Source of the DNA: Porphyra umbilicalis
Lineage: Eukaryota > Rhodophyta > Bangiophyceae > Bangiales > Bangiaceae
Length of the DNA stretch: 64,000 nt
Direction: 5' to 3'
Assembly (NCBI GenBank): GCA_002049455.2
Contig: KV918963.1
Location: 78,985 to 142,984 of the forward strand
Shown here: in pieces, positions 1 to 64,000 of the stretch
Layout of the letters: each line of letters opens with the position of its first letter
Numbering within the stretch: the stretch's first letter is position 1
Program-made: the position numbers and the translations under genes
The notes under the pieces: generated by a model
Told to the model about the DNA's origin: nothing
Database searches by the model: none
The model's input: the letters and a program-made list of their open reading frames with translations, nothing else

Positions 1-113
1 GGAGCGTTCATGTTGGCCACGGGATGGCCATCAGGTTCGTTTCGCAGGCGGCGGCTGGCCTCGCGCGCCCACCAAGCGCGACCCTCCTCAGTGTTGGCAG
101 CCATAGGCGACGA

Positions 114-1217
114 CTAAAACGCCACAGTGCTGCGATCAGCTTCCGACTGGGCGATGGAGTTAAGAGCCGTCGTGTGCGCGACCGACTCGCGCTGCACTGC
201 CGCCTCGATGCGTGAAAAGGCCTTGGCGGCCTTGGTACCAATAGGCCGCTCTTGAAAGCCACTCTGCCGGCGCTGCTTCCTGGCGAGCTCGTAGGTAGAG
301 CTCGTGGGCACGTTGAACAGGTCCTCCTCCTCATCTTCCTCCTCTGAGGAATCGGGAGCCAAACGACGTGGAGCCCCCAGCGCCTCCATAGTGGCAGCGG
401 CACTAAAGCGGTCCAGCTTCTTCAGCACGTTCCATAGGCGCAGCGGCTGGTCGTCTAGCTTGGAGACAACTTCCGGCTTGAAGCCCTCGTAGGGGCTCAG
501 GCCATGGTACTTGGCCAGGGCGGCATTGAAGACATCTTCCGGCGATGGGTTGCCGGTCAGCTGGTGCCTCAACACCGCCACGTAGCAGTTCTTGAAGCGG
601 TCGACCGTCGGGAAGATGTTGTAGCTGAGCTCCTTGTGGATTTCTGACGTGGAGCGGGAGCGGCGGCGCTCTACCCGCGGCATATCATCTGGCAGCCGCG
701 CGCGGAAGCGGCCGCTGTAGTCCTCCTTGAAGGTGTCGAGTCGCTGGTCAATGCCAACTTCCGCGTTGAGCGTGGCATCCACGTACACGGAGCAGAGGAC
801 CTCGCGCTCGTCACGAGTCCAGGAGACGCCCCGCACGCCACGAGGACTGCCAACAACGGCAGCCAGCACGACATCAGGGCCTTGGGGTGGGGGGCTTGGG
901 CCTTGGGGTGGTGGGCTTCGGCGCACAGGAAGGATCTCATCGTCTGTCTCACGCGCCCCTTCGTGCATGGGAGCGCCAAGAGGGGCAGCGGGGGGGGTTG
1001 CGCTTGTAGTGCCGGCCACGCTCTGGCCGCCGAGATGATGTGCTTGTGCTGCCGCGCTCTGGCCGCCGTGATGTTGTTCAGGGGAAGACGGGTGGGGGCT
1101 GGGGTTGGAGCCGGCCATGTACTGGCCGTCTTGGATGATGTCGGAGCCGGCCATGTTCTGGCCGTCTTGGTCTCGTGCAGTCGATGATGGGGCGGGATCG
1201 ATGTTGGAGCTGGACAT
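114..1217 (-). CDS. PIF/Harbinger ORF1-like protein (SANT/NAM-associated type)
   Basis: A 367-residue protein of the kind that accompanies HARBI1-type transposases and helps them bind DNA and enter the nucleus. The N-terminal ~110 residues are Gln/Gly/Pro-rich with degenerate repeats (GQNMAG, GQYMAG, GGQSVAG). A helical SANT/trihelix-like domain starts at 'SWTRDEREVLCSVYVDATLN' near residue 130. A NAM-associated-type end follows: an acidic patch (SSEEEDEEED), then 'RPIGTKAAKAF', matching the RPxGxKxAK signature of plant PIF ORF1/NAM-associated domains, and a short helical tail. The matching transposase would be expected nearby, but none lies within the first 49 kb, so it may be left of the window. 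The family call rests on motif recognition; the alternative is a domesticated SANT-domain host gene. Confidence 0.6.
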   Translation of the reverse strand: MSSSNIDPAPSSTARDQDGQNMAGSDIIQDGQYMAGSNPSPHPSSPEQHHGGQSAAAQAHHLGGQSVAGTTSATPPAAPLGAPMHEGARETDDEILPVRRSPPPQGPSPPPQGPDVVLAAVVGSPRGVRGVSWTRDEREVLCSVYVDATLNAEVGIDQRLDTFKEDYSGRFRARLPDDMPRVERRRSRSTSEIHKELSYNIFPTVDRFKNCYVAVLRHQLTGNPSPEDVFNAALAKYHGLSPYEGFKPEVVSKLDDQPLRLWNVLKKLDRFSAAATMEALGAPRRLAPDSSEEEDEEEDLFNVPTSSTYELARKQRRQSGFQERPIGTKAAKAFSRIEAAVQRESVAHTTALNSIAQSEADRSTVAF

Positions 1218-1400
1218 GTCTTGGCCGCCGTGGTGGTCAACTTGGACTCAGGGTCGGCCTCGGGCTCCGGTGCGGGTTTGGGATACCGCAGGGCCTTGCA
1301 GGTCAACGGCGGCAAATACACAGAACGTTACCCCCTGTGGCGGCGAGAACGGAGGCTAGAACCGACGGCGTGGGGGCAGTGGGCCCAGTAGCTGCGGCTC

Positions 1401-2156
1401 CTACCACTCGGGCGGCTGTGGCTTGTTCACGTCAATCCACCGCAGTCCGCGCTCGCCGTTCGCGTCGGGCCACGTTTGTATTTGGATCCAGCGAGGTGCG
1501 GTCCGCGCCTTTGCCGCGCCTCGTTCCTCCGAGAGACGCCGCTGCCGCTCCTCCCAGTCGACGGTCACAACGTTGCCGTCTCGGTCCGGGGGAAGGTCAA
1601 CCCGCGGCGTGGACGCCCAGGGGCACGGGCACCACGGGGGACACGTGGGGTGGTGAGGTCCGACGGTGATAGCAAGGCGGCCAACGAAACAAAGCCGGCG
1701 TTGAGCCCGGCGCTCCGCTGTGCGACATAAATAGCTGGGCTGGCTGCCAATCCAGCGCCAGCCCCAGTCCGGATGAGGTGAGGGCCGGCGCGCCCACGGG
1801 CACGGGCACCGGTCCGGGCAGATTGAGACGTTGGATCTCACAGACTGCGCGCTCTTGCACTGGGTGCAGATGCTACGTAGGCCCCGTTGGAGCTGGGCCT
1901 TCGTGATTGCTCGAGCAGGGGGCCCATGTGCCGGGCGAGGGGTGTACGCAGGAGCGGCCTTGTCTGCAGCTGTACTTGCCGCCAGGGGAGCAATGAAGGA
2001 GTCAGCAGGTGCGGACGGCGTGGCCGTGAAGTTGCCGGCCACAAGAGCACTGTAGGAGTCAGCAGGTGCGGACGGCGTGGCCGTGGAGTTGCCGGCCATC
2101 GTGGGCATGGGGGACGAGGGGGCGGGTAATGCGACTGGGGGCGCCGAATCCGCCAT
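1401..2156 (-). CDS. Hypothetical Cys-rich protein with tandem N-terminal repeats
   Basis: A 251-residue ORF, same strand as and 183 bp upstream of the PIF ORF1-like gene. I do not recognise it. Residues ~20-55 hold two near-identical copies of a Thr/Ser/Ala/Pro-rich unit containing 'ATPSAPADS', from a direct DNA repeat near 1990-2080. The middle has two copies of a CPxxCPCPWA motif ('CPDRCPCPWA', 'CPPWCPCPWA') and further cysteines (ICTQC), which could bind metal. The C-terminus is charged and Trp-rich ('WIQIQTWPDANGERG') and does not look like low-complexity GC translation. It could be an accessory ORF of the adjacent element or an independent gene; introns were not resolved. Confidence 0.4.
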   Translation of the reverse strand: MADSAPPVALPAPSSPMPTMAGNSTATPSAPADSYSALVAGNFTATPSAPADSFIAPLAASTAADKAAPAYTPRPAHGPPARAITKAQLQRGLRSICTQCKSAQSVRSNVSICPDRCPCPWARRPSPHPDWGWRWIGSQPSYLCRTAERRAQRRLCFVGRLAITVGPHHPTCPPWCPCPWASTPRVDLPPDRDGNVVTVDWEERQRRLSEERGAAKARTAPRWIQIQTWPDANGERGLRWIDVNKPQPPEW

Positions 2157-2825
2157 GGCAGGACGCCGTAGCGTCAGTAGCTACGTGCCGAGCTTCGTCC
2201 GCAGTACCAGACGTTTCCAGGTCGTCAAACGAGTCACCGCTATAGCGCCTGCAGCAGTGCACTCCACAAAACCGGTCCCAACAGTGCGCTCCACGGAACT
2301 GGCCCCCTCAAGAGGTGCCTGCGCCCGTACAACGCTCGTGGTGCGTCGGGAGCGCAAAGGCGACCGCGGCACCGCGGCCACAGGAACGAGTGACGCTGCG
2401 CCGTGCCCTCCGTGCACCGAAACCCTGCCCCGCGCATATCAGTTGATGGCCGTCAAACCGCCGTTCGTGCGGAGACCTGCCGCTAGCGTGCGGAGGCATG
2501 CTGTTAGTGGTGCGTGGCTTGCGGCCATTGGGCGATGCGAAGCCGTGGCCAAAAAGGCTCGCCGCGGGCCCCACGCGCGGGGACCAGAGAACCGGCCAAA
2601 CGACCTGCCTTCTACAGCACGGTTTGTGCGGATGGGGGCCGGCTTGCTGCCCCTGTCGCGCTCGTCTCCTGGGACTTTTCTGTCGCGCTGGAGGCCCGGC
2701 GCTGTCACACGGTCCTAAAAGGGCTGACCTGCTGCGGCCCGGGCGCCCATCTGAATTAATCAGGGAGAAACAGGCTGGTTTGGGTAGTCAGCCGTGCGAC
2801 GTTAGGGCTCAACAAAGCGCGCAAA
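2157..2825. other. Intergenic, no gene supported
   Basis: Several overlapping ORFs of 60-210 codons exist in different frames, but none shows a recognisable motif. I see only mixed GC-rich sequence. Confidence 0.4.
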
Positions 2826-3905
2826 CGTGATTCATGGCCCTTGCTACACTTGGTGCAGGTGAGACACGACACAGGGACGGCTGCACACGTATCCCGACCT
2901 GACAACCTCGCCGAGCGGACACACCAGGAATGTAAACATCCTTGCACGTGCACATCCCTGAGTGGAGCTCCGAGCATCTTTGCCTATTTCTTGATGGTCC
3001 CTCCCTCTCACGCTGGGGGACCGTTCGCCTGACACTGGGTGCCCTGCGTCAGGAACGGCTCAACGCCGCTGTCCCGCCCCCAACGTACTTGGTGCCAGTG
3101 GGTCTCAGATCGAGTCGGTCCACCAAAACCTGGATTCGGGCACCGCCTATGGTCCGGTCGTGGAGGCACACCACCCCACTTGATCCGACTGTTTTTCTTT
3201 TGCGACGCGTGTCGGAACCACATCACACGCCAGCACGCCAGCCGAGATTTGTGATATTCTATTTGATCTTCTGCTGACCTCCAGAAAATGGCGGTTGCGG
3301 AGTGGTTGCAGTCATTCGACAGCGTACGTGGACCAATAAAAGGGATAGAAACCATCTGAGTTCCTTACAAAGTCTCCTAATGCAGCTCTGCGCATTGGAA
3401 ACGCACATCCGGATCTCAAGAAATCTGAAGAAGTTTGTTGATCTCATGGGAAATCATGGGTCTGGCCCAGAACCCTCTCCATCCGCTCTTCAGGCCCAAG
3501 CAAGCGGCCCAAGAATCTCAGGAATTCTTAATGTGGGTTGCAATGACTCTGCGTGACTGGAAACGCACATCTGGACCTCAAGAATTCTGAAGAAGTTTGT
3601 TGATCTCATGAAAACTCACAGGTCTGGCCCAGAACCCTCTTCATCCCCTCTTCAGGCTTAAGCAAGCTCAGTCATTGGCTTGCAAGAATACTGGCGGCAA
3701 ATATCAGGCAAGAGTTTGATAACTGTCAGCCAGCAGGTTGATCTTCGGTTGTCGAACAGCCAATCCGACTTCATTTCTACGCTCTGTCGTCGGCTCTGCC
3801 TCCTTTCTCTCTGCAACTGCCATTTTTTCGGCGGTTAGCAGAACCGAAATTGTATCTCATCACTTCATTCGTTGATTGCTTGCAAACCGTGGAAAAGACG
3901 GAAGC
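2826..3905 (+). repeat. Dispersed repeat L, copy 1
   Basis: The left half (2826-3268) matches 6628-7075 in the same orientation with few differences, from 'GTGATTCATGGCCC' to the run ending near 'GAGATTTGTGAT'. Similarity resumes right of the MITE at about 3844-3905 against 7538-7600 ('CATCACTTCATTC' versus 'CATCACCTCATTC'). It shows no coding capacity. Each L copy carries a MITE-A, but the two insertion points are about a dozen bases apart and the MITEs point in opposite directions. Confidence 0.8.
3269..3843 (+). mobile_element. MITE-A copy 1 (Tc1/mariner-like non-autonomous element)
   Basis: The terminal inverted repeats are TTCTGCTGACCTCC on the left and GGCGGTTAGCAGAA on the right, enclosing an internal AAATGGCGGTTGC / GCAACTGCCATTT pair. 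The interior matches MITE-A copies at 7076-7537 (inverted) and 22499-23348. This copy is about 110 bp longer because a ~160-bp internal block beginning 'GGAAACGCACATC' (near 3399 and 3560) is duplicated. There is no ORF for a transposase. Confidence 0.8.
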
Positions 3906-5088
3906 GCGGCAGCGCGTTGGCTGCCTTCTGCTGATTCGCTCCTGCTGACGCGGCCGCGTCTCAATTTCCACAGCATCGCCCCGTCGGCGTCGCGGCCGAA
4001 GAAGCGCAGCTTCCGCTCTCTGTAGCGCGCGCTGCCGCCGCCCGTATGGCGGGGCGGCAGCACCCCAGCGGGAGGCGGCGCTTTACTCTCGCTCGCGCTG
4101 CCGCCGCCCGTATCACAGGGCGGCAGCCCCCCCGCGGGTGGCGGCGCATTACTCTCGCTAGCGCTGCCGTCGCCCGTATCGCGGGTCGGCAGCCCCCCCG
4201 CGGATGGCGGCGCTTGACCCCCTTCCCCGTCGCCCGTCGAACCACGCACGCAATTCCGCATTCCGCTGGCGTCAGCACCACGCCGAGCCAACAGCGTGTG
4301 CGGCAAGCGGCAGTGACCGCGTGCGGCGCGGCTTGCAGCCGCTGCCGCCGAGCGCGTCGCACGCTGCCACCGCAACGGATGAGAAATCTTGCGGCCAGTC
4401 GGCCACCTACGCACGGGAAGGGCACTCAGGCGGCCGCCACGTCTACATGGCGGCCACAAAACCGCATGAACGAACACAAAAGAGAACACCAGAATGATTT
4501 ACGCGCCGTACGCCACCCTGTTCCTTCTCAATGCCCACTTAACACCAATGCAATGAAAAAATGGTCGCGTACAAGACGGTTGCACCTAAGCCTCCGAACG
4601 AGGCCCGCAAAGGGCGGTCCCGTTCCCCCCACCACCCTACAAGACAAAACGAACACAATACGCGCCCACGCAAGCGGGTGCCGGCCCTCCACCGCGACAA
4701 AAACAAACAACATGCAACTAGTAAAAGGGAGGCCAACCGCGAGCCTCGGTACGAGACCTGCCGACCCTCCACCCCCGCTGTCCCCATCTCACCTTACACA
4801 CCAGGGCGATGCACACGTACCATGGATCACACGTCGATCGGCCACGCGCTGGCCGCCACAGCCGGCCCGGCAAGGGCCCTGGTTGTCGCCCTGGTACTAG
4901 TCACCAAGTTGGCTTGCGTACTGCTGCCCGCGGTCACGCGCGTTCTCGGCCGTGCTCGTGGCCGTGCCAACCTTCAGCTTGTCCCGTACAAGTGAGACGC
5001 CAACGAGAATGACGTCACTCTCGACACTGCCGCTCGCCACCGCCGCCCTCGGGGCTGGAAGACCGGCTGCAGAGGCCGCCCCATCACG
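3906..5088. other. Intergenic with a short tandem repeat
   Basis: Apart from the 64-bp tandem repeat at 4025-4215, I see no supported gene. Overlapping ORFs in both strands are Arg/Pro-rich and look like translations of GC-rich DNA. Confidence 0.4.
4025..4215. repeat. Tandem repeat, about 64 bp x 3
   Basis: Three units each carry GCTGCCGCCGCCCGTAT or a close variant, then GGGCGGCAGC, then a GCGGCGCTTTACTCTCGCT-type segment. Spacing is about 63-64 bp, with drift between units. Confidence 0.75.
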
Positions 5089-6084
5089 TCATGCGACGTC
5101 GTTGGCGGCCGTGTCGGCCTTGGAAGGCAACATGGCCGTCGCGGCGCGGTCAAGGGTGCCTTGGTACTCCTTGTGAAGCGTGGACATCGCCTTGTAGCAC
5201 GCGGCGGCCCAGCGAACAGCCGTGCGGTACGTCTTACCCGCAGAAGCGAGGTGCTTGTCTACAGCGGCAGTCTTGTTGGCGAGCAGGCGCATGATGGTGT
5301 AGTCCGGCGCCGACAGGGCGCGGGGGATGTTCATCTGCGCCTCGAATGCCGCCGCGCTCGTGCCAATGTCCTCAACGGCCATCGCGGCCGCCTCGAGCTC
5401 GTCGGGCCTCGCTGGCTGATGCTCGGCCATGCTGCCCTGCGTTACGCACGTGCCGGTGTCTTTGCTGGCCTCGTTCCAGGCCGCGTCATCCGCCACCTGA
5501 ACCTTCTTACCACCGACTTTCTCGCATGCCAGCGGGCCGTCGACTGCCTTGCGCTTGCCACCGTGGTCGGCCATGTTCAAGGCCGCTTCAACAGGCACGT
5601 CCGGAATAGAAAATGCCGGACCCTCAAAATCGGACAGCGTGTTGGCCGCCACGCAGGCAGGACCCCGAGAAACGCACAGGCCGGCGTCGGCCTTGCTCAT
5701 TCCTTTGCCCTTGTCGTCACCGCCAACGCGTCCCGCCGACAAACCGACGGCAGACGCGTCCCCAGCACCGTCAGCGGCCGCGTGCACGGCCGCTTCACCG
5801 CAAACGTTGGCCACCTCTTGCGCGTCCCTTGCCGCTCCATTGCGTCCAACATGATCGGCGGCGGCCACAGCCGCCGCCGCAATAACCGCGTCGCCATCGG
5901 CAGCGGCGTCTCGGCGGCCGGCCGCATCGTGGCCGGCGCCGGTGGGCGCCGCAGACATCGGGCCCACAGTGGAGGCCCAGTCGCCCAGCTCACGAAAAAC
6001 GCGCTCAAATTTGGCCACGTGCGTGGCCACAAAGGGTGTGTGCGTCGGGCTGGCTTCAGCACTATCGCCCACGGGCGACGACAT
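5089..6084 (-). CDS. Hypothetical Ala-rich protein
   Basis: A 331-residue ORF from an ATG at 6084, of unknown family. The N-terminal third is Ala/Asp-rich, with a structured-looking segment 'FERVFRELGDWASTVG'. A basic patch (KGKGMSK, GGKRKAVDG) could be a nuclear signal. The C-terminal ~90 residues ('DYTIMRLLANKTAAVDKHL' onward to 'STLHKEYQGTLDRA') look like amphipathic helices. Its balanced composition makes it more credible than neighbouring GC-driven ORFs. It lies alone between the two L repeats. It could be a gag-like fragment of an unrecognised element, but no zinc knuckle is visible. Confidence 0.45.
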   Translation of the reverse strand: MSSPVGDSAEASPTHTPFVATHVAKFERVFRELGDWASTVGPMSAAPTGAGHDAAGRRDAAADGDAVIAAAAVAAADHVGRNGAARDAQEVANVCGEAAVHAAADGAGDASAVGLSAGRVGGDDKGKGMSKADAGLCVSRGPACVAANTLSDFEGPAFSIPDVPVEAALNMADHGGKRKAVDGPLACEKVGGKKVQVADDAAWNEASKDTGTCVTQGSMAEHQPARPDELEAAAMAVEDIGTSAAAFEAQMNIPRALSAPDYTIMRLLANKTAAVDKHLASAGKTYRTAVRWAAACYKAMSTLHKEYQGTLDRAATAMLPSKADTAANDVA

Positions 6085-6627
6085 GGCAATGGCGATGGGC
6101 GATGAGGTGGGGTAGGGAGGATTTTGGCAGCAGGCTCAGCGTGGGAGTGGGGTCCGGCGAGTCGGGGGCAACGGCGGGTGGCGTGCGTTCAGGTCCTCGT
6201 TGGCGCCCGGCGGGGTGCTGAAAAGCCGTCGGATCACGCAGCCATGCCCCTCTCGCATCGCGCACCCCCCCCCCGCTGTGCCCGTCTGGCTACTCCTCTC
6301 GACTTCTGTGGCCTCACGTCGCGTGTCCGTTCCACGTCGGCTCACGCAGCGCAGCATGAAAACAAGCCTATGGCCCGCCAATGGAACCTTCTCTGCGGCC
6401 ATTCATCTCCAGCCATAAACAATCTGGCCGCGCGGCCGCCCGCGTCAGCCTAACAAAAAGAGGGGGCTTTGTATGGTCAGCTGTCTGGCCCTACTCTGCT
6501 TACTCTGCTTCCATTCTTTTCCAGACGATACGCAACCTGGCTGCGCGGCCGCCCGCGTCGGAAGGCAAACGAAGGGGGGTCTGTGTGGTCAGCTGTCTGG
6601 TATTGAGCCCTCTAGAACGAGCACATG
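6085..6627. other. Intergenic, no gene supported
   Basis: Contains a duplicated short segment near 6420-6580 (CTGGCCGCGCGGCCGCCCGCG and CTGGCTGCGCGGCCGCCCGCG style). No coding or RNA feature is recognised. Confidence 0.4.
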
Positions 6628-7600
6628 CGTGATTCATGGCCCTTGCTACACTAGGTGCAGGTGGGACACGATGTAGGGGCGGCTACACACGTATCCCGAC
6701 CCGAGAACCTCGCCGAGCGGACACACCAGGAATGTAAACATCCTTGCACGTGCACAGCCCTGAGAGGAGCTCCGAGCATCTTTGCCTATTTCTTGATGGT
6801 CCCTCCCTCTCACGCTGGGGGACCGTTCGCCTGACACCGGGTGCCCTGCGTCAGAAAGAGCTCAACGCCGATGTCCCGCCCCCAACGTACTTGGTGCCAG
6901 TGGGTCTCAGATCGAGTCGGTCCACCAAAACCTGGATTCGGGCACCGCCTGTGGTCCGGTCGTGGGGGCACACCACCCCACTTGATCCGACTGTTTTTCT
7001 TTTGCGACGCGTGTCGCAACCGCATCACACGCCAGCCGAGATTTGTGATGTTCTATCTGATTTACCGAACTTGTATTGCTTACCTCCAAAAAATGGCGGT
7101 TGTGGAGAGAACGGAGACAGACGCGACGACGCAGCATAGAAATGAAGTCGGATTGGCTGTTCGACGAGCCACTATCGTACTAATGGCTGAGAGTTGCCGC
7201 CAGTAATCTTGCAAGCCAATCAACGTGTCTTGTTGGAGTCACGCAGAGCCATTGCAACCAACAACGAGATTTTCCGATATTTCTGGGCCGCTTGCTTGGG
7301 CCGCTTGCTTGGGCCTGGAGAGGGCATGGAGAGGGTTCTGGGCCAGACCTGTGATTTCTCATGAGATCAATAAATTTCTTCAGATTTCTTGAGATCCTGA
7401 TGTGCGTTTCCAGTTCGCAGAACTGCATGAGGAGACCTTGTAAGGAACTCACATGGTTCCTTGCCTTTCCATTGATCCACGTACGCTGTTGAATGATTGC
7501 AACAACTCCACAACCGCCATTTTTCGGAGGTCAGCAATATCCCATCACCTCATTCATTGATTGCAAATCGCGGCAAGAACGACAGCGCGGCAATGCTTTC
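6628..7600 (+). repeat. Dispersed repeat L, copy 2
   Basis: Direct repeat of 2826-3905. The left half spans 6628-7075 and the right flank runs from 7538 to about 7600, interrupted by MITE-A copy 2. Here the flank keeps 'TTTACCGAACTTGTA' to the left of the MITE, whereas in copy 1 the equivalent ACCGAAATTGTA is on the right. The two MITEs therefore inserted at different points. Confidence 0.8.
7076..7537 (-). mobile_element. MITE-A copy 2, TA target duplication
   Basis: A 462-bp element with termini TTGCTTACCTCC and GGAGGTCAGCAA, flanked by TA on both sides (7074-7075 and 7538-7539). The interior is the reverse complement of copy 1, for example the GTACGCTGTTGAATGATTGC block near 7480. It is non-coding. 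TA duplication and short TIRs place it with Tc1/mariner-type elements. Confidence 0.85.
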
Positions 7601-8639
7601 GTGGCCTTCGATTCGGCCGAGTCGCGCTTGCGAGAACGTCTCCTCTCCCCGCAACGAAAAAGCCGCCCCCGTGATGGGGTTTTGTGGTCTCGGCCGCGTG
7701 AAGGTCTGCGCAGCGTCCCCCCCCCCCCACCCAACGGCGAGGCTGCCGTCGATACGAGGACTGGTCACTGGGAGACTGCGGCGCACCCATCAGGGGATCT
7801 TCTGACGTTATAACAGCCGCGCCGGCCACCGCCCCCCGCCCATGGTGGACCGCAACGCCCCGCAGACCTGTATTCCAAGGGACAGAAACGGGCATCCTGG
7901 ACTAGTCGCCGTCAACTGCGGTCCACGTGCCCTGCCCTCAGTGGATGTTCGAGTGAAGTTCTCTTGCTCGTCCATCTAGACACGGCTGGCCCCACAACGT
8001 AGGTGTCGCGGTCGCCTTCGGAAACGAGTCGACCCGAAGGAAACGGAAATCTGATCAGGTGACGGCGCTTTAAGCACTCTGAGGCACGTGGTGACCTGAA
8101 ACGTGTCTGTCTCATGACGGATGATCGCCAATGATCGCCGATGATCGCCGGAACGACTGCATATTCAGGCTAGAATGGACATGTAAACCTGTTCCGTGTC
8201 ATCCAGTTAAGGACGATCGAAGGACGATCGGCCGCTCAAATGACGTCGACTGACGGGGGATCACGCAGCGCCCCTCTCACGGTGATGCGAGATGTCTGGT
8301 TGCGTGAGTTCGGAAGGTCGCAACCACCAACGTCGCCTTTGCATTCCGCAAACTGATTCATACAGTAGCCCCCGTTTTCTACCAAGTACATCACGTCGCC
8401 CACAACCTTTGTGAAACCCTTTCGTAAAGAGCTCGCCAGCCAATCACTGGCGTACACGGCGACATACGTGGCGCTCTTAATTTATGTGGAACTGGCTCGA
8501 TGCGGACGTTGTTGGAAGTGCTCTAAGGTTCGTATCGGTTCCGGCTGGCGGACGACGAGAAGAAAATTCCTCGGGCGCAGGTTGCTATATATTTCGGTTG
8601 CGGCCGGTTCTGGCCTACTGACTGGTCCGCACCAGAGTG
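7601..8639. other. Intergenic, small direct repeats only
   Basis: Three tandem copies of ATGATCGCC(G/A) lie at 8121-8150, and paired GGACGATCG motifs at 8211-8230. Short ORFs near 8236-8457 have no recognisable domain. Confidence 0.4.
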
Positions 8640-10010
8640 CCGATGGGTTTCCGCCGCCGCAGGCGGTAGTGCCCGCGCGCCGCCCCCGCGCAGGTGAGTC
8701 GACGCGCCGCGCCCGTCGCCGCCGCCACTGGCGGCGGCTGCCGACGCTGTCCCGCCCACCCGCGAAGCGTCGTCGGCCCTCTCCGTCCCCGCCTCCGACG
8801 CCGGCAGCGGCAGGCCCTGCGGCGGCAGCGGCGGCGGCCGCGGCGGCAGTGGCGGCGGCGGCGGCGGCGGGGGCAGTGGCGGCGGCGGCGACGGCGGCGG
8901 CGCCACGGGCAGCTGCCCCGCAACGGCGGGCGGCCGCCACGGGCGGCCGGCGGCGGCAGCGGCGGCGGCGGCGGCGGCGGGTGCGGCGGGGCCGGGTGCG
9001 GCGGCCGCCCGCGGCGGACCGGCGGTCACGGCCGCCGCCGCCGCCCCCCCCGCCCACCGGCGGTAAGGCGGCGGCGACGCCTCGGCGGCGGCGCCCGCCG
9101 CGACGGGCGGCGGCAGGCGCGACGGGGGCGGGGCCTCCATCGAGCGACCGCCGGCGGCGGGGGGGAAGGAGGGGGGGAGGGGGGAGGGGGGACCGCGGCG
9201 GGCGCCACGCGTGCGGCCGCGTCGGCGGGCGGCCGCATGGGGGGCGCGCACGGGCGCACCCGCGGGCGACGCGAAGGTGGGGGGGAGGGGGGGGGGGTAG
9301 CGACGGGCGTGCGCCGCCGGCGGCGCCGCCGCAGCCGCGGTCCGCCGCGGCGCGGCTGGCGGGCCCGCGCGGTCGGCCGCGGACCGGGCGGGCGGCCCGC
9401 GGGCGGGGGGGCGACGCGTCTCAGGCGAAAAAAAAAAAGAAAGCGGGCGGGGCGGCGGCGGCGGCCAAAGGCGGCGACGAGCCGTGCGGCGTGAACGGCG
9501 CGGGGCAGCCAAAAGTGGTGGGGACGGCCACGGCGTGGCCGGGGGCGGGGCGCCCGCGTTGCACGTTGGCGGCGCCACGCACGCGGGCGGCGGCGGCGCA
9601 CAGGTGCGCAGCGGGGCAGGGGCGACGTGGGCGGCGGGGGGGGCGGGGCGGGGGGCGGGGGGACCGCCCCGCGTGGGATCGAGCCACACCTCACACCAGC
9701 GCGGCCGGCCGGCCGCGCGCGCGCGGCAGCGACGGCGGCGGCGGCTGCTGCGGCGGCGACGGTGGTGGTGGTGGTGGGGGGAAAGGTGGTGGTGATGGTG
9801 GTGATGGTCATGGTGGTGGCGTTGACGGTGGCGGTGACGGTGGCGGTGACGGTGGCGGTGATGGCGGCCGAGCCGTGGGCCGTGGAGGGGAGACGCGCCG
9901 TGGCGGGCGGCCGCCGCCGCCGTTGCCGTTGCCGTTGGCGTCGGGCGCAGCACCCGGCGATGGCGCGCGGAGCGGTGGGCGGCGCGGCTGCGCCGCGCGC
10001 TGACGCGCAG
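8640..10010. repeat. GC trinucleotide-rich low-complexity block
   Basis: Dense GCC/GGC runs and poly-G tracts (for example 9165-9195 and 9275-9298) leave several frames open on both strands for up to 530 codons, encoding only Arg/Ala/Gly/Pro. At 9760-9870 it becomes a GGTGGTGATGG-type run and then a 12-bp repeat, GGTGGCGGTGAC x 3. I do not call a gene. Confidence 0.7.
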
Positions 10011-10110
10011 CGGCGCGGTTTGGACTGTGGAGGGCGGCGGTTTCGGGTCCGCGGCTCACAGACCAGCAGCGGTTGCACGCGCTGTCCAGGAGTAAGTAGA
10101 CACTCACGTA

Positions 10111-10551
10111 TTGCTGATCCCACAATTCTGTCCTCATCGACCAGGAACGGTTCCCTGCGGTACGGTTCTTGTGGAACTGGCCATCTATTGGTTAAACGCA
10201 GCCGTAAACAGCTGCTCAGCACGAATCTGAGACGTCCTATTGGCTCTCCAACCGCCACCTCCGTGCAGAACCGAGATCCTTCTTTTTCTTTAGATTTTCT
10301 TCTGATCCCTTCCGTGTCAAGGGAGCAACCGGCCCGCAATCGTTAGGATATCGAGATTTTCTGGAAGATACGCACAAAAGTGCAGAAAAACGAAGGCGTC
10401 GATTGTGCGATTGGGGGCCGTACGGACACATTCTGTAAAGATCGGGCCGGACATGCACTGCTGTCGGACTGCTCGACCAATGAGAGATCTGCATTCATTG
10501 CCGTTCCACTACCGTTCCGAGGCGATGAGGACAGAATTGGGGGATCAGCAA
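10111..10551 (+). mobile_element. MITE-B copy 1, TA target duplication
   Basis: A 441-bp non-coding element with termini TTGCTGATCCCACAATTCTG and the inverted CAGAATTGGGGGATCAGCAA, flanked by TA at 10109-10110 and 10552-10553. It shares termini and an internal CTATTGGT segment with the nested element at 22629-23027. Confidence 0.85.
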
Positions 10552-10666
10552 TATATGTCTGGGGACAAGAAATCGCCGTCAGCTTGGCTGAGAAGGCGAT
10601 TATCGGTCATGGCATGGAGACACTTTTCGTCGGACACATCATATGACACATTCCCACGCGCACGGG

Positions 10667-12273
10667 CATCGCCGGCCCGGCAGGAAATCACATCGAGCAT
10701 GCATCGGGCTGCATCGACCATCTAAACCGGCTTTCGATGGGCGTTTTTGGGCCCATCCGAGTCTTCATGGAAGTGCATCGCCCGATGGACACACAGTCGT
10801 TGAAAGGAACCCAACAACACGTCCGTTACTGCCTCACGGTCTGCGCCGAGAGTCTTGACCGCCGTTACAGCTAGCATTAAGCACGGGCACTCTCGCGAAT
10901 GATTGGTCCAGCTGCTATCCCCGTTGCATAAGGGACAGATCTTGCTCCGACAGGTATGCTGCTTACTGTGGAGGGGCACTGTAAATGTAATGCAACGGGA
11001 ATGTGAGCAGCAGTGTGCGGCATCCACGACGAGCTTATCTGCTCAAGGACCGAGCGAGGCCGCAAGAGCGAACGGGCCTGACTTATGTGTCTGAGAATCG
11101 CGCGCGAGGAGATGGCCGCCAGCAAGGCGCGGTCTTATACTGTAGCGGGCTGTCCCTCTTCTGCTTGCGCCTATTTGGCCCTGCCGGGCGGGCATGCTAG
11201 GAGGGGGCCCCGCCCCTGCGGCGCCGTGTCCCACAGCACCCAGACCGTCGTCACCCGAGCGGCCGCCGCCGCCCACGTCGGTTGCGGTGGCGGTCGCGGG
11301 CGGGAGTAGCTTCACCATCCCCCCCGGGCGGATGCGGCTGCGAGGTGCCCCGCCCCCCCCACCCTGCTACACGCCGTCGCCGACGGCCTCGTCGTTGGCG
11401 TGAACGCGCAACCTCAGCGCCGCCCTCCCGTCCGACGTGCCTGTGATCCGCGCGGCGCTGGCGCGGCCGATGTGTGACCCCCGCTGGGCGCCGGCGTGGC
11501 GACGCTACCGCTACACGTTCGCGGTGCGGGGGAGGGGGGATGGCGGCGTTGGCGTGTTTGCCCGCCACCGTTTGTGGCACCTGTCCGGTCCGGCTGGCGG
11601 CAGCGGTGGCGCGTCCGCCCCCTCGTCGGGAGCCGCGCCGGCCCTCGTCTGTTGCTGCCGCCGTTGGCGACGGGTTCGCAGGCCGTCTGCGCGGGGAGCG
11701 CACAGGGCGGGCGGAGGTCCCTCGACGGGCGGACGGATTCCGCAAAGGGGGCGCCACTCGGCGTCGCGGCGACGGTGGCCCGACCGCCGCCGCTGGATCG
11801 CCTGGCGCCCCACCGCGGGCGTAGCTGGGGCGAGGAAGCGCGTGGGGGTGGTCGCAAACCACGGCGACAGAGCGGCTGGGGGAGCTGTCCGGCCCCGTGG
11901 CGGGGCGCCGGCAACGGTAGCGGCAGGGTGTGCCGGGGTCGCGTGCTGGCGTGCTGTCGGGGAATGCCCTGTGTTGGCCTAATTGGAATGTCGCTCCACC
12001 TCCATTATGTACCAAAATACGGTTCACCCTGGTCAAACAGTTATTGCGTTCAACTCAGTAATAGAACACTCACGCTATTGGACAAACCTCTTGCTGCGAC
12101 CGTCACAAGCGACGAATCATGGGAGCGGAGATTCTGAGCCGGCTTCCTCGGCGTACAGTCATCGAGGGTCCATCGAAGATCCACCGAAAGGGCGCGTCGA
12201 TGGGGTTCTCAAGGCCCCATCGGAAGCCATCGAGAATCCTTGTCGATGGATGTTTCCTGCCCGGCCGACGATG
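10667..12273 (+). mobile_element. Non-autonomous TIR element, copy A
   Basis: A ~1.6-kb unit with short imperfect terminal repeats: CATCGCCGGCCCGGCAGGAA at the left and, on the reverse strand, CATCGTCGGCCGGGCAGGAA at the right. Both ends carry clusters of CATCGA/TCGATG, which look like subterminal transposase-binding repeats. Flanking octamers CGCACGGG and AGTACGGG (6 of 8 identical) may be an eroded 8-bp target duplication. The interior is GC-rich and the ORFs in it appear mirrored in copy B; I regard them as non-coding. Copy B, split, is at 12888-13748 and 40129-40879. Confidence 0.7.
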
Positions 12274-12887
12274 AGTACGGGTTGGAAAGTGTTCTATTTT
12301 CTTTTATGTGTCCGAGGGCATCTTTTCTTTTTGTTTCTGATGCGACTCTTCTGCTTTGCGTCCTTGCCCTGCGACGAACAGGGACGCCCAAGGGACGCCC
12401 GCGGCCAGCGGCAGCCGCCTCATGCTTTTTTAAAGTGAGCACCATTTTCCCCCTCTGTCCTCACCCACCTATCCTCTGCCAAGCAACTGTGTGGAGATGC
12501 CGCTCAGCCAGAGATGTCCGTCAGTTGGCTTTGGTCTGACCGCAGCATCGCACCTCGCCCGCCGGTAGCAGCAGCATGCCTGCTATGGGCAACGTGACGA
12601 CTGACAAGGAACCCTCGACCGCTCGTCCGCCTCCTTCACCTCGTAAAGACGGTAAGAGGTGAGTAAGCGCCCAGGACCACGGCTGCGGCGTCGCCGACGG
12701 CCGCGTCACGTGTTCGGTGCAGGACAAGCACCCACTGACACTCGATTCGCGGTGACGCTGGTGCCCGTCGCGCCCGCTGGACGTGGACGCGATCATAACG
12801 CAGCTGCAGCTGCAGCTGCAGGCGGCGCTGGCGCACCGGCACTCCAACCTCTTTGTCGTCGGCGGGGCAGCTACAAGGTCCAAGTCC
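12274..12887 (+). other. Spacer between TIR copies, possible 5' exons
   Basis: Unique sequence between the facing right ends of copies A and B. An ATG at 12576 opens a frame that reaches a consensus donor (GTAAGAGG at 12652, or GTGAGTAAG at 12659), followed by an acceptor TTCGGTGCAG ending at 12722. Using the first donor (71-bp intron), the frame stays open into copy B to about 12952. No domain is recognised; this could be a host gene start or chance. Confidence 0.25.
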
Positions 12888-13748
12888 CATCGTCGGCCAG
12901 GAAGGAAACATCCATCGACAAGGATTCTCGATGGCTTCCGATGGGGCCTTGAGAACCCCATCGACGCGCCCTTTCGGTGGATCTTCGATGGACCCTCGAT
13001 GACTGTTCGCCGAGGAAGCCGGCTCAGAATCTCCGCTCCCATGATTCGTCGCTTGTGACGGTCGCAGCAAGAGGTTTGTCCAATAGCGTGAGTGTTCTAT
13101 TACTGAGTTGAACGCAATAACTGTTTGACCAGGGTGAACCGTATTTTGGTACATAATGGAGGTGGAGCGACATTCCAATTAGGCCAACACAGGGCATTCC
13201 CCGACAGCACGCCAGCACGCGACCCCGGCACACCCTGCCGCTACCGTTGCCGGCGCCCCGCCACGGGGCCGGACAGCTCCCCCAGCCGCTCTGTCGCCGT
13301 GGTTTGCGACCACCCCCACGCGCTTCCTCGCCCCAGCTACGCCCGCGGTGGGGCGCCAGGCGATCCAGCGGCGGCGGTCGGGCCACCGTCGCCGCGACGC
13401 CGAGTGGCGCCCCCTTTGCGGAATCCGTCCGCCCGTCGAGGGACCTCCGCCCGCCCTGTGCGCTCCCCGCGCAGACGGCCTGCGAACCCGTCGCCAACGG
13501 CGGCAGCAACAGACGAGGGCCGGCGCGGCTCCCGACGAGGGGGCGGACGCGCCACCGCTGCCGCCAGCCGGACCGGACAGGTGCCACAAACGGTGGCGGG
13601 CAAACACGCCAACGCCGCCATCCCCCCTCCCCCGCACCGCGAACGTGTAGCGGTAGCGTCGCCACGCCGGCGCCCAGCGGGGGTCACACATCGGCCGCGC
13701 CAGCGCCGCGCGGATCACAGGCACGTCGGACGGGAGGGCGGCGCTGAG
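12888..13748 (-). mobile_element. TIR element copy B, proximal half
   Basis: Near-perfect reverse complement of 11413-12273, so copies A and B face each other. It begins with the terminal CATCGTCGGCC at 12888 and stops abruptly at CTGAG (13744-13748), where the LTR of element G begins. The missing distal half is at 40129-40879, in the wrong orientation unless segment 20260-44073 is flipped. Confidence 0.8.
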
Positions 13749-14165
13749 TGAGATTTGTGAGAATTGTAAATTGCGAGTATTACCGACTGACGGGTGGCGC
13801 CAAACCACCCGTCATCCCCGCGGATGCGCGACCGCTCGGGGCGGGGCGACCCGCGCCGCATGCGGTACGCTGCCGGTGGCAGGCTGGACCTGCCAGGCAA
13901 CACCGGCAGCGCCACGCCACGTGAGGGTGCCAGCGCGCGGACGCTTACTGGGGCTGCAAGCATTGTGTCTGCTTTGGGGCTATGCCTGCTTTGGAGAGGA
14001 GGGGCGCGACGGGTGCGCGCGGACGCGCGGGGTGGGCGCCGGCCCGGGGGTGCGCCGCAGGGCGCACGCCCAAGCCGCGGCTCGCCCTCGCCCCCTTTAT
14101 TAGGACGTCACACGGCTGCGGACTAGCCCCGCCGAGTGGGGCATCAAGAAAACGCATTTTTTTCA
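13749..14165 (+). repeat. 5' LTR of element G (copia-order retrotransposon)
   Basis: A 417-bp LTR starting TGAGATTTGTG and ending TTTTTTTCA, preceded by CTGAG (13744-13748). Bases 13782-14165 match 41263-40880 (reverse strand) over 384 bp with the same length. The first 33 bp are missing from the other copy. The CTGAG flank matches the outer flank of the other LTR (CTCAG at 40875-40879 on the plus strand), giving a perfect 5-bp target duplication once the inversion is undone. Confidence 0.8.
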
Positions 14166-14177
14166 TGGTAGCAAGCC
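14166..14177 (+). promoter_or_regulatory. Putative tRNA primer binding site of element G
   Basis: TGGTAGCAAGCC directly follows the LTR. It begins with TGG, the complement of a tRNA 3' CCA. The implied tRNA end GCUUGCUACCA has U72 and A73, as in eukaryotic initiator tRNA-Met (A1:U72 pair), so this tRNA is a plausible primer. Confidence 0.5.
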
Positions 14178-14489
14178 CTCTCCTTTGCGTCTCTGTGGAT
14201 AAGACCGTTCCTGGCGCGCGGTTGCCGGTGTCTCCGTGCCCTCCTGCCGTTGCTCTTGGTGGTGGAGGCCAGACCCCGTCGCGCCCCCGGCTTGGCCGGT
14301 CGAGCCTGTTGTGTGTGCGCGCGTGCCGCGCCGTGTGGCCGCTTCGAAGCAGTGTGTGCCCCCCCCCCTCCCCTTGTCGCCGCGGCTTTCCGTGGTCCCC
14401 GTGGGGCCGTGTCCTTCCCATCGCCCCCTGCTCCACCTCCGCTTCCCTCCACTCCTGTGCACTCTCTTCCCCGCTCCCGCCTCTTCGTC

Positions 14490-15300
14490 ATGTTGGGCGC
14501 CTCCGCCGAGACGGTCGCGTCGTCGGCGGATGCCGGCCTTCGGTACGGTCACTCGCATGCCCCCGCCTGGGCGGGGCCCGACGGCTTCCCCAAATATGAG
14601 AAGGACGTGCTGGTGTGGCAGAACCTGACCACCCTGCCCACGGACAAGCAAGGCGGCGCCATGCGCATGGCCCTCACCGGCGTGGCGGCTGAGGCGGCGC
14701 GACAGGTCAGTGTCGTCGATCTCACCACGGCCACCGGCCACGAGACGCTGCTTGGCGTGCTCCGCACGTCTTTTGGAGGCAGCGACGGACAGCGCGGGCA
14801 CGCGGCTTACCGCCGCCTGCGAGGGCTGTACCGCGGCGACAAGTCCATGGAGGAGTACATGGCCGCGATGGGCGTCGCGCTCGCCGACTACCGTAACCAC
14901 GGCTATGCCATGTCGGCCAAGATGGGTGCGGCCATTACACTGGACCAGGCGGGTCTCGACGCCAGCCAGCAGGCGTCCACGACGGCGCTGGCCGCGTCCC
15001 TGCGCGGGCCGGCCGGCTCGGCGGATGGGGCGATTGCCACGGCTCTGCGGGACCTGTTGGGGGGCGAGGCGGTGCTGGAGTCGTCCCCCAGGGCGGCCAT
15101 GATGGTCATCACCTACGCGCAGCACCAGGCGCTGACTGCCCGTCAGACGACGCCGCGCCCTCGTCCGCGCGGCTCGCGCCGGGCGCCGCCTAAGGATGGG
15201 GACCTCGGATGCTGGCACTGTGGCATCACCGGACACATCCGCCGGGACTGCCACACGCGCCTGGCGGGGGAGACGGCCAAGGGTGCCGCGGGTGGCGAGG
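14490..15300 (+). CDS. gag: gag of element G, cut by copia-1
   Basis: Capsid-like protein of a copia-order retrotransposon, which would form the cytoplasmic particle and bind element RNA. From the ATG at 14490 it runs 270 codons, with a helical capsid region (for example 'YRRLRGLYRGDKSMEEYMAA') and a CCHC zinc knuckle 'CWHCGITGHIRRDC' near residue 241. The frame runs straight into the copia-1 LTR at 15301. Its continuation, the protease, is at 44073-43869 on the minus strand: after removing copia-1 and one target-site copy, the two meet in the same reading frame. An upstream in-frame start at 14250 would only add Pro/Arg-rich leader sequence. Confidence 0.75.
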
Positions 15301-15718
15301 TGTTGGACTGTGATGCTCGTCGCCGGCTCCACTGGCGGTTCGCGGATGGATGATGGTCGGTGACCCTTATGGTACCCCACAAGGTACATTTGCAAGACGT
15401 GGTCAAGTTGCACACATTCGTGTTGGGTGATCTTGGGGCGTTACTTTTGGCATGTTTTGGATTTGATCTTCGCTTTGCTCTTGTGGCTTTTGATTTGGTG
15501 AGTGATTCGATTTGGTGCGAGGGCGTGGGCGTCGGTGTGGGCGCGAGAGGGGGGAGCACTTGGGCCGCTGGGGACTATTTGAGAGGTGCTCTCAGTTGGG
15601 AGAGGCGGGCGAACCTTAGGACAACCAACAAAGCACGTTCGCACACACACACACAAGCTCAAGCCACTCAACCACTTCGCCGTGGTCCCCCAACTCCTAT
15701 CCCCACTGCGTTTCAACA
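15301..15718 (+). repeat. copia-1 5' LTR
   Basis: 418 bp, TG...CA termini. It carries a short (AC)n tract near 15642-15653. A weak TATA-like ACTATTTGAG lies at about 15575. Confidence 0.9.
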
Positions 15719-15732
15719 GGTTATGGGCCCAG
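15719..15732 (+). promoter_or_regulatory. copia-1 primer binding site (internal half of tRNA-iMet)
   Basis: GGTTATGGGCCCAG begins at the first base after the LTR. It is exactly complementary to the anticodon stem-loop of eukaryotic initiator tRNA-Met (CUGGGCCCAUAACC), not to a tRNA 3' end. This is the half-tRNA priming known for Drosophila copia. Confidence 0.8.
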
Positions 15733-15879
15733 AGCCGGGGCTGTGACAAGAGCAAGGTGTGCCAGCTGGTGTCGCGGCGGTCACGGCAAGTGCGAAGAGG
15801 ACGAGGTCAAGGTGGTTCAAGGACGTGACGGTCAAGGCGCACGGCTCGGCAAGGTCGGGCGCTACGACAAGAAGACATC

Positions 15880-18800
15880 ATGGACGGAGGTGCTGCCGGC
15901 ATGGGCGGCATCAAGATCGACAAGCTGACGGAGACGAATTTCCACGAGTGGCGTCAGCGCATCAAGATGGTCCTCGCGCTGCGCGACCTGGACGATACGC
16001 TTGACGAAGACGGCAAGCCGACGGACGCGGAGACCCGCGAGTTGGCGGTGTGGAAGCGTCGAGACACGAAGGCGAGCGCCATCATCGGGCTCACCCTTGG
16101 GTCTGAGCAGCTTGAGGACGTGTCGGGCTGCAAGACGACGGCGGAAATGTGGTCGAAGCTGCAAGGTGTCTTCCAGCGCAAGAGTTTGATGAACAAGATG
16201 AAGGCGCGACGCGAGTTCTACACCGTCGAAATGACCGTCGGCGAGGGCATGCTGGGCTACATCAACCGCGTGCGCAAGCTCGGCGAGAACCTCAAGGCCA
16301 TGGGCGGCGAGGTGACGGAGATGGACGTTGCCATGAGCGTCCTCAACGGGCTGACGTCAAAGTACGAGAACCTGCTGGTGGCTCTCGACGCCAAGGGCGA
16401 GGACGAGCTGAGCCTCGACTTCGTCAAGAGCCGCTTGCTTCAGGAGGAGCGGCGACAGGCGGACAAGTCACCGGCGACGAAGCGCATTGGCGACATGGCA
16501 CTCGTCGGCGCCAACTATCGAGGTCAAGGCCGCCGCGGTGACCTCTTCAAGATCGAGTGCTACTACTGCCATACGTTTGGGCACATCTCTCGCGATTGCC
16601 CAGAGCTCAAGGCCAAGAAGCAGAGACAGGACCAGGCGGCCGCGATTGCGGCTGACGATGGTAGCGACAGCGACGACGCCATCTGTCTGGTGGGCAATGC
16701 AGCTGACACCGATGACATCTCCAAGTCGTGGCTTGTGGACTCTGCGGAGTCTGCACACATGTGCTGGATGCGCGGGTGCTTTGACGACTACCATACGACC
16801 ACGGGACGGAGCGTCACGATGGGTGACAAGGGGTCCTTAGCCACGGCGGGCGTCGGAACCGTCGTGCTCAATGTCATCGTTCACGGCAAGACGCGCAAGA
16901 TCAAATTGGAGAAGGTACTCCATGTTCCTACATGGGGCTTCAACCTCATGTCGGTCGGCATGATGGAGGAGCGTGGGGCGGAAGTGTCATTCAAGGGCGG
17001 TAAGACGATCATCAAGATGAACGAGAAGACTGCTGCGTGCGGCACTCGTAAGAACGGGCTCTACCACCTGGACATGGCCCCACTGTCGGATATTTCTGCG
17101 GTGGCCTCTCTTCAGCTCTGGCATGAGCGCCTTGGGCACGTCAACGTGGCTGGCGTTAAGCGGATGATCAAGAACAAGGACATCAATGGACTCAAGTGCT
17201 CTTCCATGGCGGTCAAGGACGTCTGCGAGCCGTGCGTGTATGGAAAGGCGGCTATGACGCCTATGCCTAGTGCAGGAGGAGGTCGGGTGACCAAGCGCCT
17301 GCAGCTCGTGCACTCGGACCTGAGCGGGCAAATGTCGGAGCCGTCGCGTGGCGGTGCGCTCTACTTCGGCACTTTCACCGACGACTTCTTCCGTTGGACC
17401 GACGTGGTCTCCCTGCAGAAGAAGAGCGATCTGCTCTCTGAGTACAAGAAGTGGCTGACTAAGGCCCAGCTGCACACGGGAACCAAAATCAAGATCCTGC
17501 TATCCGACAATGGCGGCGAGTACGTGTCGAACGCATTCAAGGCTCTTCACGATGAGAACGGCACGACGCACCAGACCACTGTGCCCGACACGCCGCAGCA
17601 GAACGGAGTTGCTGAGCGGCTCAACCGAGTTCTCGTGGAGATGGCTCGCACCATGATGCGACACAAGGACGTCGATCAGGATCTTTGGGCGGATGCCATC
17701 AAGACGGCGGTGTACATCAAGAACCGCGTCACGAGCAGGGTGCTTCCCGTTGGCAAGACGCCTTTTGAGCTGTGGACCGGGAATCAGCTCAACGTAAGCC
17801 ACATGCGGGTGTTTGGGTCGACATGCTGGGTCGTGCTGCACAAGAGTCACATCGACGGCACGTTTGGCGACAAGGCGGCGAAGGGCGTCTTCTTAGGCTA
17901 TCCCGACGGCAGCAAGGCGTACAAGGTCATCCTCGAAGACGGCAAGGTCGTCAAGGCACGAAGCGTCGTTTTCGCCAAGACGAACGTAAGCGAGGTCGCA
18001 GAAGTTGCGGAGAAGCTTCCCGAAGACGAAGTTGTCGAAGTCGAGACGGGCTTGCGTTCTGCAAGCGACGGCGAAGACGTAGATGCTGACAATGACGACA
18101 AGGACGACAAGCAAGACGATATATCTGACAAGTACACGGACGACAATCAAGGTAGTGGCGGCTCTCAAGACACGCTGCGTCGAAGCGGCAGAGCGCGGCG
18201 ACCACCTGTCGAGTACTGGCGACCGGTGAGCCTGGTTGCTCACGAGGCGCACACGACGTACGTGCAAGCCGTTCAAGGGCAAGAATCGGCCAAGTGGAAG
18301 ATTGCTATGGACGAGGAGATGGAAGCCATCCGCAAGAACAAGACTTGGCGCTTGACGGATCGGCCGTCCAGTCGACGCGTGCTGAAGGGCAAGTGGGTTT
18401 ACAAGGTCAAGAACGAGGTTGGCAAGAACGGGAACAACACGACGCGGCACAAGGCGCGCCTGTGCTTCATAAGGAACCGGCAGATCAAGGGGCTCGACTT
18501 CAACGAGACGTTCGCGCCGGTAGCCAAGTTTACCACCATTCGATGCATCCTGGCGATGACGGCGGCGAACGGGTGGGAGCTACATCAGATGGACGTCAAG
18601 ATGGCATTCCTCAACGGCGACCTTGACGAGGAGGTCTACATGGAGCAACCAGACGGCTCTGTCGATCCGACGTATCCTGACAAGGTGTGTCGTCTCCTTC
18701 AAGCGCTGTATGGGCTGAAGCAAGCCCCCAAGATGTGGTAAGCCAAGCTCGACGACTTCCTCAAGTCGCAGGGGTTTGACAACATTGACCCGGATGCATG

Positions 18801-19806
18801 CCTCTACCTCCTTATGGATGACGGCGAAATCATCATCGTCCTGGTGTACGTCGACGATCTTCTTTCGGTGGCATCAAGCCTGGCGGCGATCTACAAGATT
18901 AAGGACGCTCTGCACAAGCGTTTTGAGATGAAGGACCTGGGCGAGGCGAAGGTCATCCTCGGGCTAGAGATTAGACGTGACAAAGCGTTGGGCACCCTCA
19001 AGCTGTCGCAGGGCAAGTACGCGGCGCAAGAGCTGGAGAAGTTCGGGATGGCGGAGTGCAACCCGATCGGAACGCCGCTGGAGGTGGGCTTGCAGCTGGT
19101 CAAGGCCAACGAGAGCGACGAAGTGCTGCCCTACCGCGAAGCTGTCGGCAGTCTTATGTACCTGATGGTCAGGACACGTCCTGACCTCGCCTTCGCCATC
19201 GGGAAGCTAAGTCGTTTTGTCTCGCGCTACGGCAAGGAGCATTGGGCGGCGATTAAGCGCGTTCTATGGTACGTCAAGGGTTTGATTGACAAGGGGCTGG
19301 TCTTCCACAAGAACTCTTCCTGTGTTCTACAAGGCTTTAGTGATGCCGACTGGGCGGGTGACCACGAGACGCGACGTTCTACGACGGGCTTCACCTTCAT
19401 CTTTGGCGGAGCAGCCGTCAGCTGGGGTTCTAAGTTGCAGAAGACGGTGGCGCTGTCAACGATGAAAGCCGAGTACATGGCTCTATGTGAGGCCAGCAAG
19501 GAAGCTGTTTGGCTAAACAAGCTCGTGCAAAGCGTTGCAACTCAAGGGCTGCGGACAGTGATCTCGGGCGGGCCGATCAACATCAAGGTCGACAACAGCG
19601 GGTGCATTGACTTCTCCAAGAACCCCGTCGAGCACAAGCGCACCAAGAACATCGACATTCGATACCACTTTGTGCGCGAGGCCATCACGTCGGACAAGGT
19701 GACACTGGAGCATCGTGCAACGGACGACATGGTGGCGGACCCGATGACGAAGGAGCTCGGCAAGACCAAGCACGACAAGCATGTCGAGGCCATGGGGCTT
19801 TGCTGA
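15880..19806 (+). pseudogene. copia-1 gag-pol polyprotein with one nonsense codon
   Basis: One frame of ~1,308 codons, interrupted only by TAA at 18739-18741 where Tyr is expected (PKMW-stop-AKLDDFL). Domains in order: copia-type gag; zinc knuckle 'CYYCHTFGHISRDC' (from residue 227); protease site 'WLVDSAESAHMC' (Asp 287); HHCC pre-integrase region ('LWHERLGHVN', 'CEPCVYGKA'); integrase core with D480, D543 and E579; reverse transcriptase from 'WKIAMDEEMEAI' through 'MDVKMAFLNG' to 'LVYVDDLL' (near 18840); and RNase H ('GFSDADWAGD', 'STMKAEYMAL'). The protease triad reads Asp-Ser-Ala where Asp-Ser/Thr-Gly is nearly invariant, so it may be inactive. Otherwise the element looks complete and recently mobile. 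Confidence 0.9.
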
Positions 19807-19832
19807 ATACAAGAACCGCCGCGGCAACAAGC

Positions 19833-19841
19833 AAGGAGGAG
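19833..19841 (+). promoter_or_regulatory. copia-1 polypurine tract
   Basis: AAGGAGGAG lies immediately before the 3' LTR, the expected place for the plus-strand primer. Confidence 0.8.
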
Positions 19842-20259
19842 TGTTGGACTGTGATGCTCGTCGCCGGCTCCACTGGCGGTTCGCGGATGGATGATGGTCG
19901 GTGACCCTTATGGTACCCCACATGGTACATTTGCAAGACGTGGTCAAGTTGCACACATTCGTGTTGGGTGATCTTGGGGCGATACTTTTGGCATGTTTTG
20001 GATTTGATCTTCGCTTTGCTCTTGTGGCTTTTGATTTGGTGAGTGATTCGATTTGGTGCGAGGGCGTGGGCGTCGGTGTGGGCGCGAGAGGGGGGAGCAC
20101 TTGGGCCGCTGGGGACTATTTGAGAGGTGCTCTCAGTTGGGAGAGGCGGGCGAACCTTAGGACAACCAACAAAGCACGTTCGCACACACACACACAAGCT
20201 CAAGCCACTCAACCACTTCACCGTGGTCCCCCAACCCCTATCCCCACTGCGTTTCAACA
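19842..20259 (+). repeat. copia-1 3' LTR, left breakpoint of the inversion
   Basis: 418 bp, differing from the 5' LTR at four sites I could see. The next five bases, CCTCT, are the reverse complement of the AGAGG that follows the solo LTR at 44490, which places the inversion crossover inside these LTRs. Confidence 0.9.
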
Positions 20260-21199
20260 CCTCTGTCTCGCGCTTCGCAAGGGCACCCGGACCCACAGCA
20301 AGGGGTAACGTGCGGCTCATTCCAAATTAGGAGGGCACCCCGAAGCACCACAAGCCCTGGGGAGATCATATCCAGCCGTCGTCGTCCCGGCGACGACAGC
20401 GGGCCTGCGACGGGCCACAGAAGGCAGACGGTGCCAGGCCCTCGAACCACGATCACAATGCGCTGGATAGCTCGCAGTCACATCTCACTGCATCTTGCAT
20501 TGTCTGAACCAATCAAAAGTGCCGCAGAAGAGTACAAATGTGACCGTTAAAGCCAGAAGTGGGGGCAGCGGGCACCAGCCGCCCGGGTTATACCTTGAGG
20601 GACCGCTGCGTCAGCCGCCGCGCCCCCCCGGCCCCCAATTCCCCCCCCCCCACCCCCTCCCCTCGCCCACAACCCCCCGTCCCCCACTCCCCCCCCCTTC
20701 TTCCGTGCGCGCCGCCGCGGCCTTGCCACCGGAGCCGCGACCTGCGCCAGCACTGAGACGACTGCCTTCCACCGCTCACTTCCAATCTGCCGTTGGCTGG
20801 GTCCCCCCAAGGCGCCCGAGTGTCAGTTGCTCAGCCGTCGACGACAGTAATAAATTCGCGACGAGATCGCCGTGTTTACGGAGTTGTCAATGTGTGCACC
20901 ACATCCATTTATATTAGATAGTTGTGAGACACACATGTTTTAATCGCGATCAATTGTGACATCGGGAAACGTCTTCTACTTGACACTGTGGAGTCCACGC
21001 CATCATCCATTCATATGGCACGCACACGCATTGCTATTGCTATGAGCCCAATTTTGGCGGATGCCAAGCGCTACGCAAGCAACAGAGGGACTTTACATTT
21101 CAACAATAACTCTTCTGATTTTTGTGTAACTCCACTGAATGCGTTAAATGTTGAGTGTGGTCGACTTGCTGTCAAATTTGAGAGAAAGGGGTCGGATGG
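20260..21199. other. Intergenic, C-rich tract
   Basis: A strongly C-rich stretch at about 20615-20700 with several poly-C runs could form i-motif/G-quadruplex structures. AT-richer sequence follows at 20840-21130. No gene is recognised. Confidence 0.4.
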
Positions 21200-22340
21200 C
21201 CATGGCTGACGGCGTCGGCGCCGTCGTCAGCATCCACTCTGTCGGCAGCGTCGCGATCGCTGCCGCGCCGCCGCCGCCGCACACCAAGTCGGCTGCGCGG
21301 CGGCGGTGCGGCGGCGCGGCAGCGGCGGCAAAGAGGTCGCGGCCAGGCGCACGCGGCAAGGCGGCGACGCGGTGGCGCGGTGTGGCAGTTGGTGCGTGAG
21401 GGATGTTTGCGCGCTGGTAGGCGGAGAGAAACGGATTTCCGAGCGGCGGCGGCTGCAAGGCGAAAGCTGTAGAAGCCTGCCCTGCCGCCACATCCGACGT
21501 GCGGCGGCCGCCGCGGCGGTGGCGGCGGCATGATTGCTGCCGCGCCGCCGCCGCCCAACAACAGGTCGGCGGCGCGGCGGTGGTGCGACGACGCGGCGGT
21601 GGTGGCAGGGCAGAGGCGGCACGGCGGCTGCGCGGCCGCTCGGGGGCGCTGTTTGTGCGCGGGGGCTGCTGCTGCACTCGTAGGCGGGGAGGGGAGGGTT
21701 TTCGGGCGGCGGCGGCGGCTAGGCAGGTTCTGCTAAAGCCCGCCTCGCAGCCGTATTTGACATGCGGCGGCCTTTGCTGCCGCAGCGGCGGCGCGATTTT
21801 TGCCGCGCCGCTGCCACCGCTCACCAGGGCGGCGGCGCGGCGGCGCAGCGGCGGCGTGGCGGCGGCGGCGCGGCGGGGGCGGCAGTGTGGCGGCAACAAG
21901 AAGGCGGCGGCAAGTTGGCGGCGCGGCGGCGCTAAGGGGCCATTGGTGCGCAGGAGCTGTACCTGCGGTTTTCGGCGGGGGGGGGGGGGGGTTCAGGCGG
22001 CGGCGGCGGCGGGGTGCGCGCTAAAAAAGCCCGCCCCGTCGCCGTACCCTATATGCCGCGGCCGTCGCCGCGATGGCGGCGGCGAGATTGCTGCCGCGCC
22101 GCCGCCGCCACACACCAGGTCAGCGGCGCGGCGGCGGTGCGGCAGCACGGCCGTGGCGTAAAGCCGCCATCATCGGGGCGGCGGCGCGGCAGCGCGGGGG
22201 GCTTGTTTGTGCGCGTGGGGTGTTTGTCCGGTCGTCGGTCGCTGGATGGGGGCTTTCGGGTGGCGGCGGAGGCGGCGGCGCTGGTGTTGAAAAAGCCCGC
22301 CCCGCCGCCGCACCCGTCCAAGAAGCCTGCACATCTTACA
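21200..22340 (+). repeat. Tandem array, about 270 bp x 4, GC-rich
   Basis: The block GCTGCCGCGCCGCCGCCGC followed by a CAGGTCGGC-like segment recurs near 21259, 21535, 21798 and 22088 (spacing roughly 262-290 bp). Each unit ends in a less GC-rich segment with TTTGTGCGCG and AAGCCYGCC. Ala/Gly/Arg ORFs across it are products of the repeat. Confidence 0.75.
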
Positions 22341-22498
22341 GCTGAGCCCGTTCGTGACACCCTCACGGGGAATGACATGGACCACGCCAAGGATTGCATC
22401 TGAGCCAAGGATTGCATCTGAGCCAAATGCGCGCCAAGCAGGACAGCTGTGGTAATGACGCGCTAGCGGCCGGAGTGCTCATGAAAATATTCTGAATA

Positions 22499-23348
22499 TT
22501 GCTATCCCCCAAAACAGGGCGGTCGCAGAGAGAAGGGAGGCAGAGCCGACGACACAGCATAGAAATGCAGTTGCATTGGCTGTTCGACAAGCCACGATCG
22601 TACTATTGGCTGAGAGTTGCCGCCAGTATTGCTGATCCCCAAATTTTGTCCTGGGGGACAGAGACAGTGACTGACTGTGAATAACAGCATTCTATTGGTC
22701 GAAAACGACAGTAAAAAGGCATCAAAGCCAATAGAAAGCCCGCATTCGATACCAGGACCTTGCATCCAGCAGAACGCACTGTTTGTTGCCTCTTGATCCG
22801 ATTTTCTTGGCACGGAGCAAGCTGCCCATGCGAGATCTTGAGATTTTCTACTGTCTCCTTGCCAGAAGTGCAGAAAAAAAGAGGAGCTGATGTCAATTTC
22901 CAGACTGGATGGGCACATGTAAGCCATCAGGCGCACCAAGTCAGTCCCAGGGGCGTATCTGATTGGCGGAGAGAGTCGGTCCGCAAGTCAGTCTCTGTCC
23001 ACCAGGACAAAATTCGGGGATCAGCAATAATCTTGCAAGCCAATCAACGTGTCTTGCAGGGGTCACGCAGAGCCATTGCGACCGACTATGAGATTTCCTG
23101 AGATTTTTGGGCCGCTTGCTTGGGCCTGCTGAGGGCATGGAGAGGGTTCTGGGCCAGACCTGTGATTTGTCATGAGATCAACAATTTTCTTCAGATTTCT
23201 TGAGATCATGATGTGCGTTTCCAGCGCGCAGAGCTGCATGAGGACACTGGGTAAGGAACTCACATGATTCCTAGCCATTCCATTGGTGCACGTACGCTGT
23301 TGAATAATTGCAACCACTCTACAACCGCCATTTTTTCGAGGTCAGCAA
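22499..23348 (+). mobile_element. MITE-A copy 3, carrying a nested MITE-B
   Basis: Outer termini TTGCTATCCCCC and GAGGTCAGCAA, flanked by TA at 22497-22498 and 23349-23350. Without the nested element it is about 449 bp, close to copy 2 (462 bp), and the interior aligns with copy 2 (for example 'GATTGGCTGTTCGAC' versus 'CATTGGCTGTTCGAC'). Confidence 0.85.
22629..23027 (+). mobile_element. MITE-B copy 2 nested in MITE-A
   Basis: A 399-bp element with ~37-bp inverted ends starting TTGCTGATCCCC, two mismatches between ends. The host MITE-A reads GCCGCCAG-TA-ATCTTGCAAG uninterrupted at 7196-7215. Here the TA is duplicated either side of the insert (22627-22628, 23028-23029): a direct empty-site/filled-site proof of insertion with TA duplication. 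Confidence 0.9.
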
Positions 23349-23834
23349 TACTACGGCCGATCCTCACTTTGAACCAATCAGACGAGCCTGATACCGGCTT
23401 GTATGAGCATCTTGACCAGAAATGATCATGAAATCTCGAACCGTACAATTGGTCGACACGATGACGAAGCGCTTGGCATCGGCCAAAATCGAGCAAACAG
23501 CAATATAATCGTCCTGAGAAGTTGGACTTTGGGCTGAGGCAAATATTACGCGATAACTTCGATATCACAAAACAGTACCGTTGTGTGCATTTGCTATGAG
23601 GCCCTGCGTCAAAGTTACTTATTTAAGCAGTGACCGGTGGGGAGCAAGTGAAGCGCGTGTGCGTGTGTGGCAATCGTCGTGACCTGGCCGGCAGTCCCGA
23701 CCTCAGTCACCTCCATCGGCAACGCATTCGCGACCCCGTATCCGAGACGCGTCCTCGTCTCCACTGGCGCGTGCTGACGACAACTACCGCGAGGCTGATG
23801 TCGCGTTTACACTGCCAAGCTTCTTCCACACACT
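23349..23834. other. Flank of the Plavaka-like gene
   Basis: No ORF or motif of note. It may hold the promoter of the downstream gene, but I cannot identify a core element. Confidence 0.3.
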
Positions 23835-26800
23835 ATGAAGCGGAGGCGGTGCACTGTCGAGGGATGTGATGACCGACGTCTGTTCACTCCCATGCACTTT
23901 GGCCGTCACGTGCGCATTAGGCACCGGCTCGCAAATGCCGCGAATGGCGCGGACCATGCTGTCACACCATCACTGCGTGATGTGTTTTCCAACACCTGCA
24001 CAATGTCTGGAGCGCGCATTGCAGCTGCACATCAGATGTGCTTGTCGGTCGAGAGGGCGACCGACGCGACGACAACGCCGTGCAAGGACGCGCTCCCCAC
24101 GCCAGCATCGCTCAAGACCGCAGTGCGGAACGAAAAAAAAGCGCATGCTACGGAAGCTGGGATGGATGCAAGCCGTCGTCAAGACAAAGGTTGGTACTCA
24201 CCATATCCTCCTCCGCAAGGGTCTTCAAGCTGTGCAAGACTGTCTTTCGGGGGCCTCGACCGTCAGGTGCGAGCGGGGATCAGATGAGTGTACCTGTGCT
24301 GCGGGCGTGTGTTACACGCCAAATGCATCCCACGTTTGGTCAGATGCAGACTCCCAAAATGGGGCAGATGCAGCAACATCAAGATTGAAAGGCTCAGACG
24401 TCCATTCCCGGACCGCGACGCCAACAACCGCGTGCGCAATGTGCACGCCATCGGTCTCGGAAGGAGGCGACGTTCCAGACCCACCCGTTCTGCAAGACGC
24501 AGACGTACTGCGGGACATCTTTGATGGTCGTGCATATTGGGCCCAGCGCGTGGATGTCAACCACGTGTTTGGCTTGCGCGCACTGATGCTGGCAGTGGCA
24601 CTCTACTCAGATGGGACGGTGGTGACCTCCTCCGGTGGTACTTTCTCTCACATTCCCGCTTCTTTTCATTGCGCCTGCTAGTTGTGGCCAGTGGTAGCAT
24701 CATCATACCATCTTCGATTGATTTCGATACCATCTGTACCATGCATCTCGCTACATTCCAATAGCTAACGGGCCCGTGCCACTTATGTTTTGGCCTTTCT
24801 GTCTCTGCTCATTGTTTCCCTGGCAGTTGTTTCGGCGTACCCACTGCGAATGAGAGTGATGAACATCGTGTCAAAGGCGCCAGAATGGGTCGTCGTGGCA
24901 TACATGCCTCAGGTACGGTCTCGGTACGAGGCAATGTCTCAATCCAAGGCTGCAGAGGCTCGAGCAGAGATCCTCCAACGCACCACCGCGCTGGTCTTCC
25001 GAGATGTCATGCTTGCCAGTCACTTTGGCACGGAGATGATTTATGATCATCACCACCAGTCCGAGACTTATTCTGTACGTGTCGGACCAGCCCGAAGAGC
25101 GCGACATTGTGTGTCTCAAGCGGCATGGTAGCGCCTACGACTGCACGCCATGTATGGCACGCTCTACATCGTGTGGAGTTCGGCCTTCCAGAAGTAACTC
25201 TCCCAAGAAGCGGAACGTGCTCAAGACGGTCAAACTGCAGCTCAAGGTGGCGCGAATGCGGGGTATACGGGGTAACGGTGTCGTCATCAATGCCATTGAG
25301 ACCGCCAACAGCATCCACTGCGTTATGCCAGCACTCGCCGGCTGGGCAGGTCTGGGTTCCGGTCCGCTGCTGCTATACCAGATCTTTGGGTTTGACCGGC
25401 TGCATGTACGTTGCACGTTTGTTTCTTCTTTTGACTATTTTCTTCTACTTCTTGCATGCGATTGCGCAAGACGGCATCTTGACTGACAAGATATCCATGC
25501 CATGCACACTCCATGCAACTCACACCCTCGTGCTCCTTATTTTGCCGCCCACAGGTGTTGGACCTCGGCATCTGCAGGACGCTGACAACAGCTGTGCATG
25601 CCTTTGCTCATGAGCTCGCCGGAACAAAGAAGCTCGCGCACGGCACAGCGTGAGAGATGCTGCGGATCGCCAACAAGCGGTTTTTGTTCGCGTGCCGAAC
25701 GCATTGCGTCCCATCCATCTTTCCCGGGTATCTTTTTGCTCGTCTTGACAGATGCACTGTTTCAACGGTGAGCAATGTGGTCAAAATGACATCGCGATGC
25801 CGACAGATGGTGGTGCGCAATGTGATCATTTCTGACGTCGCTGGGCATAGCCCTCGCTGCTTCGTTTGCCTGACTCCATGCATGTTCCACAGGTACTTTA
25901 TCAAATATGGAGAGAAACAAGCTACCTTGAAAGACAAAAAGCACCGTGAGGCGGTGCACTTCTTGGCTTTCGCCGCGGCCGGCGTATTCGGGCGGACAGG
26001 CGCCGGAGGGCGGGATCACCGCGTCCTCACGTGGGTTCTCTGCGAGCTCGCCGCGATCTTGAAGAGCGCCTTCGACGTGCGTCCGAAGACTTGGGCGCAC
26101 GCCAAGTCGGTCTGCCGTCGGATGAGTCGCTGGAGTGAGAACGACTTTCAGACACTCTTTGGGCCCTCGCACACAACTAAGCTGCATCGCGCCGTGTCTC
26201 ATTTGTTGGATGAGTTCATCCTTCGAGGCAACCTTCAAGACGGCAACACAGGCGTCAACGAGGCGCTGCACAAGTTTGTCAAGCAGGCATTTGCTCTCAC
26301 GAACAAGAGTCGTGACAAGGCAGCACTGCAAATGGTGTTGACAGAGCAGATTGATAGCCTTGTACGTCGGTCGCGGTAGGTATCAAAAACACTTGCCAAA
26401 ACAGCTGAAACGGTGCGCCGCGTGCGTGCTCGTGAAGCGGTCAGCTCTGTCTCGGAATTGGCAGCCACGTCAGGCTTGGTCGCCTTGAACGAGGCCTTGC
26501 ATTGCTCTACATCTGACCACATCACGACTCAATCCGGGGCATTGCTTCCTGGTGCGGGAGACCATCGAGCGCGCGGCGAGCGCACTATGCTCTGGGCAAC
26601 AAGGGACCTGGGCGGACGCGCATGGTATGACTGGGTGCGCTACCATACGGACGACGGGACTGTTCGTGTCGGGCAGGCACGGGCAGTTGTTGCGGCGCAC
26701 AACGGCACCCTCATGCGCACTGTTGTTCTGCATCGTGCTGAGTACGCTAGCACCGTACTCGACTGTCACTTCACGCCGTATGGGTGCAAGATGCTGCAGT

Positions 26801-27000
26801 GGTGCAGTCAGATTGGCGAAGGAAAGGTACACCCCGACCTTCAGGCCATTGATTCGCACCAGGTCATCGAGGTACTGTGCGTAGAGCACGACTGAGAGGA
26901 GTGGGTGGATCGTGTCAGGGTGTGTCGACTCCCCCAGAGCTTTGCTTCTGATGCGAGCGACTGGCGCGACTATCGCTTCTTCATCAACAACTTCGTGTGA
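23835..27000 (+). pseudogene. Plavaka-like (CACTA-related) transposase gene with introns and nonsense codons
   Basis: A spliced, decayed transposase gene. The N-terminus has a C2H2 finger ('CTVEGCDDRR' then 'HFGRHVRIRH'). A later exon ends 'LMLAVALYSDGT'; a GT-AG intron (24635-24826) restores frame into 'YPLRMRVMNIVSKAPEWVV', a pattern typical of Plavaka-type transposases. After a frame change near 25050 comes 'YVSDQPEERD' with a CxxC. A second intron (25406-25554) joins 'GFDRLH' to 'VLDLGICRTL'. The frame then continues through in-frame TGA (25651), TAG (26377) and TGA (26893) to 'DWRDYRFFINNF' and a stop at 26998. The first exons (24190-24400) change frame and are unresolved. Three of the stops could be C-to-T changes. 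Family assignment is by motif memory; KDZ or another CACTA-like family is possible. Confidence 0.55.
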
Positions 27001-28429
27001 GGAGAGGGCGAGGGTCGAGAGTACGTGATGATGTGTGCATAAACCTCTTTGAGAATCTGGATGATTTTGCTGACAATCTGCTACATTTGCTGACATTGGA
27101 TGATATCTCATCCGTCACACCTCTTCCACGAGTGGAAACTCGTTGGGTCCTCGCCACCCCAAAGACCTGAATCACTGCCAAGCGTGTGATAGAGATGCTC
27201 TCAAACGGCCTCAAAGGCCCTTTTCCTGAGGCTAGCCCACAGGCTAAGTCATTCGGGAGTGTCTTGGCCGTGAGAGCTGTTCAACCCAGAATCGTGGTCG
27301 CATCAGAGACGCCCGTCCTCGCTGTGGGTCTCTCTGGTGGCGTCGAGGAGGCACACCTGCGCGATTGGCGATTGTGAGACCACAGGTCCAACGAATCATC
27401 TGCAATCAGTCCTGCACGGACTCGGTTTACTTCCTGTAGCCCCCCAGCACGTGGTCAAAAAACTTTCCTCGTGTTTGTTTACAGGCAAGGTGACGCTGAC
27501 TTGGGCCACTGGACGCACTGGGGTGGATTGAGGACCCACCTTAACGCTTGAGATGCATTTGAAATGATGTCCTAACCGGATCAGAGAACTCCAGCCGACA
27601 CAGTTGTTGCGGATGGCCGGATGGTTGCACGCATTTGCCTGCCTTTGGTATGATTATGAACTGCCCTAAGGTCAGGTTAGCGGTCAAGGCCTCACGGTCT
27701 GAGTCTTAGAATCGACCGGTCGCGGCCGAGGACATTGCAGCAGAGAAATGACATATATGGACTAGAAAATGACGACAAGATGCAAATAAGTATGTCTTTG
27801 AGCACGTCAAGAGCCATCCCGATGTCATGTACAGCGCTCGAGATGCGGTGCGATGCACAAAATGACATCCAGATGCAGGTGGGCACGGCTGCCGACGATG
27901 GGCGTGCGGACGGGGGCTCGGGAAGACGAGTGCGGGAAGCGATGGACTTGCGCACAAACAAACAAACAAAAAATAGGCGATCCATCCGAGGCGTCGCGGC
28001 CCCGGTGCCGCCGCTGCGGCCGTCGCAGTGGCCCGACGGGCCCGCCAAGGCGTCTTGCCCCGGGCGCGGTGGCAGCCGCTCCGCACCTGTCACCCACCGT
28101 GGACCCATCGTGCCCTTGGGGGCGGGCAGCGGCGACTGTTCAGCGGTGGGAAGCGCTCCCCACCGCCCCCCCCCCCGGCGCGCCCGCCGCCACGCCCGCC
28201 ACGAGCAGCTGGCGGTCCCTGCGGCGCGCCTACCCCCTTCCTTCCCCCCGCCATTTGGGGGCGACGACCTTGAAGCCGTCGGGGAGGTTCCCCAGCCCCC
28301 CTCCAGCGTTGGCCTCACTGGCGGAGAAGCCGACGCGGCCCTCTCCGCCGTCGTTGGGTTGCTCCTCGCAACCGTCGACCTCGTCGGCGCCCACACGCTG
28401 CTGCTCGCTCGCCCCGTTTTGGGGGAAGG
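27001..28429. other. Intergenic, no gene supported
   Basis: Mixed composition to 27700, then GC-rich with overlapping Arg/Pro-rich ORFs on both strands. Some of 28240-28430 may belong to the CAP-D2-like gene that follows, but I could not confirm it. Confidence 0.35.
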
Positions 28430-29096
28430 GTGCCGCCGGCGACCACCGCGTCGGCCGCGGCGGCGGCAGCCAAAGTCAATGCCGCGTCGGCGGCGGCCGC
28501 GGTGGCGCTGCTGCCGGCGCTGGCCGTCGCCGCTACGGGCGGGTGCGCGTTGGAAGAAGCAGGGGCCAGCGTTGAATGTGCGCTGCCGACGGCTGGTGTC
28601 GCCGCCGCGGCCGCGGCGGCCGGGGACGACTACCAGTCGGCGGTGCGGGCTGCGGCGGTGGTGAGCTTCGGGGACCTTGCCGCCCGCTTCTCCGCCGCCG
28701 TTGTCACACCGGCGGAGCCGCTGCTCGCCCTCGCGCTGTCCGAACCGTCGTCGGTGGTGCGGTCGGCGAGCGTTTTGGCCGTCGGGCGGCTCTTGCTCGG
28801 GGCTACGCTCAAGGCGCGGCCGGTGATGGGCGGCCTCGCCATCCTCACTTCTGACACAGACGGGTGCGTACCCGCGCTCGGGCGATACCTCTTGGCGCGC
28901 CTCGAGACCAAGGTGCCGGGAGCCGTGTACAAGCTGCTGCCGGCAATGCTTTTCGCGTGGGCAGGGCGGGATGAGGAGCGCCGCTTTCGCAGGGGTCCGG
29001 GGTTCTTCTTTGGGCTTGGTCGGGCGTGAGCACCAAGCGGACGCGGTGGTGGAGAAGCTGCACGCGCGTCTGGCGGCCCTGCGGGAAAAGCCGCAG

Positions 29097-30117
29097 ACAA
29101 AAACCGGCATGCTCCTATCGAGAAAAAACGGCATCAGTGAGACAATGACCGGTGTCTGAGACCTCCTCACGGCAAAAAAGCGGCATACCTGGGCTCATGA
29201 GGACCGCAGAAACGAGGGACTGCGGCAGAGCTCTGTCACTCTCATGCGTTCATTTCATTATCGACCAATAGGGATGGAGAGCGTCGTTGCATCCAAACCA
29301 CAGGCTGGTGCACGCCCCTGGACAGGATCTCAAATTGTACCGATCCGTGATTATTCCAATTTATCATTCCCCACATACGGCCAGCAACGTAACGTTGACC
29401 TTGAGCATGACAAATTGGGTCCATACGCGGTCCCGGGTCGGCAACGCGCCGACCAAAGCGAGGGTAAAGATGCAAAGCAGATAAGAAGCAAAGACACGTG
29501 CCGATGATCCTGGTCCAACATGGAAGTGGGGGAGAAAGACACCGAGGGGAGCAGAGGGGCAGCGAGAAGCAAGGACGTTGGGGGACAGGGGGGAAGAAAG
29601 AAAGGAGAGAGAGACCGCGCCCTTCAGTTACTCAACTCTCCACCCGCCGTCGCCCGCCGTCCGTGCCGCCACGCCCGTCCGCCCGCCGTCCCGTCCCCCG
29701 CCGTTGGCGCGGTGCGCCGTCCGCGCGCTTGGCCGCGTGCGCGCGGCTACAGCAGTGGGGAGGAGCGCGGGGGAAAAATGAGCTCAGGAGGGGGGGGGAG
29801 GGTTGTGGGGGGGGCGTGATGGACGGATGGTGTGTTTCGATGGGGCGTCGTGGTTCTCAAGATGAGGCTGAGCGACCGTCGCAGGGGCTGCTGGCCTCGG
29901 GGCCACCCTCATGTCCTCGGGGGCACCCCCTCCTGACGGCCCTTGTTGAGCCCCTCTCCTTGTCCAATGAAATGGGAGGTGGGGAGCAGCAGGCGACGGT
30001 GAGAGGCGGTGAGCGGTCGCCGACAGTCGATCCCCAGCGGGAGCCACAAAACCGGAATAGGGAGTCGAGTATGCCGGTTTCTGTTAGGAGATGCCGGTTT
30101 TCCGCCCGGTTTTTACC
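29097..30117. mobile_element. Possible TIR insertion within the CAP-D2-like gene
   Basis: The left side reads AAAAACCGGCATGCTCCTA with a further ACGGCAT motif. The right side, on the reverse strand, reads AAAAACCGGGCGG then ACCGGCATCTCCTAACAG. The shared CCGGCAT and CTCCTA segments in inverted order suggest a ~1-kb element. No clear target duplication is visible. Confidence 0.35.
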
Positions 30118-30246
30118 GTAGGGCGGCGGTTGGGTTGCCGGATGAGACGGGGGGGGGGGGGGGCGGGGCGGGGGGGGTCCGGCGTGACGGCCGACGAGGG
30201 GGGGGGGGGGGGGATACGGAGGGCGACCCGCCGTCGCTGCCCGTCG

Positions 30247-30312
30247 ATGAGGGCGACGGCAACGGCGACGGCGACGGTAACGGCGACGGCGGCTGTGACG
30301 GTGACGGTGTCG
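30247..30312. repeat. GACGGC/GACGGT short tandem repeat
   Basis: About ten hexamers of GACGGC, GACGGT or AACGGC, encoding Gly/Asp in one frame. Confidence 0.7.
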
Positions 30313-30490
30313 ACGCGCCGTCGCGGCCTCCCGCCGACGGCGACACGGACGAGGAGTCGCCCACATTCGACCCCCGCCGGGGCAGCCGCCACCCTCACCG
30401 CCCGCGATGTGGCCTTTTGCCTCGCGCAACAACCTTCCCCCGACCGCTCCGTTTGGCTGGCAGCTGGGTTGCCCGTCCTAGCCCACCACC

Positions 30491-31137
30491 TTGGCGCCGA
30501 AGACGTTTTGAGATAAAACGCTATACTTTGACACCCACGTCGTCGTCCCGAAACGACTGTCCCGCCTCTTATCCAACGTCGAGGGTCACTCCATCCTCGA
30601 CCACCGCACGCCCAGCCTCACGCAGACCCGTGCCGCCCGCACGCCCTGGCCCGCCCAGCCCTGCCCTCACTGGCCCGCCCGCCCCGCGGGCCTCTCCCGT
30701 CTCTCCGCCGGCCCTATTATGGCCGTCTCCCGGCCCTTGATGGAGCGCGCTGCGCCACGAACGCCAGCCCCGCGTCCGACCTGCTCTTGGTCGCGGACTG
30801 ACGATTGGCCCGCACCGGCCGGATCCAGTCCGGATCACGTGCTGGATCAAGCCGCGGCTTACAAACGCCATCTCACAGATGTGGCGCCGCGAGGCAGTCG
30901 ACAGCCTGGTGCGGCGGCTAGCCGTCGGGCTGGTGGCGACGCGGGGACAGGCGCCCCCCCGACCCTCGTGCTGGCCAAAACGCCCAGTCTCTGCCGACGC
31001 GCGCGCGTCTACGCCGCCCGCCATGCGGCCTGCGGCGGCGCCGCGCCCGCGGCGCACCCACGACAGAAAACATGCACGGCCGCCGCCGACGCAGGGGAGG
31101 AGTGACCGATGCGGCAGACCGCTGAGTCGTGCTTCTA
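30491..31137. other. Intergenic, no gene supported
   Basis: GC-rich. ORFs here are Pro/Arg/Ala-rich without motifs. It could contain the extreme 3' end of the CAP-D2-like gene. Confidence 0.35.
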
Positions 31138-31765
31138 TGGTGCGTGTCCCAAAAATGGGACATCGCAGTTTTTTCTGTTTTTCTCGGCCCACTGGCCTTC
31201 TGCAACGGTCCGGTAATGTAATGCGACCCACTCGGTCCCACTGTGATTTCAGAAAAGCCCCTGACAGTGTTAGCAGAGGTGGCACATCCTGACGTGTCAT
31301 GGGGGAAAGTGTCATTCATTGCAACTTCGACAGGTGACGATCACGCGGGCCAATCAATTGCACACATGCTAGAGCAGGCATGTGCTGACAATTTGTGCAC
31401 GAAGAAAAGGGCACCACCTTACCAATTAAAACGTGAAAAAGACCCCCATGTAGCCCCCTGTGAGGAAAGCACGATTTGGGACACCCCTGATCGAAGCTCC
31501 AGTTAGCACATGAGCTTTGGCGTTGCAAACCTTTCACCCCAAGAACCTGAAAAAGACTGGCTCTAAGATCGGGGCTATCTGAGAGGTCCACAGAACAGGG
31601 CCCACAGGCGGGTATTAAGGAGTTGTCAGCCAAGCACGCGTCGGGAGAGGCTCTTTCCATGAATGCCAGTCGAGAATTTTATCGTACCCGACGCCGCCTG
31701 CCCCCGTGCAGAGATGTGTCAGTCCTTCAGAAAACGCGCATGTCTCATTTTTGGGACACGCACCA
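31138..31765 (+). mobile_element. MITE-D copy 1 (628 bp, TA duplication)
   Basis: Termini TGGTGCGTGTCCCAAAAAT and its inverted copy ending GGGACACGCACCA, flanked by TA at 31136-31137 and 31766-31767. No transposase ORF. A second copy of identical length is at 57207-57834, in the same orientation. Confidence 0.85.
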
Positions 31766-33648
31766 TACAACCACCGTCGCCCCGCCCCTCACTAGCGCCG
31801 AGGCAGCTCGAGTGCGGTTTCACCGATCAACGGCACGCCCGCGTCGCCGTGCCTGGTGGTCTTGGTGTCGCCACGGATGACAGGTTCCACGCGAGACCAC
31901 GCCGCATGGCGCGCGCGCCCTGCGGCGTGAGCCAAACTCGGCGTCGCGTTTTCTATCAAACGCCCATCCCATGCATTCCCCCACCCCCCCCAGAAGCTAG
32001 GGGGGAGGGTGGGTACTCTACCTCTTCATTCTAGCGGCTGCCACGGCCACGTCTGCGGCGGCAGCCGCCTCCGCGCTACGGCGCCTAATATTTCCAGGCA
32101 CCCCCCATTTCCCCACCAGACAAGACCGTGTCTTGGGAGCAGTCAATATCATATTTGTATGAAATTGAGACGCTCCTCAGACACGGTCAAGCCCTGACAC
32201 TTTTATCAGAGCGTGTACGGAGCAGCACCAAGAATGATATGTATACAAATCGGACGCGGAGCACCACACCATGAGGCAAGCGAGAAAGCTCGCAAAAGTA
32301 CAGCGTGCCAGCCCGTGGCTGTTCAAAGCAAGAACCTACTGTGCACGTGTGCACGCTGGCGCTCGTCCAAACTCCTCGCGCGCCACAAGCGCACTTCTCA
32401 TCAAGACAAACCTGTACACGAGGCAAACAACAGGACCCCAAGAGCGCACGACGCTTGCCGCCCGCCTCACATGCCGCGACCGTCATTCGGCGAGCTTAGA
32501 GCGCCACCCACCGACACGTCAGCTCCCCAGCCTCACATCATGCCCTTGGCGTCGGGCACGTGGCAGCGCCCGCATCGGCCGCCGCTCGGCGACGCAGCAC
32601 CGCGCGGCAGCGGTGGCGGCGGGCGGCACACGCCTTCCCCACGACTGAGATCTTGCGCTTGTTGATGAGACTCACCTGCGCGGCGGCGGCGGTGGGGGGC
32701 GGCGTGGCTGACGCCGGCTTGGCGAGCACGACCATGTCGGCAGCGGGCGTTGACATCGGGGACGGGGTGGGGGTGGCCGTCATCTTGATGGCAACCAGGG
32801 CCTGAGGGGGATAAAGAAGAGCCAGACATATCCGCACATTATACTCGTAATAATCCATAATCCATGCCGCAGCCGCGTATCCATATCGTACTCTGTTCAT
32901 TTACCGCCGGATATCCTGAGCCTGAATGACTCTGCAAAGGCCGGATATGATATAATCTGAATCGAATTTCCACCTTGCCTGATCCGGCTCACATATTCTG
33001 CGCCGCAGTGCCGGCGCGTGCCCAGCGGGGGGGTCCCCACCCTGTTCAACCGCCATCATCTGGCAGTGCCAAGCGGCGATCTTGCCGGAAAATTCCCGAA
33101 CGGTTCTGTCCCGTGTCTGAAACCGCTTTCCTTGCTGTCAACGGCCCGCGCAAGATTCCGAACGGGCACCCCTGGGTGAGCACACGAGAGTTCCAACGAT
33201 CACTACCGACGAGGACCGCTGCACCATCGAAATCAGTCCCAACAACCAATTGGTACTTGACGGCGGTTCATCGCGACTAACGCTTGGGAAGAGACACGCG
33301 TATTTAAATCACATGTAAGACTGTAACTGGAGAGATGTATCCTTTCATTTCATTTCGTTTCAATTTTAGACTTCTTCCAGATCCATCATTCAAGAGAATA
33401 TATTCAATCTGTCTATCCCAACCATGTTCAAAATCCTACTAATTGAATATCCGACTATAATATTGATCCTGACTCTGTCCGTCCCAGCAAGATCTGATTT
33501 TGGATAAATGACATCGCCAAATACTCAATCCAGAGTGCATGTGACGGGATGTGGATTATATTCTAATGCAACCAAAAGTGCCTGATTCCAAAGCCCCTGA
33601 TGGCAACCTGCGAGACGGGGAGGCACAGGCGCCGGCGTCCTTGGGCGG
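31766..33648. other. Intergenic; AT-rich island with GGATAT motifs
   Basis: Apart from a possible minus-strand exon (32676-32801) I see no gene. 32820-32990 is AT-rich with repeated ATCC/GGATAT motifs, as also at 56590-57960. 33300-33560 is another AT-rich stretch without features. Confidence 0.35.
32676..32801 (-). CDS. Possible internal exon of an unknown gene
   Basis: 126 bp bounded on the minus strand by a strong acceptor (TTTATCCCCCTCAG, exon from 32801) and a consensus donor (GCGCAG then GTGAGTCTC, at 32675). It encodes 42 Thr/Pro/Ala-rich residues beginning 'ALVAIKMTAT'. A further acceptor near 32420 (TTGCCTCGTGTACAG) leads to a Cys-rich frame 'VCLDEKCACG'. No family is recognised. 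Confidence 0.3.
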
Positions 33649-34110
33649 TGTTGGCGAAACCGTCCCGTAGGCCACGCGTGCAGTTTGCCCCGCGTGGCAC
33701 CATCCTGGGTGTCGAGTAGGGTTGGGTCGTCGGTCAACTTTCTCTTCGCCCCCGGGGCCAGTCCCCTGGCGTGACCCTATAAATACTCTCCCAGGCGTTT
33801 CCCATCTCATGAGCAGCTGTATGCCGGCACCCCGCACCGCACTGCACCGCACCGCGCAGTCCCTCCCTCGCCTGGTCGTGTCGAGCACCGCCCCGTACGC
33901 TGGCGGCACCCGACACTCTCGGTCGTCACACCGCTTGTCCGACACGAGTGCATCTCCTCGGGGGGGAGACCGCCATCCCGGTTGTGCTTCCGCGGTGCTG
34001 CTGGTTGTCAGTTGGCGTGGCACCTGCAGGGACACCCGTCCCTGTGGGCGCCGCCCCCGGGGGGGGGGGCGTAATAATCAGGCCACCCACCCCCGGCTCA
34101 CTCGGCTCCA
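33649..34110 (-). repeat. copia-2 3' LTR
   Basis: On the plus strand it runs TGTTGGCGAAAC to GGCTCCA. Read on the plus strand, that is antisense to the element, it holds a consensus TATA box (CTATAAATA near 33778). The RT/RNase H frame continues ~185 bp into it before stopping. Confidence 0.85.
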
Positions 34111-37100
34111 TTACTCCCCCACGTGGGACGTCTTGGGGTGGGCCGCGCATCCCGAGGCCCCGAACCCTTCGAGCGAACGCAATTGTCCCCAGGGGCTTGG
34201 TCAAGATGTCGGCCGTCTGCTCCGCCGTCCTGACGTACTGCACCACGAGCGTCCCGTCAGCGACGCGCTCCCACACGAGATGGTGGCACACGTCAATGTG
34301 CTTCGTCTGTGCACTTATCACGGGGTTGTGCATAATCGCCAGGGCGCTCTGGCTGTCGCACCAAAGCGCTACGCTGCCAGCCTCCTCCGTCACAAAAGCC
34401 CGGAGCCGGCGGAGCCACACGCTCTCCTTGGCCGCTCCCGCCGCCGCGATGTGTTCTGCTTCCGTAGTGGACGCCGCCACCGAGGGCTGCAAATTGCTGC
34501 CCCAGGTCACCGCTGCCCCACCGTAGAGGAAGATTATGGCGGACGTCGACCGTCGGTTGTCGCGGTCCGCCGCAAAGTCGGCATCGCAGAACCCGGTGAG
34601 CTCGCCCGCACCGGAGAACCAAAGCCCCAGCTCAGCGCTCCCTTTCAGGTGGCGGAGGACCACCTTTCCGGCGGTCAGGTGCTCCTCCGTCGGGGCGGCC
34701 ACAAACTGTGTGAGCCGCCCCACAGCAAAGGCGATATCCGGCCGGGTGCTTGTGCTCTGGTACAACAGGGACCCGACCAGCTCTTGGTACCTTCTGGTCA
34801 GGTCCGCATTCAAGTACCGCCCAACCTTGCTGAGGTGGGCGCCTGCCCTCATGAGCAGTTGCACCGGGTTGGCCTCCTCGAGTCCAAAGCGCGTCAAGAG
34901 CGAGGAGCTGTACTGGCGCTGATGCACCCGCGTCGTCCGCGCCCCAGCATCGCGCTCGATATGTAGCCCGAGGAAGTAGGCCGGCTCCCCCATCTTCTTC
35001 CTCTTGAATGCGGTGGTATCCGCCGCCTGTCCCGCCTGCGCCGCGGCCACCGTGGGCGCCGCTACGAGGAGGTCATCCACATACACCAGAATGAAGCACA
35101 CATCCCCCCCTGGCCCAACGCGATTGAAGAGGCATTCTTCGGCCTCACACGCCTCGAAGCCGGCGCGCTCCAAGGTCTCGCGCAACTTCCGGTACCACGC
35201 CCGTGCCGCCTGCTTGAGCCCGTAGAGGGCCTTGCGCGAGCGGCACACCATTCCGGGTGCCCCGGGTTCGTAGCCGCGCGGCTCCCGAATGTAGAGCTCC
35301 TACTCAACCTCACCGTTTAGGAAAGCTGTTGCCACGTCAAGCTGCAGCAGCGCCAGGGAATGAATGCTGCAGTGTGCCAGGAGCATACGGAGGGTGGTTT
35401 AGCGGGCCACAGGCGCCCAGGTCGGCGTGTAGTCAATCAGCGGGATCTGAGTGACCCCGCGCACGACGAGCCGACCCTTGCTCTTCACGATCTCCCCGTT
35501 GGCGCCACGCTTCCGCTCACAGAGCAGCTTCGTCTGCGTCACCTTCTTTCCGGATGGGAGCGGCATCATCTTCCACGTCCCATTGTCCCACAAGGCCTGC
35601 ACCTCGACGCAGTTGGCCGCATCCAAGGCGAGCCAGTCCGCCTCCTTGCGCGCCTCGTATATGCACATGTTGTCAGGCCCGCCACGGCCGCCGGCGGTGA
35701 GCGCCCAGGCGCGCAGACCCTTGCCCCCGTTCTCGGCCCCCTGCGTACATTTCGGCCGATTGTGCAGGCGGAGCGAGCGGCGGGAAGCTCCGGTCCCATC
35801 ACCGTCGTGGGTGCATGCATCCGTTGTGCAAGCATGTGCTCCTGGACTGTTTGATTGAAGCGATCGGCCACTCCGGTGTGCTGGTGTGCGTAGGGGGCGG
35901 ACGTCTCGTGCCGGATACCCTTGTCACTCATCCACTTGTCGAATGTCGGGCCGCAATACTCCATGCCGTCATCGTTCCGGATGGTCAGGACGCGTTCCCC
36001 CGTCACATTCTCCCAGAGGTTGAGCACCCGCATAAGAGCGTTCGTGGCTTGCCCATTCTCGGCGATGGGCGTGATGACCTTGTACCTGCTGTAGTCGTCA
36101 ACCGCCATCATCATGTACCGCCGCCTCTTTGGGGTGGGGACAGACCTGGGACCGATCACGTCAGAGTGCACGAGCACTAGAACACTCTCAGGCTCCCGGT
36201 CGGATGCCATGTATGGCGCGCGCACCAACTTCCCCATGATGCAGGGTTCTCAGGGAGCCCCCTTCAGGGTCGCCAGAGCCGAGCGCGTCAGGTCCATCCC
36301 GTTGACCGCCTCCCACGTCCGCATCAGCCCGTCTACGGACAGATGCGCGTACCGCCGGTGCCAGAGCGCGGCCTTCGGGTCTGAACCGCCCGTGCGCACC
36401 TCCGTAGCAGGCCCACTCGTCCCAGCGACCTGGTCAGGCAGCACAGAGGGGGCGCCCCCCGCCTCAAGCACACGTGGCGTAGCCTCCTCCACAGAACGCG
36501 ACGAAGAGGCCTCCTCCGCACCCATGGGCGGGGCGACCGGGTCGGGCGGGGCGGCCGATGCCGCCAGTGCCTTGTCGCCATCGCCAACGGGCCCCTGCGT
36601 GTGGAGGACATGGATGCCGCCGGCTGTCGTGCCGCGCAAGATGGTGGAACCCGCGTGAAGAATGCGCAACCCAGCATCGGTGAACTCTGTCGTGTAGCCC
36701 GCACGCCAGGTGGTGCGGACAGAGAACAGGAACATGATCATTTCTGGAACGAGGAGCACGTCCCGCAGGATTATCTTTGTTCCGTCCACGCGGAGCACCG
36801 CTGTCCCGCGGGTTGTTGCACGCGTGGTAGTGCCGTCAGCGAGGGTGATGGTCACGGGACGCCCTAGATGCACGTCGCGCAGGCGGGCGGCCGTACCACA
36901 CATGTGGTGGGAAGCCCCGCTATCCACAGCCCACCCGTCGCCGGCCCCCCATGCACCTGCATCGTTTCACACCCTGTGGGCCAGTAGCGCACCGCCACGG
37001 CGGATGTTCATGTCGGCCACCTGGTAGGCCAACATGGCGTACCCGGCCTCCTCCTCGTCCTCGCCCACGTCTGCCTCGAGGGCAAGTCGGGCCAGACCGG

Positions 37101-37965
37101 CCGTACCCGCGTCGTCGTCCTCCGCAGGGGGCACCACGGCATTCTGCTTGGGTGCGCCAGACCGCGCACGGCAGTAACGCTGGATGTGACCGAGCTGGTC
37201 ACACTTGTGGCGGCGGTGGTTTCGGTAACGATCCCGGAGAGGGCGCCGGTCTTCGTCTGCCGCGGCTGCCAGGGCCGTGGCCGCTTCCTTCTCCGCCTTG
37301 TCCTGCTCCTGGATACGCTTGGCGCGCACGTCCGCGGCGCGCAACATAGCGAGCGCCTTGCGCACGGTAATGTCGTCGCGCTCCTCCATGGACGAGAGCG
37401 TGTGCTCGTACTTGGAGGGGATCCCCCCAAGGAGAGCACCTAGCAGCCAATTTTCGTCGACTGTGATGTCGAGCTCTTGCAGCAGCGCAACAAGTTCCCA
37501 GGCCCGGTTGAAATTGCGAACGAGCGTCTCGTTGGGTCTCATTTTCAGCATGTTCAGCTGCCGTCGGAGGGCATTGGCACGGAAGGTCCGCTTGGGATGA
37601 AACTCCTCCCGGAGCGCCGCCCATAGACCACGCCCCGTCCGGTGCCGCCGTAGTTTGGCGCTGTGGTGCGCCCGCACGTTCAGCATAATTATGACCCGCG
37701 CGCGCTCGCCACGCTGCCGCTGCTCGTTCACCGTCTCATCCCAGGAAAGCGCCGCTGTTGCGGGGTCTGCAGGGACCGTTCGCATCTTGTCCGCCGCCAA
37801 GCCGCTGCCACTGCCGGCCGCAGCACTGCCGTCGGTGTCGTCGTGCAGCGGCTCCGTCTTGGAGGCCCCGAGGGTCGCCCCCGATCGAAGCTGCATCCCC
37901 ATCGCCGGATGTCCAGCCGACGACGTGATTTGTGGCTCCGCTTCTGGGTGATTTGTGGGGACCAC
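33926..37965 (-). pseudogene. copia-2 gag-pol, several stops and one frameshift
   Basis: Ty1/copia polyprotein in order. Gag runs from 37965 and has a knuckle lacking its first Cys ('RHKCDQLGHIQRYC'). The protease 'MDSGASHHMCG' keeps the canonical DSG. The HHCC region follows ('LWHRRYAHLS', 'EPCIMGK'), then the integrase ('HSDVIGP', 'IRNDDGMEY', 'GVADRFNQTV': the usual Glu is Asp), RT ('LDVATAFLNG', 'KALYGLKQAARAWY', 'LVYVDDLL') and RNase H ('GFCDADFAAD'). The frame is kept through stops at about 36967 (TGA), 36250 (TGA), 35399 (TAA) and 35300 (TAG), with one frameshift between integrase and RT (35570-35700). It is inactive, but decay is mostly by point mutation. Confidence 0.85.
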
Positions 37966-38428
37966 GAGGCCTCACAAGTCGTGAAACCGGAGAAGGTACT
38001 CAATCTCGTGGCTCCAGGCCATGTAGTTGTCATTGTCCAACTTCGATGTGACCCGAGGTAATTACTGCCCGCCCGACGCCATGATGTCGGTTGGCAGAGT
38101 CAGCTCCGCTGCAGCGCGGCGGAGCCCTTGCACGTCTGACGCACCGCGTACCTTGGCCCCACCCCCGCGCCTCGTGAGTCGCGTCAGTGGCGTGCCGGCA
38201 CCGTGTTGCCGGGGTCGCCCGCCTTCGCGGTCGGCCCGTCTGCCCACACCGGTGCCTCCACCAGTGCTGTCGGCGCAGCTGGTAGCTCCTCTACCAGGGC
38301 CGGGATGTCATCACACGGCGCCTCTGCGCCGATGGTTGTACAGCCGGGATCCCCGGACTCAGCTAGCCGCGCCGCCAGCCACTCCTACGAACTCAGCAAC
38401 AGTCCGTACGGTGTGCGTAATGGGTCGC

Positions 38429-38442
38429 CTGGGCACATAACC
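38429..38442 (-). promoter_or_regulatory. copia-2 primer binding site (half tRNA-iMet)
   Basis: On the minus strand GGTTATGTGCCCAG directly follows the 5' LTR. It differs by one base from the copia-1 site and from the complement of the initiator tRNA-Met anticodon arm. Confidence 0.75.
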
Positions 38443-38906
38443 TGTCGGCGAAGCCAATCCGTAGACCACGCGTGCAGTTTGCCCCGCGTGGCGCCCTCCT
38501 GGGTGTCGAGTAGGGTTGGGTCGTTGTTCAACTTTCTCTTCGCCCCCGGCGCCAGTCCCCTGGTGTGACCCTATAAATACTCTCCCAGGCGTTCCCCATC
38601 TCATGAGCAGCTGCATGCCGGCACCCCGCACCGCACTGCACCGCACCGCGCAGTCCCTCCCTCGCCTGGTCGTGTCGAGCACCGCCCCGTACGCTGGCGG
38701 CACCCGACACTCTCGGTCGTCACACCGCTTGTCCGACACGAGTGCATCTCCTCGGGGGGGAGACCGCCATCCCGGTTGTGCTTCCGCGGTGCTGCTGGTT
38801 GTCAGTTGGCGTGGCACCTGCAGGGACACCCGTCCCTGTGGGCGCCGCCCCCGGGGGGGGGGCGTAATAATCAGGCCCCCCACCCCCGGCTCACTCAGCT
38901 TTAACA
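38443..38906 (-). repeat. copia-2 5' LTR
   Basis: Plus-strand termini TGTCGGCG and TTTAACA. As in the 3' copy, a CTATAAATA box lies on the strand opposite to the element's genes (near 38571), so it could drive outward plus-strand transcription. Confidence 0.85.
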
Positions 38907-40128
38907 GGCGGCCGCCCTGCGGGGCGCGCCGCCTCGCGCTGGGGTGGGGGGGGGCGCACCGGCGGTCGCCTGGGCGGCGGCCCGCCGCACCGCCGCCCGC
39001 CGCCGCCGGCGCGTCTGTCTGCCACTGGCGGCACGCGGCGGGCCGCCCGCGGCGAAGCCGGGGTGGGGTGAAGGCGGCGGCGGCGGCCTCCCGGGGCCCC
39101 CCCACCCGGGCGCCTCCGCTGCCGCCGGCCGCCGCGCGGCGGCGGCGGAGGCGCCGACGGCGCCGCCACGGCACGCGTTCGGGGGCCACCGCGGGCGCAC
39201 TGGCCCGCTTCGGTGGCGGTCGCGGCCGACCGTCGAGGGGCCGGCGGGTGCGGGCGGGCGGGCGGGCAAGAGCGACGCCGCGGCACGGGGCGAACGGCGC
39301 GCAGCGGGCACGGTGTTCAGAGTGTGGTGTTGTGGTAGCGGTGTGTATCTTTTTTTTCTGTCTCTCTCCTCCGTTGCCTCACCGCCCACTGCTTATGTAC
39401 CTACCGGCAGTGTCGTGGTCGTCCATCTGGCCCTCGCCCGCGCGTGTGCCCGCCTGTTGCCCACGCTGGCCCCAAACGCCCACACCCGACGGCACGCTCC
39501 GCGCGCCCCGGCTTGCACGCGGTTCCGCCACGTGCCCCTCAGCGCCCGTTGCGCTGGCGCCCCCTCGTGCGCTCGTGCTCCCACGCAGCGCCACAGTGGC
39601 GGCAGCCGCCACGCGGCTCCGCCCCCACGACCCCCGGTGTTGCGGCTCCCACGCAATCCACCGCTAACGGTCGTGTCGGCCGGTCCAATCTGGACCCGGC
39701 CACAGGCAATTTCCAAACCGTGGGGAAATTGCTCCGCCCGGTTGAGCTACCGTAATCTCACTGCCAAAACCCGGTCCGGGCGGGGCCGGGGGGTGTCGGG
39801 CGGGCGGCGAACCGCCGGCGGCCGAGCGCCAAGACAAGAAAAATAAATTCACAAGCACCAAAAAAAAAAGCAAACATACCCGCACCCCCTCGGCACGCGG
39901 CGCGTGCGCCGAGCGCAAAAAGGCTGCGCAGGGGCCCGCCTCCACAGCGGCCAAGCCGCGCCAGCACATCGCGGTCGTGCCCGCCCCCGCCCCACCGGGT
40001 CGCAGATCAGGGTCTGGGCCAGGGGCCTCCCCGCCCGACCGCACGCGTCGACGTCAAAACGCACCAGCACCTCGCTGCGGCCGTGCAGGGCGAGCACGAG
40101 GGTGACCATGCACACTTCCTTGTGGCAG
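38907..40128. other. GC-rich intergenic block
   Basis: Several frames are open on both strands between 38900 and 39850 but encode only Arg/Pro/Ala/Gly-rich sequence without motifs. I do not call a gene. Confidence 0.4.
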
Positions 40129-40879
40129 TATCGTCGGCCCGGCAGGAAATCACATCGAGCATGCATCGGGCTGCATCGACCATCGAAACCGGCTTTCGAT
40201 AGGCGTTTTTGGGCCCATCCGAGTCTTCATCGAAGTGCATCGCCCGATGGACACACAGCCGTTGACAGGAACCCAACAACACGTCCGTTACTGCCTCACG
40301 GTCTGCGCCGAGAGTCTTGACCGCCGTTACAGCTAGCATTAAGCACGGGCACTCTCGCGAATGATTGGTCCAGCTGCTATCCCCGTTGGATAAGGGACAG
40401 ATCTTGCTCCGACAGGTATGCTGCTTACTGTGGAGGGGCACTGTAAATGTAATGCAACGGGAATGTGAGCAGCAGGGTGCGGCATCCACGACGTGCTTAT
40501 CTGCTCAAGCACCGAGCGAGGCCGCAAGAGCGAACGGGCCTGACTTATGTGTCTGAGAATCCCGCGCGAGGAGATGGCCGCCAGCAAGGCGCGGTCTTAT
40601 ACTGTAGCGGGCTGTCCCTCCTCTGCTTGCGCGTCTTTGGCCATGCCGGGCGGGCATGCTAGGGGGGGGCCCCACCCCTGCGGCGCCGTGTCCCACACCA
40701 CCCAGACCGTCGTCACCCGAGCGGCCACCGCCGCCCCCGTCGGTGGCGGTGGCGGTCGCGGGCGGGAGAAGCATCCCCATCCCCCCCGGGCGGATGCGGC
40801 GGCGAGGTGCCTCGCCCCCCCCACCCCGTTACACGCGGTCGCCGACCGCCTCGTCGTTGGCGTTAACGCGCGCCCTCAG
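40129..40879 (+). mobile_element. TIR element copy B, distal half
   Basis: Matches 10668-11417 in the same orientation, starting at the terminal ATCGTCGGCCCGGCAGG. It ends at CTCAG (40875-40879), where the truncated LTR of element G begins. Reversed as part of segment 20260-44073, it continues 12888-13748 exactly where copy A continues. Confidence 0.85.
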
Positions 40880-41263
40880 TGAAAGAAATGCGTTTTCTTG
40901 ATGCCCCACTCGGCGGGGCTAGTCCCCAGCCGAGTGGCATCCTCATACAGGGGGCGAGGGCGAGCCGCGGCTTTGGCGTGCGCCCTGCGGCGCACCCCCG
41001 GGTCGGCGCCCACCCCGCGCGTCCGCGCGCACCCGTCGCGCCCCTCCTCTCCAAAGCAGGCATAGCCCCAAAGCAGACACATTGCATGCAGCCCCAGTAT
41101 GCGTCCGCGCGCTGGCACCCTCACGTGGCGTGGCGCTGCTGGTGTTGCGTGGCAGGTCCAGCCTGCCACCGGCAGCGTACCGCATGCGGCGCGGGTCGCC
41201 CCGCCCCGAGCGGTCGCGCATCCGCGGGGATGACGGGTGGTTTGGCGCCACCCGTCAGTCGGT
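40880..41263 (-). repeat. Element G 3' LTR, truncated at its start
   Basis: 384 bp matching 13782-14165. The first 33 bp of the LTR, any RNase H and the purine tract are gone. The RT frame joins the LTR at ACCGAC (41263-41258), a hexamer that also stands at the same place in the 5' LTR (13782-13787). Confidence 0.8.
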
Positions 41264-44073
41264 GAATCGCCGCGCGAGCATCGATGCCTCGCACTCGAGA
41301 AAAGGATAGGTCTGCCCGGTGGCCCACAGCAGGGCTCCGGTGGCGCGGCGGTAGAGCGTGAGCTCAGCCGCGGTCAGGGGCGACGAGACCTCCGCGCGGC
41401 GCGCTGCCGAGACGGAAAAGGCGACGATGGACTCGACGTATTCGTCCAGGTTGACGCGGAGGGAGAGCGCGCCTGATGACATGTCCACGACCGCGGCGAC
41501 CGCCAGTCCGGTGAACGTGAAGGCGCCGACCTTAATGGAGCCCGCCGCAAACCGCTCCCGCAGGGTCGCCTCGAAGCGACGCACCTCCGAGGCCGTCCCA
41601 CCGAAGAGGAAGTCATCGACGTGGACCGCCACCGCCAACACCAGCACCCCGTCCGCGTGCCGGGTGTAGAGGCCGTGGTCAACTGTCCAGCGGACCAGCC
41701 CTGACGCTCGCATGAGGACGAGCACCCTCTCGTACCAGCGGCCGGGGGCGTCGGTCAGGCCGTAGGCGCATTTGCACAGGCGCCAAACGACCCCCGCCGG
41801 CGCGCCAGACTGCGGCGGCGGCTGCACGTACACGGCCGCCGGTCGGTCCAGGGGCATGCCCTGTAAGAACGCAGTGCGCACATCGATTGTCCGCAGCAGG
41901 AACCTCCGCGACGCCAGCGCCGAGAAGAGCACTCGCAGGGTGGCGCGCGCCGCCGTCGGGGAGGTGCTGTCGACCGTGTCCTGAACACGGTCAACAAGGC
42001 GTGGCGGATGCCTTTGTGCCGGCCTGGCGAGACCCAGCGGCACCCGGCCCGGGCGCCAGGTCACTGTCCAACATCGCCAGCCCGACCGCGTATTCCGCCA
42101 GCCCGCCCTGCTCAGCGAGGGGCCGGTTGAGCAAGGCCGCCTCGGCGGACCCGTTGGCATTGGCCGGGAGCGCCAAGAAGCGGCGGGCGCCGCCCTGCCT
42201 GGTGCGCCCCGCCCAAGCCGACGGCACGGGGGGAGCGGCCGGCGGGGGCGACCCCACACGCCGTTGCGTAGCGTGGGCACCCGCCAACATGGTCGCCGTG
42301 GCATCGGAAAAGGGCGAGGGGGCGTCCGACTCCGAGTCATACGACAACCCTGACGACGAGGCCGACTCCGAGGACGAGGCTGAGGCCCCCTCGGCGGGCG
42401 CCGGGGCAGCCGCCGGCTCTTTGAAAGCCATGGCCGCCAAGACCACCGGCCGCACCTGGCTGCCGTGCCGGGTCACCCAGCGGTTGCCGTGCTGGAGCCG
42501 GACGGCGTCCTTGGCGACCGCCACGTCCGCGACGTGGGCGAGCCCTTCCCAGGCACCCGGCGATGAGTGGACCCCCTCGGTCCAGTAATATACCACGTCG
42601 CCCACCGCCCACAGCCTCGGGGGGACATTAGTGGCGTTCCGCGCGAGAGCCATTTGCATCGACACATCTGCTTCCGATTGGGTGTGCGCCGCCCGAGCGG
42701 CATGTAGCAGGGAGAGGTGCGTGCGCAGAGCATTGTCTCCACGCACACGCCGGTCCCCGAGGGCCGGCAGCGATTCCGTCAGGGCAGCAGGCAGCCGAGG
42801 CGCCGAACCGCACATGCGCTGGAACGGCGACACGCCGTTGTGGATGCTCATGCTGTTCTTAGCCAGGCAGGCCAGGTCCAGCAGCTCCTGCAGGGGTGCC
42901 GCCGGGTGGTGTTGCCGCAGCCGGCGCACCATTCCTTTGAGCGTCTGGATGTGCCGCTCGACAATGCCGTTGGAGTCGTGCGCCTTGCCCGCCGTGGACA
43001 GCGCCACGACGTTGAACCGCTCTGTCATGGAGCGGAACAGAGCGCTGTCAAACTCCGCGCCCGAGTCCGCCAGGATCGTGCGCGGGGCGCCGTGGTGCAC
43101 CAGCCACCCGGCCAGCATGGCCCGGGTCACCGTGGCCGTCTCCTTGTTGGGGATGGCCACGGCCTTGCTGAACCGCGAGCCCACGTCGACCATGTGCAGG
43201 AATGTCGCGTGCGGGGGAATGTACGCCAGATCGACCGCCACCGTGTCATTGAAAGGCATCGACCGCGGGATGGAGACGAGCGGGCGGGGCGGCCGCGGAG
43301 CGTCGCGGCGGCAGGCATCACACGAGACCACTGCCGTGACGACGGCGCGGAACACTTCCGGGTCCGAGACACCCTGGTCCTCCAGCAGGCCGATGAGCCG
43401 GGCAGCAGCACAGTGCCCGTACTGGGTGTGGAGCTTGCGCACCGCCCGGTCCAGGCCGGTCGAGTCCTTCGTCAGGATAGCCACCAACACGAGGTGCACG
43501 TCCGCCGACACGGCAAGGCGGACCTCCTCCGTGTCCACTCTGGTCAGCGCATTCAAGGTCAGGTGCCCCGCGCCGGACAGGGCCAGGGACACCGCCGCGG
43601 TGGGCGAGGCGATCAGCATGCGCCGAGCGTGGACGTCGAGGACGGCCCCCATCGACGCCAGCGAGGCGCTGCTAAGGAGAAGGGGCAGGGAGCCCGCCAC
43701 TACCCAGGTCGTGACGTGGCACCGTCGGTCGCCGACGCGGATGGGCAGGGTGAACTGCTCCACGGTGCGCTGCGACGCTCCGCCGCCGAAGGTAAAGACG
43801 GCCGACGCATCCACAGACCGGATCTCCGCCCGAGATGCAGAGTCCAGGCGTGCCACGTAGGCGGCCACTCAGGCCACGCCCGCAATGGTCGCCGTGGCGC
43901 CGATGTCAAAGATGACAAGGCCCACCGGGTCCTCCGAAAACGCGTTGACCCCGCCCGCCGTCGCCAGCACCAGGTGGCACTTGTGCTGGTTGGCGTACGT
44001 CGCCACGCCCCCGCCCCCATCAGCGCGGTCAGCAGCGGCAGGCGGCCCCGCAGGGCCACCCCCACCACCCACG
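41258..44073 (-). pseudogene. Element G protease-integrase-RT, decayed
   Basis: Continuation of the gag at 14490-15300. The protease active site reads 'VIFDIGATATIAG' at 43912-43874, followed by an in-frame TGA at 43871-43869 and the rest of the protease ('SLPLLLSSASLASMGAVLDV'). The integrase has an H-C-C region ('HTQYGHCAAARLIG', 'CDACRR') and core motifs 'VDLAYIPP', 'LADSGAEFDS' and 'NGIVERHIQTLKG'. The frame shifts near 42040, and the N-terminal RT segment appears deleted. RT resumes with 'RTIDVRTAFLQG', 'LCKCAYGLTDAPGRWY' and 'VHVDDFLFGG', stopping as 'RRFTD' at the LTR junction with no RNase H. Integrase before RT marks copia order. This lineage differs clearly from copia-1 and copia-2. 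Confidence 0.8.
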
Positions 44074-44489
44074 TGTTGAAACGCAGTGGGGAAAGGAGTT
44101 GGGGGACCACGGTGAAGTGGTTGAGTGGCTTGAGCTTGTGTATGTGTGTGCGAACGTGCTTTGTTGGTTGTCCTAAGGTTCGCCCGCCTCTCCAAACCGA
44201 GAGCACCTCACATATAGTCCCCAGCGGCCCAAGTGCTTCCCCCTCTCGCGCCCACACCGACGCCCACGCCCTCGCACCAAATCGAATCACTCACCAAATC
44301 AAAAGCCACTAGAGCACAGCGAAGATCAAATCCAAAACATGCCAAAAGTAACGCCCCAAGATCACCCAACACGAATGTGTGCAACTTGACCACGTCTTGG
44401 AAATGTACCATGTGGGGTACCATAAGGGTCACCGACCATCATCCATCCGCAAACCGCCAGTGGAGCCGGCGACGAGCATCAGTTCAACA
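44074..44489 (-). repeat. Solo copia-1-type LTR, right breakpoint of the inversion
   Basis: A 416-bp LTR of the copia-1 family in the opposite orientation, with perhaps a dozen or more differences from it. Flanks now are CCACG (44069-44073) and AGAGG (44490-44494). After undoing the inversion the left flank becomes AGAGG, a perfect 5-bp duplication. Confidence 0.85.
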
Positions 44490-44494
44490 AGAGG

Positions 44495-46859
44495 GTACTG
44501 TCCCGAGCGCCGCGAGCGGCGATCCAGCTCGGTCTGCGGCCGTGCGCGGCGCCGGCAGAGATCCGTTGGTGGCGGCGTCGTGGGAGGCGGCGGACGACTC
44601 GGTGGGCGGCGCCTGTGGCGATCCGGTGTTGGCAGTGGCCGGGGAGGCGCTGTTGGCTGCGCCGATGGAGGCCGCACTCGAGGCGGTGGAAGGGGCAGAG
44701 TTGGCGGCGGCGGGCGAGGCGACTACCATTTCGGCGGGCGGCGCCGGCGGTGACCCAGCTTCTGCGGCAAAGGAGGCGTTGTCCCCCTGGCTGATTGATT
44801 GCACCGACGACACAGTCTGAAACCGGTACTGACGATGAGCGCGCACCACCGCGTCCGCCGAGCGCTGTTGTCGCCAACAAGAAGCGCCGACGCTCGATGA
44901 AGGCGACATTGCTCCGCGAGCTTGCGCACAAGGATGATCAGGATGACACCGACGGCTCCAACGGGTCCGCCGTGGCGGCCTTGCAAGAGCAAGCGGCAGC
45001 GCATGCGCGCTCATCCGAAGCGGCAAGCACTACTGCCGCTGATGCTGGCATGGCCTCCACCAAGACGGGTTAGGCAGGCGCGAAGGCACCGCCGGCGGCG
45101 CCGCCGGCGAGCGTCAAGCGAGAAACCCAAGCCAAGGCGGTGCCGTCGACCAGCACCAAAAGAAAGTCACAGGATGCGACACCCGCGAGCACGAAGAAGG
45201 ACAAGGGTAAGGGCCCAGTGGTGGACCCAAACGAGCTCTCCGGGGTGGCGCTGACTCTGGCCGTCCGGCGCGAGGTGACTGCGCGCACGCTCGCCCTCTT
45301 GAGCAACCCGGAAGACGCGGACGATGGTTATCTTTGCAATGACGACGCGCGGATGATATATTTCGCCTGCATCATGGCGGTGGCGCCGGCAAGCAGTGAG
45401 CTGGCGGAGGTGCTGGCGCGGGAGACGGCGGTTGTGAACGCGCGGCTGCGGCCAGCAGGTGCAGAGAAGAAGATGACGACGGCGCGCACGACGAACATCC
45501 TCGGCCAGTGCGCGCTGGCTCGCTCAACGGCCCACCATGGCTTGAGCACGTGGATCTGGGGCATGCGGACGTCGCTTGTTGTGTACGACACCACGGAGTT
45601 GGACTACGACGGGAGCGACAGCGATGAGCACACTCGGGCTATCGGTCTCTTGTGGCTGAAGGGGCGGCGCTTCCTGAACACGAAGCGTGGGCGCATAGCG
45701 CTGTACAATGTGTGCGCCTACTTCATTGATCGGTACGACGTGACAGACGCCCTCAAATATGAGTATCATCAGGGGCGATGGGTGTTGCGTCTCACGCTGG
45801 CCGTTATTGCGCTTATCCTCGCAAAGGAAAGGAGCGTGCGTCTGTGTTGTCATGGGAGTGTTGTCTCCATATGACTTCATTTTATGGCGTTTGGCTGTTA
45901 CGAGCTGCATTGGACTCCTACACCCCACATCTGACGACATCCCACATATCATTTGGTCTGCATCTGCTTTGTGCATTTGGACTGCATCTGGCCTGACTGT
46001 GACTCTGTGACTTGTGCAGATTCGAGCTCACCTTCTTTCCGACGCGTACACCGCAGGTGGGCTGTAAAAGATGATGGGTAACGTGAACCCGTCCCACCGC
46101 GGGTACTTCTGCGAAGAGCTTACGGCTCTGCGCGCCGCGGCGTTGCAGACAGACTGCCAGTGGGTCAAGCTCTTTGCCACGGACGTGACGGACCCCTACT
46201 CGGGTGCGTTGAAGGACCCGGAGTCCACGATGGGCACCCACACGCGGATCGACAATCTCGGGCGCCGTACCCTGCTCGTAGGGTCGCAGACCGTGCTGCG
46301 GGCCATCCAGGACTTGCTGAACGACGACAGCGACGCCGAGGAGTCCGATTTGGCCCCGGAACAGGACGTCGTCCACGTTGCCGTCCCAATAGCGGCGACG
46401 GCGCCGTCCGCTCGCGACGAGAAGCGGCGGCAGTGTCTGATGTCTGCTGCTCGTGTCGGGACGTCAGCTGCACAAGAGCTGGCTGTCAAGGCCGAGGGTA
46501 GTGTCGTCGCCCGCGCCCACGACGACTTCTCCATGTGGCTCTCTTCTTCTGAAGACGGGTCGTATGACCGGGAGTCGGACGACAGAGTCATGGAGTTTGA
46601 GGATGGGGCGATGGAGGGCGCCGGGGCGTTTATCGGCGCGGAGCTACACATGGCTGCGGTACAAGACCCCGAGGCGAAGTTTGATACCCAGTGGATGAAG
46701 TACTTTGGGACAGAAAGCGAGGAGATGGAGGAGGAGGAAGGCGACAGCGAGGACGAGGAGGAGGAGGCAGGCGACGGCGAGGAGGAGGAGGAGGAGGAGG
46801 AGGGCGATGGCGAGGAGGGGGAGGAGGAGGACGATGGCGAGGAGAATGAGGAGGATTAA
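44495..46859 (+). pseudogene. Unrecognised gene with one intron, acidic tail and nonsense codons
   Basis: No family recognised. An Ala/Gly-rich frame starts right after the solo LTR's target site and shifts near 44800 into a frame with basic nuclear-type segments ('NKKRRRS', 'STKRKSQD', 'TKKDKGKG'). It is interrupted by TAG at 45071. The conserved-looking core (45215-45780) includes 'RTTNILGQCALARS', 'GLSTWIWGMRTSLVVYD' and 'NVCAYFIDRYDVTDALKYEY'. A phase-0 GT-AG intron (45782-46019) joins a second exon in frame with 46071-46859, broken by TAA at 46065. The C-terminus is an extended Glu/Asp tail. Both stops could derive from CAG/CAA. It may be an unknown mobile-element protein or a host pseudogene. 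Confidence 0.45.
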
Positions 46860-49824
46860 GATGGCGAGGAGGAGGAGAAAAGCGAGTGACAAGAGCTCCA
46901 ACTTTCTCTTTGGTTTGTTCTTCTTGATTTGCTGCTGTGAGTGCCATCGCTGTTCTCTGTCGAGGTTAAACGAGAAGCTCCACGCATGTGTACACAAGGA
47001 TTGCATTTGGTATGTCGAACACTGCATTAGACTGCATCTACGCTACATCTGTTGATCGCGATGTGGATGAGACGGGCAATATCTTCGGGAAAGATGAAAG
47101 TATGTGAGCGGTAGCCCGATGCCACAGCGGGCAGCGGGGCGGGCGGTGGGTGGGGCGGAGGGGGTGGGGGTCGGAAGGGGTAGGGGGAAAGGCGGGGGCT
47201 GCGCCGCATTCGACGGCGCCGACGAGGACTTTGTGCAAGGACAGAGGTAGCGGAGGCGGCGACGCGCGCGCCCAATTGCTGCACCGCCGCGCGCGCGCGC
47301 GCGCGGCCGCCACCATCACGCGCTCGCGCGGCGGTGGCTGCTGCCGCCGTCGCCGCGGCCGCCTCCGGCGCCGCGCACCGCCCCGCGCCGCCGCCCTGCA
47401 CGTGGCTCGCCTTGACGCCCCGTGCAGAGGCAGCGGCGGCGGCGACGCGCGCGCCCAACTGCTGCACCGCCGTGCGCGCGCGCGCGCGGCCGCCACCGCC
47501 GCGCGCGCGAGCACCGGCGGCGGCCGGCGCCGCCGCCGCGGCCGCCTCCGCCACCGCGCACCGCCCCGCCCCGCCGCCCCGCACGCGGCTCGCCTTGACG
47601 CCCCGCGCGCCGGGGCGGCCCGCGGCGGCGGCGGAAACGGCGGCAGCCGGCCGGCCACGCGCCTTGCCGCGCAGTCCGTGAAGCGACGGAGGTCGACGGC
47701 CGTCCTTGCGGTGGCGTCTACCACCAGCACCGGCACCGCCCCCTCCCTCGCCCGTGCATTCCACCTACTCTTTGCCATAACAGCGATGGCGGCGGCGGCG
47801 GCGGCGGTGGCGGCGACCCCACACGGACCCGCCACCACACGTGGACGGCCATGGCCTCCAGCCGCCGCCCCTACCTCGCCGCCTTCCCCGCCGCCGCCGT
47901 CATGGCCGCCGTCGGCGTGGCGGACGTCCCCCCCGCTGTCGCCGGCAGGGTGGTCGGCACGCCCACCGCCGCCGCCGCCGACGCCGTTGACACCGCCGAC
48001 ACCGCGTCGGCCGCTTCGTGCAGCCGGACGGCGGCGTGGTCCGCGGTTCGCGGCGGCGGCACGTCGATTGCCGAGCCGCCGACCGCCGGCTACGGCCCCG
48101 GTCGGTCGCGATGCCGCCAACCGCCGGCTCCGGCCCGTCGGCAGCCGCTGGCAGCGCCGGCGCGACGCGGCTACAGATGGCGGCGGCGGCGAGGCGGACT
48201 GCTGGTGCGGCGGGTGCTCGCTGCTCGCTGGGACAGGTAACCGCTTCGGTAGTCCGCAGGCGTGAAGCAGGGGTGCAAACAGGTCGAAGACAACAAAGCA
48301 CACTCACGCCGAGACCCAACCATCGTCGGAAACCCAGCACGCCGACGCTGCATACAACCTTCCTCGACGGCGAAGGCGCATCTGTCGATGAGAGCACAAC
48401 CACCAATGTCACCAGTTCACACACCTTGCAAATATTCGTGCCACGTTGTCCACGTGGCGGGGATACGCTCAACCTAGCCATGTCGGCGTGTGATCTGCCT
48501 TCACAAACATGCCAGAAGCCACAGAAGGCCTTAAAAACCATAATGTAATTATAGCCGGATAAATCAGGCGTGGTTCGCACGCTGGTTCGTACAGTGCGAA
48601 CCCTGCCGCAGAAACGGCTTCTATTCTCCCAGGTTCACACGGTACGAACCTCTGCGCGAGCCCAAACCGGTGAATTTGGCGCCGAATGCTGCCAATCTGG
48701 GCGTCGCAGCTCGTTTCAGACCAATTCAAGAGGCTGCCACGTCGCACCCACATCTACCCCGACGCGGGGGCTTGGCACGGCTGTCAAATACCGCCCCTGC
48801 ACGAGGGCCTCTCTGGCGTGGCCAGACAGACGGACCCTGCGCCGAAATCTCGGTGGAACACGGAACGCCAGCGAGGCCGACGCGACGGCCCAGGTTGACC
48901 CAAACACGAGTGTCTCGGGCGGAACTTCCGCGTTTCGTTGATGGCAAAGCAAGCGTCGCATCGACAGCGAGAGAGCAGCTGGTTCATCTTCTTGTCACAT
49001 GGCTCATATGTAGCAACCAGAAACGACGTTTTCTGCTGTCACCCATTCGGGTCGGGGGAGCGCCATGAGATATACGCGGTTCGACAGAGAGAGCCGATGC
49101 GCACCCCCTGGACTGTGAGGCTCAAAGAAGGCTGATGAGCGACAGCGCGACCGCCTCGTCAGCGCCTTGTAGCATGAACAACGTAAGCTGCGGGGCCGGC
49201 CCACTGGTCGGTCGAGGCGAACAAAAAAAGGGCAGGAAGTGTCAAAATTAATCCTGTGGTCCTGGATGCTCGAAAGGTGGTCCGAGGGCCACGAGGAATG
49301 AACCCTCTTCCCCACCGATTTTGTGGCATAGAAACCGAGGACGGTGACCTCACTGAGAGGTGACCCTCAGTCCGCATCACTGCGCCCTGGGCGGGGACCA
49401 CGCATTGCTGGATGAGGGCCCCCCAGTTCCATAGACCGCGCGGCCGCTGACTGGTCAGCCGAGTAAATCTCATGGGAAACCCCAATAGCTGGGGTTCGAG
49501 GCGCCCACCCCGTCTGCGGGGTGTGTGCGGGCCACCCAATCGTGGTTGCCGCGCGCCTGCGTGCACCACCAGCCATCTGAGGCGCACCCCCACAGAGAGG
49601 CCTTGGGGCGCGGGGGGGGGGGGTACATAGACGGATGGGACCGGGGACAGAGCCGCCGAGATGGGCATCACACCTCCGCAGTCATGTCCGCGGTCCCCAC
49701 CACCACCGCAGTTGACACCGCCGCGGCCGTAAACACCGTCGTCGCACTCCCATAGCCTCGCTCTCTCGCCTGCCTGCGGGCTTACCACCTGCCCCCTCCC
49801 GCATCACCTCGCCCGACCACCGCC
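46860..49824. other. GC-rich then mixed intergenic region
   Basis: 47150-48270 is open on both strands but only as Ala/Arg/Gly-rich low complexity. 48280-49824 has mixed composition without recognisable genes and is the 5' flank of the HARBI1-type gene. I could not find the transposon's terminal repeats here. Confidence 0.4.
47235..47610. repeat. Tandem duplication, about 187 bp x 2
   Basis: Two units share GCGACGCGCGCGCCCAA, CTGCTGCACCGCCG-type sequence, a (CG)n run and GTGGCTCGCCTTGACGCCCC or its close match. The (CG)n runs alternate purine/pyrimidine and could adopt Z-DNA. Confidence 0.7.
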
Positions 49825-51522
49825 ATGGGCCCCGCTCCGCCTTGGCGTCGCTACGCGGCGGCCTCGCCGTCACCGCCGTACACGCCGAACTTGACGTCGG
49901 ACGAGGAGGCCTCTGCGGATGAAAACGCGTCGGCGGAAGAGACAGAGGCCGCCGTGTTGGCCGCGCGGTTTGTGGCCGTCTCGACGGCATTGCGCCTTCG
50001 CATCAGCGGCGCCCACCGGCGCCGTGCCTACGTCGGATCGGTGCCAGGCCGCCGCGCCAACAGAGATCGAGACTTCGAGGGCGGCATGCGGCGCATCATG
50101 GCGGACTATTTCGGGCTCGACGGCAGCGAGCCCGTGTACGACGAGGGGAATTTTGAGCGCCGCTTTCGAGTGCCCCGCGTCGTGTTCGAGCGCATTTTTG
50201 CGGACATTAAGGAGCAGCCCTTCTGGCGCCAGACGGTCAACGCAATGGGGCGTCCACAGGCGTACGCCTTGCAGAAGCTGGTGCCCGCCTTCCGTGTGCT
50301 CGCTTTTGGCGAGACCTATGACTGTGCTGACGAGTACGTCCGGCTTTCCAAGGCGACGATTGAGATCTGTGTCAAGAAGCTGCTTGACTTCCTGAACACC
50401 CGCTTCCAGCCCGATTACCTCCGCCCGCCAACCAAGACCGAGCTGAACGCCATCATGGAGCGCAGCGCCGCAAGGGGTCCACCAGGTTGCATCGGCTCCT
50501 TGGACTGCACCCACTGGGAGTGGCGGGGGTGCCTCAAGGCCCTGGTGGGTCAGTACATGTCCCGGCAGAAGCGACGCGCCATCGTACTCGTGACTATCTG
50601 CGACCATGACCTTTACGTCCACCACCTCTTCGTCGGCGCGCCTGGATCTCATCACGACCTCAACGTGCTCGGCCAGTCCCCGCTTTTTATGGACATGATG
50701 GACGGCGCGTGGCCGCCCAAAGACCTGCCGTACACCGTCAACGGCCGCACGCGCACGATGCCCTACTACCTCACGAACAAAGCCTACCAGAAGTTCCCTG
50801 TGTTTCTCTCGTGTTACGCAAAGCCAGCCACCCGCAAGCAGCGCATCTTCAATCGCCTCCAGGAGGCAGTGCGAAAAGACGTGGAGCACCTGTATGGTGT
50901 GTTGACGTCAAGGTTCCAGATGCTGTTGCGGCCATCGAGATTCACGACCGTCACGCAAATGATTAAGGCAGTGAAGGCGATGGAGAGTTTGCACAATATG
51001 ATCTTGTTCGAGCGGCGGGGCTACGTTTTGAGCAACGGGCGCGTATATGCCGCCGCCGTGGCGCGTAGCGGCGGTTGCGGTAGCGATGACGGTATGGGGA
51101 GCGGTGGGGTAGGCGGTGGGATCGCGGCCGCGCCCACCCTTGGCTCTGCGGCCGCCGGGGGTGACGACTCGGCCGGGAGCGGTTGCGACGGCGGGCGCGA
51201 TGGCGGTATGTGGAGCGGTGCGATGGGCGGCGGGGTCGCGGCCCCGCCCACCCTTGGCTCCGCTCACGCCGGGGGTGACAACCCGGTTGGCCGCGGCGGC
51301 GGTGCTGGGCACGGCGGCGTCGTGCATGCGCAACTAGAGCCTCTACCGGGGGGCTCGATGCCCGATGTACGCATCCGGATGGATGCTCCTCCGCGATCTT
51401 TTCTGTTCTTCTTGCACGCCGGGGCGGCATGTACGGATAATGATGCGTTTGTGACGTTGCGGGACGACTTGGCGGAGCATGTTTATGGCAAGCGTGGAGT
51501 GTTGCTGGCGCGCTACCTGTAG
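49825..51522 (+). CDS. HARBI1-type PIF/Harbinger transposase, intact ORF
   Basis: A 565-residue DDE nuclease that would cut and join transposon ends in the nucleus with its ORF1 partner. An acidic N-terminus is followed by a helical DNA-binding-like region ('RRFRVPRVVFERIFADI'). The catalytic domain carries D227 ('GSLDCTHWEWRGC'), D278 ('GSHHDLNVLGQSP') and E354 ('RKDVEHLYGVLTSRFQ'), with family signatures 'YTVNGR' and 'YYLTNKAYQKFPVF'. A Gly-rich linker of two ~38-residue tandem repeats (51090-51310) precedes the usual C-terminal end 'FVTLRDDLAEHVYG'. No stop or frameshift, and all catalytic residues are present. The usual family length is about 350-450; the extra length is the N-terminus and the repeats. 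The ORF1-type partner is convergent at 53841-56324. Confidence 0.85.
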   Translation: MGPAPPWRRYAAASPSPPYTPNLTSDEEASADENASAEETEAAVLAARFVAVSTALRLRISGAHRRRAYVGSVPGRRANRDRDFEGGMRRIMADYFGLDGSEPVYDEGNFERRFRVPRVVFERIFADIKEQPFWRQTVNAMGRPQAYALQKLVPAFRVLAFGETYDCADEYVRLSKATIEICVKKLLDFLNTRFQPDYLRPPTKTELNAIMERSAARGPPGCIGSLDCTHWEWRGCLKALVGQYMSRQKRRAIVLVTICDHDLYVHHLFVGAPGSHHDLNVLGQSPLFMDMMDGAWPPKDLPYTVNGRTRTMPYYLTNKAYQKFPVFLSCYAKPATRKQRIFNRLQEAVRKDVEHLYGVLTSRFQMLLRPSRFTTVTQMIKAVKAMESLHNMILFERRGYVLSNGRVYAAAVARSGGCGSDDGMGSGGVGGGIAAAPTLGSAAAGGDDSAGSGCDGGRDGGMWSGAMGGGVAAPPTLGSAHAGGDNPVGRGGGAGHGGVVHAQLEPLPGGSMPDVRIRMDAPPRSFLFFLHAGAACTDNDAFVTLRDDLAEHVYGKRGVLLARYL

Positions 51523-52752
51523 GGGTGCATGAGTTGCACAGGGGAGTATACCCGTGAGGTGCTGTAGGAGAGAGGTACAGCGACGACCACTTGGAATGGT
51601 TGTTTTTCCCTTCGGGATTTTTTTTTCCTCGAAACGTTATCCTCCTGCGTTTGGTGCTAATACGGGCCGCCACCGCCGAGGCGGGCGGCACCTCAGAGAC
51701 CCCCACATAACCCCTTAAGGGCGAGCGGCTGCCAGGGACTCGGTGACGGCTGCCGCAAACGCCATTGGTGCGCTGGGTGGCCAGCCAGCGAAAGGCTGGC
51801 TGCGGCTCAGCAGCTACCTGTCGCTCGACGCAAAGGTGGGTGGCGCCACCCGCAACCGCGGCCGCTGATGCCCAACAGCACTTCGTGCTGAACGAGCGGT
51901 CGCCAACTTGAGGGCAGCGGCATCCGCCTCGGAGGCGGCTTGATGCCCCGCCATTGAGCGCCGCACCGGGCAGCCGCTACTACGACGCGCGCGCTGCGGC
52001 CGGCGGCGGCAGCGAAGGCACCCGTGGCGGCGGCGGCGGCGGCGGCGGGCGGCGCTGCGCCGATGGTTGCCGACCGCGCGCGCGCGCGTGTGCTCCCTGC
52101 CGTCGACGGCGTGGCGTTTGCGCCCGTTTTCGACGTTTCTCTCTCCCTGGTGGTGTAGCTCCCTCCCGACGGGCGGTGGACCGACGGCGCGCCGTCCCGG
52201 TGGCAGGTCAACGCCACCGCCGCCAGCGTGGGCGAAGTGACGGCGCGCCTCGCGGCGGGGGCGGTCACCCAAACCGGGCCCGCTGAGGGGACCGTCGACG
52301 TTGGCGGGCTGGCACTCCCCGCCGCCGACGCCGCCGGCGTCGAAGTCGAGGCGCGCCTCAACAACTGCGGCACAAACGACATGTGCCGCTTGGAGGCGGC
52401 CGTATGGGCCGTGCCCGTGGCCGCAGGGGGGGGGACGCGGTCGCCCTCGAGCGCACCGTCGGCGGCCGGTCGTGAGGGGGAGGCGGCGGGCGTCCGGGGG
52501 TTGGGGTGGGGCCAACCCCCAAAGAGATAGCGGGGTGGCCGTATCGGCCACCGCAGCGGGCGCCCCACAGCCGCCGAAAATGGCCGCGACGAGGGCGGCG
52601 GCCACGACTACTCGGCCGGCCGTGTGGGCGACTTGGCCCATGATGGCTGCGGCGGAGGTGCTTTGCTGTCCCGAGGGGGGGATGGGGGCACAGCGGTGGG
52701 TGGGTGGAGGCGGGCAGTGGGTGTCGCGGATGGGAACTGTGTGTGTGTCGAT
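51523..52752. other. Intergenic with small hairpins
   Basis: Short perfect inverted repeats occur at 51782-51802 (AGCCAGCGAAAGGCTGGCT), 51838-51850 (GTGGCGCCAC) and 51877-51893 (CAGCACTTCGTGCTG). The rest is GC-rich with no supported gene. Confidence 0.4.
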
Positions 52753-52945
52753 GACTGTGCTTTCGGCGGGTTTTACAGGCGGTCACATACAGGCGAATTA
52801 CTACATGCGTGCTGCTGACCGTGCCTTTGGCGGGCTGTACAGCCGGTCACCGACAGACGGCTGGCTACACGCATGCTGCAGACCGCGCCTTCGGAGCAAT
52901 GTACAATAGGCCGCCGAGGGTCGGGTGGCTGCGACCACCTTGGTG
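52753..52945. repeat. Minisatellite, 64 bp x about 3
   Basis: Units begin GACTGTGCTTTCGG (52753), GACCGTGCCTTTGG (52817) and GACCGCGCCTTCGG (52881), exactly 64 bp apart, each with TGTACA or TTTACAGG and a GCATGCTGC-type end. The third is partial. Confidence 0.85.
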
Positions 52946-53190
52946 TTCACTTGAAGAGCAACAGCATATAATGGGGGGGCGTGGCGCGTAGGGGGCAGTG
53001 GCGGATTGGGGGTCGGTTGGTGGGAGGCCAACATGGGGTTAGAGTCGGCTGCCAGCGCAAGCATGGGGCGGTACGCACTTGGTCAAGCAGTTTTTTGCCG
53101 AGGCGACCATCTGTGCTTGTTGCTTCCGGCACGGCTTATTGTGAAGCCCCCGCCAGAAGGCGGGAACAAAACCATTTTTCTTTTTTTTTT

Positions 53191-53622
<432 letters not shown>

Positions 53623-53840
53623 ATGCTCGATGTCCCAGCGCCAATGGCCGCCCAGAGATCAAGCAAAGCACCTACAGGCGGAGTAGTGCAAAGAACACAC
53701 ACACAAAAAAACAAAGCGCAGTGCCCCGCGGCCAACGGGCAGCGCGTCACCGTTACGTAAAAACACATCCACGAGCAGAACAAAATGCAAGACACAGCAG
53801 AGCGCCAGCGCGCCAACCCGTACACGGGCACCAGAAAAAA

Positions 53841-56324
53841 TCATAACTCCCCGGTCAAGTCGTCCTCCTGCCCGGCGTCGCCCAGCGCCAAGCCCAAAAA
53901 CTCGGCGTCAATGTCGGGCACGTCCCTGTCGTTGCCCACGTGGGCGACCCCACGGCCGGACGACGGCGGCCGGCGGCCCTGGCGGGCGGCGCCGCCCGGC
54001 CCGCGCCTCTTAGGGCCAGCACAGAGGGAGTTATGGAGCTTCGTTGCCTGTGCGTTGGCGCCGCGCTTGGCGTCCACTATGCGCTTGGCCGCCTCACCGC
54101 TGTTGTCGCTCACGTTGACCTCACCGTCGCGGCCCACGTCGGCCGCCGCGTAGCCGTCCGTCTTCGTCTTCGAGGCGACCGGCATGGGGGCTCCCCGTCC
54201 CGTCGAGTCGTCGCTGCTGATGTTGAAAACCGCGGCGACGCCAGGAAGCGGCTCCGCCACTGACGAAGTGCCGCTGCTCATGCAGATTACAGAAGTGGCC
54301 GCCGGCGACACGACCGGCGGCAGCACAACGACGTCCTCAAGCGGGCGCAGAGGCCGGGGTGCGCGAAGCAGAGGAGCAGTTGGCGTCACCCCAGGACCGG
54401 AAGGCGCACGTCTGGTCGTCGGCGCCGGTGGTGGGGGCGGCTGCGGCGACGGAGGAAGGGAAGGCGGCGGTGGCGACGGAGGCGGCTGCGAAGGCGGCGG
54501 CAGCACAGGCGCCGGTGCCCACATAGGGGACCCCATCGTCGCCACTGTTGACGCCGCCGCTGCCGCAGCGCCCGCCGACGCCATCGTCGCCGACGGAGTT
54601 TGCGACGGTGACGTCACCCGCCGCTCCGCCGAGGCCGCGTCATAGCGCCCCGCACCGTTGGTGGGGTGAGCGACACGGCGCGCCTCGGCCGAGGCCGCCG
54701 CACTTTCGTTGACATCGTTGAAGCGTGCACGCCGCGTCTTGGCTACTTTGGCGCTAAGCAGCCGCTGACGGCAGTGAAGCATGCGCCGCTGCGACTCTGC
54801 CTCCACCCACCGCCGGGTGTCCTCCGAGTCCCGCATCCAGCGAGAGAAGAAAAAAGACTGGGCCACACGGTCATCGGCAGCCTCTGCCAGGGACCCGAGC
54901 GTGCGCGCCGTCAACGCGCAGTCCCGTTGCATCGAAATCTCGACCGAGCGGGTCGCCTTCGCCCGCTTCGTACCAATAGGGATGGCTTCCCATTGGGGCG
55001 CCCGCCACGCCCCTTGGCTGCCGACCTCACGCGGCTCGTCCTCCTCGCCACCATCTTCCTCTTCCGCGCCATCACCGGCGCCCGCGCTTCGGTGCTCGCG
55101 CACGCGCGCCGACGCCGACGTCGGTCCTCGACCGCGCGGCGGCGGCGCGGAGGCGGCGGCGGCCGCTGCTACGGCGCCACCGAACTTGTCTGACGTACGC
55201 AAGAGGCGCCAGCCGGGTATCCAGTCGGCCGCGCGGAAGCCGCGCCCGCGCGCACTCCCCTGCGGCTCCGGCTCCTCGGGGTCGTGGTTGGGGTCGGCCC
55301 GCACCGCCTCGTAGGCGTCGCCAGCGTCGAAATCCGCCCCCGCGGCACGGATTATGTCCTCCTCCGACAAGCTGCCTGTCATGTTGCGGCGGTGCACCCC
55401 CGCGTAGACGGCCGAAAACAGCTGCCCGTTCTTGAACAGCGTGTACCGCACAAAGCTGATGACGGCGGCCGCCGACCGTGGCAGCCATCCCGCCGGCAAA
55501 ATGTAGCTGCGGCGGTACGCCTCCACCACCGCCGCAAAAAACTCGGAGCTTGTCTGGTCCGTCCCGATGATGGGGTCCCAGCTCACCGCCAGCCACGCCC
55601 GGCACAGCGCCATCTTCTCCGCGTGCTACCAGGACCGCCCACGACCTCGGCCGGAAGCGCCGTCGTCCCCTACTGGGGCGCCCTCACCTGCACCAGAGCG
55701 GGCGGAGCCCCCCCCGACACTCCGCCCGCGAGAGCCTCCACCGCGGCTCCCTTCGGCCCGACCTGCCGCCACGCGGCCCACGGAAGCGCGCCGCGCCGCC
55801 AGCCACGCCTGGTAACAGGACCTCGCGGCCTCGTTGGCGGGCGGCGCGGGCTCGACGGCGCCATCGAGGGGCGGCGACTCGCTCGGGCTGCCCCCAGTGG
55901 CACCGGGCACCCGCGTTGCCCGCTCATGGCTCGTGCGCGTGTGCCTAAGCCAGTCCTGCCGCTGAGCTCTCGGCGCCTCCAAGGCGGTCTTTACCTCCAT
56001 TGGCTCCGCGCGCTCAGGACCCGCTACAGCAGCCCGGCCCCGTGCCGACGCGTCATCGTCCACCTTGGGCACCTCCACGATCATTTCCATCGGTTCCCCC
56101 ATCCGCGCGGCTGCCTCAGTGGCGGCGACCGCGCGGGACGCGGCCACCGCAGCGTTGATCACCATCTGCTTCTCCATTTCAATGCGCTTAATGAGCTCGT
56201 TGCGCTCCTCCGCCTTCCGGCCGACGACGTCCGCCTCGTGGGCGACGCGGAAAGAAGCGGTGCGGCGCAGCAGACGGAGCTCGTCATCGGAATACTCTGC
56301 GACCGTGGCACCGGTGCCCGACAA
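53841..56324 (-). pseudogene. PIF/Harbinger ORF1-like gene with one in-frame TAG
   Basis: One minus-strand frame of 828 codons, broken only by TAG at 55628-55626. The part after the stop is a typical PIF ORF1: 'LCRAWLAVSWDPIIGTDQTS' (family L-x-AWL-x-xSxDPIxGTxQ), 'FKNGQLFSAVYAGV', 'GSLSEEDIIRAAGADFD', 'WRLLRTSDKF', then the NAM-associated signature 'IPIGTKRAKATRS' and a coiled-coil helix. A low-complexity Pro/Ser tail follows. The part before the stop (56324-55629) has a charged coiled-coil segment ('RKAEERNELIKRIEMEKQM'). A gene starting at ATG 55613, just after the TAG, would contain the whole ORF1 core (590 codons), so the TAG may be harmless. Convergent with the HARBI1-type gene; the pair could be one element, but no shared TIR was found. 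Confidence 0.65.
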
Positions 56325-57206
56325 CTAGTCGACCGCCGACCGCGCCACCCTCACGGACCGATTGGCGGCGCACTCGGCAATGGATTCGGCTCCGCCGGCG
56401 GGCGTAGACGTCGGAGGGGGGAGCGGGATACCGCCGCGCCCGGCGGTGCCGCCCTCGCCGTGGACGCCTCCAAAAGTCACACGGCGACGGCCGACCGCAG
56501 CTCTGGCGTCGGTGCCTTCTTCGGGTGGCTCGCCGCACCCGCCTGCGCCGCGACTAACTTGGCTGCGTCGGCGGTGGCCACCAGAAGTTGTCATGGATAT
56601 ATGCCTGAGGAAAATATCCATGAATTATATCCGTTTCCACTTCGGATACGCGCCGGGGACGCATATTAAAAATGCATTATGAGAAAGAGAGGAGAGGATA
56701 TATCTATCCTGTCCGACAAAAAGCTGCAAGATTATATCAGATCCGTATTCCAGATATAAAAGGGCAGGATACAGGGATAGATAAGATTACGAAACTTCTC
56801 GGGCCGACAGAATTCCGGTACAACGCAGTTCACCTCTCTTTTCCCAATCCGACCATCAGGAGATTCATGTGCAAGCATGTTGCAGCGACAAGCGGCAATC
56901 CCGACCGACCAGGAAGAAACAGTTTTATCACGCGACTCGGCCCGCGCGCGATATCAGCAAAGTGTGCCACGAGTTTCATAACGGTCTATCTGACGACCGT
57001 TTGCAAAAACGGCGGGGAACTGCCTGGACCGCGCCCGTTGGGGCGCACACATCAAATGTAAATATCACGTCGTACTTGACGTCCATTTAGCACTCAACAA
57101 GTGTGTGAATGGCGTCTTTCTCTGGCCCTAATTGTGCGGCCTGACGGACTTGCAGGAATATAATCGGATACGATAATCGTACTCAGATACGGATATAATC
57201 CACGTA
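56325..57206. other. AT-richer flank with GGATAT motifs
   Basis: 56590-57205 has many GGATA/TATCC motifs (for example GGATATATGCC, AATATCC, TTATATCC, CGGATAC). No gene or RNA is recognised. Removing MITE-D copy 2 joins this to a similar stretch at 57837-57960. Confidence 0.4.
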
Positions 57207-57834
57207 TGATGCGTGTCCCAAAAATGAGACATCGCGGTTTTTTCTTTTTTTCTCGGCCCACTGGCCTTTTGCAACGGTCCGATAATGTAATGTGACCCAC
57301 TCGGTCCCGCTGTGCTTCCAGAACAGCCCCTGACAGTGTGAGCAGAGGCGGCACATCCTGACGTGTCATGGGGGAAAGTGTCATTCATTGCAACTTCGAC
57401 AGGTGACGATCACGCGGGCCAATCAAATGCACACATATTAGAGCAGGCATGTGCTGACAATTTGTGCACGAAGAAAAGGGCACTACCTTACCAATAAAAA
57501 CGTGAACAAGACCCCCATGTAGCCCCCTGTGAGGAAAGCACGATTTGGGACACCCCTGATCGAAGCTCCAGTTAGAACATGAGCTTTGGCGTTGCAAACC
57601 TTTCACCCCAAGAACATGAAAAAGACTGACTCCAAGATCGGGGCTATTTGAAAGGTCCACAGAACAGGGCCCACAGGCGGGTATTATGGAGTTGTCAGCC
57701 AAGCACGCGTCGGGAGAGGCTCTTTCCATGGAGGTTAGTCGAGAATTTTCTCGTACCCGACGCCGCCTGCCCCCGTGCAGTGATGTGTCAGTCCTTCAGA
57801 AAACGCGCATGTCTCATTTTTGGGTCACGCACCT
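57207..57834 (+). mobile_element. MITE-D copy 2 (628 bp, TA duplication)
   Basis: Same length and orientation as 31138-31765, with scattered differences. Its termini are slightly eroded (TGATGCGTGTCCC left, GGGTCACGCACCT right). TA flanks lie at 57205-57206 and 57835-57836. Confidence 0.85.
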
Positions 57835-57897
57835 TAATAATCCGGTTTGGGAGGCAGATATCCGCATCCGGATCTTAGTCAAGCGATTTATCCGTAA

Positions 57898-58419
57898 TCA
57901 GATACACCGCATCGGCGTGTATCCGTATTCTCTTTCGCCTCGAAATGCATATCCTGACAACCCCTGGTGGCCACCCACGACGTCGTAGTGCGCGCCGTCG
58001 CCACGCGCCCCGTCGCCACCGTCGTTCCCGCCGTCGCCACGAGCGCCATCGCCACCGTCGTCGCCACGCCCGCCCTCGCCACCGTCATTTATGGAGTGGG
58101 CGGTACCGAGGCTGGCTGTGTCCAGGCGGGCGGTGTCCAGACGCGTGAAGCGGCGGCGGCCGCCGCCCGCGTCAGAGTTGGCGGGGCCGGCAGCGCCGCA
58201 GGTCCCCGGAGCGGCGCCGGGAGCGGCCGCCGTATCGGAGGCGGCGACAGTAGCAGGAGACGCCGAGGCTCGGCGCGCCGACCGCCGTGCGCGTACGGGG
58301 AATGCACGGGCCCGGGCGAAAGGCTCGGGCCTGCCGAACCCTTCTCTGTCGGCGTCCTCGAGGGCGGCAGTGGCTGCGGCGAGCATCGCCTCCGTGTAGG
58401 TGCGCTTGCGCTTCCCCAT
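57898..58419 (-). CDS. Hypothetical protein, possible pipsqueak-like N-terminus
   Basis: From an ATG at 58419, 173 codons beginning 'MGKRKRTYTEAMLAAATAAL', which resembles the start of pipsqueak/CENP-B-type helix-turn-helix domains. The rest is Arg/Ala-rich and ends in Gly/Asp repeats ('GDDGGDGARGDGG'). The resemblance is short and could be chance. Confidence 0.25.
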   Translation of the reverse strand: MGKRKRTYTEAMLAAATAALEDADREGFGRPEPFARARAFPVRARRSARRASASPATVAASDTAAAPGAAPGTCGAAGPANSDAGGGRRRFTRLDTARLDTASLGTAHSINDGGEGGRGDDGGDGARGDGGNDGGDGARGDGAHYDVVGGHQGLSGYAFRGEREYGYTPMRCI

Positions 58420-59149
58420 TGCACTGGCACGCGTTTTGCTTGTAGCGCCTGCCGCGTCATGCTCCCCGCAGGTCCAAGCAGCCACCAAGCGGACGCCCGT
58501 GGGTTCCTCCCCACCTCGGCCGGCCCCGCCGCCGCTGGTGAGCACGAGGAGCCTGGCGGGGGCGCCGTCGGGTACCCCCAGCCGGCAAGTTGCCGGGGAG
58601 GGGGGCTCGGCAGTGGTCCTGGCCCGGCTTAGCTGCACCGGCCACAGGGTGCCGCCCTGTGCCGCACGCTCGGCGCTCGCAGGGGCCTTGGCAGGAAGTC
58701 TCCGCAGGGGGGCGATGTCCACGGGCGATAGTGGCGAGGGGGGGATGACGAGCGAAAAGGGGGTGGGGAAAAAGAGGAGAACGAGTACGAGGCTGGCCCC
58801 AGGGGAGGTCGCCCAGACCACTCTCCCCCGACGAGCGGCGGCGGTGTACGCCGCCGCTGCCGGCAAGAAGAACGTGCAGCCCAAGGGCAGGGGCACGTCC
58901 AGTGGCAAAGCGGGAACTGCGGTGACGCCAACGCCTGGCGGCACACCAAGAAAAGTCGTCGCTGGCCTCGGGGCCTCCGCGCCTCGCTTATATAGGCGAA
59001 AGGCGCCCCGCGCCGCCCCCTTTGCATGCACGCCCGGCCCACTCAGCCCGTCAGACGCGCACAGCCCGCCCAGGCCACCAGAGAACCACCTAACCCGGCC
59101 AAAGAGCACCCAACAACGCTCTGAAGCGCCCAGAGACGGCCAGCCCCGC
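58420..59149. other. GC-rich intergenic
   Basis: Open in both directions, but only as low-complexity Pro/Ala/Arg/Gly sequence. No gene supported. Confidence 0.35.
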
Positions 59150-59480
59150 CGCGAATCTGAGAACAGCCGGCGACGGCGACGCCCAGCAGCGCGCGGGAAC
59201 GCCCGGCAACGTCCAGCAGAAACATCTAGAAACGCCCAACAACGCCCAGCAGCGCCCAAAGGCCGCCAGGCGCGCCACACAGCCGAGCCCGCAGGACGAC
59301 GGCAACGCCCTGAAACGCCCAGTAACGCCAGTCAGCGTCCAGCAGCAACACCCAGCAGCGCCCAGCAACGCCCAGCAGCGCCACGATGCGCCCCGCAGCG
59401 AAATGGCTGCTCAGTAGTAACGTCTTGCGGGCCCAACAGCGCCAGCCCGGCGTCGCGAACCCAGCAACGGCTACCCAGCA
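59150..59480. repeat. Degenerate ~11-bp minisatellite (CGCCCAGCARC type)
   Basis: More than a dozen variants of AACGCCCAGCA or CAGCGCCCAGC follow one another, clearest at 59180-59260 and 59320-59400. Translations give Arg/Gln/Pro or Gly/Val/Ala/Leu-rich ORFs on both strands. Confidence 0.75.
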
Positions 59481-61180
59481 CTGGCAACCCACCAGTGTCG
59501 GGTGGAAACCCACCACCCACGGCCACGCCAGCGGGTCGCCGTCACTCTCGCTGGGACGGACTCCATCGGAGCGGGTAAGCGGCGGCGTTGGGCGAGCGGG
59601 TGCGGGGGGGCCGGCCAGGAGGCTGCGTCGGGCAAGGGACTGCCCAGAACCACCTTGCAATACTTTCTCGCCCGGGTGGCGTGCTGGACTCATTCCGGCG
59701 ACCCTCGCAGAGCCAACCATTGGCCGAGTTGCGAGATTTCAGACTCACGTGGCGGCAGGGGTGGTCAAATTCTCGATGGTCAGGTCCCTCGCCGGGAGAT
59801 GCCTCACAGCTGCAAAACTCTAAGCGCACGAGACCACCTTCTGGCGGGGTACTGATCCCCGCTCGACCCTGCAGAGGCGGGCCGTGCCTCCTTTTTCGAT
59901 GGGATGGAGGCCCCAGTCGTCGCCAACGTCGCGTGCGTCAGAGAGCAAGCGCGTGCGGGACTCGTTGACAGCACGGCACTCTCCTCGTCACGGACGACAA
60001 ATTCTCGGTGAGGGGTTGCATCGGACGTGGCAGGTGCCACGCGTCGTCCCAAATTGTCTCTCAATCAAGATATCTGCGGTTGACAGCTCTGACTTTAGCT
60101 GTGAATATGCTGCGTGTCACGGCATCAGGCCACCTCCCGACGCGGTCGCGCCTGTCCCACATGTCAATTGTCGCCGTTGTGACAGCAGCCGAGCTGATTC
60201 CGTCTCTCCATTCCTCCTCCAGCCCCTTCACCTCGGTTCGCAGGTCGTATGTGAACGATTTCTCCCACCCATGCAAAGCTGCAGTCTGCCTCGTTGAAAA
60301 ATATGTAGCCCCCGTCTCGAGGTAAGTCCCCTCGGTTCGGGGTCCCGATCGGCCTGAGATCTTCGAACAGCCTTCACATATGTCCTCCCACCACTCAGAG
60401 AGTCACACGTTGCACCTGAATTGAGGCTCATATGCAGTACAAATCGACGTTGGTGGTTGTGCTCTAAGTGACGCGTCCAGTCTCAATGGATCACGAGTCC
60501 ACTGCATCAAGACGAGACTGAATCTGTGGCGGATAGTGGCCTACATCTAATATTCATGTCCATGCAAGCTGCGGCATCGGTCTCATTGGATATCTTCTGT
60601 GAGCCTCGGTGTATCAATTGGCAGTCCGCGTTTTGTCAGCAGAGCAGCCTGCCGGAGATATTCCTGGCTGACATTTCGTGGGTGGGGGAAATTGGTGGGT
60701 CTGACCCCGACCGATTCGGAAGGCGCAAGAAACTTCACATTGTGGATCGGCCCCACAAGGTATTTGAACAAGAAATTCTGATCAGAACGGCATGTTCTCC
60801 ATCGCCAGTTATGCATCACAGCGCCGCCAGCGTGAGGCTGGGCCGTCCCCCGCCGTGGGTAGTCCGCACCTGCACGTCGGCTGCCCTCGCCCCCTCCCCG
60901 CGTTGCCGTCAACGCGCGCCGCCTACCTGCCCGCGACGCGGCCGCCCGCGGCGCGCGCTCCACTGAGGCACGTCGGCGGCGCCATCAGCCCGCCGCCAGT
61001 GCCGCCCTGTGGGGTGTGTGGCCCAGGCAGCGCCCCCTGAATCAGCGAGACTGGCGCACACCACCGGCAGCGGGCGTTCCTGCCCGGCACGCCGGCCAGG
61101 CCGGGCGGCGGATGCCCCACGCGTCGCAGGGGAAGCGATTTATTGCAGGCAGTGTTTCGTAGTGACTCACGGCATGCGAT
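59481..61180. other. Intergenic, no gene supported
   Basis: Mixed composition. Short ORFs on both strands lack domains. A minus-strand run near 60061-60310 ('GGYIFFNEADCSFAW') is peptide-like but too short to assign. Confidence 0.35.
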
Positions 61181-61267
61181 ATGGGCGCTCGGGGCAGCGA
61201 GAAAGGCATGGTGTCGCCCTCATTGGTGGCGGTTGCCTCATTTGGCAGCGTGCTCGGGTCCACGCTC

Positions 61268-61420
61268 TTCGCCGCCGCCGACGGGTCGCCCGCGCTGGTG
61301 GCGGTCGCGCCCGTCACCGGCTCGCCCGTGTCCGCCGTGGTCGCCGCCGCCGACGGGTCGCCCGCGCTGGTGGCGGTCGCGGCCGACGCCGGCTCACTTG
61401 TCGCCGCGGGGGCCTCGCCG
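61268..61420. repeat. 75-bp tandem duplication
   Basis: GCCGCCGCCGACGGGTCGCC and the following CGCGCTGGTGGCGGTCGCG recur 75 bp apart (61270 and 61345). It lies in a 91-codon plus-strand ORF (61181-61456) encoding 'ADGSPALVAVA' twice; whether that ORF is a gene is unclear. Confidence 0.7.
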
Positions 61421-61456
61421 TACCCGGTGGGTGTGCGAGTAGAGTCTTTGTGGTGA

Positions 61457-62878
61457 GCAGGGGCAGCTAGTTGCCCTTGTGTCCTCTTTGCGCATGTCGC
61501 CAACTGGGATAGTCTTCGAGGGTCACATTGGTGCGAAGGCCAGGAACAAGGGTGGGTTTCGAGGATCCAGCGCAAGGTGTCTCTGGCGGGAGAAGGGGGC
61601 TGCGGTGTAGGCGGGGCAGGACGTGAACGGTCGCGATGGGAAATTTCGTGCACGACGTAGCCAGCCTCAGTGGGCATGTCAATTATACTTCTGGCATGAA
61701 CGCTACCGCGGGCTCCTCCCCGCCCCTCGCTTCCCCGCAGGCACCGTTGCTTTCGTCCGAACCGGCCGCAATGGATGCGTCCTGGGCAGACACGTATAAT
61801 AATGACTGCTGACTGGCCGGACCGAATTGTGCCAGTCTAGTCCCACATGCCGGGCGAGACGAGTGAAGAGGTATTCAATCATCTAGGACAGCATTCTGAT
61901 CCGGATGTGTAGCGAACGTGTAGCGGATGCGCCGAGGAAGTGCGCAAATGAAACTGCCGCAGTAACTACGTTTTTAGCACAAGTGCACTCTCCTAACATT
62001 TTCTGCAGGCCGTTAGGGCCGGGGAAACGTCCTTTCGGGCCCGGCCACCAGAATGTGCCCGGGTAAGGTGACTGGGGCACCCCTTAGCTAATCTCGCCTA
62101 ATCATTCGGGCCCAACCTTTCCCGAGGCAGAATCACCTGTAGTTCTTGACACAATGATTTCTCATATGAGAACGGCTCGGAATCGCACATTACAGTCAGA
62201 AAAAATTAGAATGAATGGAGTATTTGATGATCTGCAGCCCCGAGTTCCCATCCTTGTGACGCCTTCCACCACACGAAGGAGCTGTGTGGACAGCGAAGGG
62301 AGCGCGTGTAGCTCCAGACGCTTCGCAAACGAGGGGCACATGAGTTGTTGAGGAACTTCCAGGGTCATGAGACACGCAGGGTTGCTAAAACAAGACTTTG
62401 GGCGGGAGAAGAGGATAGAGCAGGGGGGAGAGAGGGCGAGAAGCGGGGGGGAAGGCTGCATGCCAAGGACAGACGTGTGGACGGGGGGCGCACGGGTGCG
62501 GGAGGAAGAGGGGCGGATGGCAAGCGAAAACGTGGGTTAGGGGGGCTCAGGGGCTATCAGATGGACGATAAAATGATGAGTAAGCCTGTGCTGGTCCGCA
62601 GGGAACTGGGACAGGGTTGTGCTGTGGTGACATGAAGGGCGGGGGATGGGGGGGGCGATGGGTAGCCCAGTAAAACTCGCACGGTACAATGCGACCATGA
62701 AACTTCTGCTTCAGAGTCTCTCTCATGTGCTGACTGTAGTACCACCATCTAGGGGGTTACCTCAGAAGGAGGGAAGTAACGGCCGTCTCAGCCGCTCGCG
62801 CGACACCCGCTATGGGACTCGAGGTCCGGGAAGTCGGGCCGATCGAAACGCCAAGACATCGAGACACGGTTTACTTGC
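61457..62878. other. Intergenic, no gene supported
   Basis: Short ORFs only, with G-rich runs at 62405-62530 and 62640-62660. No recognised feature. Confidence 0.35.
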
Positions 62879-62978
62879 CGGCGACGACGGTGCCTCCCAC
62901 CGTCGTCGCCCTTCGTCCTAAAAGGGCGGAAACCGTCGCCCGGGCCCAATTTCCCCAAATGGGAATTGACCCGGGCCG
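62879..62978 (+). promoter_or_regulatory. Two strong stem-loops upstream of the terminal ORF
   Basis: A perfect 13-bp stem with a 5-nt loop (GGCGACGACGGTG and CACCGTCGTCGCC, 62880-62910). A second near-perfect inverted repeat lies about 62936-62976 (GCCCGGGCCCAATT with AATTGACCCGGGC). Both sit in a probable leader or LTR-like region; function unknown. Confidence 0.5.
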
Positions 62979-63400
62979 TCACCAACCAATGCAGATAATT
63001 CCCTCCATGCATGTCAAGTCCCCCGAGGCGATCATTACAGACGAGGGGGAGAAACCGTCCCGCGCGCAACGCGCTGCACCCGCCGCGTGGCGCCCGGTCG
63101 GCCGTCGCCTGCCGCGCCCTCTCGGGCGCGCCAGCGCCCGCTCGGGCGCGCCAACCCGGCCTCCCGCGGGGCCCGCGTGCCGGGCGCGGCGGATCGGGTG
63201 CGCTCCCTCAAGTGGCCCGAGCCGGGCAGCGGGGCCGCCCCCTCGCCCCGCCATCCCGCGTCGCCAACCCGTCGGCCACCACCGCCGCTGGCGTCGCCCC
63301 CACCCGTCGGGGACCGACGTCCCCCGCCGTCGCCGTCGTTCCCGCGGTGGCCCCCTGGCGCCTAGGGGGGCCCCGTAGAACTACATCCCCTTCGGCTGAG

Positions 63401-64000
63401 ATGGAGCCGTCCCCGGCGACGCCTCCCGATAGCCCCGTCGGGGCTCCGTCCCCCGCGCCCCTGGCGTGCCCGCCCCCGGTGGCCGCCGCTCCGGGGCCGG
63501 CGCCGTCGGCCGTCGCGCCGCCCGCGTCGGGAGCGCCCGGGCGCCGCCCAACCGTCCCCGCCCGCCCGTCGGTGCCGCCGGGTATGCGGCTCCCGTACGA
63601 CCCGAACGGCCGGGAGTGGCGGAAGCCGCCCCGCCCAGTGGGCGCCGCCACCGCGACCAGCGCCGGGGCCGGGTCCGCGGCTTGCCCAGCGGCCGCCCCC
63701 GGCGGGGGTCCCGCGGTCGTGCCGGAGGAGCGACCGCCGTTGTTGGGGCAGTCGGCCCCCGCGTTCCTGCCGCGCCCGGCGCCGCCCGACGTCCGAGCGT
63801 GGCTTGCCCCGCTGGGGCCGGCCGTGGCCTCGGCCGACTGGCCGCTCGTCAGTGACGTCTTCCTCCCGGCTCATCCCCACGACGCCGGCGAGGCCGCTGC
63901 CGTGTGGCGGGCCTTCAAGGAGTTCGCCAAGGTGGCGGGGTACGGCACCCGGCCGGCGGCCGAGCGCTACTTCGCTTCCTTCGTCCGCTCCGTCGGGGAC
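63401..64000 (+). CDS. Partial ORF running off the window, unknown (gag-like?)
   Basis: From ATG 63401 the frame is open for 200 codons to the window end. The first ~130 residues are Pro/Ala-rich with 'MRLPYDPNGREWRKPPRPV'. The last ~70 look globular ('WLAPLGPAVASADWPLVSDV', 'AAVWRAFKEFAKVAGYG', 'AERYFASFVRSVGD'). A Pro-rich leader before a helical domain is common in retroelement gag proteins, but no diagnostic motif is visible in the part seen. Confidence 0.45.
   Translation, partial: MEPSPATPPDSPVGAPSPAPLACPPPVAAAPGPAPSAVAPPASGAPGRRPTVPARPSVPPGMRLPYDPNGREWRKPPRPVGAATATSAGAGSAACPAAAPGGGPAVVPEERPPLLGQSAPAFLPRPAPPDVRAWLAPLGPAVASADWPLVSDVFLPAHPHDAGEAAAVWRAFKEFAKVAGYGTRPAAERYFASFVRSVGD

What the first reader, a model, noticed from the sequence alone, without database searches (positions are those of the whole stretch)
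20260..44073. A 23.8-kb inversion with breakpoints in copia LTRs, supported by several independent restorations
Flipping this segment turns several unmatched features into matches at once: solo LTR flanks become AGAGG/AGAGG; copia-1 flanks become CGAGG/CGTGG; element G gag rejoins its protease in frame; element G gains CTGAG on both sides and its two LTRs become direct repeats; TIR copy B becomes contiguous. Chance agreement is very unlikely. It is an example of inversion by recombination between inverted LTRs.
Basis: partly seen in the sequence, partly recalled or inferred. Interest (0 to 1): 0.92.

Follow-up and report, generated by a model that had tools for sequence, protein, structure and literature searches.

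The report
Small inversion between two retrotransposon LTRs
A 23.8-kb piece of this genome is turned around relative to its original order, most likely by recombination between two oppositely facing copies of a retrotransposon end; sister copies elsewhere in the genome document the case unusually well, but the mechanism is textbook.

Summary
Of 28 other family members, 27 have flanks matching at 4/5 or 5/5. A second copy of element G (C37) reads straight from window 15300 to 44073(-), and four copies of the repeat carrying the solo LTR read straight from 20260(-) to 44490, each with one copy of the 5-bp target. G's CTGAG duplication and a 1606-bp inverted arm also re-form exactly. Three LTR sites fit a reciprocal crossover. 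So the present order is derived, and LTR-LTR ectopic recombination is the best mechanism. An assembly misjoin cannot be excluded without reads, though 23 of 24 other full-length copies have matched flanks in this assembly. A well-documented case of a known kind; interest moderate, not 0.92.

The parts
20260..44073 (.). inverted segment (23,814 bp)
   Evidence: exchanged 5-bp flanks; both host repeats unbroken in paralogues
15301..20259 (+). copia-1, Ty1/copia element with two 418-bp LTRs; open frame interrupted within RT
   Evidence: Pfam gag_2, integrase, RVT_2 split over two frames; LTR pair
15301..15718 (+). copia-1 5' LTR (TG..CA), not involved in the exchange
19842..20259 (+). copia-1 3' LTR; left breakpoint inferred in its last third
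   Evidence: like the 5' LTR at sites 182 and 294, unlike it at 395
44074..44489 (-). solo LTR of the copia-1 family; right breakpoint
   Evidence: shares the 5' LTR's T at site 395, common bases at 182 and 294
15296..15300 (+). CGAGG, left target-site copy of copia-1
44069..44073 (-). CGTGG, the other target-site copy of copia-1, now beside the solo LTR
   Evidence: C37 reads CGTGG once
20260..20264 (-). AGAGG, target-site copy of the solo LTR, now beside copia-1
44490..44494 (+). AGAGG, other target-site copy of the solo LTR
   Evidence: single AGAGG in C292, C410, C463, C33
13749..15300 (+). element G, left part: LTR 13749-14165 and gag from 14490 with a CCHC knuckle
   Evidence: knuckle E 0.0015, just under Pfam's cut-off
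40880..44073 (-). element G, right part: protease-like motif, integrase, RT and second LTR (41263-40880)
   Evidence: integrase E 9.9e-5, under Pfam's cut-off
13744..13748 (+). CTGAG, left target-site copy of element G
40875..40879 (-). CTGAG, right target-site copy of element G
10668..12273 (+). 1606-bp repeat unit, arm A
12888..13748 (-). arm B, inner 861 bp (3 mismatches to arm A)
40130..40879 (+). arm B, outer 750 bp (33 mismatches to arm A), carried away by the inversion
20260..27901 (-). repeat X, first part (reads rc from 27901 to 20260)
   Evidence: collinear, with some insertions and deletions, with C292 and C410 to 27900/27901; C463 and C33 followed for a shorter way
44490..48014 (+). 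repeat X, second part
   Evidence: collinear with C292, C410, C463, C33 apart from about 1.15 kb missing here at 44780

Best explanation
An older retrotransposon (G, copia type) inserted into one arm of an inverted pair of 1606-bp repeats. A younger copia element (copia-1) then inserted into the gag region of G. About 24 kb away a solo LTR of the same copia family lay in a repeat (X, about 11 kb of it here) in the opposite orientation. A crossover between the 3' LTR of copia-1 and that solo LTR turned the 23,814 bp between them around. Shown: the nesting of the insertions, that the present order is not the one in which G and X exist elsewhere, and that both breakpoints lie at LTRs. Inferred: that the exchange was homologous (non-allelic) recombination in the organism, within about LTR positions 294-395.
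For: Exchanged TSDs: 1/5 and 2/5 now, 4/5 and 5/5 after the flip, against 27 of 28 other family members at 4/5 or better as they stand. G unbroken in C37: the gag match ends at 311514 and the pol match begins at 311510, a 5-bp overlap equal to the TSD; in 6 of 6 other loci where both G pieces match (C37, C67, C79, C535, C23, C206) gag precedes pol on the same strand. X unbroken across the solo-LTR site in 4 of 4 paralogues with long matches, again with a 5-bp overlap. G's CTGAG pair and the 1606-bp arm re-form exactly. LTR sites: at 182 and 294 both copia-1 LTRs carry a base found in 0 of 38 other LTRs, the solo does not; at 395 the 5' LTR and the solo carry T, the 3' LTR and 38 of 38 others C.
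Against: No reads and no second isolate. Only one site (395) supports the exchange on the 3' side; sites 82 and 379 (3' LTR and solo agree against the 5' LTR) need private changes in the 5' LTR, and site 141 one in the 3' LTR. copia-1's restored TSD is 4/5, not 5/5. The chimeric LTR pattern would also arise from a misjoin. One of 28 other family members (C15) also has unmatched flanks, for an unknown reason. Two of the four X paralogues, and perhaps C535 and C23 among the G loci, may be copies of one another.
Confidence: 0.87

Rival explanations
1. Assembly misjoin: the true chromosome has the un-inverted order, and the assembler walked the 23.8-kb segment the wrong way between two inverted LTRs.
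For: Inverted repeats are a classic place for this (general knowledge); the family has at least 40 LTRs at 98% or more to the 3' LTR, copia-1's own two included; a misjoin would give the same exchanged flanks and chimeric LTRs; one other copy, C15, has unmatched flanks.
Against: The repeat to be bridged at the solo LTR is only 416 bp, at 96% identity. In the same assembly 23 of 24 other full-length copies and 4 of 4 solo LTRs have flanks matched at 4/5 or better, so bridging reads of about 5 kb probably existed (inference). No N in the window, and no second version of the locus seen: each of the four junction flanks has one 100% match, the window's own (in one search 40 of 44 candidates were scored).
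Confidence: 0.1
2. A different cut-and-rejoin process (integration-coupled rearrangement, or two successive exchanges through another chromosome) made the inversion rather than one LTR-LTR crossover.
For: The LTR sequence alone cannot date or order strand exchanges.
Against: Nothing is gained or lost at either breakpoint beyond the exchanged flanks; each re-paired element has one 5-bp TSD; one reciprocal crossover explains all in one step.
Confidence: 0.03

Closest known systems
[quoted passage not shown]
   Same: Two copies in opposite orientation at the breakpoints, exchanged target-site duplications, chimeric copies, single target sequence in the un-inverted arrangement (abstract excerpt and passages seen).
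   Different: Galileo is a P-superfamily transposon with 7-bp duplications, and un-inverted lines were sequenced; here the copies are LTRs of a Ty1/copia element with 5-bp duplications, and the un-inverted state is read from paralogues, not from other individuals.
Human-chimpanzee inversions caused by L1 and Alu elements (PMC2603318)
   Same: Inversions ascribed to retrotransposons (listing and start of abstract only).
   Different: Non-LTR elements, found by comparing two species.

Membership tests
Inversion by ectopic recombination between transposable-element copies (criteria as in PMC2775673) | homologous copies in opposite orientation at the two breakpoints | tested here: met
   3' LTR of copia-1 (+) and solo LTR (-), 96% identical
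Inversion by ectopic recombination between transposable-element copies (criteria as in PMC2775673) | exchanged target-site duplications | tested here: met
   4/5 and 5/5 when re-paired; 27 of 28 controls match as they stand
Inversion by ectopic recombination between transposable-element copies (criteria as in PMC2775673) | both copies chimeric | tested here: inconclusive
   the pattern at sites 182, 294, 395 fits, but only one such site lies 3' of the inferred crossover
Inversion by ectopic recombination between transposable-element copies (criteria as in PMC2775673) | un-inverted chromosome at the same locus with one target copy at each site | not testable with these tools
   paralogues show it, but no relative of this genome is held
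Ty1/copia LTR retrotransposon (copia-1) | TG..CA LTRs, 5-bp TSD, copia gag, integrase before RT | tested here: met
Ty1/copia LTR retrotransposon (element G) | integrase before RT, TG..CA LTR, 5-bp TSD | tested here: met
   integrase (weak, E 9.9e-5) in ORF 43868-41994(-), RVT_2 in ORF 42340-41258(-); CTGAG/CTGAG

The most novel reading that the evidence does not exclude
The segment is a live switch: with inverted LTRs still 23.8 kb apart it flips back and forth, so that both orders coexist in the population, and the LTRs keep being reshuffled by exchange.
Probability: 0.08. Interest if true: 0.45.

Novelty: new member of a known kind. Interest (0 to 1): 0.32.

Why it matters
Small inversions inside repeat-rich DNA are hard to prove. 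Here three insertions (G in the arm, copia-1 in G, the solo LTR in X) and unbroken paralogues fix the order of events to the base from a single assembly. The method could be applied genome-wide: compare the two flanks of each family member with each other and with empty sites in paralogues.

Tried and rejected
The 632-bp direct repeat 31136-31767 / 57205-57836, one copy inside and one outside the segment, was considered as counter-evidence (flipping would make it inverted). It is a dispersed element with short inverted ends and more than 40 matches over nearly its full length in the genome, so I take the two copies as independent insertions that say nothing about order.

One other family member (C15) has unmatched flanks (GCAAC / GGAGG). 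A search for a reciprocal partner with two exact patterns found none; with zero mismatches this is a weak test. Rfam found nothing at the gathering cut-offs. The organism was not identified: most of the best-scoring protein relatives of copia-1 are unnamed proteins from metagenome sources; the first named one is from the red alga Chondrus crispus. Literature searches list general precedents; only PMC2775673 was opened.

Weak points of counts. One search scored 40 of 724 candidates, so the control set is the 40 best matches to the 3' LTR; two of them are copia-1's own LTRs and were left out, the other 38 were used and came to 24 full-length copies and 4 solo LTRs. The window's own solo LTR was not among the 40. 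The mate of C205 matched over 377 of 418 bases. The full-length copies C76 and C63 are longer and shorter than the rest. The 20 LTRs fetched were fetched again with flanks and not counted separately. The G copy in C37 has no match to the last part of the window's G in the 8 kb fetched.

Full report
Setting. The window is G000:C203:78985-142984, the last 64 kb of a 142,984-base contig in an 83.8-Mb, 665-contig assembly. It is GC-rich and dense in mobile elements: at least three copia-type elements, a Plant_tran/DDE_Tnp_4 transposase frame, and a dispersed short repeat.

The breakpoints. copia-1 has LTRs at 15301-15718 and 19842-20259, and a family member without internal part lies at 44074-44489 on the minus strand. 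As the sequence stands copia-1 is flanked by CGAGG and CCTCT, and the solo LTR by CCACG and AGAGG, i.e. 1/5 and 2/5 identical. Re-pairing by flipping 20260-44073 gives CGAGG/CGTGG and AGAGG/AGAGG.

Control for the flanks. I examined the flanks of the other family members among the 40 best genome matches to the 3' LTR (40 of 724 candidates scored): 38 LTRs, which came to 24 full-length copies and 4 solo LTRs once mates were fetched. 25 of 28 match at 5/5, 2 of 28 at 4/5 (C17, C9), and 1 of 28 (C15) at 2/5. Among 378 pairings of these 28 elements, 1 gives swapped flanks as good as the window's.

Unbroken copies of both hosts. This is the strongest evidence and is new. The stretch left of copia-1 (gag of element G) and the stretch left of the solo LTR, read on the minus strand (pol of G), match C37:310774-311514 and C37:311510-312378 (92% and 89%): contiguous, same strand, overlapping by exactly the 5-bp target, which reads CGTGG there. 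In 6 of 6 other loci where both pieces match, gag precedes pol on the same strand; two of the six (C535, C23) may be duplicates of each other. On the other side, window 21200-20260 (minus) and 44490 onward match C292, C410, C463 and C33 without interruption at the site, again overlapping by 5 bp, AGAGG, in 4 of 4. This repeat, X, is collinear from window 27901 down to 20260 and then from 44490 to 48014, with some insertions and deletions; C463 and C33 were followed over a shorter stretch on the first side. Its true ends were not established: beyond 48014 the paralogues go on alike while the window differs. C463 and C33 share another copia insertion in X and may not be independent. None of these copies looks like an allele of this locus; over the junction flanks searched the C37 and X copies are 89-95% identical to the window.

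The nest. Element G sits between two copies of CTGAG, one at 13744-13748 and one at 40875-40879 (minus). The lengths agree without any further assumption: the 1606-bp repeat unit 10668-12273 equals 861 bp (12888-13748, inverted) plus 750 bp (40130-40879) minus the 5-bp duplication. The integrase-before-RT order makes G a copia-type element (the integrase match is weak). Its gag frame and the frame of the protease-like stretch beyond the junction agree, though a TGA at 43871 follows. Its second LTR does not match about the first 34 bp of the first.

Where the crossover fell. At LTR positions 182 and 294 both copia-1 LTRs carry a base seen in 0 of 38 other LTRs, and the solo LTR carries the common base. 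At 395 the 5' LTR and the solo LTR carry T while the 3' LTR and 38 of 38 others carry C. That is what a reciprocal crossover between 294 and 395 predicts: the end of the old 3' LTR moved to the solo LTR and vice versa. It rests on one site on the 3' side; sites 82 and 379 need private changes in the 5' LTR, site 141 one in the 3' LTR, and the other differences (among them 350 and 399) are private to the solo LTR.

Order of events. The two LTRs of G differ at 14 of 384 aligned bases (96.4%), the LTRs of copia-1 at 4 of 418, one of which the exchange would explain. With copia-1 lying inside G, G is the older insertion, and the inversion is younger than copia-1 because it splits copia-1's duplication.

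Organism or assembly? The inverted-repeat geometry would also permit a misjoin, and the chimeric LTRs do not decide. Against a misjoin: 23 of 24 other full-length copies, mostly about 5 kb long, have flanks matched at 4/5 or better in this same assembly, so it bridged this repeat correctly elsewhere, and the solo LTR needs only 416 bp to be bridged. The exception, C15, could itself be a misjoin or a second rearrangement. I put a misjoin at about one in ten.

Comparison with what is known. The three marks used for the Galileo-made inversion 2z3 in Drosophila (opposite orientation, exchanged duplications, chimeric copies; PMC2775673, abstract excerpt and passages seen) are met, met, and suggested. 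Ectopic recombination between LTRs is general knowledge (recalled).

Verdict. Observation confirmed, interpretation supported, mechanism known. The value lies in how completely the history can be read from one assembly.

Noticed in passing
10668-12273, 12888-13748, 40130-40879: The inner 861 bp of the inverted repeat arms differ at 3 sites, the outer 750 bp at 33 (Fisher p = 1.3e-8), and the change falls at the insertion point of element G (nearest mismatches 2 and 3 bases outside the CTGAG). This looks like arm-to-arm gene conversion that stopped where G inserted; the outer divergence (4.4%) is near the LTR divergence of G (3.6%). Collapse of the hairpin in assembly is the rival.
   Followed up: partly
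43871 (minus strand); L049:3213: An in-frame TGA follows the protease-like stretch of element G in the window, and the C37 copy, about 89% identical, also has an in-frame stop at what I calculate to be the same place (position match by arithmetic, not by alignment). It may be a shared defect or a regulated stop.
   Followed up: partly
C15:160737-165695 of G000 (L105, L121): Another full-length family member has unmatched flanks (GCAAC / GGAGG), the only such case among 28; possibly a second rearrangement. No partner found with two exact patterns.
   Followed up: partly
44780-44782: The window copy of repeat X lacks about 1.15 kb that the four paralogues have at this point.
   Followed up: no
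57205-57836; L049:7799-7800: A dispersed 632-bp element with short inverted ends; C37 shows what looks like its empty site, with window 57206 and 57835 adjacent.
   Followed up: no
33649-38900: Another copia-type element with 96%-identical LTRs lies wholly inside the inverted segment, on the minus strand.
   Followed up: no
C463 and C33 of G000 (L045, L047): Both X paralogues carry a copia-1-family element at the same position (window equivalent about 21519), so they probably descend from one copy.
   Followed up: no
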